64,000 nt of DNA, taken from positions 4,134,086 through 4,198,085 of the forward strand of contig OZ025883.1 in NCBI GenBank assembly GCA_964019415.1, given 5' to 3'. Positions 1 to 64,000 of this stretch are shown here, one piece after another. A program made the translations under genes and the position numbers. Source of the DNA: Ianthella basta (Eukaryota > Porifera > Demospongiae > Verongiida > Ianthellidae). Within the stretch, counting starts at the first letter, position 1. Every line of letters starts with the position of its first letter. The notes under the pieces are model-generated. The model made no database searches, was not told where the DNA came from, and saw nothing but the letters and a program-made list of their open reading frames with translations.

Positions 1-71
1 TTTCCTCCGAGCCTGAAAGTGGCTACAACATTCCCTTTAACAGATGCCTTCTCTTGCTGCTGTTGTCTCAC

Positions 72-288
72 CGGTATCATGGCCTTCCTTCGTCCTTGGT
101 ATGCTTTCCTCACAGTTTCCCAAGACAATGTTCATATCTCTGTCGGTGCACAGGAGATCCCCAACGACAAACCTTCCGTCAGATAATTCAACTCGTAGCC
201 GCTTGTTCAGGAAGCCTCGCAGGGTCTCACGCTCATGATCGGTCACGACATCTTTGTCAGCCATTTTATTAAGTTGCGCAACTGACAT
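72..288 (-). CDS. NAA38: NAA38/LSMD1-like LSm protein, first exon (partial gene)
   Basis: The 72-residue exon reads MSVAQLNKMADKDVV and then an Sm fold: helix ETLRGFLNKRLRV, strand LSDGRFVVGDLLCTDRDMN and IVLGNCEE. The DGR..VG..LCTDRD.N pattern is characteristic of NAA38 (LSMD1, yeast Mak31), an auxiliary subunit of the NatC N-terminal acetyltransferase on ribosomes. The exon ends at a GTGAGA donor (position 72, phase 1) inside the Sm loop, so the second Sm motif must be encoded left of the window. Start chosen at 288, the first ATG; the ATG at MADKDVV, 8 codons later, is an alternative. A second copy lies at 47931-48147. Identification is from motif memory, not a search. Confidence 0.8.
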
Positions 289-299
289 GAAAATGCTGT

Positions 300-1330
300 G
301 TAATAATTATTTTTTCCAGGACGAAAATTTTGCGAATCTCTGTTGGAAAGGGTAATTCGTGATTTTATTTTCAAAATGGTCGCAAATTTTTATGTTGGTA
401 GCATATGCTAAAAGTATGGAATTATTGCACTTTGTATTCCATATAAAGGTGTAAAGCCTGAAATTTACATAAGAATATTTTTCTGGCATGAATGCCGACT
501 ACCTTGTGAACTTCCCGAAATTAATGACCCGCAAAAATTAGAGCTAACACAATATCAAATTAAACACTGGCCGTACATTTAGCTAAGCTGTGCTGGGAGT
601 ACACGGTTTTGCAAAGACAAATATAAAGCATAAATAGCCAAAGGCATTATTTTTTGGAGAATGCAGGTGTCTATTGGCACCAATGATAGGACTAAGGTTC
701 CAAGGATTATCATGTGTCTGGGAGTCAAGAGTAGTCCATTTTGCACTTGCTTGTAGAGATCTAGCAAGCCAGACCACGCTCTATGTGTATGATGATTAAT
801 TGACAGGTCAGGTCAGCTGGTAGCTGGTAGTGTTGCTCATTCAGGTCAATAATGACTGTGGTTTCCTTTGGGAGCCTCTCCAGCATGTGGTGATGAAAGG
901 TTTGAAACACACACGCACACGTGCATATGCTCACATTACTGTATGTGGCAAAACGAATTTGTGATATTTGCGAATTGGCCTAAGTTTTTTTGGTCGCAAA
1001 ACTTTGCAACATACTATATACTACAAAAACCAACCGATGATTTACTTATTTGTGATTACATGCTCATCTACTCATACAATCAGTATAAATCCCTCTACTC
1101 CATTGCATTCCTGGCATAATCACTCATCTAACTGTCATAGATTATACTCCACACGTAGCAAATACAAAAATAAATTTAATACATTATCAAGTGCCTGATT
1201 TATCTGGCAATACACTCCAAACTGTAGCAAACCAACGTTCTAGCTACATTGTACACACTAAGGCTCAACTACTTATGTATTATGGTGTTGCTTCCTAAGC
1301 TACCTAGAGTAGCTAGTATAACACTCTTTT
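300..1330. other. Spacer between NAA38 exon and NIDO/AMOP gene
   Basis: AT-rich, no supported gene. About 590-780 matches 48180-48320 in block C, so NAA38 and its upstream flank were duplicated together. From about 935 to the stop at 1331 the sequence matches 17100-17800 (block B) and 48780-49330 (block C). About 290 bp after the start codon (300-590) is missing in block C. Confidence 0.6.
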
Positions 1331-1647
1331 CTATGGGCTACAAGCTGATGAGGGGAACTTGGTGTGCGCAAAGTCAGTTGCCAGTAGGTTGTTCTCTGGT
1401 CTGACTTTGTAGTCTTGCCAGTTGCCTTCAATAATGTTGGGGCCCCCAAACCAGTCTCCAGCATAAATGCATGGTCCAGGGTGGCTGAATTTCCAGGTTA
1501 GTGGGAACCATGTTCCTGCAATGATCCTCTCTTTGGCAGTATTGGGATGAAGCACAATCTCATACATTTGTCTTCCTGTGACCAATGACAAGTCGTGACT
1601 GCCACACGAGAGTGGCTGTACTTCTGCAGGTACATTCCACAATTGAC
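1331..1647 (-). CDS. NIDO/AMOP gene exon 9: terminal ITIH_C-like exon
   Basis: Acceptor TATGCAG; the splice reads HGILG-QLWNVPAEV. It continues DLSLVTGRQMYEI, AGTWFPLTWKF, YAGDWFGGPNIIEGNWQDYK and stops (TAG, 1331-1333). Broken copies at 17809-18096 and in 49330-49768. Confidence 0.8.
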
Positions 1648-4600
1648 CTGCATACATGAAATTATTGGAGTCTATTGTGTCATATTTCATTCATGCATGT
1701 GTATAAATATTATGCTTCTGCACATAATAAACAATCATTTCATTTAGTCAATGGGTGATATGTAGCATAGTACAATATATATACTAACATATATACGGGA
1801 TATTATGACTAAAATATGTATTAGTTATAATACCTCCCTGAGGGATGTCGCTGATTTATAAGCACCCCCCCCCCTTGGGCGTTTCGCGCCCTCGAGCCTT
1901 GTGCTTATAAATCAGCAACATCTCTCAAGGAGGTGTTATAAGTGATTTATTTGCCGAACAAAGGGAAGCGTGGGCAAATGTTAATTGGTTTCTTGCCAAA
2001 TAAGGAAAGCACTAGGGAGAGCGGTCGAATCCAATGTATTAATTTTTCATTCTTTAGTCGAGCTAGCTAGCGAGGAGTCAAACGACTCAGGCAGAAATTG
2101 CCATACTCTACACTTCCGGAAACCTCTTCCTCTACGGAGGAGATGTCTTGCCCGCTCCTGCAACGCGATCGAAGGCGCCAACAAGACTTGGAGGGTGAAT
2201 TGTGTGTCGGCGGAAGGTGTGCTCGGCAGCATTGGAGGCGGAGGGAGTCAAGCTGGCTCAAAGGAATCTGACGGTGGGACAGCACGATGGATCGTTGATC
2301 ATGCAGCTGCAGCGGAACTGACCGTGATCTGAGTCTCTATTAATGGTTGGGTAGTTTAGAGTTACTGTATGCTTCATTGAACTGTTCTTGTGTTTGATCA
2401 GAATGCAAGCACTTGCATGTGAAGTGTTATTGCTATTGATTGAATCACACTGAACCTTATTAGATATTTTCGTGAACCCGGTTAGATAATCTTGCTCTCC
2501 AATAAGATATAATCGCTGTCTGATAAGAAATTGTCACCTCTGACTGCAAGTAGCACTATTATAGTCACTCGATAAACATAGCAACCACCTAGCAATGGCA
2601 AATAAAGGTAATATATATAGTTGCTATGCGCACAGTTGCAAGTAGCTGAATTTTGGCTGTGATGCAGAATGTTGCAAAATACGCATGCTGGACTCACCCA
2701 AAATGCCATGAGACTGTGGCAAAGCATCTGATACATGAATGTAGAGGTAATTCTGATTCACTGCAGCTCTTGATGGAACACAGGACACCTTGATAACTTG
2801 GGAGAATCGCTTTGTGCTCCCCTGCCTTGAAATCATCAGTGATTTATCTGCTGACTTAAACTCAAATTGGTATTGGCCAATCACTGAAGAGCTTGCACTA
2901 GCATTCACTCCATTGATTGTTGCAGAGCATTGCTGAGCTGTAAACACTATTTTGGTGCACTGTGATGTACTATTGTCAAGCAGTGTAATGCCCACAGCCG
3001 ATATGTGGGACATGCTTACACTGATGTAATACTGGACATTGACACTCATCCATGTATCTGAAAGCAAGCTAAAGGTGGGGCCATACTCCCCAAACATTCT
3101 GTAGCATATATACAGTTTTTCATGACTTTCATTTGCTAGCCTTTCTCTTGGTGGTGCAGTGACATTGAGTGGTGCAATAAGAAAGGTACTCTGAGTGAGT
3201 AAGTCAGCTTTACTGGTATCTGAAAAGCAAATTAATGAAATTTCCATTGATTAGCATGCGGTCATTGTATGAAATATACATAAGTGTTCTTTACCATTTA
3301 GTTGCAAGCTGTTCCCTTGGTTTGAAAAGATGAGTTCTACATGTGCAGAAAGAACAAAGTCAATGATTAAGTATTTAACTAGTGATTGTGTGTGAAGGTG
3401 ATAATTATATGACTCTTACTTCCATAATCAGGTGGAGTGTATCCTTGTGCAAAAGATCTCTTGAAGTACACTTGCTTATCATTTAGTATGCTCTGGCAAG
3501 TGGAATCTGGAAGTTGAAGTTCTTCACAGCATACAATGATTGGCCAAAGATCTTTTGAGTAATGCTCAAAATATCTCTTCCAGGGGTCCTCTTTTATATC
3601 AAGCCCACCACCTGTTACAGGTGTTAGTAAGACATTCCTGCTGTCATAGCAGCACTTACCAATAATTCGGCTTCCGTTACTGATGTCCCTGTAATATATA
3701 TCAAAGTAATGAATGACCATGTGCTATGCTGTTATACATAACAAATGTAATGCATGCAGTCATTTCTGAGTTGTCCATTATACAATCAGTCATGTGAGCA
3801 CGAGTTCAGTATTTAGCTATAATAGTAAAGTGCATTTTAGCATGTGGGGTGATGCCATGCAGTCTATTGAGGTGAAACATGATTCACAGTTACGATACTG
3901 TTCCTGTGATAGATGGAAAGTACTAATGGTGTATGTGGGGCTGAAATAATTGTACTGATTTCTATTGGCTAGCTCAGTTTACACACTACAGGTGCTTACC
4001 TTTGCAGGAAGCATTGCATAGCACCAGGGTTGAGATAGCAGTTGAATGCTTTATTTGGATTGGCAGGATTCACAATACATCTGGAATCGACAACAAGACT
4101 TGGGTCAAGAAAGGCCTGTCTCATTGTAGCAGGGCAGGGCATTCTGTTAATTTGGACTTTATCAAGTTTGGGTATGATGTTCTCACACTGTATGTTAGCC
4201 CTTGACACCTGCTGAGGGTCCTGTGACTTTGGTATGAATGCCACTAGTGGACTGCTTGCAAACATGTTAATGTTGGTTCCAATAACGGATACTTTGAAGA
4301 ACATCAGAACTGGAACTGGAGTGTTAATCTCCATCAGAGCAACAGTAGTGTCAAGAGCAACTACAGCAGCTTCTTCACTTAGGAGTGGCCGGAAATCCAA
4401 AGCACTGGAGTCCCTGACTGGCTCAACAAAAAACTCCCTGTCCAAATCAATTGTTTTCCATCCAGACTCCACTCCGTGGTTAGCAAGAGTGATGTTAGAA
4501 GACAAATAATGCATGGTGACATTTATTTCAATGTTGTCAGCCTGGAAAGGAATAACTTGGTCTCTGGCAAAATGTTCCTTCACTTTCCAGGTGATGCAAA

Positions 4601-7600
4601 ATCTTTCTCCAGTTTCCAGTACAGGTTTGCTCATAGGTATGCTGCAATCCAAGTCATCTTCTTGAGTCATCATCAGTGCACCTTCCATGAAAGGTCGAGG
4701 AGGATCTGTAAGAAATGAATTGGTCTAGAATCAAAAGTGTGAAGTGTAAAAGTGTCTAATGAATTTTTGTGAAAAGATGAACATAATTGACAGTGTTTTG
4801 ACTTACCTACTCTGTAATGTCCATTGAATGTACACACACCAGTTCTGTAATTAACAGTAAAGGTGACATTGAGCAGTCCTGCACTTTCAGGATGAAACAG
4901 AGGTACTGGGCAGATTGGTGTTGGCAATGCTGGTGTGAAAAAGCAATTCAGCTCTTCATCATCACCAAACACTATTATTGCTGTCCTGGCTTGGCGGTAT
5001 AAAGCGGTGGGAGGTCCACTGATCACAACAAAGCCTCCAGTGTGCACAGCTCCAAAGGATGGTGAGATGCTAATGGTTTCTGTAGCAAGAAAAGTGAACA
5101 AGTGTACATGACTGAACAGTTGACATACTGGCCACTGTATATAAGAATTATTCTTGATAATGTCATTGTGAAGGACAGTGCACTCTTGATGGTTAGGGTG
5201 ATTTTGAATCATAATTAATTAAACTCAACTAATAGAGAAAATTCCATTGCAGTCCAATGGGGAAACTCTGCAGCCATCATGGGGACAGCAGAGAAGGACT
5301 CTGGGTTTGGTGAGGGTAGTTGGGCAGATTGCATGTAATATTTCCTAATTTATGTTAATGTAATGTTTAATTTTATCTGACTTTCCATTTAGTACGTTAG
5401 TTAGTCTCGTACCCAGACCGCTTTCTCCCCTCCATTTTTATATTATGACGTAATCGGTCGGGGAGAAAGGGTCTGGCACATTTCCTATACAGGAGTTCTT
5501 CCACCCACGCAACCACAGACATGTAATTAAGCAAACATTCGCGCGAGGTAGTAAGCGTCAGGGGAGCAGAAATGCGAACGAAAGCCTTGCTTTCTCGCGT
5601 AGGATCGCTTGCTATGTTTCCAAGAAGAGTTCCCTGGCAAAGGAAAGGCTGAATCCAGCGCTTTAAGCAGCCTGAGTGTGCAGAAGTCGTCCATGGCATC
5701 AGAAAGAGTTCGATGCTTCTCTTATTGCGGACGAAAGCGGACAATAAGCTTGTCAGAGGACCTATAGGTACTACAACATGGGCCACCAATGGCTAAACAG
5801 CGAAGACAACCTGCGAAGATGGCCGTGTTATCGAAACTCCTGACTAAAACGCATTTTCCTTAGCAGATCGCCAAAATCGCCGACACCGGCTTGGAATTAG
5901 CCTTAACATAGCTTAGTCTGTGAGGTTCTTCACGAATCACCGCCCGCAATGCTGTAGGTTTTCGGTTTTCCGCCGTTCCGACAGTCCAGCGAGCTTTACG
6001 TTGGCAGTTAACATTCCTCACTGTGTCCGTACATTCCAGGTCATTAACGAACTCTCACATAGGTTATGTGCCAGACCCCTTCCCGTCCGCGTATGACGTC
6101 ACGATTAAATGGCCGCCGGCGGACGGGTGGGGTCTGGGTACGAGACTATACGTTAGTGTGTTCTGTATAAATAAGTAATTATTATAGCTATTCAATCATC
6201 ATTAATTCATTAATTTACATAATTGTGATTATTTCATTACTTCACCAATCTATTCTATTAAATAATTAAATTTGTCATATATAATATACTTGATTCTATT
6301 GAGCAAGTTTATTTTGAATACGCACTAGCACCCAGAAATTGCTTCTTTTCTTGCCTATAAAGTATTTCCAACAAACACAGATTGAACAAGTGAGGCTAAC
6401 TTCAAAATACATAATACACTTGCCTGGGGAACAAAGATTTCCAAAACCAAAGATAGGGAATGCAGGTCCAGTTGTGGAATCTTTGCAATTTTTGGTCATC
6501 AAATATGGGGGCTGTGTCTATCTGGTAGACATACTGCCCTTTCAGATTGCAGTCTCTCATGTTGGTATCATTCAGCACTTCAATGACAGTATCTGTCAAG
6601 GAATGGCTAAACGTTTTGAAATTCACACCATCTCCTGCATTGATCCCCACCATGGCTGGAGTCCCTCCAAATCCTTCAAACCCTCCACTGGCATCTCCAG
6701 TGACCCAGGTCAGTTTGGCATAGTTGAATATGGTGAATGAGAACAGCCGATCTGTTATGACAACCACTTGGAATGTGTTTCGCTGTAAAGATAGACATTA
6801 AATATGCGTATATATAAAATATATTGGATAGATGTTTTAACTTCAGTATCAATGGCTACTCTCTTACAATAAAAGTAATGACATAAATATCAATCTCTCA
6901 CTACTAGCCACACAAGTAATAAGTCGTTAAAATTAAAAGTGGAAACTTCGACTATGTATACGTATACTAATCTGAATGCATGGCTTCCTGTTTTCTTTGA
7001 ACTACTGTGCATTATTCATTTACTCTTCACAGTAGGTAGAAATTTAAAAAATTCTAGAAATTTGTCACCCCCAGTGCAGCAAAAATTTTGTCTTTTGAGG
7101 CAATTAGAACTGGAATGGAGAAGACCATTGAAGGTGACGAATATTTAGAGTTTTTGGACGAAGCATTAGAGCGAAGACGAAACATTAGAGTGTTGTTGGC
7201 AGACTTAGTTCCTAGGCTTTATTTCTTGACCCTCGCAGCCATATTGCAGGCATTTCCGACAAATATTTAGAACACTTCCTGTTCATGACGACTTACCTGC
7301 CGAAAGTGTCATAGAACCATGGGTAAATTATCCTCCTACTGTTTATCACAGCCATTCATGTGAGGCAGTACAATTTCTAAGCATACATGCGAGCCCTCTA
7401 TTTTGGATTGACTAGGGTGTGACATTTTGCGTGACATCACAGTGAAACGTCACTGTCCATGATGTTACACTATATAAATTGTCAGCCTTCTAATGGAGCA
7501 GCAGAGTCTTTAATTACTAATCCCTATTGAGTGCACGGCCTCATTGACCACTTGCACTTGCCTACAGAGTTTAGTGAGCATTTGCTGAATGTTCATATTA

Positions 7601-8699
7601 AATTATTATAACACCCACTATCAGTACAAATGTGCTATAGCAATGATATGGGGCAAAGGCTTTTATATTTGCAATTTGGCGTCACTTTGCACGTAAACAA
7701 AGGCCTAATTTAGAATTCTGTCATATTTAAAATCATTAAATCCCCTTAAGTTTGCCATATCACCAATGGTCTCTGGCACAGGGTGCCCAAAGTCCCCAAA
7801 CATTGTATTACATTATTTTATGGCTTCATTCCTCTTGTATTTTGCAACTTGCACATTATTTACAAATGCTTGCATGTAAGTGTTAATCATTCACAGCGAA
7901 ATGAATGCAGTTATAGGCTAGTGAAACATCTGATAGAGTAAGTTGTGATTTGAATAGCATTTCCACAACTTTCTACAACACACATCAAGGTATTAAAGAA
8001 ACTTTTCAATTGTACACATTATAATGACATTGTAGGGTTTAGCCAAACTCATGCCAAATGAAACCCTCCCCTACTCACCTTATCTCCATGCATGTCATAA
8101 TACCCCACTTCTTCCCATGTAGCAACAAGTGTCCATATCGGATTGAAGCGGGCAGCAGCCAACTGAAATCCTACTTTTGAGTCACCTACAACATTCTTTA
8201 TTGCAGTTAGGGTTGTTTCATCAGTGGCACTTCTGAAGAAAACTGTCCCAAGCCCTCCTCTGGTGTCTACATCAGCCCAGAATGGAGCTATGAAGGCCAC
8301 TCCCACTCCTGTGACACTGTCAGCTGCTTTGTGGGGAAAATCTTGGGGAGTAAAATCTGGAATTGGTGCTTCAAAGGAGATTAGACCATTGCTGTTTATC
8401 TGATGCAAGGGAAACATGTTGATTGTAAAATACACCTACGACTATGCCATTATACTGTGAATAAATTGCTGTATAATAATGTATGCTTAAAAATTGTACT
8501 GCCTCACATGAATAGTTGTGAAGACCCGGTCATAGAAGGGAAACCTCACTGGCACTGAAATGCTAGTGGTGTTGTCATCATTGGAGAAGAAGATGGAATC
8601 TCCATTGGCAGTCCCAAATGGAATGAATTTGTCAACACTCAGAGCAGTGCAGCCTACTGCCAAAAGGGACAGGAAGAACACAGCCCTTGAACAGATCAT
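1331..8699 (-). CDS. Secreted NIDO - IPT/TIG-like - AMOP - ITIH_C-like protein (nine exons)
   Basis: Nine minus-strand exons can be chained with GT-AG borders and matching phases (exons 1-3 and 4-9; the 3-to-4 link is open), about 960 residues. Order: signal peptide, NIDO domain (exons 1-3), IPT/TIG-like beta segment (exon 4), long beta-rich region (exon 5), AMOP domain (end of exon 5 and exon 6), then a region ending in HGILGQLWNVP and WF....IIEG.W.DY, which resembles the C-terminal domain of inter-alpha-trypsin inhibitor heavy chains (HGLLGQF and WF......LIDG...DY). NIDO and AMOP occur in extracellular or cell-surface adhesion proteins such as mucin-4 and SUSD2 relatives. No membrane anchor is visible, so it is probably secreted. 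The last two exons have broken copies in blocks B and C. Confidence 0.8.
1825..1941. mobile_element. 117-bp foldback element in the last intron
   Basis: Two arms of about 40 bp pair with few mismatches (TTATAATACCTCCCTGAGGG against CTCTCAAGGAGGTGTTATAA on the other side), separated by a C-rich, GC-rich loop. It looks like a MITE or other palindromic insertion. It is absent from blocks B and C, where the same intron is otherwise recognisable. Confidence 0.6.
1985..2332 (+). other. Unrecognised GC-richer ORF inside the last intron
   Basis: 115 codons are open on the plus strand in a stretch clearly GC-richer than the surrounding intron and rich in CpG. No family was recognised. It is also partly open on the minus strand. 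The same place in block B is shorter and lacks this stretch, so it is probably inserted or retained foreign sequence. Confidence 0.2.
2698..3219 (-). CDS. NIDO/AMOP gene exon 8: domain leading into ITIH_C-like tail
   Basis: Acceptor GCTTTTCAG, donor GTGAGT, 522 nt, phase 1-1. Beta-rich, with several N-glycosylation sequons (LNVT, DNST, VNAS) and a last motif SHGILG. A diverged, frameshifted copy is at 18404-18836 and a truncated one at 49981-50215. Confidence 0.8.
3295..3336 (-). CDS. NIDO/AMOP gene exon 7: 42-nt microexon
   Basis: Acceptor CACATGTAG, donor GTAAAG, phase 1-1, translated KLIFSNQGNSLQLN across the junctions. It is supported because it restores the frame between exons 6 and 8 and gives plausible sequence; a direct 6-to-8 splice (also phase 1) remains possible, so it could be an optional exon. 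Confidence 0.6.
3420..3688 (-). CDS. NIDO/AMOP gene exon 6: C-half of AMOP
   Basis: Joins exon 5 to read FLQRDISNGSR, then GKCCYDSRNVLL, GGGLDIKEDPW, HYSKDLWPIIVCCEELQLP and C..........Y..R..A..GYTPPDYG. The paired CCYD and CC, with the R......Y.PP tail, are AMOP hallmarks. Phase 2 in, phase 1 out at donor GTAAGA. Confidence 0.85.
4000..4705 (-). CDS. NIDO/AMOP gene exon 5: beta-rich linker and N-half of AMOP
   Basis: 706 nt, entered in phase 1 and left in phase 2. The first part (about 180 residues) is beta-rich without a family I recognise. The last 60 residues, from KLDKVQINRMPCPATMRQAF through DSRC and NCYLNPGAMQCF, follow the AMOP N-terminal pattern PCP......A......D..C.........C......QCF. 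The donor GTAAGC splits an arginine codon. Confidence 0.82.
4807..5079 (-). CDS. NIDO/AMOP gene exon 4: IPT/TIG-like segment
   Basis: Acceptor CTTGCTACAG, donor GTAAGT, phase 1-1, 91 residues. It begins ISISPSFGAVHTGGFVVISG, the consensus opening of an IPT/TIG fold (I..I.P..G...GG..V.I.G), and ends FTVNYRTGVCTFNGHYRV. Cysteines are present in CFF, PICP and GVC. Confidence 0.75.
5393..6157. mobile_element. 747-bp TIR element with 9-bp target duplication
   Basis: Element 5402-6148 has perfect 18-bp terminal inverted repeats, TAGTCTCGTACCCAGACC, and is flanked by TACGTTAGT on both sides (5393-5401 and 6149-6157). Each end also folds on itself: CCAGACC near the tip pairs with GGTCTGG about 75 bp inside. 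No transposase is encoded; a 130-codon minus ORF inside is probably incidental. The 9-bp duplication fits Mutator-like elements best. It sits between exons 3 and 4 of the NIDO/AMOP gene. The 59-bp hairpins at 17271 and 48927 share the termini. Confidence 0.85.
6402..6782 (-). CDS. NIDO/AMOP gene exon 3: end of NIDO (3' border uncertain)
   Basis: Acceptor TCTTTACAG at 6783. NTFQVVVITDRLFSFTIFNY, KLTWVTG, GFGGTPAMVGINAGDG and GQYVYQID complete the NIDO fold (TFQVVL.TDG..SF..FNY....W is the family pattern). Coding is convincing to about 6525; the frame stays open to 6402. No donor there gives the phase 1 that exon 4 needs. A GC-AG donor (CAG|GCAAGT near 6425) is in phase 2, so a further small exon may be missing between 6402 and 5079. 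Confidence 0.8.
   Translation of the reverse strand, partial: RNTFQVVVITDRLFSFTIFNYAKLTWVTGDASGGFEGFGGTPAMVGINAGDGVNFKTFSHSLTDTVIEVLNDTNMRDCNLKGQYVYQIDTAPIFDDQKLQRFHNWTCIPYLWFWKSLFPRQVYYVF
7035..7290. mobile_element. Fossil copy of the TA-flanked element found at 51405
   Basis: The stretch from AATTTGTCACCCCCAGTGCA through the repeated phrases ACATTAGAG and TATTTAGA is about 85% like the left and central part of the complete element at 51405-51973. The left end is eroded, internal sequence is deleted and the right end is cut off near CATGACGA. It lies in the intron between NIDO exons 2 and 3. Confidence 0.75.
8079..8399 (-). CDS. NIDO/AMOP gene exon 2: NIDO core
   Basis: Acceptor TTGCATCAG, phase 0 at both ends, 107 codons. 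It continues exon 1 as INSNGLISF, then IAPFWADVDTRGGLGTVFFR and WEEVGYYD. NNGLISF, APFWADVDT and G.V.YR are the diagnostic NIDO motifs. Donor GTGAGT after GDK. Confidence 0.88.
8508..8699 (-). CDS. NIDO/AMOP gene exon 1: signal peptide and start of NIDO
   Basis: The chosen ATG (8699) begins MICS followed by the hydrophobic core RAVFFLSLLAVGCTALS, a good signal peptide. An upstream in-frame ATG at 8780 would put 27 polar residues before it, so it is less likely. The mature part, FIPFGTANGDS to FPFYDRVFTTIH, is the usual entry into a NIDO domain. It ends at donor GTGAGG in phase 0. Confidence 0.8.
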
Positions 8700-10791
8700 G
8701 CTCTTTGCAGTACTGATTGGAGAAGCTACTGTTGTACTACCATTCAGTAGACTAAGTACACAATTAACTATCTTGAACACTGTGCAGTAATTTTAGCAAC
8801 TCCTCTTGTCGGTCCCTGAACATTTGCTCCGGTAACAGAGGACCTGCCGATATAACATTATATGAACCTGGAACAGATGCAGCCATGCACATGCTAAATG
8901 CATGTAACATGAACATATGTACTTGTAAATGTGATGGCATGAATGTCGTCTGGCCACTTCAGACTATTTTCACATGAGCAAAACAGAGGCCATATTGCTC
9001 CTGTACAAGTTGTAAACAACATTAAGCAAAATTAGACCTTGGTCTATGCATTTAGAGCTGCAAAATACAATCATGCATCTCTGTACTCAAGGACATGATG
9101 GTGTTCTATTCTAAGTCATGTACTGAGCAGAAATCAAAATACATGAGCAAGATAAATGAAGTGAGGGCTTCTCAGCTGGCTCAGGCATCAGTTGTGGCAA
9201 GGTTTTCAACCCTGTTGTGAAGCTGGTATTGGAGAACCAACCCTTTCTGATGAGCAAGATAGACAAAAGCATTGCATCGATCCTACCATCTTGATCAGTC
9301 ATGCCGGTCCTGGTGTACAGTCATACAATGTCATAAATTATGTTTATACAAATAGAGACACTGTAATCATGCCTGCAAATATAACCATGCATCTCTTGCA
9401 ATTGCTCATTGTCCTCCATCTCCCCTGTGGCCAAATGTAACCAATCTGGATCCATCCAACCAACCACCTCCACTGAGCTATACCTTGGACCCCACCTGTA
9501 TTGAGGTATTCTTTGAGCCCCACCTCTATCTAGCAATCACTTGGACCCCTCCTCCAAACAGTTTGCACTGTGGTCAATTTCATCAGTATATTCTGTGTGA
9601 TTGATCTGCTTGGATTCTCACAGACTTTGTTTAATTCCATCTTGGAGCATTATAGCCTGTGGCATGTGCTTTAGCTTTAGCCTTATGAAAATATATGCAT
9701 GGATGGAGCCTATATACTAGTTAACCTAGGTACCACTTATTACAGAATGAATCATGCAATTTAGTTATTTATTATTAATTAAATTAGCATTTTGCATGCA
9801 TGCTTATTTAGGGTGTACTGTATATTTAGCACTATTTAGTGTTTAAGCACTGTGTGTCAGAATCTGTACATGTAGTATTATTATTGTGGTTAATCTATTA
9901 TTGTATTTTATTATAATGTAAAGCACTTACATACACTCATACCATTATTACCTATTCATTGTACAGAATATAAATTATCATGCAATAATGTGGAATATTG
10001 ATAAGGCTTAAGGTTGTGCATGTGGTTGCAGGAGCACAGACGATTGAGGTTTCATGATCAAACTTATGCAGGCAGCATGTGTATGTAATGTACAGTTTCA
10101 CATTGTAACTTTGAATTTCCGTCCTGAATGTATGAACCTGATCTGTTGATTCGGTCCGGTGTACCAATCACTGTCTGCACCTCAAGTGTCAATAGTGGGA
10201 AGCAGCAAATAGTGAGTTTGGAAGTTGCAGGTAGATAGCTATGTACACATAGCTGCACATATACACCATACACACCATTATAGGTGAGTCTAAAATCAAA
10301 CCTATACAGTACAGTTCCTAGATACAGTGCAAGTTACAATATACACCACTAATCTAAAGTGAATAATTCAATATAATTAATATAACATTCTGGAGATTAG
10401 GAGGCCCTGGGGACTAGACACTCCATACTCCTAGGAAGTATGGGTTAATTGACAGATATTACATTAGCCGGAATCTTTATTTAGGCCTTCATTCCTGTGT
10501 GAGGTACCTCCAAATTGCTAATATTAATTCTCAAATTTTAACACTGCATGTATATGGAACATTTTGTCAACATTTTGTATAACATTGCATTAATGCAATA
10601 ATTGTGTGGGATAATATTATGTATGCAGAAAAGGAAACAAGCAATACTTGCTTAATGTAAGGCATAATTATAGATATATACAGTCATGCATACAGTAAAG
10701 TCTAATATTATACTACTTAGCTACATTAAATTAACAGCCAGCTACTGGAAATAGAAATAATGAAAAGTACCTAATTACCTAATTACCTAAA
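8700..10791. other. Upstream flank of the NIDO/AMOP gene and intergenic DNA
   Basis: No supported coding sequence. The proximal few hundred bases should hold the NIDO/AMOP gene promoter, but no clear TATA or initiator could be assigned. Short ORFs here are unremarkable. Confidence 0.5.
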
Positions 10792-11200
10792 CTACGGAAG
10801 AAGAATTCCTATGGTCCCCAGGACTGAGGCTGCGTTGCCTCGCTGCAAGACCACAGAGACCTGCTGCAGGATGAAAGAACGTGACTGCGCTTCATTAGAT
10901 ATTGCCCTGACTTGGCTTCCAATGTCTGCAAAGAAGTCCAGGGCATCAGTCCTAGTCTCCATGGCACCAGCTGTCTCCACCACAACCGCAACGGCCTTCT
11001 TCTTCTCTTCTGCCAATGCAGCCACAGCCCTAGCTTGCCTCCTTGGTGGCATGTGCTACGTGTGATGTAGTGAAGGTGTCCGTACATGTGGCATCCCAGA
11101 CTAGAGTACGCCCAGTCTTCCAGGGGATGATTGTCACCCCATCAGGTCTCTTGCCATCTGATCTGCAAAGCCCAGAGGGCTCCAACATTGAAGAATTGCA
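10792..11200 (-). pseudogene. Retroelement C-terminal fragment (non-LTR type), frameshifted
   Basis: On the minus strand: EPSGLCRSDGKRPDG, VTIIPWKTGRTLVWDATCTD, a frameshift near 11045, then ARAVAALAEEKKK, TDALDFFADIGSQVR and QRGNAASVLGT before a stop. The order RSDGKRPDG, PW..GR.LVWDATC.DT, AE..K, F..LG...R, VQRGNAASVLGT is the conserved tail downstream of reverse transcriptase in a retroelement family I know from cnidarian, sponge and lancelet genomes. Only this tail is present; no RT motif is found upstream. A 5'-truncated, dead insertion. Confidence 0.75.
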
Positions 11201-14142
11201 TGTATTGTATATTTATATTGATACACGGCGGCATTTGGTACATTAAACCATCCAAGTGTTTACAGGCGTGAAACTTGGCAGCCATAGTCAGGTGTCCCTA
11301 CTTCCTATATATACAGTATATATATATAAAATAATATAGTACATACATGTAGGCCATTAATATAGGTACGTAGCTTGATGGCTGGTGGAGAGGAAGAGAG
11401 CTCGAGGTACAAGTGTTTAATTTGCAGAGAGCTGTTTTGAGATGGGTGGGCATGGGTGTAAAGATATATATATATGTAGTGTAAGTGTCCACTGTCCAGT
11501 CAAGATCACAGTGCATTATAAGTAAATACACTTACAGCCCTCCTTGTGACTGGGGATGGTGTAAATGGGAGAGATTCCACTAACACCACCATATTTGGGC
11601 ACAAATGGGAGATACACACATGCAACGAGTATGGTGGCATATGTCTGTAGTGGCCTCGTCACCTTCACACTAAACTCATTAAGCTATAGCTATAGCTACA
11701 GACCTCTATATAGCTTGAACATAACTAAGGCAATATATTATCATGCATACTTATGTATACTCATCTACCCTGTGGCCCTGGGTGCATGCATAGTATAATC
11801 ATGCTTATGTGTGTAGTACCGTTCATTTTCAGAGATACACATGCAAAGCCTCCATCTATCCACTCCGCACATCACTCAATTGTGCAATTGCAAGTGTCAG
11901 CGCACATGACCGGTACATTGTACTATCTAGATGTGTATAATATACATAGCAAGGTGGCACACTTGTGTTGTGCACACTTACACACATAATTATGCACAAT
12001 GTGATGAACGCCTGTGCTTATATTCCATAATAATTATTACATGTCATGTATGTGATGCTGCATAATACTATATTGGAAAGCATAGTTTTATGCATTAATT
12101 GTCTGCCAGTTAACCTTTGATCAGTGACCCCTAAGTGTGTGTCCTAGCTAGTAGCTAGCTATTGGATGGAAGAAAGAATGCAAATTGTGTTAAGTATTGT
12201 AAAGGGCTACACGGCCCCAGAAGTGCTGACATACTTAGAGTTCCTCCAAGCTCAGAAGTGCCATGGGCTTAAGCGTACTCAGAATAATACTATGAGAAGG
12301 TGAGACAAGGTCATAAAATTATAGTCATATCGTAATATCATAATATCATAATCAAGGTCATAATATCAGCTTACATAGCACAGGGGGTCAGGCTGATCAC
12401 ACCATGACCACCAGTATTTAAAAGGAATGTGTTATGATGTACTTAGAATTCGCTATTGTGTAAGACCATGGGGAGGACATGCAGTGAGTGATCACTTGTT
12501 GCTACATGCAACAAGCAGGAGTATTATAGTGAGCATGTGAGACATGTTATGAAATACGCCTCCATCTTGCATGTCACACAACAGGGTGGAGTCCTTGTTT
12601 ATTGCACGTTTGATCCAGTGAATAGGGTGATTACACTCTAGCTGACCAGCACTTCATGAGCAGTTTGTGACTTGTGAGCTGACTTGCTTTCATTTTCATT
12701 CTCAGTCACATCCAATGGCTGTTATTTACCACCCTGTGCGCATACCGCAGCTGACCTCCATTAAACTTCACTGTTGATGGTAACTACAGAGGTTAAGAAA
12801 TGGTCCATTTCCTTGTCCATCTCATTACCCCCAAGTCAGTGGTGTCGTTGGCTGAATCACTGACAGTGTATCACGTTTTTCCATATCCATACAAGTAGCT
12901 AAGAGTGCTAGGGCTCAGCATACTGGTTGACATACCAACAAAACACAAACAACAACTGCAGCTGATCGTGAGCAACTGCTTCTGTGAACATGTGATGATT
13001 ATTATAGCTTGCCAGCTAGGAATAATGTAATATATAATAATTTAAAGATTCAGATCTAGACTTAAAGATCTGCATAGCTATAGCTAATTAGCTATACTTG
13101 CACACACTAGAGCTAAGCATTTAATTCATGTAGCTGCAGTACTTATACAGAACATGATTGGAGTGACCTTGAATTTTGAAAAGGGTATACTTGAAAGCTC
13201 CATAGCTTTGTGTTAAAATATATACTGTGTCTTGTGAGTAGCTAGCTAAATGGTGAGCAAGCACGCTTTTAATACTAAGACACTTAAAGGGAGGAGGTGG
13301 CACATTGCTTAGATTTTCGGTCATCACTAGCTGCTATGGTGTAGACATGGCTCTGAATCTCGTGGATGGATGGCAAATCTGCACTTTTGTCAAGGGCATG
13401 CATGCTTCCACTAATCCAGTTCCCAGGCCCTGGCCCACACAAGCCCAGATTGAGACCAATTCCCAGTAGCTGCTTCGCTATTTGAAGGGGCGCCACACAT
13501 AAAAATAAAAGCAATTTAAAGTTGGGTCGGGACAAGACTTTGGTTTAGCAGCTGCAGGTGCACAAAACGAAGAGAACTGAAGAGAAGACTTGAAGATCGG
13601 TAGTTTTTTGATCTGCATGCTACCTTAGGTTGTGTTCTATTGCTACTAGTGCTCAGAGAGCAGAATGCCATGTTTTGATTGCACAATATGGTCCAACATC
13701 TAGGTGTACCCTTGTGTCCATTGGGTGTTGTGTTGGATCGCTGACTACAAACAGACAAACATGTCATGAAATGCAATGTCTATAGTTGGATAGGCACACA
13801 GTGACTACATGTGACATAGTTCAATGACAGAACCAAAAGGTCACACCTGCATACACATAGTCCTGTATTGGATATTTTCCTTTAATTAGTTTCCCTCTCT
13901 CCACCCTTGCTCATGGTGGGCCTTGGTGGCCCAAGGTGGCTGCCTCAGATATGTCCTAGGTTGATGGCTGCAAGAATGCTTTTGTCAACTACAAAGAGCA
14001 TCTGAAAAGCAGTAGGACCAAATAGTCAAACTCTGAACTAGATCTTCGGGCTGATCTGTGCAATGATGTAAAGCCCATGATCCCACTGGAGTAATTCTCC
14101 ACGAGGTAAGTAGATTTGGACAGTGATTTAGCAGTGTAGGGG

Positions 14143-14144
<2 letters not shown>
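11201..14144. other. Intergenic, no supported gene
   Basis: AT-rich sequence with short TA and CATAATAT repeats (12310-12370). Two adjacent minus ORFs of 83 and 86 codons (13284-13776) overlap in different frames and match no family I know. Confidence 0.45.

Positions 14145-14203
<59 letters not shown>
14145..14203. repeat. (TG)n microsatellite
   Basis: About 29 uninterrupted TG units. A shorter (CA)n run lies at 14321-14341. Confidence 0.97.
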
Positions 14204-14205
<2 letters not shown>

Positions 14206-14318
14206 GGGGGTGAAGGGACTTGAAGGTTTCAAAGGGATCCCCAAAATATGTACGGTAAGGCTTTGGTTATGATTGCTGACCCATGCATGACAAGTGCTGC
14301 ATGCCAGACATTGCCAGT

Positions 14319-14855
14319 TCACACACACACACACACACACCAATGACCACAAACACATAACTTAGTTACTACACATGCTACACACACCATTATGTTGGCA
14401 TGAAGCCACGGCCATTGCTCTATGTGTAACATGTTACAGATGCAGGGCCAATACATGGACACATGCCAAGTAGTGGGCAGCCTGTCATCCAAACGAGTTG
14501 CACGTTGACCTTCAATCATTGCATGTGACTGAACAGCTAAGGGCTGGAGTTGGCATGGTTTCTGCCCCATACACATGTCATTCTTTAATCTCCAAATGCC
14601 CACTAGTGATTTTCCTTGACTGGACCCTTCATTGGCTCTGCTACCCCTGTTAGTAGCATTAGTTGTCACCCCTTCTAAGGCAGTGGTCCATATATGATCA
14701 TCGGTCAATTCCTTATGCATTTTTATTTCTGAGAATGACCACTCACTAGGATTCCACATGGGCTGTAGATGTGTATACAAATCACCAGTCCACATCAACA
14801 GTGCTGCAATATTTGACTGCACAATGCAACCACTATATACACCTTTGAGGTTCAC
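14319..14855 (-). other. Unrecognised 178-codon minus ORF
   Basis: The longest plain ORF outside known genes here. The C-terminal end runs into the (CA)n tract. Composition is unremarkable (many M, W, C), no domain recognised, no copy elsewhere in the window. It may be chance or a decayed element. Confidence 0.2.
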
Positions 14856-15435
14856 ATTCTGTAGTTGCCCTACTTAAGGAGCCACATTGTGCCCGTATTT
14901 TGTAAGGTCTCACAGTGCTTGGCCAGGAGGTGCAACCCTAGCTCACAGTGGTGGGAATGAGTCAGACAAGATATTAGCATAGACCAGAATGGCCAGTAAG
15001 TGTGATGTAGCAGCAGACATGCTCTGCATGCTCAGAAGGCACAGTACCTCCTGCTTGTGAACTCATTGCCTCCCTACTGTTTATGTACAGCTACCGTTAC
15101 AGGTGAGTCTGTGATTGATGTCCATATTTATTTTGAACCAAATGATTCAATGCTACTAAGTCAGACAGCTCACCATCAACAGTAAAACTCATGTCCACAT
15201 CATGTTTATCATGGCATTTTGGTTAGTATGCATGCAACATGTACAAACTATTGGAGTGTTTCTAATCCCATTCCCATTGATTCTCTCTTAGACTACTATC
15301 AATGATGTGCATACTGTTTTGAAACAACTCAATCTGCTGTGCCCCTCAATGGCAGAGGGGTCAGAATTCCTGAAGGACTGTAGACTCTATAATCTCTGTT
15401 TGCAGCACTGGTTTCACTGGCTTCACTGAATTCAG

Positions 15436-15576
15436 GCCATAACCATGTTTGGTCGTCCTCTCACAAGGGATCCTCTTGGGACTTGCGAAGTAGCAATCAC
15501 TGAGTCAGATGGTCAGACCATAGATTCTGTGTTATATACAGTCATTATACAGCTGTCTGTGGTCAGACCTCCAGAT
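15436..15576 (+). CDS. Possible Ig-like domain exon (second half of the fold)
   Basis: Acceptor CACTGAATTCAG, then AITMFGRPLTRDPLGTCEVA, ITESDGQ and SVLYTVIIQLSVVRPPD. D..GTCEV....G.......V.L.V..PP resembles strands F-G of an Ig domain and the linker after it, though the usual Tyr before Cys is missing. The frame is open to a TAG at 15604; a GTATAT donor after 15576 is one possible border. An earlier exon-like piece at 15091-15181 reads TVTGESVIDVHIYFEPNDS. The full splicing pattern could not be closed. Confidence 0.35.
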
Positions 15577-15787
15577 GTATATGCCCAGCTTGATAGAAAT
15601 TTTTAGTAAAAGAAGGATGAAACAAAAGTAGAGTACACACACTACTCACCTCTCCTGTTAAACAGAAACTTTGGAACTTTTACATCATGTGGCAGTGTTT
15701 AGTCCTGGTAGTTGTACTCCTGAAGTAGTTAGTGCTGTGTTGTGTGAATTAACAGTTGAGTAAATGTATATTGTTTCTTTACTGTAG

Positions 15788-16005
15788 CTCCTGATATGAT
15801 TTACCATGAAAGTTATGTAGTGTGCAGCTCCCCCTTCAGCTCATACCACTGCACCATGTGGGACAGCAGGAGACAGCCTGACAGCACATCTGGTATCATG
15901 GTGACACAATCGGACTGTCATACATTACTGATTCTGTTGAGTGTTTCATGTATTTGTGGTGTATGTGTCCTTAATTTCATGAGCCAACCCCTTGGTGTAT
16001 GTTGA
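15788..16005 (+). CDS. Possible last exon of a membrane protein (TM segment and stop)
   Basis: After acceptor TTTACTGTAG the phase-1 frame reads APDMIYHESYVVCSSPFSSY, a polar stretch, then the hydrophobic run TLLILLSVSCICGVCVL and a short tail ending in TGA. The arrangement (ectodomain stem, single TM, short tail) fits a type I membrane protein, perhaps with the Ig-like exon 210 bp upstream. A small exon at about 15672-15713 (reading TLELLHHVAVFSP) would join in phase 1. Confidence 0.35.
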
Positions 16006-16496
16006 GTATAGAGGTTATCTGGACAAGTATCTGGACCCACTGACTGCATTCTGAGTGTGTGACCTATAAACTGTTATGATACTTGACTTAAGTGTTGATT
16101 TACATCATCTTACAAACATCCACTGCCTTTACTCCTTGCTAAACTGTGCTCTCTAGCTCTTGATTACATGATCCATTCTACTTTCAATAACCACAGATTC
16201 AGTGTGAGGTCATCCTACCCAAGTTGTATATATACCTAGCAATGTGGGTATTGTGATGAGACCAGGTGAATGGACTAATTGCATGAGTAACAGATTAGCA
16301 TTGTTACACTCCAGTGAGTTTTGTACATTATTTCTTTGTACATTTGATGACATAGCTACAAATGATTTGGCATTTCTGGCGTTAATGAGTTGAACCGGAG
16401 AGTTATAACAGAGCAGTTCTACTTGTAGTAGTAAATGTTGTATAGACATGGTAGCTACATCCTAATTCCCCTCCCAAAGAACATGCCATGAATGAG

Positions 16497-16533
16497 GTAC
16501 TTGTATGCTTGTATGCTTGTATGCTTGTATGCT

Positions 16534-16591
<58 letters not shown>
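16497..16591. repeat. Five CTTGTATG units followed by (GT)n
   Basis: Five 8-bp CTTGTATG units grade into about 27 GT units, suggesting the dinucleotide run grew from the end of the octamer. Confidence 0.9.
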
Positions 16592-16592
<1 letters not shown>

Positions 16593-16878
16593 CAGTACTA
16601 CAGTGGAACCTGCGGCTGTACTCATCACATGATTGTCTACACTACCACACTGGGGCACAGGCTCTATGGGCTCTTGTTTAGTGCTGTGTTGTGCTGAGGG
16701 AGGCTGGCTGCTTTAGAGAGGTGGCTGCACCAGGTGATCCATGTCTCCTTGACACAGAATTTCTGCATTGGTTTGCACTGTGGAATATAGCTGACCAGTA
16801 TGGCAAGGTACAAACCTTCACTCACATATTCACATGAAAATAGGTTGAGTGTGTAAGAGGACCCCACTTGCACCCTCA

Positions 16879-16967
<89 letters not shown>

Positions 16968-16971
16968 ACAT

Positions 16972-17013
<42 letters not shown>

Positions 17014-17062
17014 ACATGCACACACACACACACACACACGCACACACACACACACACACACA
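16879..17062. repeat. (CA)n microsatellite, about 184 bp
   Basis: Long CA array with a few GACACACATG interruptions repeated at about 50-bp spacing. The orthologous tract in block C (48733-48770) is only about 38 bp, with the same left flank CCCACTTGCACCCT. Confidence 0.95.
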
Positions 17063-17270
17063 CGCACATTAGCTATACGTGCATACATAGTCTTGCATTA
17101 GCGTATGTTGCAAAATTAATATAATCTTGCGAAATTTGCGAATGGTCTAAATTCGTGAATATTTCTATCATGAACATTTATGTACACAATAATAGACATG
17201 GTATAATACTAATAATATGCACTGCGATGCCATAGGAAGATGGTGGATTAGCGAACATTGATGGAAGTGC

Positions 17271-17329
17271 TAGTCTCATTCTCAGACCACTTCCACTCAC
17301 CGTTAATGTGTGGTCTAGGAACGAGACTA
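17271..17329. mobile_element. 59-bp hairpin MITE, block B copy
   Basis: TAGTCTCATTCTCAGACCAC pairs with the other end, GTGGTCTAGGAACGAGACTA. Flanks TGGAAGTGC and TGGAAGCAC form a 9-bp duplication with two mismatches. Same termini as the 747-bp element at 5402. Confidence 0.8.
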
Positions 17330-17808
17330 TGGAAGCACTTGCAATTGTTTGCTCGATTATAGTAGCTCACACTCCCAGTATATATGGGTCATAGAAACCT
17401 TTAGTTGTCAATGTAATAGTCAACTTCGCAAAATTTATTTCGTGAGTAATTCTGACCTCCCTCACAAAAGCCAGACGATTTAAATTAGATATTTAAATTT
17501 GTGATTGCATGCCCATATAGCTACTCATGTACTCATGCAGTATAGCTATAGATTCTATTCTGCTTCATGGCATTCCTGGCATATAATTGCTCATCTGACT
17601 GTTATGTATAATATACTCCATACCCAGCAAATGCAAAAGTAAATTCAATCCATTGTCAAGTGCCTGATTCAACTGGTTATGTACTCCAAATTGTAGAAAC
17701 CAACGTTCTAGCTACAGTGTACACACTAATTATATTAGGCTCAACTACTTATGTATAATGTGGTGTTGCTTTCTAAGCTGCCTAGAGTAGCTAGTATAAC
17801 ACTCTTTT

Positions 17809-18096
17809 CTATGGGCTACAAGCTGATGAGGTGAACTTGGAGTGCACAAAGACAGTAGGTTGTTCTCTGGTCTGACTTTGTAGTTACGCCAGTTGCCTTC
17901 AATAATGTTGGGGGCCCCAAACCAGTCTTCAGCATAAATGCATGGTCCAGGGTGGCTGAATTTCCAGGTTAGTGGGAACCATGTTCCTGCAATGGCCCTC
18001 TCTTTGGCAGTATTGGGATGAAACACAACCTCATACACTTGTTGTCCTGTGACCACTGACAAGTCATGACTACCACACTGACCTGTACCTGCTGAC
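17809..18096 (-). pseudogene. Broken copy of NIDO/AMOP terminal exon (block B)
   Basis: HDLSVVTGQQVYEVVF, AGTWFPLTWKFSHPGPCIYA and IIEGNWRNYKVRPENNLL match exon 9. A deletion just after the acceptor shifts the frame, and a 7-nt deletion near the end removes the native stop, so the frame reads on for 30 more codons. Confidence 0.85.
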
Positions 18097-18403
18097 CTGC
18101 ACATGAAACACAAGTACTTAGATCACATTAACAACGAATTTTATTACATCACATTTTATTCATGTGTACAAATAAATACGCTCCCGCATGCAAATGCAAA
18201 ATTGTATGCCCAAACATTTCATTAATTTTAGTCAGTGACTGATATAAGGCGTACGGTAGTACAATATACCTATATAATGTTATGACTAAATATGTAGCTA
18301 TAGGTAGTAGTAGTGGTTGCTAGTGGTTGCTATATGCACAGTTGCAAGTTGTTAAACGTTTGCTGTGATGTAAAATATTGCAGAACATTTATGCCAGACT
18401 CAC

Positions 18404-18836
18404 CCAGAATGCCATGAGACTGTGATATAGTTTCTGACACATGAAGATAGGAGGTGGCTCTGATTAACTGCAGCTCTTGATGGAATACAGGACACCTTGA
18501 TGACTGGGAAGAATCTCTTTGCGCCCTTTTGCCCTGAGATCATCAGTGATTTATCTGTTGACTTAAGCTGAAATTGGTACTGACCAAACACTGAAGAGTC
18601 TGAACTAGTGTTCACTCCATTGATTGTTGCAGAACATCGCTGGGCTGTAAACACTACTTTGGTGCACTGTGATGTACTATTGTCAAGCAGTGTAATGCCT
18701 ACAGCTGATATGTGGAATGTGCTTATATACTGATACAGTACTGGACATTGACACTTATCCATGTATACGACAACAAGCTGAAAATAGGGCGATACTCCCC
18801 AAACATTCTGTAGCAAATGTACAGTCTCCCATGACA
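18404..18836 (-). pseudogene. Broken copy of NIDO/AMOP exon 8 (block B)
   Basis: HISAVGITLLDNSTSQCTKV and the following 90 residues match exon 8. A 2-nt insertion upstream of HISAVG creates an in-frame stop in the original frame, a 1-nt insertion near NQSHL shifts the last residues, and about 90 bp at the 5' side are missing. The donor GTGAGT survives. Confidence 0.85.
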
Positions 18837-18955
18837 ATGTGCTTGCAATACTCGTATGGAAGTACAGTTGCCATATTGCTATTTTAATTTGGGTAACTTG
18901 ATTCTACTCATGTAGCTAGCTAGCTAGCTATGGGCAGTGTTAGGGCTCTGGTGAC

Positions 18956-19200
18956 TGTTTGATGAGTAGGTGAGACTTGTCCAGTGCACAGCAGGTCACT
19001 CACACCTCTGTTGAGCATAACATAACATGATGGGTTGTGTACAGTCCCTTTGTGGTGACAGGGAGAGAGCTGAACAGTGACAGGGTGAAAACTTCAGTGT
19101 TTTCCGGGTCGTCCTACAGTGCGGATCATTACATTGTGTATGTGTATAAATTCGCTATGCTTGCCTTCGTCACGTGATACGTGGCCAACATCCTCCGGAC
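18956..19200 (-). other. Repeated unrecognised ORF segment
   Basis: The minus-strand phrase SCYVMLNRGVSDLLCTGQVS recurs at 50301-50594 (97 codons open) and, degraded, at 35131-35300. In this copy the frame is broken upstream. It adjoins but does not belong to the NIDO/AMOP gene. Function unknown. Confidence 0.3.
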
Positions 19201-19286
19201 ATAGATTTTTCCTCATCTGTGCTCTGGGAGGCAGCTGTACCTATATCCAACCCCTTTGATCTGTACAGCGCACCGAACTCTTGGGA

Positions 19287-19314
19287 ATGGATCCGTACTT
19301 TTTAACTGATGGAG
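19287..19314 (+). CDS. Start exon of array gene I
   Basis: ATG GAT CCG then YFLTDG, ending in phase 1 at donor GTGAGC. A second copy at 50796-50823 reads MDPVFLSDE with the same donor and phase; the four base changes between them keep the frame and length. The 5' UTR start is unknown. Confidence 0.55.
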
Positions 19315-22300
19315 GTGAGCAAGTACAATGTTTAAAGTGGTTATCTCGATGAAATCAAACGTGTGACTGACCGTCATCCCAGCACTGCCACCGGACCTGA
19401 CAGCTACCCAGGCCGTCTGTGATATTAGCTAGCGGTTGACCTAACTTGATATGAGGGTAGACTGTTCTAAAGGTACAGTCATTCAAGTTTATCGCACTAA
19501 CCAAGAGGTTCTCGGTTATTCGTTTCGGTAGCTGGTCGGCTACTTTCATCACGGTCATTCTGTTTTTAACATGATCAGAGGATTCATCTTGGTCAGAGCG
19601 GCCCTCGCAGTCATGTACACCGCACCAGAGCGAAGCAGTGCTCCTAGAGTATAGGCACCCAAAACAACACGTTCTGATCTTAACTATGCCAGCGCATTCC
19701 CGCGTTGTATAACGTGGTATGTGCTAGGGTTAGAGGAGACGACAGTGAGTGGGCGGTAAAGGTGTCCCAATGGGTTCGCCATTCACCATCTCATCAACTG
19801 TGCGAGGTCTAGAATCCATCTAAGTAAAGTAACGAAGTAAAGGACTAAGGACGATTTGGTTGTATTGACTATGTAGCCTACACTGTGATAGTTTACATTG
19901 CACCTCTCCAATGCACTCACCTGCAGTAGCCCAGTTGGCTAGCCACACTGGTGAATGGGATAGACAGATTCCGCTGTATTATGCTTTTCATGTTCTTAAA
20001 TGAATATTCAGACAGTTGTGTGTGTGGTATGATAGTCAGCTGATTGGTATGACTTTCGTAAGCAAATGCCAGAGCTACTTACACCTGTGTTGAATGTGTT
20101 TCTTGTGTGTCCACTCGTTCTACAGTTAACTGTAGTTGCATGTTATTGCTGCATCCTGTTCCAACTTTGGTTGGTTTCATGTCATAACAATCGTGTCCAC
20201 AAGTTGTAGTGAGATACAACAACCAACTGTCACTTGCACAAGAGCGCAACCTTTGACCTCTTGACCATGTGTCCAGCTGTGCACTGTATGGTGCTACCTG
20301 AATTGGGTTGCTGCATCCCACTCCAACTTGTACCATGTTGGTCTACATCCTCAAGCTCTTCATCTTGTGCTAGTGGTGTTCTTCTACCAGCAACTAACAC
20401 ATACTCCACTTCACCCGTGGTGGTCCTTTCCTTCTGTACTTCAACAGGTGTCAGTTACTGCTACATATCCCTGCTTCCTTTCACAGGCACTGATGTGCAG
20501 TACCTAGATAGGTGTACATAGTACACACATAGATTGTGTTCTGATGTTGTGTATAATTGGAAAACCCATTCATATATATGCAAGACAATACCCACCCCAC
20601 ATTCCCCATTCCATTCCTGTCATTCATGGTGTTGCAAGTCCCATTGTATAATTCTCTGTCTTTTGTTGCTAATGTGTGATTGGCCTCCTTGTTCCTCCTC
20701 TCTTCTCTCCCCCAGTTCTTGCTGAGTTGCACCAGGGTAGTCTCATCACAAGTGACGAGTGTAAGGGACTGTCTACTGTCTGGAAGGTGCGTAATGTACT
20801 ACGAGTCAAAACTCCTACCATCAAGTCCAGAAGTGCTGAGATTCTGCTAAAGCATGGATATCAGGAAGTATCTGCATTCCTTTCAGGTAAACACCTGTAC
20901 AGTATTCCTCAGCTGTTCTCCTGTGTTGGTTAATGCAGTGGACCTACATACATACGTAGTTGTCTAGTCCACTTCCAGACATCACCCCACACTCATCATG
21001 TATGGAGCCGCTGTGTGTCCACAGTCACATCTCAGTCCCCACACTGTCGTATTGACATAATACATATAGTGTCTGAGCATATGAGTGTGTTTGTGTTGCT
21101 GCATTAGTGCTTGCTGGTGTGTGAATCAGTGATGAGAGTGTATCAGTAGGTAGAGGTGGGTGTATTGGTAGGAAAAGGTGTGTGTGTTGGTAGGTGTGGA
21201 GGGGTGTTTAGGTATAATTAGATGGGTGTGGGGTACTTGAGCTAAGTGTAAAAATATTGCCTTGGAATCTTTCACTATAATTGCGGGCACTGTTTCTTCG
21301 CGATAGTATATAGTCCATGAATTGCACAACGCAGTGACTTCCAGCCAGTTTGTAGAGACAACTTGCCTGACCCCATTGGATCACTCTGCTCAACTATCCC
21401 GAAACATGCTGTTACTGAAGCCACCCTTGGTGGCTGTCTTGCAGTCGCTGAAGAAAAGGAGCAGTTATGGGTGGTTCAATGGAAAGACGGTTGTGTCTTC
21501 TCTCCCCTCACTTAACACAGTCGCCCTGGAATATCTACAGTTCTACCAGCTCTTTGGTGAAATTTCTTACCCACAAAATGTTTTCCATTTCCAGTATCTA
21601 TTGATCATATTTCATGTGGCAGCAGCTTGTGTCAGGGGATGGTTGTCCATAAACTGGCTTTCTAGCCACACACATATGCATCACTTTGAGAGGGTGTTGT
21701 GTTCGGGTGATGGGACATAATTGTGGGTTGATTCATATATTATTATACATATGTGGCAGTCGAGGTTAGAAATAGAAAATGTGTGGCATTTGTACTCTGT
21801 AGCCTATATCAAGAGGTCATTGGTGTGTGTTGTTTTGTAGACCTGAATGCCTTTAATAGGAGATCTAGAGGAAGTGGGTGATGAGATGTCTGTGATTGAC
21901 TGTTGAGTACACCCCTCACCTCACTCCACCCAATGTCACAGTGGGTATGACATAAAATGGAAGGGTTGGGTGTGCTTGCATATCTTTTGTTTTTACGTTA
22001 CTCTTGTCATGTGTTTCAAGTGGCAGAGACTGCGTAGTATAACATGGTACATATGTACTAGGTTAGAGGAGATGACGGTGATTGGGCAGTAAATGTTATT
22101 CACCATTTCATCAACTGTGTGTGGCTCTCCAGAATTCATCTAAGTAAACTAAGTAACAAAGTAAAGGGCTAGTTTGCATAATGTCAAAACTTGTATTTTG
22201 TTTGTGTTGATCAGCTTTCAATTGCATGTACACCAGTCATCTAATTTGTCCAGTATTGCTGTAGCACTGCTTAATGTGTTACCATGGATCATCATCAGGA

Positions 22301-25300
22301 AATATGGAAGTAATGTTGGAGTTCTCCAATCTAATTTCTCTAGCCTCCTAATTTTGACAGTCAGTTACGTAGGTCAAGTGATGACTAAACATGAAATTCA
22401 AAGAGCAGTATCTCAGCTTTACACAAAGGGGAGGTAGTGGCAGGACACTTGGCTCTAGAGCCTTTGTCAGCTTCTCATGGAATATTGCTGGAAGCAACCA
22501 ACGCAGCTATGAGCCTCTACCAAATCACTGATGATGTCACATATAACTCGCATGGAATGTTTGTGTTGTAGTACTGGTGTTTGGTTATGTACTGTAGGTG
22601 TGCTTTGTGGGTAGGTGCATGTGGAGGTTTGTGTGTGTGTTGTGTGTTTGCTTATACAAACTCATCTCCAATCAGTGGTAGACATTGTTTAGTACAATCT
22701 TGTGACTGTTGTTGATGTACATAATGATGGCAATGACAGCATCAGACAACATGGTAGTGCTGTCTATGTAGGGATAGCAGTGGTTGTTTGTATGCTATGC
22801 AAACGAAACGTAGTGCTATTACTGTTTAGGACTGAAAACCGGCAAAAGGGCTACCCAAAAGAAAGTATCTGTTGCATACAGTGCAGGACTAACCTTACTT
22901 TCCAGTGAAAGTGCGCTCTCCGGCAGAAAATGACCTTGACATTTTCCACTTTTCATCATCATCTTCGTCTTCTTCTTCTTCTTCTTTGACAGTATTAGTG
23001 CACGAACCATGACGAGTAGACGAAAACCTTTATTACAGTTTAACACGCCCCCTAACTGGCTGTATTCCTTTGGTTAGAAGCCTCTGTGAGCAAGTTTCAC
23101 AAATGAGGGTTTCCGGGCCTTCGAGAAACGTTACTACACAAGAGACACCATTTTATGATGATGTAATTGAACGGTTTTGCTACATTTATTCGCCTAGTCC
23201 TCCTTCAGTTTTTAATTCAATAGCCTAGCAACGTTATTGTATGTCCGATTGGAGGTGCGCACGTGGGTAGCCTCAGCCAAACTTAGCTTGCGTGCCATTT
23301 GAAGGACATTTGCGGTCGTGGATTTACCCACCATTTGTAATTACTGCACGGTTGGCTTCTGTATTCTTTTTTGGCGAGTTAGCACAGAACCTATAGATGC
23401 TAGCCCACACCTTGAGCTCCAGGGTTACAGCAATAAGGCCTAACACTGAACCATTGTTCTATGATTGTGGGTTAGCGTGTAGCTACAGCTTAGTTACACA
23501 CTATGAAAAGTACAGAAACTAGAAATAATACAAATTTACAAAAGGGATAGTAAAAATATACAATAAATTGATAGTAAGGATGTAGGGATGGCCTAAAAAG
23601 TGCAGATAAGTAAATGATGCTACACAGTGAAGCATTAGCAATGGTACCTACATTCAAGGATGGTGCTACATTCTTGCATGTAGGGACCATTGTTTATGCT
23701 TCACTGTGTAGCATCATTTACTTGTTTCTGTACTTAGTATGCCACATCTACATCCTTCAATTTTTGTAAAAACATTTTATTATTTCTGTTTCTGTAAGAG
23801 CTGTGAGGAAACATATAGTTGAATGCAGTCACTTTCAGACGCCATCATTGGATAGAGACTGCTTATGTACCCAACGAATGTCATTAGCAGTTTGTTTCTT
23901 TCCATGCAGTGTAGCTAATTCTTATGTTTGATTGATGTGTTTGATGTGTTAATTTGTGAAATATGATATGCTATTTGTGAAGGTATTTTTCTATAATTAG
24001 TTATACAATAAGTTCATTGTAATAGCTATCATGGACCTTGACTTAACCATCAACGAGTAATGATAAAAGTGTTGTTCTAGTGTAGCACAGTGATTGAATC
24101 ATTGTTTTTTTATATGACTGAAAGCACAGGACAGGTGGTGACGACATTGCAAGTTCAACTGCATGTGTTTGTGTATGTACGTGCATAAGGTTATGTGATG
24201 TTTGTAAAGTCACAAATTGAATTGGGATTAGGGATCTGTATTAAATGTAGTTAAATGCTGGCCATGATGACTGTGAGGAGATACATAGACTACACGGCAC
24301 TTGGACCCTGTAACTCCTAGAGGCATCTCTTGGTCAGTGTGTTACTGTACTAGAGTGAAGATAACTCAGAAAGAACAAGCTAGTTCTTGCATGTGAGAAC
24401 CTGATACACAGGATTAGGTATGTAACCTCTAGTACACATGTGAGCAATAAGGGAAGGTTGATATATATAGTGGGTCTCTGGTGGTGATGTTAGCGTTGTG
24501 GTGAGTGTGTGTGTACAGGGATGATGCAGTGTTTGCTGTGAGCTGCAGTCTCTTATAATGTAATGTACAGTACCTATGGCATACATACATGCATGCATGT
24601 TGTTGATGTGTTAATTTAGGATGCTCACTCTTGCTGTAGGTAGGACATGCATTTCCCCATTCAACTCATGCCATTCCTGTATTCTGGAGTCCCATTGTAT
24701 TCCATATCTTGTGTATGGGCTTGTTTCATTGTCCTCCCTGTCCCTTTTTCCTCTTTCACACAGCTCTTGCTGAGCTACAACAAGCTGGCTTCCTCACTAG
24801 TGATGAGTGCAAGGGTTACTTCATTCATGCGGTTAGTGGAAAGCCTCCTGCAGTGGTGTCCCAAGCCTGTGAGATTCTGATGAGACATGGCTTTGAGACA
24901 GAGTCGAAACTCATTGCAGGTAAGCAGATGTTTTGTAAATTGTCTGTGTTTGGTTGTACATACAATGGAGCCAAGTTATCAATACCATGTTGACATCACC
25001 CCCATGCACTTATCATGTAAAGACTTTGTGTGTCAGTTGTGACATCATGAGCTCCACACTATTGTGGCCACTTTTAGTGTCTGTCTGTTGTTGTATGAGT
25101 GTGTGTCTGTGTAGAATAGGTGATGTGGGTGTGTCGGTTGGTGAGTGCACTTAGGTGTATGGGTAGTTGTTGCTATGTATGTATCAGTATTTTCATGTGG
25201 CAGCAGCTCATGTTGACCTTCAGGGGCTGCTTAGCCATGAACTGGCTTACTGGGCACAAAGCAATCTGACAGATGTCCAATCTACGGAGTACTACATTTC

Positions 25301-27937
25301 CTATTGCAATTGTTTGTGTTAATCACCATTCCATTGTCTGTTTGTGCCCGCTGTGACATACTGTACTGATCGGTTGTGTTAGGTGCACCCTCTTTATAAG
25401 AGCATATCCATACTGAGCATCCAATACCTTACCAGTTTTTCACCCTGATTGTTAGGTGTCTAGTTGTTTTGGGGCTTCATCCCTTCTTTGAGGTGCATAT
25501 AGGACTCCCTGGAAGACTAGCAGCTTGGCTGAAGTGTAATCATGAAGTGCAAACTAGTACAAACCTTTTTTGGTTGGTTGTCCACACTGGGCACCAGGTA
25601 CCAGAGTCGAAATCATGGTATTATACATAAACCTGAGCAGTATTGCTGTATATAATCTCTAGCTCACAATCTATGTCATTACTAGATTTTGCAATTATAC
25701 TGTAAGTATGTGCATGAATTCGTATAATATTGTGCAAGCGCTTACCGGATACCGGTTAGCTATGTGGACAAGCGATTCAAAAAAGTCTGTAACATAGCGC
25801 CAAATGGAAACTTGTTCACTGCACTAAGTGGTGGCCATCTTACAGTGACATTTGCGTATCATTATAATTTGTTGATGCTTTTGCAATATTCAGTTAAGCG
25901 TATATCCTTTATTATTGTAAATGCATATTTCTATCCTATCAGAGTTATTAGCATATTATTATGCTTTACAACAGATTAGTATGGTATTTAGTCCCACACC
26001 ATTGTGTTAACACATACGTATGAAGTATGTATATACGATCCATCTGCTACTGCATCAGTGTGTGTCTGGTATGAGTAGGTGTGTCAGTTAGTGGGTGTAG
26101 GTGTATGCTTATGTGTTGCAATGTGTATCAGTATTTTCACGTGGCAGCAGCAGAGTGATTGCTTAGCCAAGAATTGGCTTGCTGGCCACAAATATTGGAA
26201 ACTAACAGAGTGTGTTGAGTTGGGTGGCTGGCAGAATTGTGGAGCAATTTAATCTGTTAACTGTACTAGTGCTCTGCCTGTGGAGGTACATTTCCCATTA
26301 GTTATACTACGAGAGCATTGTAATGGTCTAAGGGAGACCTAGCTTGTCTTACAGTATCCTGCAGTGTGTGTTTGGTGTTTCTTGTGTAGCACAGTGATTG
26401 AAATTTATGCATCGCTAAAGCTCAGGATAGACAGAGCAGATAGTGGACATGGCCTTCACTTCTTCATAGCCATAAACAGTGGGTAGTTGTTAACTGTTTA
26501 TTTAGATGAAATCAAAGCTGTCATGGTTACTGGAAGATGGCTTTATCTATGTGTATAGCAAGGATCCATTGTAGCCTTTGTTGGGTGCAAAAATGGCATT
26601 TAGCAATAATTTACTTCAACTTTTTACAGATTAGCATTGTAATTGTTATATGTCACTGCACTGCACAGGCCTACTATCATTGTTTCTGAGGAAGTAGACC
26701 ACATATGGGTATGAGTCGGACACTGCTCCTTGAGCTACATGATCTAAGACTGAATAGAGGCACTGCTCGGTAGCGCTTACTGCACAATGGATGCGTCTTT
26801 CAATTGAAAGAGTACACACGGTATATAATCCACAGTGTCCAATGTTGTTGCGTATCCTGACTATGGTGAACAGATGTGCCCACATAACTCATAAACAGCA
26901 GTCTCACAATACTAACATGTGGGTAGGTGTGACTGTGTTGGTGGTTGTGGCAGTATGAGTTGGTGTGGTTGTGTGGGTAGGAGTGACTGTGTAGAGATTG
27001 TGCAACCATAGTCTGAGATTGTATACTTTTTGAACTAGTGCATTGTTGCATTAATTTGTGTGCATTGTCTGTTTGCATGCATGTATGAGTGTTTGTGTGC
27101 TTGTTCCTTTCTGTTAAAGTGTTATGTTGCCTGGTTGTATGCAGCCACTTTGAGACACCATCATTGGATAGAGACTACTTACATACCAACTGTGTCTGTT
27201 AGTTTCTTCTGTATTTTAATGCTTGAAGCTAATGTACAGTAATACAGGTACTGACAGAAATGAAAGTTTTGACCAAATTGGCAATTCTTTGAGCTAACGT
27301 AAACGGCAACGACCATCATTACAATGATTTCATCTGTTGACCCATTTCTCAAAGTTTTTAATCTAATGTTGTTTACTTCATGTGGCAGCAGCTTGTGTCA
27401 GAGGCTGGTTGTCGAAATGGCACTAGGTGGACTGCACCATTCATCCGGCAACGTGTGGCGGAGCAAGCGCAGCATGCAGAAGGCAGTGCTTGCTCATATA
27501 TATTTTGCCTGCATGAATATACACCTTTACCATTATATACTTGTGCCATGAAATCAGTGTAAATAGACCTCGTCATATCCAGTAGTGTGTAATGATATAA
27601 TGGTGTTCTGGTTTAGTGCAGTGCTTGAATTAATGAGTTCTTAAGTGTGACTAAAAGCACACGACAGATGGTCAGAATTGGGACTTAGTCCTCCACGTAC
27701 CTCTCCACGCGCTGCCATTTAGTTGGCATAGTCTCTCTGTGAAGGGGATCTTGGTGTTCCTACCAAGCTTTAACAGCAAGCAGTAGGCGCCCACTTGGAG
27801 ATCCACCATCACGCATTCTCTTTCACTGATCTTGTGCTAATGTGATTTTGTCTTTCTCAGGCCCTGTGGCTGCTTCACTTTCAATACTGGTAGGACCAGT
27901 ATTTCTAACTTCAGCACTGTATTTGATACATGCTTAA
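19287..27937 (+). CDS. Array gene I: tail-anchored protein with two helical modules (predicted)
   Basis: Four exons splice entirely in phase 1: start exon 19287-19314, gamma module 20716-20886, beta module 24764-24919, hydrophobic last exon 27861-27937. The product would have about 143 residues: MDPYFLTDG, a 57-residue module, a 52-residue module and a C-terminal hydrophobic segment ending three residues before the stop. A short protein with helical modules and a C-terminal TM would be a tail-anchored membrane protein. This is a model built from splice phases and conserved order; no transcript evidence is available. Exon function is not recognised. The same exon order recurs at 50796-58842. 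Confidence 0.5.
19355..19558 (-). other. Repeated unrecognised minus ORF
   Basis: 67 codons containing ADQLPKRITENLLVSAINLN. Copies: 50849-51079 (76 codons) and 47228-47494 (partial). The opposite strand has a good acceptor (GTCATCCCAG) followed by LPPDLTATQAVCDI and a stop. Neither reading is recognised. Confidence 0.25.
20079..20336. repeat. Recurrent 'Mhks' segment, first copy
   Basis: A roughly 300-bp segment recurring at about 28450-29100, 36600-36900, 44720-45420, 47400-47700, 52140-52450, 59340-59640, 61750-62060 and, diverged, 62590-63140. Both strands are largely open (plus phrase TTFDLLTMCPAVHCMV; minus phrase CSCASDSWLLYLTT), but no reading fits splice sites, so I treat it as a landmark of each unit rather than a gene. 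Confidence 0.7.
20716..20886 (+). CDS. Gamma-type helical module exon (gene I)
   Basis: 171 nt after a strong polypyrimidine tract (TCTTCTCTCCCCCAG), donor GTAAAC, phase 1-1. Reads LAELHQGSLITSDECKGL, then a polar middle, then SRSAEILLKHGYQE and FLSG. Predicted four or five short helices. Nearest relative is the exon at 36260. Confidence 0.72.
21126..21720. other. Unique segment with open frames on both strands
   Basis: Plus frame 21322-21720 (132 codons) contains TTCLTPLDHSAQLSRNMLLL and YLQFYQLFGEISYP; minus frame 21126-21329 contains CNSWTIYYREETVPAIIV. GC content is higher than in neighbouring introns and the first 250 bp have no copy elsewhere in the window. The last part, from CATGTGGCAGCAGCTTGTGT, is the common subrepeat. 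Identity unknown. Confidence 0.25.
21720..24640. other. Intron-like spacer of gene I with unique insert
   Basis: Contains a second copy of the unit landmark ending AGTAACAAAGTAAAGG (22050-22170). About 22800-23760 has no sister copy and is CpG-richer. A minus frame at 22909-23000 reads a run of Glu and Asp followed by KWKMSRSFSAGERTFTG before a GTAAGG donor, so a small acidic exon on the minus strand is possible but weakly supported. Confidence 0.35.
23604..23730. mobile_element. 127-bp foldback
   Basis: Arms of about 50 bp (AAGTAAATGATGCTACACAG against CTGTGTAGCATCATTTACTT) separated by about 25 bp. Few mismatches, no flanking duplication clearly seen. Confidence 0.7.
24764..24919 (+). CDS. 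Beta-type helical module exon (gene I)
   Basis: 156 nt, acceptor TCTTTCACACAG, donor GTAAGC, phase 1-1. Reads LAELQQAGFLTSDECKGY, then GKPPAVVSQACEILMRHGFE and KLIAG. Compared with gamma it is five codons shorter in the middle. Copies at 40771 and 55631. Confidence 0.75.
25190..27560. repeat. Beta-downstream region with several CATGTGGCAGCAG subrepeats
   Basis: The phrase CATGTGGCAGCAGCTTGTGT, followed by related sequence (GCTTAGCCA.GAACTGGCTT), recurs at about 25193, 26141 and 27379 here and again at 21613, 32124, 32982, 33918, 41204, 42401, 43661, 56060, 57016 and 58284. It marks an older, shorter repeat nested in the array. Some copies are open for 40-50 codons but in different frames, so coding is not supported. 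Confidence 0.65.
27861..27937 (+). CDS. Hydrophobic last exon (gene I)
   Basis: Acceptor GTCTTTCTCAG, phase 1. Reads GPVAASLSIL, then VGPVFLTSALYLIHA and TAA: 20-odd mostly hydrophobic residues without charge, long enough to cross a membrane. Near-identical copies at 44146 and 58766; a strongly diverged copy at 34406 keeps acceptor, phase, hydrophobicity and a stop. Confidence 0.5.
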
Positions 27938-28556
27938 AGCCAATGTACTGCAGGTATTGGCAGAAATGTTGTAATTCTTTAACTAGCACAAAAGGTGGTG
28001 AACAGCATGTAATGGATACTTCTGTTCACCTTCTCATTGCCAAAGTCCCCAGTGTCATTCTTCTGTTTGTCAATTTGAGATGAAATGTGTTGGAACTGGC
28101 TACCGAAGACGAGTATGCCAAAATGTCAAACTTGACCATCTCATCAACTGTGTGAGGTTCGCTAGAATCCATCTAAGTAAAGTAACGAAGTAAAGGACTA
28201 AGGATGATTTGGTTGTATTGACTATGTAGCCTACACTGTGATAGTTTGCATTGCACCTCTCCAATGCACTCACCTGCAGTAGCCCAGTTGGCTAGTCACA
28301 CTGGTGAATGTGATAGACAGATTCTGGTGTATTATGAATCTCATGTTTTTAATATTCAGACAGTTGTGTGTGTGGTAGGATAGTCAGCTGATTGGAATGA
28401 CTTTTGTAAGCAAATGCCAGAGCTACTTACATCATTATTAAATGTGTTTCTTGTGTGTCCACCTGTCCTACAGTTAACTGTAGTTGCATGTTGTTGCTGC
28501 ATCCTGTTTCAACTTTGGCTGGTTTCATGTCATGACAATCGTGCCCACAAGATGTA

Positions 28557-28943
28557 GACGGCGTTTACACTAGAAAGTTTTTGGAAACGTCTGTTACTCA
28601 TTCTGCATCGTTTACGTGTGTCTACACACATTGTTTTCATACGCTGAAAACGGGTATCCTCAGAAACGATGAGCTAATACGAGCACATGACCATCGTGTG
28701 ATTGTAGACCATGTGAAACCACGTGTACGTTGGCAAGAGCGCTGCCGTTTTCAGCCACACAATCATTTTTGCAGTTTATATGAAGAAATTGTAGCACCGT
28801 TTTTGCAAGTATCCACCTTCAACTGCGGATTTGGAAGTAATCGTTTTCCTCTAGCGTTTTCATCGTTTTTGTGTAAACGGTATGTCAAAGCGGTGTCAAT
28901 TTGCACCATTTTTGTCCAAAACCGTTCTAGTGTAAACGTGTGG
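28557..28943. mobile_element. 387-bp MITE (GGCGTTTACACTAGAA ends)
   Basis: Inserted in the Mhks segment; the empty site is seen at 36715, 52270 and 59460 (GATGTAGTG). Ends GACGGCGTTTACACTAGAA and TTCTAGTGTAAACG are inverted; target duplication is TA (up to GTAG). The 121-codon plus ORF inside is element sequence, not a gene. A sister copy sits at the same site at 44842-45256. Confidence 0.85.
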
Positions 28944-29289
28944 TAGTGGGATACAGCAGCCAACTGTCACTTGCACAAGAGCACAACCTTTGACCTCTTG
29001 ACCATGTGTCCAGCTGTGCACTGTATGGTGCTACCCGAATTGGGTTGCTGCATCCCACTCCAACTTGTACCATGTTGGTCTACATCCTCAAGCTGTGCAT
29101 CTTATGCTAGTGGTGTTCTTCTACCTTCAACTAACACTCACTCCATTTTCAACCGTGGTGGTGGTCCTTACCTTCTAAACTTCAAAATACCCTTGTTTTC
29201 CTGTACCAATGTGCAGGTTTGGTTGTATTACATACATAGATACAGTAAGCTTTCTTGCTTTCTCAAAAGTGTATCCTTTAGTAATCCAT

Positions 29290-29590
29290 CATGTCCAATA
29301 GCATTGCATACATAGTTACCCTCATCTGTGTCGGATATCCCAGGTATAGTGATGAGTTGTCCCCACATAGGATAGATGACTAGATGTGGCTGTGTGGGTG
29401 GTTGTGTGTGTAGGAGCGACTGTATAGAGATTGTACAGCTGGAGTTTGAGATTGCACTATTGATTTAGTGTGTTGTTTCCATTTCACTATTTTCAATGAA
29501 GTATAGTATTGAAAGTTGCAACTTGAAAGAAAGACAGTCAAGGAAGGGAAAGTTTCCATCACGCAAGCCAACTGACACCGTCAGCTAAAT
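29290..29590 (-). pseudogene. Ig-like domain relic, 29 kb copy
   Basis: SLTVFLSSCNFQYY and KIVKWKQ are followed by a stop, then ITIPGISDTDEGNYVCNAIG resumes in another frame. Compared with the 37 kb copy it has an extra SLYSRSYTHNHPHSH stretch and frame breaks. Confidence 0.5.
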
Positions 29591-30025
29591 GCTAGCCTCA
29601 TAGTGACTCGGAGAATTCCAGCATCACATGCCACTCAGGCCCTACTCGTCTTTGAGCTTTCCAAGAGATGTCTCTTGGTCGGAATACATTACACTTTCTA
29701 TGTAATCTATGTGAACCCAATAGAGAGGAATATGTAGCTTCTACTGTGTGAACAATGAGGAGAGTCTCAGGTGGTAGTGTGTGCATTGAAGTGATGAGGC
29801 TGTGTGTGTTCTGAGCTGTTGACTCTGATGTTGTATACATTACCTAGATAGATAGATGTATATACATGTATTTTGCGTTGATGTAGTGATTTCCTGAAGC
29901 CCACTCTCATAAGCAGGACATTCCCCATTCCCGATTCCCTTCCTGTCATTCCTTGTTACCGATCCCATTGTATCCCCTCTAATGTGTGATTGTCCTCCCT
30001 GTCCCTTCTCTCCTCTCTCCCCCAG

Positions 30026-30199
30026 TTCTTGCTGAGCTACAACAGGCTCACCTTATCACTTATGAAGAGTGTGCAAAGGTGCGATACATTATAGATGTGG
30101 TTGCACTTCAACGCAAGAAGCCTTCAGAAGTTCAAGTTAAAAGTGCTGAGGTTTTCTTCAAACTTGGACTTCAGACAGAGAAGATGAAGGAATTTGCAA
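30026..30199 (+). CDS. Alpha-type helical module exon (unit II)
   Basis: 174 nt, acceptor CTCTCTCCCCCAG, phase 1-1. Reads LAELQQAHLITYEECAKV, then KKPSEVQVKSAEVFFKLGLQ and EFA. The base before the donor is A instead of G (GCAA|GTAAAT), the only variation of this junction in the array; it may weaken splicing. No start exon was found between 27937 and here. Confidence 0.68.
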
Positions 30200-31454
30200 G
30201 TAAATGGATACACAACATATCACCATCTGCTTTATGTGTTCTGTTGTACGAACAGTGCAGCCAAGTTGTCATGGCCATCTCCCTGGGCATCACGCCACAC
30301 TTATCGTGTAGAGCCTTTGTGTGTCCACAGTGACATCTTGAGTGCCACGCTACAGTTTGCTTACATAATTATGTAGACTCTCATAAATCTAGCAGATTGG
30401 TGTTGTGCTGTGGTGGTGACATAAGTGTGGGCTGAGTTGTATGTTGCTAGTGAAATGAAGTACAGAATTACATTTTGCTATTATGTACCTTTGCAGTGAG
30501 ACAATATAAACTAGGTGTCAACAGAACTAGTAGGGAACTGAGTGTACTCAACTGTTGAGGTCTTATGTAACTGACAGCACAGAACAGATGGTCAGAAATA
30601 GGACTTGATCCTTCACCTCCCCAAAGCTGTCTTGAACCTAGCACAAACAGTGGTAAACACTATTTTAATGTTTACCTCTGTTGGCCAAATTGCCAATTCT
30701 AGAGTCGGATTCCCCAACTTCGTTGTTGTTTGTTTCCCCTCAAAACAAAATTATGGTGAATTAACTACTGGTGATAAGTTCCACTAGATCTCATTGTACT
30801 ATTGTGTAGCTGCTACCCTATTGTCTGATATTGATGTGCCCTCACCAAGATTGACACATCTAAGGTGTTCCATGAACTCTATGTTCTAATACTTGTAGCT
30901 ATACTGTTGTAATGAATAGGAATTTCTCCACACAAGCAATAGTCTTTAAAGGTGCTCTTTACTGGTGAACAGGATACTTTGGACAGTAAGTTTCAGCCAT
31001 TGGATTTGCCATCAAATTAGCTTATTAGTAGGGATGCTGATTTGTGGTTTTATTCATTACAACTTTGTAGGCAATTTTGTTTTGCATTACTCTCTTTGTG
31101 ATTTCCCGTATCCATTGCTGTTATCTCTCAATATCTATTATAACTGATTGTGCAAGCAGTGGTGTCTAGTACATCATTTCATTGTGACTGTTGTTGATGT
31201 AGTGATTACTGTTTCTGTAAGAGTTGTGAAGTAGCCTAGTTGTATGTAGCCACTTTGAGACACCAACATTGGATAGAGACCACTTACATACCAACTGTGT
31301 CCATTTGTTGTTTGTGTAGCTATTGTAACACAGGTGCTGACAGAAATGTAAAATGTTTTGGCTGGATCACAATTCTTTGAGCTAACTGCAATGACCACCA
31401 GTTAATGGCCAGTTTCGTCTGTTGGCCAACTTCTCAGCTCCACAGACTCTAATT

Positions 31455-31745
31455 TCATTCTTGCTGTATCCACTTGAAATGATAAATTAGTGCAAACTGG
31501 TAGTGCAAGACTGGTATAATCCAAAGTGCTACCAAATCTCTAGCTATTGTTAAAGAATGTCCCAATCCTAAATAGAAGCTGTTAGTTATAGTACTGGCTG
31601 CCTCCATGGGCCATTGACTCCCTAAAGGCCTGGCACAGTGTAGCAAGTATTCCACATACAGCCAGCTGTACATCCCTTTCAGCTCCAAAGGAACAGATTG
31701 AATTTGTACTTCGCTATGTTCTGGTATACAAACATACAAGCACAT
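31455..31745 (-). other. Repeated minus ORF of unknown nature (copies at 39722 and 54565)
   Basis: Reads VQIQ.VPLELKGMYSWL and ITNSFYLGLGHSLTIARDL. The copies at 39722-40069 and 54565-54927 are 115 and 120 codons long; this one is frameshifted near its end. Drift between copies looks neutral. No family recognised. Confidence 0.25.
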
Positions 31746-32059
31746 TTACATATATTTAATATACTGTAAGGCATATTGTAGGTAAGTATAACAATATTGT
31801 GTATATACAGTGTGGAAGAGTCCGTCGTACATGTGAGGTAGTTGTAGCCACCATCCCTTTGATCACTGCTGCCGATTCAATCCTCGCCGCAGTGTATGTG
31901 ATTATGTGATGTTTTTGAAGTCACAACTTGGATTGGAATTTGGGCTGTACATTTAGTTAAATGTTGGCCTATCGATGACTGTGATGAGATTGACTACAAG
32001 GCACCCTTGCCCTGTAATCTAAATCCTAGAGGCATCTCTAGTTAGCGTGTCACTGTACT

Positions 32060-32085
32060 AAAGTGAAGGTGATCAGTGTGGGAAG
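32060..32085. other. Deletion scar: missing beta exon of unit II
   Basis: In sister units (40390 and 55250) about 770 bp carrying the beta module follows GTGAAGGTGATCA. Here that phrase runs directly into GTGTGGGAAGGTGTGGGTAG, which in the sisters lies downstream of the beta exon. Unit II therefore lost its beta exon. Confidence 0.75.
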
Positions 32086-34405
32086 GTGTGGGTAGTTGTT
32101 GCTATGTATGTATCAGTATTTTCATGTGGCAGCAGCTCATGTTGATCTTTAGGGGCTGCTTAGCCATGAACTGGCTTACTGGGCACAAAGCAATCTGACA
32201 GATGTCCAATCTACGGAGTACTACATTTCCTATTGCAATTGTTTGTGTTAATCACCATTCCATTGTCTGTACAACACTGTGTGCCCGCTGTGACATACTG
32301 TACTGATCGGTTGTGTTAAGTGCACCCTCTTTATAAGAGCGTTTCCTTTATTGAGCACCCAATTCCTTACCAGTTTTTCTCCGTGATTGTTAGGTGTCTA
32401 GTGATTTTGGGGATTCATCCTTTCTTTAAGGTGCATATAGGACTCCCTGTTAGACTAGCATCTTGGCTGAAGTGTAATCATGAAGTGCAAACTAGTACAA
32501 ACCTTTTTCAGTTGGTTGTCCACACTGGGCACCAGGTACCAGAGTCGAAATCATGGTATTATACATAAACATGAGCAGTATTGCTGTATACAATCTCTAG
32601 CTCACTATCTATGTCTATACTAGATTTTGCAATTATACTGTAAGTATGTGGATGAATTCGTATAATATCATGCAAGCGCTTACCGGATAGGTTAGCTATG
32701 TGGACAAGCAATTCAAAAAAGTCTGTAACATAGCGCCAAATGGAAACTCGTTCACTGCACTAAGCGGTGGCTATCTTACAGTGACATTTGCATATCATTA
32801 TATTTTGTTGATGCTTTTAGCATGTTCGGTTAAGCGTATATCCTTTATTATGCAGATGTGGATGCATATTTCTTTCCTATCTTCCATGCCACTATCTCAT
32901 CTGTACGTAAAAATGGTTGTGTGGTTAAATTTCTTACCCACAAAATGTTTTCCATTTCCAGTGTCTATTGATCTTATTTTATGTGGCAGCAGCTTGTGTC
33001 AGGGGCTGGTTGTCCATAAACTGGGTTTCTAGCCACACACGTATGCATCGCTTTGAGAGGGTGTTGTGTTCGGGTGGTGGGACACAATTGTGGGTTGATT
33101 CATATGTTGATTGTGGAATTATACATATATGTATATAACTGTGCCTGTGGATGTTCACTTTTGCCTTTAGATACTTGTGCCATGAGATCAGTGTAAGCAG
33201 CTAGTCCTCAACATATCCAATAGTGTGTAATGATAAAATAGTGTTCTGGTGTAGCACTGTGATTGAATTAATGAGTTTTTAAGTGTGAAAGCACATGACA
33301 GATATGGTCAGAATTGGGACTTGGTCCCTCACCTCCCTCTCGCTGCCATTTAGTTGGCATGTATTGTCTCTCTTTGAAGGGGATCTTGGTGTTTCTACCA
33401 CGTTTCAACAGTAAGCAGTAGGCGCCCACTTGGAGACCCACCATCACACACTTTGTACAGTGTAGCCAAATTGTCATGGCCATCTCCCCAGGCATCACTC
33501 CACACTTATCATGTAGAGGCTTTGTGTGTCCACAGTGACATCTTGAGTGCCACGGTTCTGTTTGCTTACATATATATATATGTAGAGTTTCACAATTCTA
33601 ACAAATTGGTATTGTGGTCTTGCTGTCCACTTGAAATGATCATAGAGTGATCTGGCTGTGTGAGACTAGTATAAACCAATGTTCTACTTCGTCAATCCCC
33701 AGCTCTTCTGTCAGATTGGTTTTTGTGTAGTAAAATTTCTATTATTTACACCTCACACAAGTTTGATGTATAAGCATATCCACCTGAGGCCGTAGCAAAG
33801 ACTTATCAGCCAATTGGGCAGTAAGCTATGCAATAATACAAATGAGTAGGTTTATGTGATTGTGTTGGTAAGTAGGTATGGGTGCATGGGTAGGTGTTGC
33901 TACGTATATGTGTCATTATGTACACGGCACAGCAGCTTGTGTTGTGATTCTGCTTAGCTGAGAAGTGGCTTACTGGCCACAAATGTGCAAAAGTACTTGA
34001 CAGAGGGTGTTGTGTTGTGGTGATGGCGACACGATTGTGGGCTGATTTAACATGGTAATTGTAGAATGAACTACTCTGTCTGTGGAGGTATATGTCCATT
34101 TTGTTGTGCAATGTGATCGTTATAATGGTCTAAGATAGACCTTGTGTTATCATGCTGTGTGTAATGATATTCATGGTGTTCTAGTGTGGCACAGTGACTG
34201 AAGTTATGTGTGAGTGATAGCACAGGACAGGTTGTCAGAAAGTGAACGTAATTGGTCTTCCACCTCCTCACAGCCTTAAGTGTCATAATCTGAGGGATCT
34301 TAGTGCACCTGCCAGTATCAATGGCCAACAGTAGGCTCCCACTAGAGACCCACCAACACACAAATGTCTCCCACTGCTCTTGTATTCATAGCATTATCCT
34401 CTCAG

Positions 34406-34476
34406 GCCCAGTGGAACTGTTCCCAAACTTTCTATCCCTTATCTGGTTTTATTATTTAGTTGTAGTTAGAATTTAA
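34406..34476 (+). CDS. Hydrophobic last exon, diverged copy (unit II)
   Basis: After acceptor TTATCCTCTCAG the phase-1 frame reads GPVELFPNFLSLIWFYYLVV then VRI and TAA. Only the first three residues match the other copies, yet length, hydrophobicity, acceptor, phase and stop are kept. Confidence 0.45.
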
Positions 34477-36259
34477 TGCAGGCAGATAAGTGTATGTTGA
34501 TATAGCTATCTCATGTCTCCAAGTGAAGAGATATTGATGCATTTGGGTTTACGCCTATATAGACCGCCAGTCATTAGATTATATTGAAATGATCAGAACT
34601 GAATATATCATGGGCACAGTGAAACGTGTCTAAGACAGCCACCTGTGGGTCAGTTATAATTGGCTTTTATGGAGTAGTGGATGCAAAATAAAGTGTGTAG
34701 GCTGCAATGTTGTGTTAGTGTGATTTAGTGTCGGGAACTGATTGCTTTAGAGAGGTGGCTGCCTTATGCATGCAGTGACAGTCTTAGACAGGTTCCAATG
34801 TGTGGACATGCTGCACCCTCCCTGCTCCAATTCCATGGCATGAATGAGGTATGTGTGTGCAAGATGAGGAGGGAGCCTGCCAAAATTGACTGCTTGCATT
34901 CATCAGACATTGCATGGAACTCCTTTTGTGTACATGGCATGTATGTGCAGGTGTGCATGCATGATTGTGTGTCCGATACTGTATATGATGTGATTCCAGT
35001 ATTCTGGGGAAATGCACATAAGTACCGGTATCATCACTATGTTGAGAAACTATGTATGTCCCACTCATGAATGTTCAGTTTGAGCAGGTCAGATCCTTCA
35101 CAATTCCCTTTGTGTACCTTCCATTGAGCTGGTGTCTGCTTAATGAGTAGGTGAGACTTGTCCAGTGCACACAGCAGTTCACCCACACATCTGTTTAATG
35201 TGCCACAACATGATGTTGGGTTGTGTACAGCCCTCTGTGGTGATAGGTAGAGAGCTGAACAGTGGCCGGGTTGGGTGAAAACCGAACGGTGACAGGGTGC
35301 ATGTACACGGCAGTATCTCTGTCATGTATCTAAATGAAGAGTGGTAAAGTCCCTTTCTTCCCCTCTGTTATGTGTACATGATCGTGTAAGAGAGTGTGTG
35401 TGTGTCAGTCCAGTCACATGCACATTGTGTGGGTTGCACTTGAAATTGCATGTGTTACAATTGCACATACTAAGTAGTTCGGTGAAACTAGCATGCCTAC
35501 CTTCCACAAGCACAATGCATACAGGAAGCTAATTCAAAGAGTGAGTGTTTCGAAACTACCTAGGTTGAGGGAGGCAGCAGTGGTTGTAGTAGTAACATTG
35601 CCTCTTGTGCTCAGTGCCCAGGAGGATGGTATGTGTGCCATTTGTACTCTGTAGTCTATCAGGTCATTGGTGTGTGTTGTATTGTAGACCTTAATGCCTT
35701 TAATAGGAGATCTAGAGGAAGTGGGTGATGAGATGTCTGTGATTGGCTGTTGAGTGTTCCCTCACCCCACTCCACCCCATGTCACAGTGGATATGCCATA
35801 AAGAGAAGGGTTGTGTGTGCTTGCATTTCTTTTGTTTTTACGTTACTTTGTCATGTGTTTCAAGTGGCAGAGACTGCATAGTATAACATGGTATGTACTA
35901 GGTTAGAGGAGATGACGGTGAGTGAGCAGTAAATGTTATTCACCATCTCATCAACTGTGTGAGGTTCTCTAGAATCCATCTAAGTAAAGTAAGAAGTAAA
36001 GGACTAAGGATGATTTGGTTATATTATGTTATGTAATGTGTAGCCTACACCGTGATAGTTTGCATTGCAACTTTCCAATGCACTCACCTGCAGTAGCCCA
36101 GTTGGCTAGTCACACTGGTGAATGGGATAGACAGATTCTCCTGTATTATGAATCTCATGTTTTTAAATGAATATTCAGACAGATGTGTGTGTGGTAGGAC
36201 AGTCAGCTTATTGGTATGACTTTTGTAAGCAAATGTTCCTCCTCTCTTCTCTCCCCCAG

Positions 36260-36430
36260 CTCTTGCTGAGTTACAACAGGGTAATCTCATCACAAGTGAC
36301 GAGTGTGAGGGACTGTCTACTGTCTGGCAGGTGCGTATTGTACTACGAGTCAAAACTCCTACCATCAAGTCCAGAAGTGCTGAGATTCTGCTGAAGCATG
36401 GATATCAGGAAGATTCTGACTTCCTTTCAG
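36260..36430 (+). CDS. Gamma-type helical module exon (extra, unit III)
   Basis: 171 nt, 57 codons, LAELQQGNLITSDECEGL to SDFLSG, donor GTAAAC. It sits inside the unit landmark: about 125 bp of flanking sequence (CACTGGTGAATGGGATAGAC to TTGTAAGCAAATG) appears once before it and again after it (36447-36580). The exon was thus gained by insertion with a local duplication. Most differences from the 20716 copy are replacement changes (K to E, K to Q, N to I, V to D). Confidence 0.68.
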
Positions 36431-37019
36431 GTAAACAGCTGTACAGTCACACTTGTGAATGAGATAGACAGATTCTGCTGTATTATGAATCTCATGTTTT
36501 TAAAATTAATGAATATTCAGACAGTTGTGTGTGTGGTAGGATAGTCAGCTGATTGTTATGACTTTTGTAAGCAAATGCCAGAGCTACTTGCACCTGTGTC
36601 TAATGTGTTTCTTGTGTGTCCACTTGTCCTACAGTTAACTGTAGTTGCATGTTATTGCTGCATCCTGTTCCAACTTTGGCTGGTTTCATGTCATAACAAT
36701 CGTGCCCACAAGATGTAGTGAGATACAGCAACCAACTGTCACTTGCACAAGAGCACAACCTTTGACCTCTTGACCATGTGTCCAGCTGTGCACTGTATGG
36801 TGCTACCTGAATTGGGTTGCTGCATCCCACTCCAACTTGTACCATGTTGGTCTACATCCTCAAGCTCTTCATCTTGTGCTAGTGGTGTTCTTCTACCATC
36901 AACTAACATACGATCCACTTCAACTAACACTCACTCCATTTTCACTCGTGGTGGCGGTCCTTACCTTCTAAACTTCAAAATACCCTTGTTTTTTTGTACC
37001 AATGTGCAGGTTTGTTGTA

Positions 37020-37328
37020 TTACATACATTGATACAGTAAGCTTTCTTGCTTTCTCAAAAGTGTATCCTTTAGTAATCCATCATGTCCAATAGCATTGCA
37101 TACATAGTTACCCTCATCTGTGTCGGATATCCCAGGTATAGTGATGAGTTGTCCCCACAATAGGGTACAGTAGATGACTAGATGTGGCTGTACAGCTGGA
37201 TTTTGAGATTGCACTTTTGATTTAGTGTGTTGTTTCCATTTCACTATTTTCAATGAAGTATAGTATTGAAAGTCGCAACTTGAAAGAAAGACAGTCAAGG
37301 AAAGAAAAGTTTCCATCACGCAAGCCAA
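37020..37328 (-). CDS. Ig-like domain, open copy on the minus strand
   Basis: Acceptor GACGGTGTCAG, then SLTVFLSSCDFQYYTS, KIVKWKQ and LITIPGISDTDEGNYVCNAI. The Cys, a Trp 13 residues later, and L.I.GI.D.DEG.YVC about 45 residues after that are the core of an Ig V/I-set domain with normal spacing. Only this copy is open from end to end, because a short stretch present in the others is deleted. No signal peptide, downstream exon or clear donor was found, so it may be a pseudogene that happens to be open. Confidence 0.45.
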   Translation of the reverse strand: MACVMETFLSLTVFLSSCDFQYYTSLKIVKWKQHTKSKVQSQNPAVQPHLVIYCTLLWGQLITIPGISDTDEGNYVCNAIGHDGLLKDTLLRKQESLLYQCM

Positions 37329-37780
37329 CTGACACCGTCAGCTAAATGCTAGCCTCATAGTGACTCTGAGAATTACAGCAGATCACATGCCACTCAGGCC
37401 CTACTCATCTTTGAACTTTCCAAGAGACGTCTCTTGGTCGGAATATATTACACTTTCTATGCAATCTATGTGAACCCAATAGAGAGGAATATGTAGCTTC
37501 TACTGTGTGAACAATGAGGAGAGTCTTAGGTGGTAGTGTGTGCATTGAAGTGATGAGGCTGTGTGTGTTTATACCTGATGACTCTGATATTGTATACATT
37601 ACCTAGATAGATGTATATACATGTATTGTGTGTTGATGTAGTGATTTCCTGGAGCCCACACTCATAAGCAGGACATTCCCCATTCCCAATTCCCTTCCTG
37701 TCATTCCATGTTACTGATCCCATTGTATCCCCTCTAATGTGTGATTGTCCTCCCTGTCCCTTCTCTCCTCTCTCCCCCAG

Positions 37781-37954
37781 TTCTTGCTGAGCTACAACAG
37801 GCTCACCTTATCACTTATGAAGAGTGTGCAAAGGTGCGGCACATTGATGGTGTGGTTGCATTTCAACGCGAGAAGCCTTCAGAAGTTCAAGTTAAAACTG
37901 CTGAGGTTTTCTTCAAACTTGGACTTCAGACAGAGCAGATGAAGGAATTTGCAG
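37781..37954 (+). CDS. Alpha-type helical module exon (unit III)
   Basis: 174 nt, acceptor CTCTCTCCCCCAG, donor GTAAAT. LAELQQAHLITYEECAKVRH, KPSEVQVKTAEVFFKLGLQ, EFAG. It lies 1.35 kb downstream of a gamma exon in the same phase, so both could be included or used alternatively. Confidence 0.72.
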
Positions 37955-38086
37955 GTAAATGGATACACAGCATATCACCATCTGCTTTATGTGTCCTGTT
38001 GCACGAACAGTGCAGCCAAGTTGTCATGGCCATCTCCCTGGGCATCACACCACACTTATCATGTAGAGCCTTTGTGTGTCCACAGT

Positions 38087-38656
38087 CAACCCTTTCACAC
38101 GGATCGCTTAATCCGGAATCGTGATCCGGATTGAATCCGGGTTCGACACGGATTAGCGTTGACACGGTTACCTCACAATTGGGTACCAAACCCGAGTTTT
38201 AAAAAAATGGCGGGCAATCACCACGTTTTTGATAGCATTTTCTCGCTGTGCTGGAGGGCCTATGCCCGACCAAGCTAGAAGACGACTGACAGCAGTAGCG
38301 CAATGCGTACGAAGCACAATCCGCGGTTTCTAAGTGGGCATCCAACCCACGCGTGAGTCGCCCGGCTCACCCTCGATCTTATCGAAAAGGGTATCATTTC
38401 CATACGATCCCAGTAGCTCTGCGCAGATGGTTGCATCCGACTATCTGCCCAAAAGGGCCTTGACCGTTCGTCTGCCACGTCTACTCGCACGCCGCCATTC
38501 TTATCCCGGATAAATGTGGGTCGAACCCACCTCGCAAGCAGGGTTAGAACCCGGATTACAACCTGGATTTATCCGGGTTCGACCCGGATTCGACCTGAAT
38601 TTGACCCCAAATGTGAACGCGCTAACCCGGGTTAAGCGGTCCGTGTGAAAAGGGTG
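38087..38656. mobile_element. 570-bp MITE with 3-bp target duplication
   Basis: Terminal repeats CAACCCTTTCACACGGA and the inverted end CCGTGTGAAAAGGGTG. Flanked by AGT on both sides; the empty site CCACAGTGACATCTTG is seen at 30330, 46642, 53660 and 60862. Internally rich in AATCCGGGTTCGAC-type repeats and much GC-richer than its host. No transposase. Confidence 0.88.
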
Positions 38657-40770
38657 AGTGACATCTTGAGTGCCACGCTACAGTTTGCTTACATGATTAT
38701 GTAGACTTTCATAAATCTAGCAGATTGGCGTGGTGGTGATATAAGTGTGGGCGGAGTTGTATGTTGCTAGTGAAATGAAGTACAGAATTACATTTTACTA
38801 TTATGTACCTTTGCAGTGGGACAATGTAAACTAGGTGTCAACAGAACTAGTAGGGAACTGAGTGTACTCAACTGTTGAGGTCTTATGTAACTGACAGCAC
38901 AGAACAGATGATCAGAAATAGGACTTAATCCTTCACCTCCCCAAAGCTGTCTTGAACCTAGCACAAACAGTGGTAAACACTATTTTAATGGTTACCTCTG
39001 TTGGCCAAATGGCCAATTCTAGAGTCGGACTCCCCAACTTCGTTGTTGTTTGTTTCCCCTCAAAACGAAATTATGGTGAATTAACTACTGGTGATAAGTT
39101 CCACTAGATCTCATTGTGCTATTGTCTAGCTGCTACCCTATTGTCTGATATTGATGTGCCCTCACCAAGATTGACACATCTAAGGTGTTCCATGAACTCT
39201 ATGTTCTAATACTTGTAGCTATACTGTTGTAAGGAATAGGATTTTCTCCACACAAGCAATAGTCTTTAAAGGTGCTCTTTACTGGTGAACAGGATACTTT
39301 GGACAGTAATTTTCAGCCATTAGATTTGCCATCAAATTAGCTTATTAGTAGGGATGCTGATTTGTGGTTTTATTCATTACAACTTTGTAGGCAATTTTGT
39401 TTTGCATTACTCTCTTTGTGATTTCCCATATCCATTGCTGTTATCTCTCAATATCTATTATAACTGATTGTGCAAGCAGTGGTGTCTAGTACATCATTTC
39501 ATTGTGACTGTTGTTGATGTAGTGATTACTGTTTCTGTAAGAGTTGTGAAGTAGCCTAGTTGTATGTAGCCACTTTGAGACACCATCATTGGATAGAGAC
39601 CACTTACATACCAACTGTGTCCATTTGTTGTTTGTGTAGCTATTGTAACACAGGTGCTGACAGAAATGTAAAATGTTTTGGCTGGATCACAATTCTTTGA
39701 GCTAACTGCAATGACCACCAGTTAAAGGCCAGTTTCGTCTGTTGGCCAACTTCTGAGATCCACAGACTCTAATTTCATTCTTTCTGTATCCACTTGAAAT
39801 GATATTGAAATTAGAGCAAACTGGTAGTGCAAGACTGGTATAATCCAAAGTGCTACCAAATCTCTAGCTATTGTTAAAGAATGTCCCAATCCTAAATAGA
39901 AGCTGTTAGTTATAGTACTGGCTGCCTCCATGGGCCATTGACTCCCTAAAGGCCTGGCACAGTGTAGCAAGTATTCCACAAACAGCCAGCTGTACATCCC
40001 TTTCAGCTCCAAAGGAACAGCTTGAATTTGTACTTCGCTATGTTCTGGTATACAAACATACAAGCACATTTATGTATATTTAATACACTGTAAGGCATAT
40101 TGTAGGTAAGTATAACAATATTGTGTATATACAGTGTGGAAGAGTCCATCGTACATGTGAGGTAGTTGTAGCTACCATCCCTTTGATCACTACTGCCGAT
40201 TCAATCCTTGCCACAGTGTATGTGATTATGTGATGTTTTTGAAGTCACAACTTGGATTGGAATTTGGGCTGTACATTTAGTTAAATGTTGGCCTATCGAT
40301 GACTGTGATGAGATTGACTACAAGGCACCCTGGCCCTGTAATCTAAATCCTAGAGGCATCTCTTGGTCAGCGTGTCACTGTACTAAAGTGAAGGTGATCA
40401 AAACGAACAAGCTATATAGTTCCTTCCTGTAAAACCTGATACACAGGATTATGTAGCCTCTAGTACACATGTGAGCAAAATGGGAAGGTTGGTATAGTGG
40501 GTCTCAGGTGGTAAGGTGTGCATTGTAGTAATGGTGTGTGTATGGTGATGAGGCAGTGTTTGCTGTGAGCTGCAGTCTCGTAATGTACAATGAGTACCTA
40601 TGGCATATGTGTATTGATGATGTGTTTATTTGGAATGCACACTCATACTGTAAGACATGCATGCCCCCTCCAAACTTCATGTCATTCTTGTATTGTGTCC
40701 CATTGTATTCCATGTCTTGTGTATGCTAATATTTGATTGCCCTCCCTGTCCCTTTTCCTCTTTCACACAG

Positions 40771-40926
40771 CTCTTGCTGAGCTACAACAAGCTGGCCTCC
40801 TCACTAGTGATGAGTGCAAGGTTTACATCATTCCTGCGGTTAGTGGAAAGCCTCCTGCAGTGGTGTCCCAAGCCTGTGAAATTCTGATGAGACATGGCTT
40901 TGAGACACAGTCGAAACTCATTGCAG
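40771..40926 (+). CDS. Beta-type helical module exon (unit III)
   Basis: 156 nt, acceptor TCTTTCACACAG, donor GTAAGC. LAELQQAGLLTSDECKVY, KPPAVVSQACEILMRHGFE, KLIAG. Differs from the 24764 copy in the middle (VYIIPAVSG against GYFIHAVSG). Confidence 0.73.
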
Positions 40927-42069
40927 GTAAGCAGATGTTTTGTAAATTGTCTGTGTTTGGTTGTACATACAATGGAGCCAAGTTATCAATACCATGTTGA
41001 CATAACCCTTGTGCACTTATCATGTAAAGACTTTGTGTGTCAGTTGTGACATCATGAGCTCCACACTATTGTGGCCACGTTTAGTGTCTGTCTGTTGTTG
41101 TATGAGTGTGTGTCTGTGTAGAATAGGTGATGTGGGTGTGTCGGTTGGTGAGTGCACTTAGGTGTATGGGTAGTTGTTGCTATGTATGTATCAGTATTTT
41201 CATGTGGCAGCAGCTCATGTTGATCTTTAGGGGCTGCTTAGCCATGAACTGGCTTACTGGGCACAAAGCAATCTGACAGATGTCCAATCTACGGTGTACT
41301 ACTTTCCTTATTGTTTGTATTAATTAACATTCCATTGTCTGTACAACACTGTGTGCCCACTGTGACATACTGTACTGATCGGTTGTGTTAAGTGCACCCT
41401 CTTTATAAGAGCATTTCCTTTATTGAGTACCCAATTTATTACCAGTGTTTCACCCTGATTGTTTAGGTGTCTATTGATTTTGGGGCTTCATCCCTTCTTT
41501 GAGGTGCATATAGGACTCCCTGGTAGACTAGCAGCTTGGCTGAAGTGTAATCATACAGTGCAAACTAGTACAAACCTTGTTTGGTTGGTTGTCCACACTG
41601 GGCACCAGGTACCAGAGTCGAAATCATGGTATTATACATAAACATGAGCAGTATTGCTGTATACAATCTCTAGCTCACAATCTATGTCTATACTAGATTT
41701 GCAATTATACTGTAAGTATGTGCATAAATTGGTATAATATTGTGCAAGCGCTTACTGGATACCAGTTTGCGGTATTGACAAGCAATTAAAAAAGGTCTGT
41801 AACATAGCGCTAAATGGAAACCCGTTCACTGCTAAGCGGCAGCCATCTTACTGTGACATTTGCATATCATTATAATTTGTTGATGCTTTCGACATGTTCG
41901 GTTAAGCGCATATCCTTTATTACTGTAAATGCATACTTCTATCCTTCAGAGCTATAAGCACACAATTATGCTTTACAACAGATTAGTGCGGTATTTAATT
42001 CCACACCATTGTGTTTACACAAACGTATAAAGTATGATAATGTGGTAGAGGCTCATGCTACGTTGTCAT

Positions 42070-42302
42070 GGAACTTATTTATACATACTTTATACAGGTT
42101 TATGAGGCGTTGATGAGCATTCACGTAGCTAAAAAGGAAAGTTCAAGTAAAACGTTTCGACCATGAGGGTCTTCATCAGTTAAAAAACGACGTTTTGGTA
42201 TGCCCTCGTGGTCGAAACGGTTTACTTGAACTTTCCTTTTTAGCTACGTGAATGCTCATCAACGCCTCATAAACCTGTATAAAGTATGTATAAATAAGTT
42301 CC
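42070..42302. mobile_element. 233-bp foldback with hammerhead-like core
   Basis: Two arms of about 100 bp (42070-42169 and 42203-42302) are nearly perfect inverted repeats. It is inserted at a site that is empty in sister units (26020 and 56900, CATCTGCTACTGCATC). The outermost sequence CTTTATACAGGTTTATGAGG pairs with its partner at the far end. The roughly 33-bp centre and inner arm hold a ribozyme-like motif on the minus strand. Confidence 0.88.
42149..42196 (-). ncRNA. Hammerhead-ribozyme-like motif (probably degenerate)
   Basis: Minus strand, 5' to 3': AAAACGU-C, a short U-rich loop, CUGAUGA, GACC-CUCAU-GGUC, GAAA, CGUUUU. CUGAUGA and GAAA are the invariant hammerhead core; GACC/GGUC forms stem II; AAAACGU pairs with ACGUUUU (A15.1-U16.1 included) as stem III; C follows as the expected cleavage nucleotide. 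Weak points: one unpaired A at the base of stem II and almost no stem I. Hammerheads of this kind are known in Penelope-like elements and retrozymes. Confidence 0.45.
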
Positions 42303-44145
42303 ATCTGCTACTGCATCAGTGTGTGTATGGTATGAGTAGGTGTGTCAGTTAGTGGGTGGCGGTGTATGCTTATGCGTTGCAATGTGTATCAGTATTTTCA
42401 CGTGGCTGCAGCAGAGTGAATGCTTAGCCAAGAATTGGCTTGCTGGCCACAAATATTGGAAACTAACAGAGTGTGTTGAGTTGGGTGGCTGGCAGAGCAA
42501 TTTAATCTGTTAACTGTACTAGTGCTCTGCCTGTGGAGGTACATCTCCCATTAGTTATACTACGAGAGCATTGTAATGGTCTAAGGAAGACCTAGCTAGT
42601 CTTACAGTATCCTGCAGTGTGTGTTTGGTGTTTCTTGTGTAGCACAGTGATTGAAATTTAGGCATCACTAAAGCAGGGTAGGAGAGCAGATAATGGATGT
42701 GGCCTTCACTTCTTCATAGCCAAAAACAGTGGGTAGGTGTTAACTGTTTTATTTAGATGAAATCAAAAGCTGTCATGGTTACTGGAAGATGGCTTTATCT
42801 GCATGTATTGCAAGGATCCATTGTAGCCTTTGTTTGGTGCAAAAATGGCATTTAGCAATAATTTACTTAAACTTTTTACTGTCACAGATTAGCATTGTAA
42901 TTGTTATATGTCACTGCACTGCACAGGCCTACTATCATTGTCTCTGAGGAAGTAGACCACATATAGGTATGAGTCGGACACTGCTCCTTGAGCTACATGA
43001 TCTAAGACTGAATAGAGGCACTGCTTTGTAGCGCTTACTGCACAATGGATGAGTCTTTCAATTGAAAGAGTACACACGGTATATAATCCACAATGTCCAA
43101 TGTTGTTGCATGGTTACCTTCCTCTTTGTCAGGCTATCCTGACTATGGTGAACAGATGTACCCACATAACTCATAAACAGCAGTCTCACAATACTGGCAT
43201 GTGGGTAGGTGTGACTGTGTTGGTGGTTGTGGCAGTGTGAGTTGGTGTGGTTGTGTGGGTAGGAGTGACTGTGTAGAGATTGTGCATCCATAGTCTGAGA
43301 TTGTATACTTTTTGAACTAGTGCGTCGTTGCATTAATTTTGTGTGCATTGTCTGTTTGCATGCATGTATGAGTGTTTGTGTGCTTGTTCCTTTCTGTTGT
43401 AGTATTATGTTGCCTAGTTGTATGCAGCCACTTTGAGACACTATCATTGGATAGAGACTACTTACATACCAACTGTGTCTGTTGGTTTCTTCTGTATTTT
43501 AATGCTTGAAGCTAATGTACAGTAATACAGGTACTGACAGAAATGAAAGTTTTGACCAAATTGGCAATTCTTCGAGCTAATGTAATACGGCAACGACCAT
43601 CTATACAATGATTTCATCTGTTGACCCATTTCTCAAAGTTAAAAATCTAATTTTGTTTACTTCATGTGGCAGCAGCTTGTGTCAGAGGCTGGTTGTCAAA
43701 ATGGCACTGGGTGGACTGCGCCATTCATCCGGCAACGTGTGGCGGAGCAAGCGCAGCATGCAGAAGGCAGTGCTTGCTCATATATATATTGCCTGCACGA
43801 ATATACACCTTTACCATTATATACTTGTGCCATGAAATCAGTGTAAATAGACCTCGTCATATCCAGTAGTGTGTAATGATATAATGGTGTTCTGGTTTAG
43901 TGCAGTGCTTGAATTAATGAGTTCTTAAGTGTGACTAAAAGCACATGACAGATGGTCAGAATTGGGACTTAGTCCTCCACGTACCTCTCCACGCGCTGCC
44001 ATTTAGTTGGCATAGTCTCTCTGTGAAGGGGATCTTGGTGTTCCTACCAAGTTTTAACAGCAAGCAGTAGGTGCCCACTTGGAGATCCACCATCACACAC
44101 TTCTCTTTCACTGATCTTGTGCTAATGTAATTTTGTCTTTCTCAG

Positions 44146-44222
44146 GCCCTGTGGCTGCTTCACTTTCAATACTAGTAGGACCAGTATTTCTAACTTCAGC
44201 ACTATATTTGATACATACTTAA
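44146..44222 (+). CDS. Hydrophobic last exon (unit III)
   Basis: Same acceptor and phase as 27861. GPVAASLSIL then VGPVFLTSALYLIHT and TAA. Sequence changes against the other two near-identical copies include A to T at the last residue. Confidence 0.5.
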
Positions 44223-44841
44223 GGCCAATGTACTGCAGGTATTGGCAGAAATGTTGTAATTCTTTAACTAGCACAAAAGGTGGTGAACACCATGTAATGG
44301 ATACTTCTGTTCACCTTCTCATTGCCAAAGTCCCCAGTGTCATTCTTCTGTTTGTCCATTTGAGATGAAATGTGTTGGAACTGGCTACTGAAGACGAGTA
44401 TGCCAAAATGTCAAACTTGACCATCTCATCAACTGTGTGAGGTTCTCTAGAATCCATCTAAGTAAAGTAACGAAGTGAAGGACTAAGGACGATTTGGTTA
44501 TATTGGCTATGTAACCTGCACTGTGATAGTTTGCACTGCACCTCTCCGATGCACTCACCTGCAGTAGCCCAGTTAGCTAGTCACACTGGTGAATGGGATA
44601 GACAGATTCTGCTGTATTATGAATACCATGTTTTTAATATTCAGACAGTTGTGTGTGTGGTAGGATAGTCAGCTGATTGGAATGACTTTTGTAAGCAAAT
44701 GCCAGAGCTACTTACATCTGTGTCTAATGTGTTTCTTGTGTGTCCACCTGTCCTACAGTTAACTGTAGTTGCACGTTGTTGCTGCATCCTGTTTCAACTT
44801 TGGCTGGTTTCATGTCATAACAATCGTGCCCACAAGATGTA

Positions 44842-45256
44842 GACGGCGTTTACACTAGAACATTTTTGGAAACGTCCGTTTTCGAATCATTCTCGTACTG
44901 CATAGTTTACGTGTGTCTACACACATCGTTTTCGTACACTGAAAATGGGTATCCTCAGAAACGATGAGCTAATACGAGCACATGACCATCGTGTGACTGT
45001 AGACCACGTGAAACCACATTGGCATTAGCATTGGCAGTACATTGGCAAGAGCGCTGCCGTTTTCAGCCACACAATCGTTTTTGCAGTTTAAATGAAGAAA
45101 TTGTAGCACCGTTTTTGCAAGTATCCACCTTCAACTGCGGATTTGGAAGTGATCGTTTTCCTCTAGCGATTTCATCGTTTTTGTGTAAACGGTAAGTCAA
45201 AGCGGTGTTGATTTGCACCGTTTTTGTCCAAAACCGTTCTAGTGTAAATGCCGCCG
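44842..45256. mobile_element. 415-bp MITE (GGCGTTTACACTAGAA ends), sister insertion
   Basis: Occupies exactly the same site as the copy at 28557, so the insertion predates duplication of these two units. The third candidate site at 59460 is empty. Right end TTCTAGTGTAAATGCCGCC is better preserved than in the 28 kb copy. Confidence 0.87.
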
Positions 45257-45589
45257 TAGTGGGATACAGCAACCAACTGTCACTTGCACAAGAGTACAAC
45301 CTTTGACCTCTTGACCATGTGTCCAGCTGTGCACTGTATGGTGCTACCTGAATTGGGTTGCTGCATCCCACTCCAACTTGTACCATGTTGGTCTCCATCC
45401 TCAAGCTCTTCATCTTATGCTAGTGGTTTTCTTCTACCTTCAACTAACACTCACTCCATTTTCACCCGTGGTGGCGGTCCTTACCTTCTAAACTTCAAAA
45501 TACCCTTGTTTTCCTGTACCAATGTGCAGGTTTGGTTGTATTACAAACGTACATAGATAAGCTTTCTTGCTTTCTCAAAAGTGTACCCT

Positions 45590-45900
45590 CTAGTAATCCA
45601 TCATGTCCAATAGCATTGCATACATAGTTACCCTCATCTGTGTCGGATATCCCAGGTATAGTGATGAGTTGTCCCCACAATAGGGTACAGTAGATGACTA
45701 GATGTGGCTGTGTGGGTGGTTGTGTGTAGGAGCGACTGTATAGAGACTGTACAGCTGGAGTTTGAGATTGCACTTTGACTTAGTGTGTTGTTTCTATTTC
45801 ACTATTTTCAATGAAGTATAGTATTGAAAGTCGCGACTTGAAATGAAAGACAGTCAAGGAAAGGAAAGTTTCCATCACACAAGCCAACTGACACCGTCAG
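45590..45900 (-). pseudogene. Ig-like domain relic, 45 kb copy
   Basis: The distal half, from SLYSRSYTQPPTQPHLVIYC to ITIPGISDTDEGNYVCNAIG, is open; a 1-nt deletion at 45775 separates it from the SLTVFLSS proximal half. Confidence 0.5.
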
Positions 45901-46337
45901 CTAAATGCTAGCCTCATAGTGACTCTGAGAATTCCAGCATCACATGCCACTCAGGCCCTACTCGTCTTTGAGCTTTCCAAAAGACATCTCTTGGTCGGAA
46001 TACATTACACTTTCTATGTAATCTATGTGAACCCAATAGAGAGGAATATGTAGCTTCTACTGTGTGAACAATGAGGAGAGTCTCAGGTGGTAGTGTGTGC
46101 ATTGAAATGATGAGGCTGTGTGTGTTTATACCTGATGACTCTGACATTGTATACATTACCTAGATAGATGTATGTACATACATTGTGTGTTAATGTAGTG
46201 ATTTCCTGGAGCCCACTTTCATAAGCAGGACATTCCCCATTCCCGATTCCCTTCCTGTCATTCCTTGTTACCGATCCAATTGTATCCCCTCTAATGTGTG
46301 ATTGTCCTCCCTGTTCCTTCTCTCCTCTCTTCCCCAG

Positions 46338-46511
46338 TTCTTGCTGAGCTACAACAGGCTCACCTTATCACTCATGAAGAGTGTGCAAAGGTGCGGCACA
46401 TTGATGGTGTGGTTGCACTTCAACGCAAGAAGCCTTCAGAAGTTCAAGTTAAAAGTGCTGAGGTTTTCTTCAAACATGGACTTCAGACAGAGGAGGCAAA
46501 GCTTTTTGCAG
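46338..46511 (+). CDS. Alpha-type helical module exon (unit IV)
   Basis: 174 nt, acceptor CTCTCTTCCCCAG, donor GTAAAT. LAELQQAHLITHEECAKVRH, KSAEVFFKHGLQTEEAKLFAG. Here KHG replaces KLG, as in beta, gamma and delta. No beta exon follows; block C begins 1.3 kb downstream. A degraded last-exon relic (acceptor TTTTCACCAG then FPFG and a stop) lies at 47056. Confidence 0.68.
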
Positions 46512-47930
46512 GTAAATGGATACACAGCATATCTTCAGCTGCTTTATGTTTTTAGTTGTACATACAGCGCTGCCAAGTTGTCATGGCCATCTCCCCAGGC
46601 ATCACGCCACACTTATCATGTAGAGCCTTTGTGTGTCCACAGTGACATCTTGAGTGCCACGCTACAGTTTGCTTACATAATTATGTAGACTTTCACAAAC
46701 TAGCAAATTGGTGTTGTGCTGTGGTGGTGACATAAGTGTGGGCTGAGTTGTATGTTGCTAGTGAAATGAAGTACTCTAGAATTGCACTTTACAATTACCT
46801 TTGCAGTGAGATCAATGTAAACTAGTTGTCAACATATCCAGTAGGTAAACTGAGTGTATTCAACCTTTGAAGTCTTATATAACTAACAGAACAGGCCAGA
46901 CGGTCAGAATTAGGACTTGGTCCTTCATCTCCCCAAAGCCAACATTTAGTTGACATTATCTCTCCCTGAAAGCAGTAGGCGCCCAGCTGGAGACCCATCA
47001 TCATATGCCTCTCTCCCACTGATTGTCTATTAACATTATTCTATCTTTTCACCAGCCTTCCCCTTTGGCTGAATCAATATTTCTCATTTCACCAGTGTAG
47101 TTGTTTACTCAATGCTTATATAATACATGTATAGTGACAGAAATGTGACAAGATTGCATGGCCAAGTCGCAATCTTGAACCTAGCACAAACAGTGGTAAA
47201 CACTGTTTTAATGGTTACTTCTGTTGGTCAAATCGTCTGTACCTGATAGCTACCCAGATTGTCTGTGATATTAGCTAGCAGATGGCCTAACTTGGTATGA
47301 GGGTAGATTGTTCTAAAGGTACAGTCATTCAAGTTTATCGCACTAACCAAGAGGTTCTCAATTATTCGTTTCGGTAGCTGGTCAGTAGATGACTTTGATA
47401 AGCAATTGCCAGAACTACTTACACCTGTGTCTAATGTGTTTCTTGTGTGTCCACTTGTCCTACAGTTAACTGTAGTTGCATGTTGTTGCTGCATCCTGTT
47501 CCAACTTAGGTTGGTTTCATGTCATAACAATTGTGCCCACAAGATGTAGTGAGATACAGCAACTAACTGTCACTTGCACAAGAGCGCAACCTTTGACCTC
47601 TTGACCATGTGTCCAGCTATGCACTGTATGGTGCTACCTGAATTAGGTTGCTGCATCCCACTCAACTTGTACCATGCTCATTCTCAAGCTCTTCATCTTA
47701 TGACTATCTATCTAAGCTAAAATCTTAATCGATGATGTCAGTTTGTGAAAATGGAGGGGAGGAAGCGGTCTGGCTACGTGAGTCTAGTGGCCATCTAGGT
47801 GAGATTGTCTAGCTTGTGGTACATGGCCCAATCACCTTTAACATGTTTCCTCCGAGCCTGAAAGTGACTACCACGCAGGCAACCAAAATTCACTCTAACA
47901 GATGCCTTCTTACTCCTGTTGTTATCTCAC

Positions 47931-48147
47931 CAGTATCATGGCCTTCCTTTGTCCTTGGTATGCTTTCCTCACAGTTTCCCAAGACAGTGTTCATATCTCT
48001 GTTGGTGCACAGGAGATCCCCAACGACAAACCTTCCGTCAGATAATTTAACTCGTAGCCGCTTGTTTAGGAAGCCTCGCAGGGTCTCTCGCTCATGATCG
48101 GTCACGACATCTTTGTCAGCCATTTTATTATGTTGCACAACTGACAT
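47931..48147 (-). CDS. NAA38: NAA38/LSMD1-like exon, second copy
   Basis: Same length and borders as 72-288, donor GTGAGA. Changes include LRVKLSDG for LRVELSDG and CTNRDMNTVL for CTDRDMNIVL. The Asp-to-Asn change is in the conserved TDRD motif, which suggests relaxed constraint. After the donor an acceptor CACTTTCAG at about 47856 leads only to a short frame (SEETC, stop) in the right phase, so the second half of the Sm domain seems missing. Possibly a pseudogene. Confidence 0.65.
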
Positions 48148-48728
48148 GCATGGGCGCACACAAAGCGAGTGTGCACAACAAGCTGTTTTCTCAGAGACAA
48201 ATTTAAAGCTCAAATAGCCGAAGGTATTTTGGAGAATGCAGGTGCACATTGGCACCACTGATAGGACTAATGTGCCAAGGATCATGATGTGTCTGGGAGT
48301 GGACAGCAAGCCAGACCAAGTTCTACGTGTGTAGCTAGCTAGCTGGCTAGCTATGATGTTTATTTGTAAGAGTTGTGTACCATGTGACTAGCTATATCTC
48401 TTAGAAAATAGTGTCTATTGAAAACATTAGGAATTAGCATCTTGAGAAGTTGCCTTCTATCTAGCTAGCTAACTTTGTGTTGACTAAAAACAAAACCACC
48501 CCATCAAAATTTGTCAGTATTGCAAAAAAGTGAGGGAAGAATTACCAGAGGGCCTACATGGTCATAATGGCATTGGGCATTGGGTGATGTGTGAAACAGA
48601 ATTTCTGTATTGGTTTGCACTGTGGAATATAGTTGACCAATACAGCACCATGTATGGCAAGGTACAAACCTTCATTCACGTATTCACGTGAAAAATAGGT
48701 TGAGCATGCAAGAGGACCCCACTTGCAC

Positions 48729-48732
<4 letters not shown>

Positions 48733-48770
<38 letters not shown>
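48733..48770. repeat. (CA)n microsatellite, block C
   Basis: About 19 units; short counterpart of the tract at 16879. Confidence 0.95.
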
Positions 48771-48926
48771 CTGTATGTTGCAAAATTAATTTCTCGAACT
48801 TCGTGAATATTTCTATCACAAACATTAATGAACACAATAATAGGCATGGAATAATACTAATCATATGCACTATGATGTCATAGGAAGATGGTGGAACAGT
48901 GGATTAGTGAACGTTAATGGAAGCAC

Positions 48927-48985
48927 TAGTCTCATTCCCAGACCACTTCCAGTCACCATTAATGCGTGGTCTGGGAAGGAGACTA
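48927..48985. mobile_element. 59-bp hairpin MITE, block C copy
   Basis: TAGTCTCATTCCCAGACCAC to GTGGTCTGGGAAGGAGACTA, flanked by TGGAAGCAC and CGGAAGCAC (9-bp duplication, one mismatch). Same position as the block B copy, so inserted before B and C separated and after they split from the 5' NIDO locus. Confidence 0.82.
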
Positions 48986-49329
48986 CGGAAGCACTTGCAG
49001 TTATTTGCTCCATTTCAGTAGCTCACACTCCCGATATGGGTCATGGAAACCTTTAGTTGTCAATGTAGTAGTCAACTTCGCAAAATTTAATTTATAATTC
49101 TGATCCCCCTTCACAAAAGCCAGCTGTTGATTTAAATTACATATTTAAATTTGTGATTACATGCCCATACGTATAGCTGCTCATGTAATCAGTAGCTATA
49201 GATCATTCTGCTTCATGGCATTCCTGACATATAATTGCTCATCTGACTGTTATGTATAATATACTCCATACCCAGCAACTGCAAAAGTAAATTTAATCCA
49301 TTGTCAAGTGCCTGATTCAACTGGTTATG

Positions 49330-49768
49330 TACCAGGTTAGTGGGAACCATGTTCCTGCAATGATCCACTCTTTGATAATGATGATAATGATTATTTGATT
49401 AGGGAGTCGCATCAGCAATTTGCTGGTCTTCTTGTGAGCCTTATAATACATGCAGCATCTATGCATAACACATACACACACATGATCAGTCAGTAGCTAA
49501 TCAGTTTGTAATTTGTTCAGTGGGGAGTTTGTTGTTAGGGGGGTGCTGCCACTGAAACTTTGTTCATGGCCAGGACTTGAGCTTCAAACATCCCATTGTC
49601 ACTGGATCACTGGACTTGATCTTGACCAACAGACCACCAGCACCCCCCAGTTGGCAGTGTTGGGATGAAACACAACCTCATACATTTGTCGTCCTGTGCT
49701 CACTGACAAGTCATGACTGCCACATGAGAGTGGCCGCACTTCTGCAGGTACATTCCACAGCTGACCTG
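49330..49768 (-). pseudogene. NIDO/AMOP terminal exon copy split by an insertion
   Basis: QLWNVPAEVRPLSCGSHDLS and QMYEVVFHPNTA (49660-49768) match the start of exon 9; IIAGTWFPLTW (49333-49370) matches its middle. Between them lies foreign DNA at 49374-49655, and everything downstream of WFPLTW is lost. Confidence 0.85.
49374..49655 (-). mobile_element. Retroelement 3' end or SINE-like insertion
   Basis: About 280 bp absent from the orthologous exon. On the minus strand it ends in an (ATCATT)-type short tandem tail, as non-LTR elements and SINEs do. No coding sequence recognised. Confidence 0.55.
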
Positions 49769-49980
49769 CACATGAAACACAAGTACTTAGATCACATTAA
49801 CAAGGAATTTTATTACATTACATTTTAATGATGTGTACAAATAGATACGCTCCCGCATGCAAATGCAAAATTGTATGCCCAAACATTTCATTAATTTTAG
49901 TCAATGACTGATATAAGGCATACGGTAGTACAATATACCTACATAATGTTATGACTAAATATGTAGGTGGTAGTAGTGGT

Positions 49981-50215
49981 CTGAACTAGTGTTCCCTCCA
50001 TTGATTGTTGCAGAGCGTCGCTGGGCTGTAAACACTACTTTGGTGCACTGTGATGTACTATTGTCAAGCAGTGTAATGCCTACAGCTGATATGTGGAATG
50101 TGCTTATATACTGATACAGTACTGGACATTGACACTTATCCATGTATACGACAACAAGCTGAAAATCGGGCGATCCTTCCCAAACATTCTGTAGCAAATG
50201 TACAGTCTCTCATGA
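49981..50215 (-). pseudogene. Truncated copy of NIDO/AMOP exon 8 (block C)
   Basis: HISAVGITLLDNSTSQCTKV and FTAQRRSATINGG match exon 8. It shares the 2-nt insertion of block B and has lost its downstream half by a deletion ending at 49980. CSATING has become RSATING. Confidence 0.85.
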
Positions 50216-50621
50216 CAATGTGCTTGCAATACTCGTATTGAAGTACAGTTGCCATAGTGCTATTTTAATTTGGGTAACTTGATTCTACTCATGTAGCTAG
50301 CTAGCTAGCTATGGGCAGTGTTAAGGATCTGGTGACTGTTTGATGAGTAGGTGAGACTTGTCCAGTGCACAGCAGGTCACTCACACCTCTGTTGAGCATA
50401 ACATAACATGTTTGGTTGTGTACAGTCCCTCTGTCGCGACAGGGAGAGAGCTGAACAGTGACGGTGAAAACTTTAGTGTTTCCGGGTCGCCCTACAGTAC
50501 GGATCATTACATTGTGTATGTGTATAAATTCGCTATGCTTGCCTCCATCACATGATACGTGGACAACATCCTCTGGACATAGATCTTTCCTCATCTATGC
50601 TCTGGGAGGCAGCTCTACCTA

Positions 50622-50755
50622 TATCAATATCATTATCAATATCAATAAATATTTAAGTGCACCGTACCCATAGGTACTAGGACACCACGTGGTCCAATGC
50701 AGCACTGCACAAATTAAAAAGGATAGGGATAATAATAGTAAGTGGCGCATATATA
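50622..50755. other. Insertion unique to block C
   Basis: About 134 bp (starting with ATCAATATCATTATC repeats) interrupts sequence continuous in block B at 19243. Nature unknown. Confidence 0.5.
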
Positions 50756-50795
50756 TCCACCCCTTTGATCTGTACAGCGCATTGAACCCTTGGGA

Positions 50796-50823
50796 ATGGA
50801 TCCGGTCTTTTTAAGTGATGAAG
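50796..50823 (+). CDS. Start exon, second copy
   Basis: ATG GAT CCG then VFLSDE, phase 1, donor GTGAGC. The upstream flank (TTGATCTGTACAGCGCA.TGAA) is shared with the 19287 copy. Confidence 0.55.
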
Positions 50824-53800
50824 GTGAGCAAGTACAATGTTTAAAAAGTTACCGAATCTCGATGATTTCGAATGTGTGACTGACCATCATCCCAGCACTG
50901 CCACCGGACCTGACAGCTACCCAGGCCCTCTGTGATATTAGCGGTTGACCTAACTTAGTACGAGGGTAGATTGTTCTAAAGGTACAATCATTCAAGTTTA
51001 TCGCACTAACCAAGAGGTTCTCAGTTATTCGTTTCGGTAGCTGGTCAGCTACTTTCATCACGGTCATTCTGTTTTTCACATGATCAGAGCATATACGTCT
51101 TGGTCAGAGCGGCCCTCGCAGTCATGTACTCCCCATCAGAGTGAAGCAGTGCTACTTAGAGTACGGGCATCCAAAACAACACGTTCTGATCTTAACTATG
51201 CCAGCGCATTCCCGCGTTGTATAACGTGATACGTACTAGGTTAGAGGAGACGATGGTGAGTGGGCGGTAAATGTGTCCCAATAGGTTCGCCATTCACCGT
51301 CTCATCAACTGTGCAAGGTTCTCTAGAATTCATCTAAGTAAAGTAACGAAGTAAAGGACTAAGGACGATTTGGTTATATTGACTATGTAGCCTACACTGT
51401 GATACCGTATTCGCTCTAAAAATTCGTCACCCCTAGTGCAGCGAAAATTTCGTCTTTTGAGGCAATTAGAGCTGGAATGGAGAAGACCGTCGAAGGTGAC
51501 GAATATTTAGAGTTTTCGGACGAAACATTAGAGCGCAGGCGAAACATTAGAGAGCTTTTCAGTTTGGGCGTTCCTTGCTGAAATGGCCGCTTTCACGTTG
51601 ACCGTGCGAGGCTACCATCCAAACGAGAAGGATCTGGGACGATTCGCGATCGCTGAACTCCATTGTCGCACCAAAAGGAAAATGAACGACGTACACAGCG
51701 TCGAGAAAGCTTATAGACGAACGGAACAATGCCAGAAGGACAAAGACAACAACGAGCGTTGTTGGCTTTGCTCCTAGGCTTTGTTCCTTGGCCGCCGCAG
51801 CCATATTGCAGGCATTTCCGGCGAATATTTAGAACACCTCCAGTTCATGACGAAAATTAGAGGCCAATGGCGGAAATTAGAGAGACAGGAAATTCGTCAC
51901 CATTAGAGTACACCTGAGCATATATTTTTCCCCTGACGAAAATTAGAATGACGAATTTTTAGAGCGGATACGGTAGTTTGCACTGCACCTCTCCAATGCA
52001 CTCACCTGCAGTGGCCCAGTTGGCTTGTCACACTGGTGAATGGGATAGACAGATTCTGCTGTATTATGAATATTCAGACAGATGTGTGTGTGTGTGTGGT
52101 AGGATAGTCAGCTGATTGGTATGACTTTTGTAAGCAAATTCCAGAGCTACTGCATTGAATGTACTTCTTGTGCGTCCACTTGTCCTACAGTTAACTGTAG
52201 TTGCATGTTGTTGCTGCATCCTGTTCCTACTTTGGCTGGTTTCATGTCATAACAATCGTGCCCACAAGTTGTAGTGAGATACAGCAACCAACTGTCACTT
52301 GCACAAGAGCACAACCTTTGACCTCTTGACCATGTGTCCAGCTGTGCACTGTATGGTGCTACCTGAACTGGGTTGCTGCATCCCACTCCAACTTGTACCA
52401 TGTTGGTCTACATCCTCAAGCTCTTCATCTTGTGCTAGTGGTGTTCTTCTACCTTTAACTAACACTCACTCCATTTTCACCTGTGGTGGTGGTCCTTACC
52501 TTCTAAACTTCATAATACTCTTGTTTTCCTGTACCAATGTGCAGGTTTGGTTGTATTACATACATACATGGATAAGCTTTCTTGCTTTCTCAAAAGTGTA
52601 CCCTCTAGTAATCCATCATGTCCAATAGCATTGCATACATAGTTACCCTCATCTGTGTCGGATATCCCAGGTATAGTGATGAGTTGTCCCCACAATAGGG
52701 TACAGTAGATGACTAGATGTGGCTGTGCAAGTGGTTGTGTGTGTAGGAGCGACTGTATAGAGATTGTACAGCTGGAGTTTGAGATTGCACTTTTGATTTA
52801 GTGTGTTGTTTCCATTTTACTATTTTCAATGAAGTATAGTATTGAAAGTCACGACTTGAAGTGAAAGACAGTCAAGGAAAGGAAAGTTTCCATCACACAA
52901 GCCGACTGACACCGTCAGCTAAATGCTAGCCTCATAGTGACTCTGAGAATTTCAGCAGATCACATGCCACTCAGGCCCTACTCATCTTTGAGCTTTCCAA
53001 GAGACGTCTCTTGGTCGGAGTACATTACACTTTCTATGTAATCTATGTGAACCCAATAGAGAGGAATATGTAGCTTCTACTGTGTGAACAATGAGGAGAG
53101 TCTCAGGTGGTAGTGTGTGCATTGAAGTGATGAGGCTGTGTGTGTTCTGAGCTGCTGACTGATATTGTATACATTACCTAGATAGATGTATGTACATACA
53201 TTGTGTGTTTATGTAGTGATTTCCTGGAGCCCACACTCATAAGCAGGACATTCCCCATTCCCAATTCCCTTCCTGTCATTCCTTGTTACCGATCCCATTG
53301 TATCCCCTCTAATGTGTGATTGTCCTCCCTGTCCCTTCTCTCCTCTCTCCCCCAGTTCTTGCTGAGCTACAACAGGCTCATCTTATCACTTATGAAGAGT
53401 GTGAAGATGTGTATGACATTCGTGATGTGGTTGCACTTCAGCGCAAGAAACCTTCAGAAGTTCAAGTTAAAAGTGCTGAGGTTTTCTTCAAACTTGGACT
53501 TCAGACAGAGAAGACGAAGGAATTTGCAGGTAAATGGATACACAGCATATCCTCAGCTGCTTTATGTGTTTAGTTGTACATACAGCGCAGCCAAGTTGTC
53601 ATGGCCATCTCCCTGGGCATCACTCCACACTTATCATGTAGAGCCTTTGTGTGTCCACAGTGACATCTTGAGTGCCACGCTACAGTTTGCTTACATAATT
53701 ATGTAGACTTTCATAAATCTAGCAGATTGGTGTTGTGGTGTGGTAGTGACATAAGTGTGGGCTGAGTTGTATGTTGCTATTGAAATGAAGTACAGAATTA

Positions 53801-56800
53801 CATTTTACTATTATGTACCTTTGCAGTGAGACAATGTAAACTAGGTGTCAACAGAACTAGTAGGGAACTGAGTGTACTCAACTGTTGAGGTCTTATGTAA
53901 CTGACAGCACAGAACAGATGGTCAGAAATAGGACTTGATCCTTCACCTCCACAAAGCTGTATTGAACCTAGCACAAACAGTATTAAACACTATTTTAACG
54001 GTTACCTCTGTTGGCCAAATTGCCAATTCTAGAGTCGGACTCCCCAACCTCAAAACGAAATTAGGGTGAATTAACTACTGGTGATAAGTTCCACTAGATC
54101 TCATTGTGCTATTGTCTAGCTGCTACCCTATTATCTGATATTGATGTGCCCTCACCAAGTTTGACACATCTAAGGTGTTCCATGAACTCTATGTTCTAAT
54201 ACTTGTAGCTATACTGTTGTAATGAATAGGAATTTCTCCACACAAGCAATAGTCTTTAAAGGTGCTCTTTACTGGTGAACAGGATGCTTTGGACAGTAAT
54301 TTATAATCTATCAATATCTATTATAACTGATTGTGCAAGCAATGGTGTCTAGTACATCATTTCATTGTGACTGTTGTTGATGTAGTGATTACTGTTTCTG
54401 TAAGAGTTGTGAAGTAGCCTAGTTGTATGTAGCTACTTTAAGACACCATCATTGGATAGAGACCACTTACATACCAACTGTGTCCATTTGTTGTTTGTGT
54501 AGCTATTGTAACACAGGTGCTGACAGAAATGTAAAATGTTTTGGCTGGATCACAATTCTTTGAGCTAACTGCAATGACCACCATGGCCAGTTTCGTCTGT
54601 TGGCCAACTTCTCAATTCCAGAGACTCCAATTTCATTCTTTCTGTATCCACTTGAAATGATATTAAAATTAGAGCAAACTGGTAGTGCAAGACTGGTATA
54701 ATCCAAAGTGCTGCTAAGTCTCTAGCTATTGTTAAAGAATGTCCCAATCCTAAATAAAAGCTGTTAGTTATAGTACTGGCTGCCTCCATGGACCATTGAC
54801 TCCCTAAAGGCCTGGCACAGTGTAGCAAGTATTCCACATACAGCCAGCTGTACATCCCTTTCAGCTCCAAAGGAACAGCTTGAATTTGTACTTCACTATG
54901 TTCTGGTATACAAACATACAAGCACATTTACGTATATTTAATATACTGTAAGGCATATTGTAGGTAAGTATAACAATATTGTGTATATACAGTGTGGAAG
55001 AGTCCATCGTACATGTGAGGTAGTTGTAGCTACCATCCCTTTGATCACTACTGCCGATTCAATCCTCGCCGCAGTGTATATGATTATGTGATGTTTTTGA
55101 AGTCACAACTTGGATTGGGATTTGGGATCTACATTTAGTTAAATGTTGGCCTATCGATGACTATGATGAGATTGACTACAAGGCACCCTGGCCCTGTAAT
55201 CTAAATCCTAGAGGCATCTCTTGGTCAACGTTTCACTGTACTGAAGTGAAGGTGATCAAAAAGAACAAGCTATATAGTTCTTTCCTGTAAAACTGGATAC
55301 ACAGGATTATGTAGCCTCTAGTACACATGTGAGCAAAATGGGAAGGTTGGTATAGTGGGTCTCAGGTGGTAAGGTGCATTGTAGTAATGGTGTGTGTATG
55401 GTGATGAGGCAGTGTTTGCTGCGAGCTGCAGTCTCGTTATGTACAATGAGTACCTATGGCATATGTGTATTGATGATGTGTTTATTTGGAATGCATACTC
55501 ATACTGTAAGTAAGACATGCATGCCCCCTCCAAACTTCATGTCATTCTTGTATTGTGTCCCATTGTATTCCATGTCTTGTGTATGCTAATATTTGATCAC
55601 CCTCCCTGTCCTTTTTCCTCTATCGCACAGCTGTTGTTGAGCTACAACAAGCTGGCCTCCTCACTAGTGATGAGTGCAAGGGTAACTTCATTCATGCGGT
55701 TAGTGGAAAGCCTCCTGCAGTGGTGTCCCAAGCCTGTGAGATTATGATGAAACATGGCTGTGAGACACAGTCGAAACTCATTGCAGGTAAGCAGATGTTT
55801 TGTAAATTGTCTGTGTTTGGTTGTACATAAAATGGAGCCAAGTTATCGATACCATGTTGACATCACCCCTATGCACTTATCATGTAAAGACTTTGTGTGT
55901 CAGTTGTGACATCATGAGCTCCACACTATTGTGGCCACTTTTAGTGTCTGTCTGTTGTTGTATGAGTGTGTGTCTGTGTAGAATAGGTGATGTGGGTGTG
56001 TCGGTTGGTGAGTGCACTTAGGTGTATGGGTAGTTGTTGCTATGTATGTATCAGTATTTTCATGTGGCAGCAGCTCATGTTGACCTTCAGGGGCTGCTTA
56101 GCCATGAACTGGCTTACTGGGCACAAAGCAATCTGACAGATGTCCAATCTACGGTGTACTACTTTTCTTATTGTTTGTGTTAATCATCATTCCATTGTCT
56201 GCACAACACTGTGTGCCCGCTGTGACATACTGTACTGATCGGTTGTGTTAAGTGCACCCTCTTTATAAGAGCGTTTCCTTTATTGAGCACCCAATCCCTT
56301 ACCAGTTTTTCACCCTGATTGTTAGGTGTCTAGTGATTTTGGGGATCCATCCCTTCTTTGAGGTGCATATAGGACTCCCTGGTAGACTAGCAGCTTGGCT
56401 GAAGTGTAATCATGAAGTGCAAACTAGTACAAACCTTGTCTGGTTGGTTGTCCACACTGGGCACCAGGTACCAGAGTCGAAATCATGGTATTATACATAA
56501 ACATGAGCAGTATTGCTGTATACAATCTCTAGCTCACAATCTATGTCATTACTAGATTTTGCAATTATACTGTAAGTATGTGCATGAATTCGTATAATAT
56601 CGTGCAAGCGCTTACAGGATACCAGTTAGCTATGTGGACAAGCGATTCAAAAAAGGTCTGTAACATAGCGCTAAATGGAAACTCATTCACTGCACTAAGC
56701 GGTGGCCATCTTACTGTGACATTTGCATATCATTATAATTTGTTGATGCTTTTAGCATGTTCGGTTAAGCGCATATCCTTTATTATTGTAGATGCATATT

Positions 56801-58842
56801 TCTATCCTGTCAGAGTTACTAGCATATTATTATGTCTTACAACAGATTAGTATGGTATTTAGTCCCATTACATTGTATTAACACATACGTATGAAGTATG
56901 TACTGTATATACGATCCATCTGCTACTGCATCAGTGTGTGTCTGGTATGAGTAGGTGTGTCAGTTAGTGGGTGTAGGTGTATGCTTATGTGTTGCAATGT
57001 GTATCAGTATTTTCATGTGGCAACAGCAGAGTGATTGCTTAGCCAAGAATTGGCTTGCCGGCCACAAATATTGGAAACTAACAGAATGTGTTGAGTTGGG
57101 TGGCTGGCAGAGCAATTTAATCTGTTAGCTGTACTAGTGCTCTGCCTGTGGAGGTACATCTCCCGTTAGTTATACTACAAGAGCATTGTAATGGTCTAAG
57201 AGAGACCTAGCTTGTCTTACAGTATCCTGCAGTGTGTGTTTGGTGTTTCTTGTGTAGCACAGTGATTGAAATTTATGCATCACTAAAGCACAGGATAGGA
57301 GAGCAGATAATGGATGTGGCCTTCACTTCCTCATAACCAGAAACAGTGAGTAGGTGTTAAGTGTTTTATTTAGATGAAATTAAAGCTGTCATGGTTACTG
57401 GAAGATGGCTTTATCTATGTGTATTGCAAGGATCCATTGTAGCCTTTGTTGAGTGCAAAAATGGCATTTAGCAATAATTTACTTACACTTTTTACTATCA
57501 CAGATTAGCATTGTAATTATTATATGTCACTGCACTGCACAGGCCTACTATCATTGTCTCTGAGGAAGTAGACCACATATGGGTATGAGTCGGACACTGC
57601 TCCTTGAGCTACATGATCTAAGACTGAATAGAGGCACTGCTTGGTAGCCCTTACTGCACAATGGATGCGTCTTTCAATTGAAAGAGTACACACGGTATAT
57701 AATCCACAATGTCCAATGTTGTTGCGTAGTTACCTTCCTCTGTGTCAGGCTATCCTGACTATGGTGAACAGATGTGCCCACATAACTCATAAACAGCAGT
57801 CTCACAATACTGGCATGTGGGTAGGTGTGACTGTGTTGGTGGTTGTGGCAGTGTGAGTTGGTGTGGTTGTGTGGGTAGGAGTGACTGTGTAGAGATTGTG
57901 CAACCATAGTCTGAGATTGTATACTTTTTGAACTAGTGCATTGTTGCATTAATTTTGTGTGCATTGTCTGTTTGCATGCATGTATGAGTGTTTGTGTGCT
58001 TGTTCCTTTCTGTTAAAGTGTTATGTTGCCTAGTTGTATGCAGCCACTTTGAGACACCATCACTGGATAGAGACTACTTACATACCAACTGTGTCTGTTG
58101 GTTTCTTCTGTTTTTTAATGCTTGAAGCTAATGTACAGTAATACAGGTACTGACAGAAATGAAAGTTTTGACCAAAATTTAATTGGCAACTCTTTGAGCT
58201 AACGTAAACAGCAATGACCATCATTTACAATGATTTCATCTGCTGACCCATTTCTCAAAGTTAAAAATCTAATTTTGTTTATTTCATGTGGCGGCAGCTT
58301 GTGTCAGAGGCTGGTTGTCAAAATGGCACTGGGTGGACTGCGCCATTCATCCGGTGACGTGTGGCGGAGCAAGCGCAGCATATAGAAAGCCGTGCTTGCT
58401 CATATATACTGTGCCTGTGAATGTACACCTTTACCATTATATACTTGTGCCATGAAATCAGTGTAAATAGACCTCGTCATATCCAGTAGTGTGTAATGAT
58501 ATAATGGTGTTCTGGTTTAGTGCAGTGCTTGAATTAATGAGTTCTTAAGTGTGAATAAAAGCACACGACAGATGGTCAGAATTGGGACTTAGTCCTCCAC
58601 GTACCTCTCCACGCGCTGCCATTTAGTTGGCATAGTCTCTCTGTGAAGGGGATCTTGGTGTTCCTACCAAGTTTTAACAGCAAGCAGTAGGCGCCCACTT
58701 GGAGATCCACCATCACACACTTCTCTTTCACTGATCTTGTGCTAATGTGATTTTGTCTTTCTCAGGCCCTGTGGCTGCTTCACTTTCAATACTGGTAGGA
58801 CCAGTATTTCTAACTTCAGCACTGTATTTGATACATACTTAA
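50796..58842 (+). CDS. Array gene IV/V: tail-anchored protein with two helical modules (predicted)
   Basis: Second complete set in the same order and phase as 19287-27937: start exon 50796-50823, alpha module 53356-53529, beta module 55631-55786, hydrophobic last exon 58766-58842. Product about 144 residues. It differs from gene I in using an alpha instead of a gamma first module. As there, the model rests on phases and conserved order; splicing between more distant units cannot be excluded. Confidence 0.5.
51405..51973. mobile_element. 569-bp TA-flanked TIR element
   Basis: Terminal repeats CCGTATTCGCTCTAAAAATT and inverted AATTTTTAGAGCGGATACGG (one mismatch over 25 bp). TA duplication; the empty site CACTGTGATAGTTTGCA is seen at 19888 and 28240. 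The TA target fits the Tc1/mariner superfamily. A 64-codon plus ORF inside is not a recognised transposase. Fossil relative at 7035. Confidence 0.9.
52610..52925 (-). pseudogene. Ig-like domain relic, 52 kb copy
   Basis: LITIPGISDTDEGNYVCNAI is open (52510-52695 frame); the SLTVFLSS half is in another frame. Confidence 0.5.
53356..53529 (+). CDS. Alpha-type helical module exon (second complete gene)
   Basis: 174 nt, acceptor CTCTCTCCCCCAG, donor GTAAAT. The middle is the most distinct of the alpha copies (EECEDVYDIRDVVALQ against EECAKVRHIDGVVALQ), with helix residues otherwise kept. Confidence 0.72.
55631..55786 (+). CDS. Beta-type helical module exon (second complete gene)
   Basis: 156 nt, acceptor TCTATCGCACAG, donor GTAAGC. 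VVELQQAGLLTSDECKGN, KPPAVVSQACEIMMKHGCE, KLIAG. Carries A-V-V for A-L-A at its start and C for F after KHG. Confidence 0.72.
58766..58842 (+). CDS. Hydrophobic last exon (second complete gene)
   Basis: GPVAASLSIL then VGPVFLTSALYLIHT and TAA; acceptor GTCTTTCTCAG, phase 1. Confidence 0.5.
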
Positions 58843-59814
58843 GGCCAATGTACTGCAGGTATTGTCAGAAATGTTGTAATTCTTTAACTAGCACAAAAGG
58901 TGGTGAACAGCATGTAATGGATACTTCTGTTCACCTTCTCATTGCCAAAGTCCCCAGTGTCATTCTTCTGTTTGTCCATTTGAGATGAAATGTGTTGGAA
59001 CTGGCTACGTAAGACAAGTATGCCAAAATGTCAAACTTGACCATCTCATCAACTGTGTGAGGTTCTCTAGAATCCATCTAAGTAAAGTAATGAAGTAGAG
59101 GACTAAGGACGATTTGGTTATATTGGCTATGTAGCCTACACTGTGGTAGTTTGCACTGCATCTCTCCAATGCACTCACCTGCAGTAGCCCAGTTGGCTAG
59201 CCACACTGGTGAATGGGCTAGACAGATTCTGCTGTATTATGAATATCATGTTTTAAAATGAATTTTCAGACAGATGTGTGTGTGGTAGGATAGTCAGCTG
59301 ATTGGTATGACGTTTGTAAGCAAATGCCAGAGCTACTTACACCTGTGTCTAATGTGTTTCTTGTGTGTCCACTTGTCCTACAGTTAACTGTAGTTGGTCA
59401 TTGTTGCTGCATCCTGTCTCAACTTTGGTTGGTTTCATGTCATAACAATCGTGTCTGCAAGATGTGGTGGGATACAGGAACCAACTGTCACTTGCACAAG
59501 AACCTTTGACCTCTTGACCATGTGTCCAGCTGTGCACTGTATGGTGCTACCTGAATTGGGTTGCTGCATCCCACTCCAACTTGTACCATGTTGGTCTACA
59601 TCTTCAAGCTCTTCATCTTATGCTAGTGATGTTCTTCTACCATCAACTAACACTCACTCCATTTACACCCGTGGTGGTGGTCCTTACCTTCTAAACTTCA
59701 AAATACCCTTGTTTTCCTTTACCAATGTGCAGGTTTGGTTGTATTACATAAGTACATGGATAAGCTTTCTTGCTTTCTCAAAAGTGTACCCTCTAGTAAT
59801 CCAATATGTCCAAT

Positions 59815-60100
59815 AGCATTGCATACATAGTTGTTACCCTCATCTGTGTCGGATATCCCAGGTATAGTGAATTGTCCCCACAATAGGGTACAGTAGATGA
59901 CTAGATGTGGCTGTGCAAGTGGTTGTGTGTGTAGGAGCGACTGTATAGAGATTGTACAGCTGGAGTTTGAGATTGCACTTTTGATTTAGTGTGTTGTTTC
60001 CATTTCACTATTTTCAATGAAGTATAGTATTGAAAGTCGCAACTTGAAAGAAAGACAGTCAAGGAAAGAAAAGTTTCCATCACACAAGCTAACTGACACC
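59815..60100 (-). pseudogene. Ig-like domain relic, 60 kb copy
   Basis: SLTVFLSSCDFQYY and KIVKWKQ are open at 59901-60083; the DTDEGNYV half is interrupted by a small insertion (TTG) and loss of a few bases near GTGAATTG. Confidence 0.5.
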
Positions 60101-60543
60101 GTCAGCTAAATGCTAGCCTCATAGTGACTCTGAGAATTACAGCAGATTACATGCCACTCAGGCCCTACTCATCTTTCAGCTTTCCAAGAGACGTCTCTTG
60201 GTCGGAATACATTACACTTTCTATGTAATCTATGTGAACCCAATAGAGAGGAATATGTAGCTTCTACTGTGTGAACAATGAGGAGAGTCTCAGGTGGTAG
60301 TGTGTGCATTGAAGTGATGAGGCTGTGTGTGTTCTGAGCTGCTGACTCTGATATTGTATACATTACCTAGATAGATGTATGTACATGCATTGTGTGTTTA
60401 TGTAGTGATTTCCTGGAGCCCACTCTCATAAGCAGGACATTCCCATTCCCAATTCCCTTTCTATCATTTCTAGTTACTGATCCCATTGTATCCCCTCTAA
60501 TGTGTGATTGTCCTCCTTGCTCCTCCTCTCTTCTCTCCCCCAG

Positions 60544-60732
60544 TTCTTGCTGAGTTACAACAGGGTAATCTCATCACTAATGAAGAGTGTGAGGATTTGG
60601 GCAGTAGTGATGAGGAAGACATTGATGGTGTGGTTGCACTTCAACACAATAAGCCTTCAGATGTTCAAGTTAAAAGTGCTGAGGTTTTCTTCAAACATGG
60701 ACTTCAGACAGAGAAGACAAAGCTTTTTGCAG
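60544..60732 (+). CDS. Chimeric gamma/alpha helical module exon
   Basis: 189 nt, the longest module. The acceptor tract and first 40 nt (GAGTTACAACAGGGTAATCT) match the gamma exon at 36260; from DIDGVVALQ onward it is alpha. The join carries an acidic insert (GSSDEEDI), about five codons, in frame. Likely a gene-conversion product. Confidence 0.7.
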
Positions 60733-61589
60733 GTAAATGGGTACACAGCATATCTTCAGCTGCTTTATGTGTTTAGTTGTACATACAGCACAGCCAAGTT
60801 GTCATGGCCATCTCCCCAGGCATCACTCCACACTTATCGTGTAGAGCCTTTGTGTGTCCACAGTGACATCTTGAGTGCCACGCTACAGTTTGCTTACATA
60901 ATTATGTAGACTTTCATAAATCAAGCAGATTGGTGTGGTGGTGACATAAGTGTGGGCGGAGTTGTATATTGCTAATCAAATGAAATACTCTAGAATTACA
61001 GTTTACAATTACCTTTGCAGTGAGATCAATGTAAACTATGTGTCAACATAACCAGTAGGTAAACTGAGTGCATGCAACTGTTGAGGTCTTGTAGCTAATG
61101 TAACACAGAGTTTTGGTTGGATCGCAATTCTTCGAGCTAGCAAAAATGGTAGTGGTCATCATTTTAATTGTTTCTTCTGTTAGCCAACTTCTGAATTCCA
61201 AAGACTTCAGTTTCATTCTTTCTGCGTCTACTTAGGGTGAAATGATATAATTAGATCAAACAAGTACAAGACTGGTATTAAGTGCTGCTAAATTCTCTAG
61301 CTATGCATAACTGACGAATGTCCTAATACTAAAGCTGTTAGCCATGTTGCCATGTAGGACTTCTTGCATTCATCAGACTGTAGCACCGTTTGTGTACAAT
61401 ACGTGGATATGTATGTGCGGGTATGCATGTGTGCGCACGTGTCCAATGGATGTGTGTCTGATACTGTATATGATGTGTTTCCATAATTGGCTAGTACCTG
61501 TATCATCACTATTTTTGGTATCCATGTCCCACTCTAGAACGACTCTAGGACTACTTGCATTAGTCAGATGCTACAACGCCATTTGTGTG

Positions 61590-61631
61590 CATTCGCGTGT
61601 GTGTGTGTGCGTGTGCGTGTGTGTGCGAGTG

Positions 61632-61714
<83 letters not shown>
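61590..61714. repeat. (GT)n microsatellite
   Basis: Long GT run with CGTG interruptions at its left end. Confidence 0.95.
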
Positions 61715-61715
<1 letters not shown>

Positions 61716-62169
61716 AGCTGAATTGTTTGACCTTTTGAGCAACTTGACACCTGTGTCTAATGTACTTCTTGTGTGTCCGCTTGTCCTACAGTTAACTGTA
61801 GTTGCATGTTGTTGCTGCATCCTGTTTCTACTTTGGTTGGTTTCATGCCATAACAATTGTGCCCACAAGATGTAGCAAGATACAGCAACCAACTGTCACT
61901 TGCACAAGAGCACAACCTTTGACCTCTTGACCATGTGTCCAGCTGTGCACTGTATGGTGATACCTCAATTGGGTTGCTGCATCCCACTCCAACTTGTACC
62001 ATGTTGGTCTACATCCTCAAGTTTTGTGTTTTGTGCTAGTGGTGTACTTCTGCCAGCAGCTAACATACGATCCGCTTCCACTCATGTTGGCGGTACTTAC
62101 CTTATAGACTTCAAAATACCCACGTTTTCCTATACCAATGTGCAGATTTGGTTGTATGACGTACATGGA

Positions 62170-62400
62170 TAAGCTTTCTTGCTTCCTCGAAAGTGTGCCT
62201 TCCTGTAATCCATCAAGTCCAATAACATTACGTACATAGTTACCCTCATCTTTGTCAGATATCATGGTGATGAGTTGTCCCCACAATAGGGTACAGTAGA
62301 TGACTAGATGTGGCTGTGTGGGTGGTTATGTGTGTAGGAGCGACTGTGTAGAGACTGTACAGCTGGAGTTTGAGATTGCACTTTTGATTTAGTGTGTTGT
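62170..62400 (-). pseudogene. Ig-like domain relic, 62 kb copy (most decayed)
   Basis: LITMISDKDEGNYVRNVIG: the second Ig cysteine is replaced by Arg and part of the preceding strand is deleted. It lies next to an extra partial unit (61750-62400). Confidence 0.5.
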
Positions 62401-63494
62401 TGCATTTGTGTGCAGTGTCTGTTTGCATGCATGTTTGTGTGCTTGTTCCCTATTGTACCCCTTCTATCAAAAGTTTTTTTTATAACTGATTATGTAAGCA
62501 GTGGTGTCTGGTACATCATTTCATTATGACTGTTGTTGATGTAGTGATTACACTAACACTGTTCATGTAGGAGCTGTGAAGTCGCCTAATTGTATGCAGT
62601 CACTGCATTTCTTGTGTGTCCACTTGTCCTACAATTAGCCCTAGTTGTATTTTGTTGCTACATCCTGCTACAATTGGGCTGGTTCATGTAATTACAGCTG
62701 CACACACATGTTGTGAACTAGTTTGCAAATGTTTGTCACAACTACCATTTAGCTCACAGCTCAACTCTAAACTGTGAACGAGGGCGCTGACCTCACTTGT
62801 GCCACAAGGAGGGGCCATAAGCAGGGGACCTAAACCATCACTGTATTCTAAGACTAGCTAGCGTACTTAATGTGAAGCAGAATTTCAGAGGTGATCATGA
62901 ACCGTGAGTGGAATAATATTCACCTCAACTACATATTTTCAAAAATTTCTAATAGGATAAAGCAGGCAACTTTCACTTGCATGAAAGCTGCACTTTCTCC
63001 TCTGATCGTGTCCAACTTGTAGCCGTGTTGGTATTGACCCTCTGCAACTTGTGCTAGTGGTGCTCTGCATTGTACACACAAGTTGTAGACTAGGACACAA
63101 CAACCAAACATCACTTGCACAAGAGCACCACCATCACCTACCATCAACTAGTACGCACACTCCACTTCCACCTGTGTTGGTTCTTACCTTCTGCAACTTG
63201 CACAGGTTCACAAGTCTTTCTGATTTCACAGATAGTGATTTACTGCACCAAGATACATACAGTAGGTGTACATTCATTCATAGATTTTGCATTGATGTTG
63301 TGATTATTGGAATTCACACTAAGACGCAGGACATCCCCCATTACCTGTTCCTTGTTCCCCATTCCTCATCACTTCTCCATCTCCATTCCTTTTCCCCATT
63401 CCCTTCATGTCACTCCTAATTTTGGGGGACCCAGTGTTTTCTGTATCTTGTGTATGCTGATGTGTGATTGTGCTCCCTGTCCGTTCTCTCCCAG

Positions 63495-63665
63495 TTCTTG
63501 TTGAAGTACAACAAGCTAACCTGGTCACTGCTGAAGAGCGTGAAAGGCTTTGGAACTGTGATAACCTGGCCATACTATTGAGTGGCAAATCTCCTGACAT
63601 GGTGGCACAATCGAATGAGATTTTAATAAAGCATGGATTTGAGGAAATGTCAAAATTCCTTGCAG
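63495..63665 (+). CDS. Delta-type helical module exon
   Basis: 171 nt, acceptor CGTTCTCTCCCAG, donor GTAAAC, phase 1-1. LVEVQQANLVTAEERERL, SGKSPDMVAQSNEILIKHGF, KFLAG. The Cys of the EEC motif is Arg here. Most diverged member, yet frame, phase and the KHG motif are intact. The gene it belongs to would continue past the right edge. Confidence 0.7.
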
Positions 63666-64000
63666 GTAAACTGATTTTAGTAATTCCTCAGCTGTTATCT
63701 TGTGTTTGGTTGTACAGTACGTCCTCAGTGTTTGGTTGTACGTACAGTCAAGCCTAGTAGTCATGACTACTTCCAAACGTCACTTACAGTATTATGTACA
63801 CCCTCTGAATGTCCACAGTGACATGAGACCCATGCTATTGTCTTTACATGTAGTGTGTGTTTCTGTCACTGCCGCTTGTACAAAAGTACAACCTTCTAGC
63901 TACTATAGTTTGGAGACTAGTTACCACCACCAACCAACCCTATAGCTCATGCTGTTCCGTATAGCTGCACCATGCAGTAACAACTGTGTATGCTCACTAT
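63666..64000. other. Right-edge sequence, no further exon seen
   Basis: Intron-like sequence similar in arrangement to the regions after other modules (phrases TGTACGTACAG, CACAGTGACAT). Confidence 0.4.

Follow-up and report, generated by a model that had tools for sequence, protein, structure and literature searches.

The window analysed here is a stretch of 64,000 nucleotides from the genome of the sponge Ianthella basta (contig OZ025883.1, positions 4,134,086 to 4,198,085, forward strand). It contains eleven plus-strand exons, each coding for one copy of a short module. Every one of them has AG directly before it and GT directly after it, holds an open frame and matches the module profile, and they are assigned to four sequence types as follows:

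20716..20886, plus strand: module exon of type alpha, 171 nt, phase 1-1
24764..24919, plus strand: module exon of type gamma, 156 nt
30026..30199, plus strand: module exon of type beta, 174 nt, with A instead of G as the final exon base
36260..36430, plus strand: module exon of type alpha, 171 nt
37781..37954, plus strand: module exon of type beta, 174 nt
40771..40926, plus strand: module exon of type gamma, 156 nt
46338..46511, plus strand: module exon of type beta, 174 nt, source of the second structure model
53356..53529, plus strand: module exon of type beta, 174 nt
55631..55786, plus strand: module exon of type gamma, 156 nt
60544..60732, plus strand: module exon of type beta with an alpha-like start and a middle 15 nt longer, 189 nt
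63495..63665, plus strand: module exon of type delta, 171 nt, source of the first structure model

The original prediction, made from the letters of the window, had proposed eleven phase 1-1 exons with intact borders whose lengths differ by multiples of three, and all eleven were found at the predicted start base with these properties. A six-frame profile scan of the window (i-E < 0.05) returned the same eleven modules and no twelfth. The introns flanking the exons are repeated as well; the array in the window is thus a tandemly duplicated stretch, and its eleven exons are not independent events. The shared sequence motif is largely as described, with L5, L10, K32 and "G58" reaching 90% conservation or more across the 66 rows of alignment A2, which combines 29 modules of this contig with 37 from arrays on other contigs and differs from the set of 66 exons discussed below. 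The final glycine of the proposed FAG or FLSG ending is absent from the spliced protein; it arises when the donor site is translated as a codon, from the exon's final G and the GT behind it. On splicing, the last exon base G joins TT or CT to give the valine or alanine that opens the next module.

Beyond the window, the eleven exons take places 18-28 in a run that counts 66 or more module exons on the same contig (C16), extending from 4,002,584 to 4,495,698 (493 kb) and lying entirely on the plus strand. The proposed array of eleven is real and forms part of this run, whose Roc/COR-like end exon lies outside the window. In 66/66 exons the frame is open and the AG and GT borders fall at the same position, two of the gamma type using the donor GTTAAG. 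Each repeat occupies one symmetric exon of near-fixed length (66/66), with lengths varying solely by multiples of three. With phase 1-1 throughout, the array can acquire, shed or join any number of modules and keep the frame intact. The order of module types recurs along the contig (A..G/B..D-H-E-Z-Z), and gaps of 31-47 kb between module matches divide the run into blocks. One gap holds a minus-strand NIDO gene, which was considered as a part of each repeat block and dropped, being single-copy inside the run. Near the start of the array lie ORFs that, judged by eye, resemble hAT transposases.

The candidate end exon lies at 4,502,545 (plus strand) and is the sole Roc-like match on the contig with E < 1e-100. 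Its acceptor follows the last module by about 6 kb and is entered in phase 1, compatible with the modules. Against Pfam, it gives sub-threshold matches to Roc (E 2e-3, residues 260-294) and to COR-B (E 0.067, residues 757-876), the latter placed after Roc as expected. The corresponding exon on contig C20 matches Roc below the cut-off (E 4e-4), and neither the Roc-like exon of C21 nor the first Death-like exon has a Pfam match at E <= 1. The consensus of seven Roc-like exons contains GPPRxGKT, DTGGQ and VGTHLD, which we take to be GTPase motifs, the first and second being about 180 residues apart. In a PDB profile search with these seven exons, the Roco structure 3dpu was a weak match (E 0.35) ranked under chance-looking ones; haemagglutinin matches had E values of 0.05-0.32. 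The Roc, COR and Death identities, all below Pfam cut-offs, are accordingly given as "-like" only. At the other end of the locus, a CH query matched nothing anywhere on the contig, and no Death-like exon lay within 4.0-4.5 Mb in either set of scored matches (150 out of 383 candidates, and 150 out of 670); the N-terminal exon was found by neither route.

Related loci elsewhere in the genome supply a fuller layout. On C21, the order is CH domains, a Death-like exon, 11 modules, a second Death-like exon and a Roc-like exon; on C20, it is CH, modules and Roc, and at 9.50 Mb on C6, Death-like, modules and Roc. The remaining sister loci show parts of the C21-type layout, and profile matches place 2, 2, 3, 6, 7, 11 and 11 modules ahead of the Roc exon in the seven loci. 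A region of C6 (0.55-0.89 Mb) has 67 module places interleaved with 11 Death-like exons and yielded no close Roc exon; genes of this module lacking Roc thus probably exist. In these other arrays, both predicted borders are in place, as AG and GT, in 38/42 modules (35 of 171 nt, 3 of 177 nt), one expected border being missing in the remaining 4/42, and a TAG interrupts an isolated module place on C2. Across the whole genome there are more than 150 module places, with splice borders checked and present in 104.

AlphaFold2 models of single modules are confident five-helix bundles (pLDDT 92.3 for the delta exon 63495..63665 and 90.6 for the beta exon 46338..46511), in agreement with the helical module originally proposed. 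The accompanying statement that no named family fits was borne out: sequence searches of Pfam and PDB with single modules returned no family, and the 66-row profile had one PDB match, at E 1.4. Searched singly, the 66 alignment members gave 13 weak Pfam families, none above cut-off among the matches listed: UBA_ARI1 in 5/66 (best E 0.0069) and 12 others in 1/66 each (SHOCT at 0.086). We take these to be chance matches or a shared short helical motif. CARD, Death, DED and PYD are absent among the Pfam matches at E <= 1, a range in which HMMER filters remove most matches above 0.1, and the module had no Pfam match to TPR. An LRR identity was ruled out by the all-helical models.

Death folds have about 90 residues and six helices. 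The suggestion of a faint likeness to them fits the Foldseek searches, in which 10/21 and 2/5 matches of the two models were CARD, DED, PYD or designs on a CARD template, although neither model had a significant match (every E > 1). CARD/death-fold domains (Apaf-1, MAVS, FADD-DED) are among the nearest neighbours of both models, the TMq being 0.57-0.70 for Apaf-1 CARD entries and for designs templated on them; among the ten, 5gpp is a 461-residue chain that may align outside its PYD. Unlike these domains, the module has 57 residues and five helices and occurs in tandem, one per exon, and its sequence and structure scores are non-significant. Judging by the models, it would be CARD-like at the level of the fold alone, and appears to be a small, new repeat of death-fold-like form, unmatched in Pfam.

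Not one of the 66 exons holds a stop codon, a sign of constraint; in a neutral simulation, on average 16.75 of 54 sequences acquired one, and 0 of 2000 runs remained stop-free. The original prediction had read coding constraint from the diverged types and called for dN/dS between them. Between types, pS exceeds pN in the N-terminal part (0.49 vs 0.22) and in the C-terminal part (0.53 vs 0.38), and that claim stands there; within types the pattern is not plain constraint, the middle being diversifying. Pooled dN/dS is near 1 (0.76-1.96), and an intron control gave pN/pS of 0.68-1.01. Within types, omega is about 1 in the N- and C-terminal parts and reaches 3.5 in residues 16-31, or 3.1 on intron-only trees (LRT 65.7 vs omega 1), with the regions set after the variable middle was seen and gene conversion between copies left out of the model. 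These sets exclude the 189-nt exon, the two GTTAAG-donor gamma exons and identical coding sequences, leaving 54 of the 66 exons in the first run and 53 in the second, from which the most diverged alpha was also dropped. The middle lies above both other regions in 7/7 types; in the second run, alpha taken by itself has a middle omega of 1.07, and zeta is also high in its first region (3.56). Diversifying selection acts on residues 16-31. Variation peaks at five positions (17, 18, 20, 24 and 27), their neighbours 19, 22 and 25 being mostly conserved hydrophobics with exceptions in gamma and delta, and this alternation suggests that the variable residues are exposed.

Taken together, we consider it probable that the eleven exons belong, as frame-compatible coding exons, to a giant locus ending in a Roc/COR-like (ROCO-type) GTPase exon, and that they form part of a recognition array of hypervariable CARD-like modules comparable to the brown algal LRR-ROCO genes. 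The exon borders, phase, copy number and order, the phase-compatible exon downstream, the lack of stops and the diversifying selection on residues 16-31 are shown by the DNA itself; the protein is predicted from genome sequence. Each exon would encode one complete small five-helix bundle, the modules would be spliced together with the GTPase into a single protein, and they would stack as a string of helical bundles. The variable residues, at the end of helix 2, the turn and helix 3, may bind a changing ligand such as a microbe, a symbiont or another individual's cells, with binding signalled through the GTPase and, in sister genes, also through Death-like and CH domains. A more far-reaching form of this reading is a doubtful proposition: the contig would carry a single splicing-competent array of at least 66 interchangeable modules before one GTPase exon, alternative splicing would give different module strings per cell, and an early-branching animal would thereby hold an intracellular, Dscam-like repertoire against microbes or non-self, built on a new CARD-like repeat independently of the brown algal LRR-ROCO genes.

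The gaps, one with the NIDO gene, mean that the blocks could be separate units. Each module block of ~80-100 kb might be transcribed on its own or be a truncated duplicate, the full gene existing only in the last block beside the Roc exon, in which case the window's exons would yield a shorter protein lacking the GTPase. We regard this as somewhat unlikely. It would account for the recurring type order and the spacing of the blocks, and the region at 0.55-0.89 Mb on C6 offers a precedent; yet no Death-like, CH or close Roc exon occurs at the block borders among the matches listed, so the inner blocks would be without recognisable ends, and the modules there are no less intact than in the last block. 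Alternatively, the array could act as a structural scaffold, its helical bundles forming a long rod that binds no changing ligand and its residue differences reflecting relaxed constraint between young copies. The omega of about 1 outside the middle would suit such a rod, which is nevertheless improbable given the middle omega of 3.1-3.5, with zeta codons, for example, that carry amino-acid-changing differences flanked by invariant ones, and given the absence of stops.

A dead array spread by segmental duplication would explain why the introns match each other as well as the exons do, why whole segments recur and why pooled dN/dS is near 1, and the TAG on C2 is in keeping with it. It was rejected, as very improbable, on the lack of stops (0/66 against the simulated 16.75/54) and on splice sites kept throughout a set whose lengths change only by multiples of three; the low pN between types in the N-terminal part also speaks against it. 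The numerous copies, and the hAT-like ORFs mentioned above, might recall the ORF of a transposable element, a match to which the original prediction had named among the findings that would count against it. This reading was likewise rejected, and we give it almost no credence: the 13 weak Pfam families of the module include no transposon family, and the copies lie in ordered arrays with identical splice borders and have CH, Death-like and Roc-like exons as neighbours in sister loci.

Among known systems, Dscam, an extracellular Ig receptor, has exons that are used in a mutually exclusive manner. It shares with the present locus tandem arrays of homologous, frame-compatible exons; exclusive exon use is a feature of Dscam that nothing here indicates. 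DAPK1 is an animal ROCO with a Death domain. According to the available part of one report, placozoan ROCOs join CARD or Death domains to Roc-COR (PMC11378527), a pairing of death-fold modules with Roc-COR that would recur here, whereas I. basta differs from the placozoan proteins as described there in its dozens of hypervariable exon-array modules and the distance between its first two GTPase motifs. The same source describes exon-shuffled LRR-ROCO genes of brown algae (Ectocarpus, Saccharina), with a 23-residue LRR per 72-bp phase 2 exon and reported alternative splicing (PMC11378527). In both systems, a ROCO-type GTPase (here a putative one) follows the repeat array, each repeat has one symmetric fixed-length exon and few repeat residues are under diversifying selection, the algal genes being proposed immune receptors. 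Here, by contrast, the repeat is not an LRR but a helical bundle of 57 residues, encoded by a phase 1 exon of 171 nt; the host is an animal, the run has 66 or more copies, and its splicing is predicted from genomic DNA; the resemblance would be an apparent convergence. In the sponge Amphimedon, the accessible text of a further report describes an expansion of a Death-like plus TRADD-N unit with variable C-termini (PMC8195603), likewise a lineage-specific Death-like expansion in a sessile non-bilaterian animal, in text that does not describe the I. basta module. The portion available of a study of NLRs in the sponge Dysidea avara (PMC12909245) contains nothing on the module. Within the open-access literature, the titles and abstract openings among the matches listed describe neither the module nor an exon array of an animal ROCO, a scope that takes in neither subscription journals nor preprints.

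Early animals, sponges among them, recognise both microbes and non-self, and the receptor side of this recognition is largely obscure. The changing residues of the module suggest a recognition protein built of repeated parts. With a new helical module, a defined stretch that diversifies strongly and a GTPase-like end exon, the family would offer a testable molecular candidate for such recognition, and it would add a small death-fold-like repeat without a Pfam match to the known modules.

The eleven plus-strand exons between 20716 and 63665 of the window carry the borders given in the original prediction, with every start exact, AG before and GT after, an open frame, phase 1 on entry and exit, and lengths of 156, 171, 174 or 189 nt. 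A profile scan of the whole window in six frames returned these eleven modules and no twelfth. The flanking introns are also repeated, so the exons arose via duplication of multi-kilobase segments. The FAG/FLSG motif proposed for the module end stands except for its final G, which is the donor codon read through; the module therefore comprises 57 residues per 171-nt exon, and on splicing the exon-end base completes, with TT or CT from the following exon, the codon for V or A at which the next module begins.

The window corresponds to C16:4,134,086-4,198,085 in an assembly of 209 Mb and 96 contigs, which was examined with four protein searches using different module queries, the best 150 of 227-282 candidates being scored in each. 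At least 66 module exons, all on the plus strand, lie between 4,002,584 and 4,495,698 of the window's contig (C16); each was read individually (11 window exons and 55 outside), and all 66 are open in frame, with AG and GT in the same position, the donor being GTTAAG in two gamma exons. A scripted rule assigns them by sequence to seven types, alpha (A), beta (B), gamma (G), delta (D), eta (H), epsilon (E) and zeta (Z), arranged in six blocks.

Order of module types on C16 (65 letters for 66 exons; one gamma exon of the fifth block is absent from the string)
Block 1: A G A A E Z
Block 2: A G B G B D H E Z Z Z
Block 3: A G B A B G B B G B D (window) H E Z Z
Block 4: A A G B G D H E Z Z Z
Block 5: A A A B G B D H E Z Z
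Block 6: A A B G G B D H E Z Z

Measured between module matches, five gaps of 31-47 kb separate the blocks, and block 5 is itself interrupted by a gap of 17 kb. hAT-like transposase ORFs, recognized by eye, stand directly 5' of the first C16 module found (minus strand, 6729-8963 of stretch L030 at the array start). Other features occur within the window itself.

Further features of the window
8052-8792, minus: NIDO-domain gene in the gap before the window's first module (Pfam 3.5e-22 for 8052-8435); four close relatives elsewhere (73-85% identical), three at C16 3.90-3.93 Mb, one of these with a TAG
40-306 and 47893-48387, minus: two LSM-type ORFs of high similarity, recognized by eye, the first with Pfam LSM 8.3e-10 and the second located within the module array
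42068-42169 / 42203-42304: MITE-like inverted repeat, 102-nt arms, 98% complementary, 33-nt spacing
37023-37337, minus: repeated Ig-like fragment, on the other strand from the module exons (Pfam Ig_3 E 0.069, below cut-off), with similar ORFs near 45498, 52513, 59722 and 62020

Elsewhere in the assembly, TGA occurs in frame 12 times in cox1 on contig C96, and AGA stands at six sites there that we take to be conserved Arg positions, a usage that agrees with the mitochondrial code found in non-bilaterian animals. Gene content and a likeness of this cox1 to that of sponges suggest that the host is a sponge.

Within types, pooled Nei-Gojobori dN/dS was 1.43 for alpha, 1.11 for beta, 0.90 for gamma, 1.19 for delta, 0.76 for eta, 1.35 for epsilon and 1.96 for zeta; an intron control with the same pairwise count gave pN/pS of 0.68-1.01. 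A custom-written codon model with three regions, whose limits were chosen after the variable middle had been seen, yielded omega values of 0.94 (residues 2-15), 3.54 (16-31) and 1.24 (32 onward), with lnL -3501.7 against -3544.3 for a single omega. On intron-only trees, with the most diverged alpha excluded, the values were 0.89, 3.14 and 1.06; on such trees setting the middle omega to 1 cost 65.7 in twice the log-likelihood, and setting both end regions to 1 cost nothing. Within types the ends show no excess constraint. The middle exceeded both ends and 1 in all seven types, barely so in alpha (1.07), and the first region of zeta was likewise high (3.56). The most variable residues (17, 18, 20, 24 and 27) adjoin positions 19, 22 and 25, which are hydrophobic and for the most part conserved, gamma and delta differing at 22. 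No stop codon occurs in the C16 modules, as against 16.75 of 54 in a neutral simulation. Gene conversion may exchange sequence among the module copies.

AlphaFold2, given an alignment of the eleven window modules and nothing else, predicted five helices for both the delta (pLDDT 92.3, pTM 0.75) and beta (pLDDT 90.6, pTM 0.73) modules. Foldseek returned no significant PDB match for either model. Ten of the 21 matches listed for delta are the MAVS CARD, the Apaf-1 CARD or designs on it (for which we take 1cy5 to be the template), the FADD and caspase-8 DED, and the ASC PYD, the last in a chain of 461 residues where the alignment possibly falls elsewhere; the other 11 are catalases and further unrelated folds. 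For beta, the Apaf-1 CARD or a design based on it accounts for two of the five. The faint death-fold likeness originally suggested recurs among non-significant matches, and the module is here termed CARD-like rather than a CARD.

A Roc-like query, with the best 133 of 246 candidates scored genome-wide, matched at least 113 places at E <= 1e-10 and 20 under 1e-100, only one of the latter being on C16, at 4,502,545 (plus). The acceptor of this Roc/COR-like exon, about 6 kb 3' of the last module, gives entry in phase 1, so that any C16 module could be joined to it in frame. Its Pfam matches, Roc (E 0.002) and COR-B (0.067), are in the correct order and both below cut-off; the C20 exon scores 4e-4 for Roc, also below cut-off, and the C21 exon has no Pfam match at E <= 1. 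The consensus of seven such exons contains GPPRxGKT, DTGGQ and VGTHLD, which we take to be GTPase/Roc motifs; the first two lie about 180 residues apart, a spacing that may explain the weak Pfam scores.

Parts of such an arrangement recur on other contigs. Module matches ahead of a Roc exon number 66 on C16, 11 each on C21 and C20, 6 and 7 at C6 9.5 Mb, and, in perhaps incomplete stretches, 2 and 3 on C4 and 2 on C10. Reading frames around the arrays reveal upstream CH domains at C21 (Pfam CH 2.9e-8 and 2.7e-27) and C20 (homologues, 57-59% identical); between the C20 CH exons and the first modules is a RecQ-helicase-like ORF, by eye (minus strand, about 5062-5418 of stretch L019). At C21, one Death-like exon without a Pfam Death match precedes the modules and another (Pfam Death E 0.11, below cut-off) follows them, ahead of a single large Roc/COR-like exon; a homologue of the first precedes the modules at C6 9.50 Mb. 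Death-like exons, like Roc-like ones, are very numerous genome-wide: two Death-like queries gave 383 and 670 candidates (best 150 scored each). The C16 gene's first exon was not found with the CH query and the two Death-like queries. At C6 0.55-0.89 Mb, 11 Death-like exons alternate with at least 67 module places, and the scored candidates include no close Roc exon there, so module genes without Roc probably exist. Directly 3' of the last module found in this array lies a 393-aa ORF (plus strand, 942-2120 of stretch L031) that is bordered by AG and entered in phase 1; it has no Pfam match and is a possible alternative C-terminal exon. An isolated module at C2:6703403-6703576 (minus), 76% identical to the window delta type and with one internal TAG, is a probable stray copy. 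Module positions on C52 and C75 are mirrored, with sums constant at 91160; these contigs are apparently two copies, in reverse complement, of a single piece with kinship to the C16 array.

Among published systems, the LRR-ROCO family of brown algae is the nearest that was found; PMC11378527 describes a separate symmetric 72-bp exon for every LRR, diversifying selection at a few residues of the concave face, and alternative splicing. The logic is common to both, whereas the algal repeat is an LRR and the C16 repeat is different and helical. The same paper mentions ROCOs of placozoans that carry CARD and death domains, and PMC8195603 reports that Death-like domains have undergone large expansions in Amphimedon, a sponge. 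The most likely product of the C16 exons is a series of hypervariable CARD-like modules for recognition, read out by a ROCO-type GTPase; joined by splicing, the modules would recognize a ligand.
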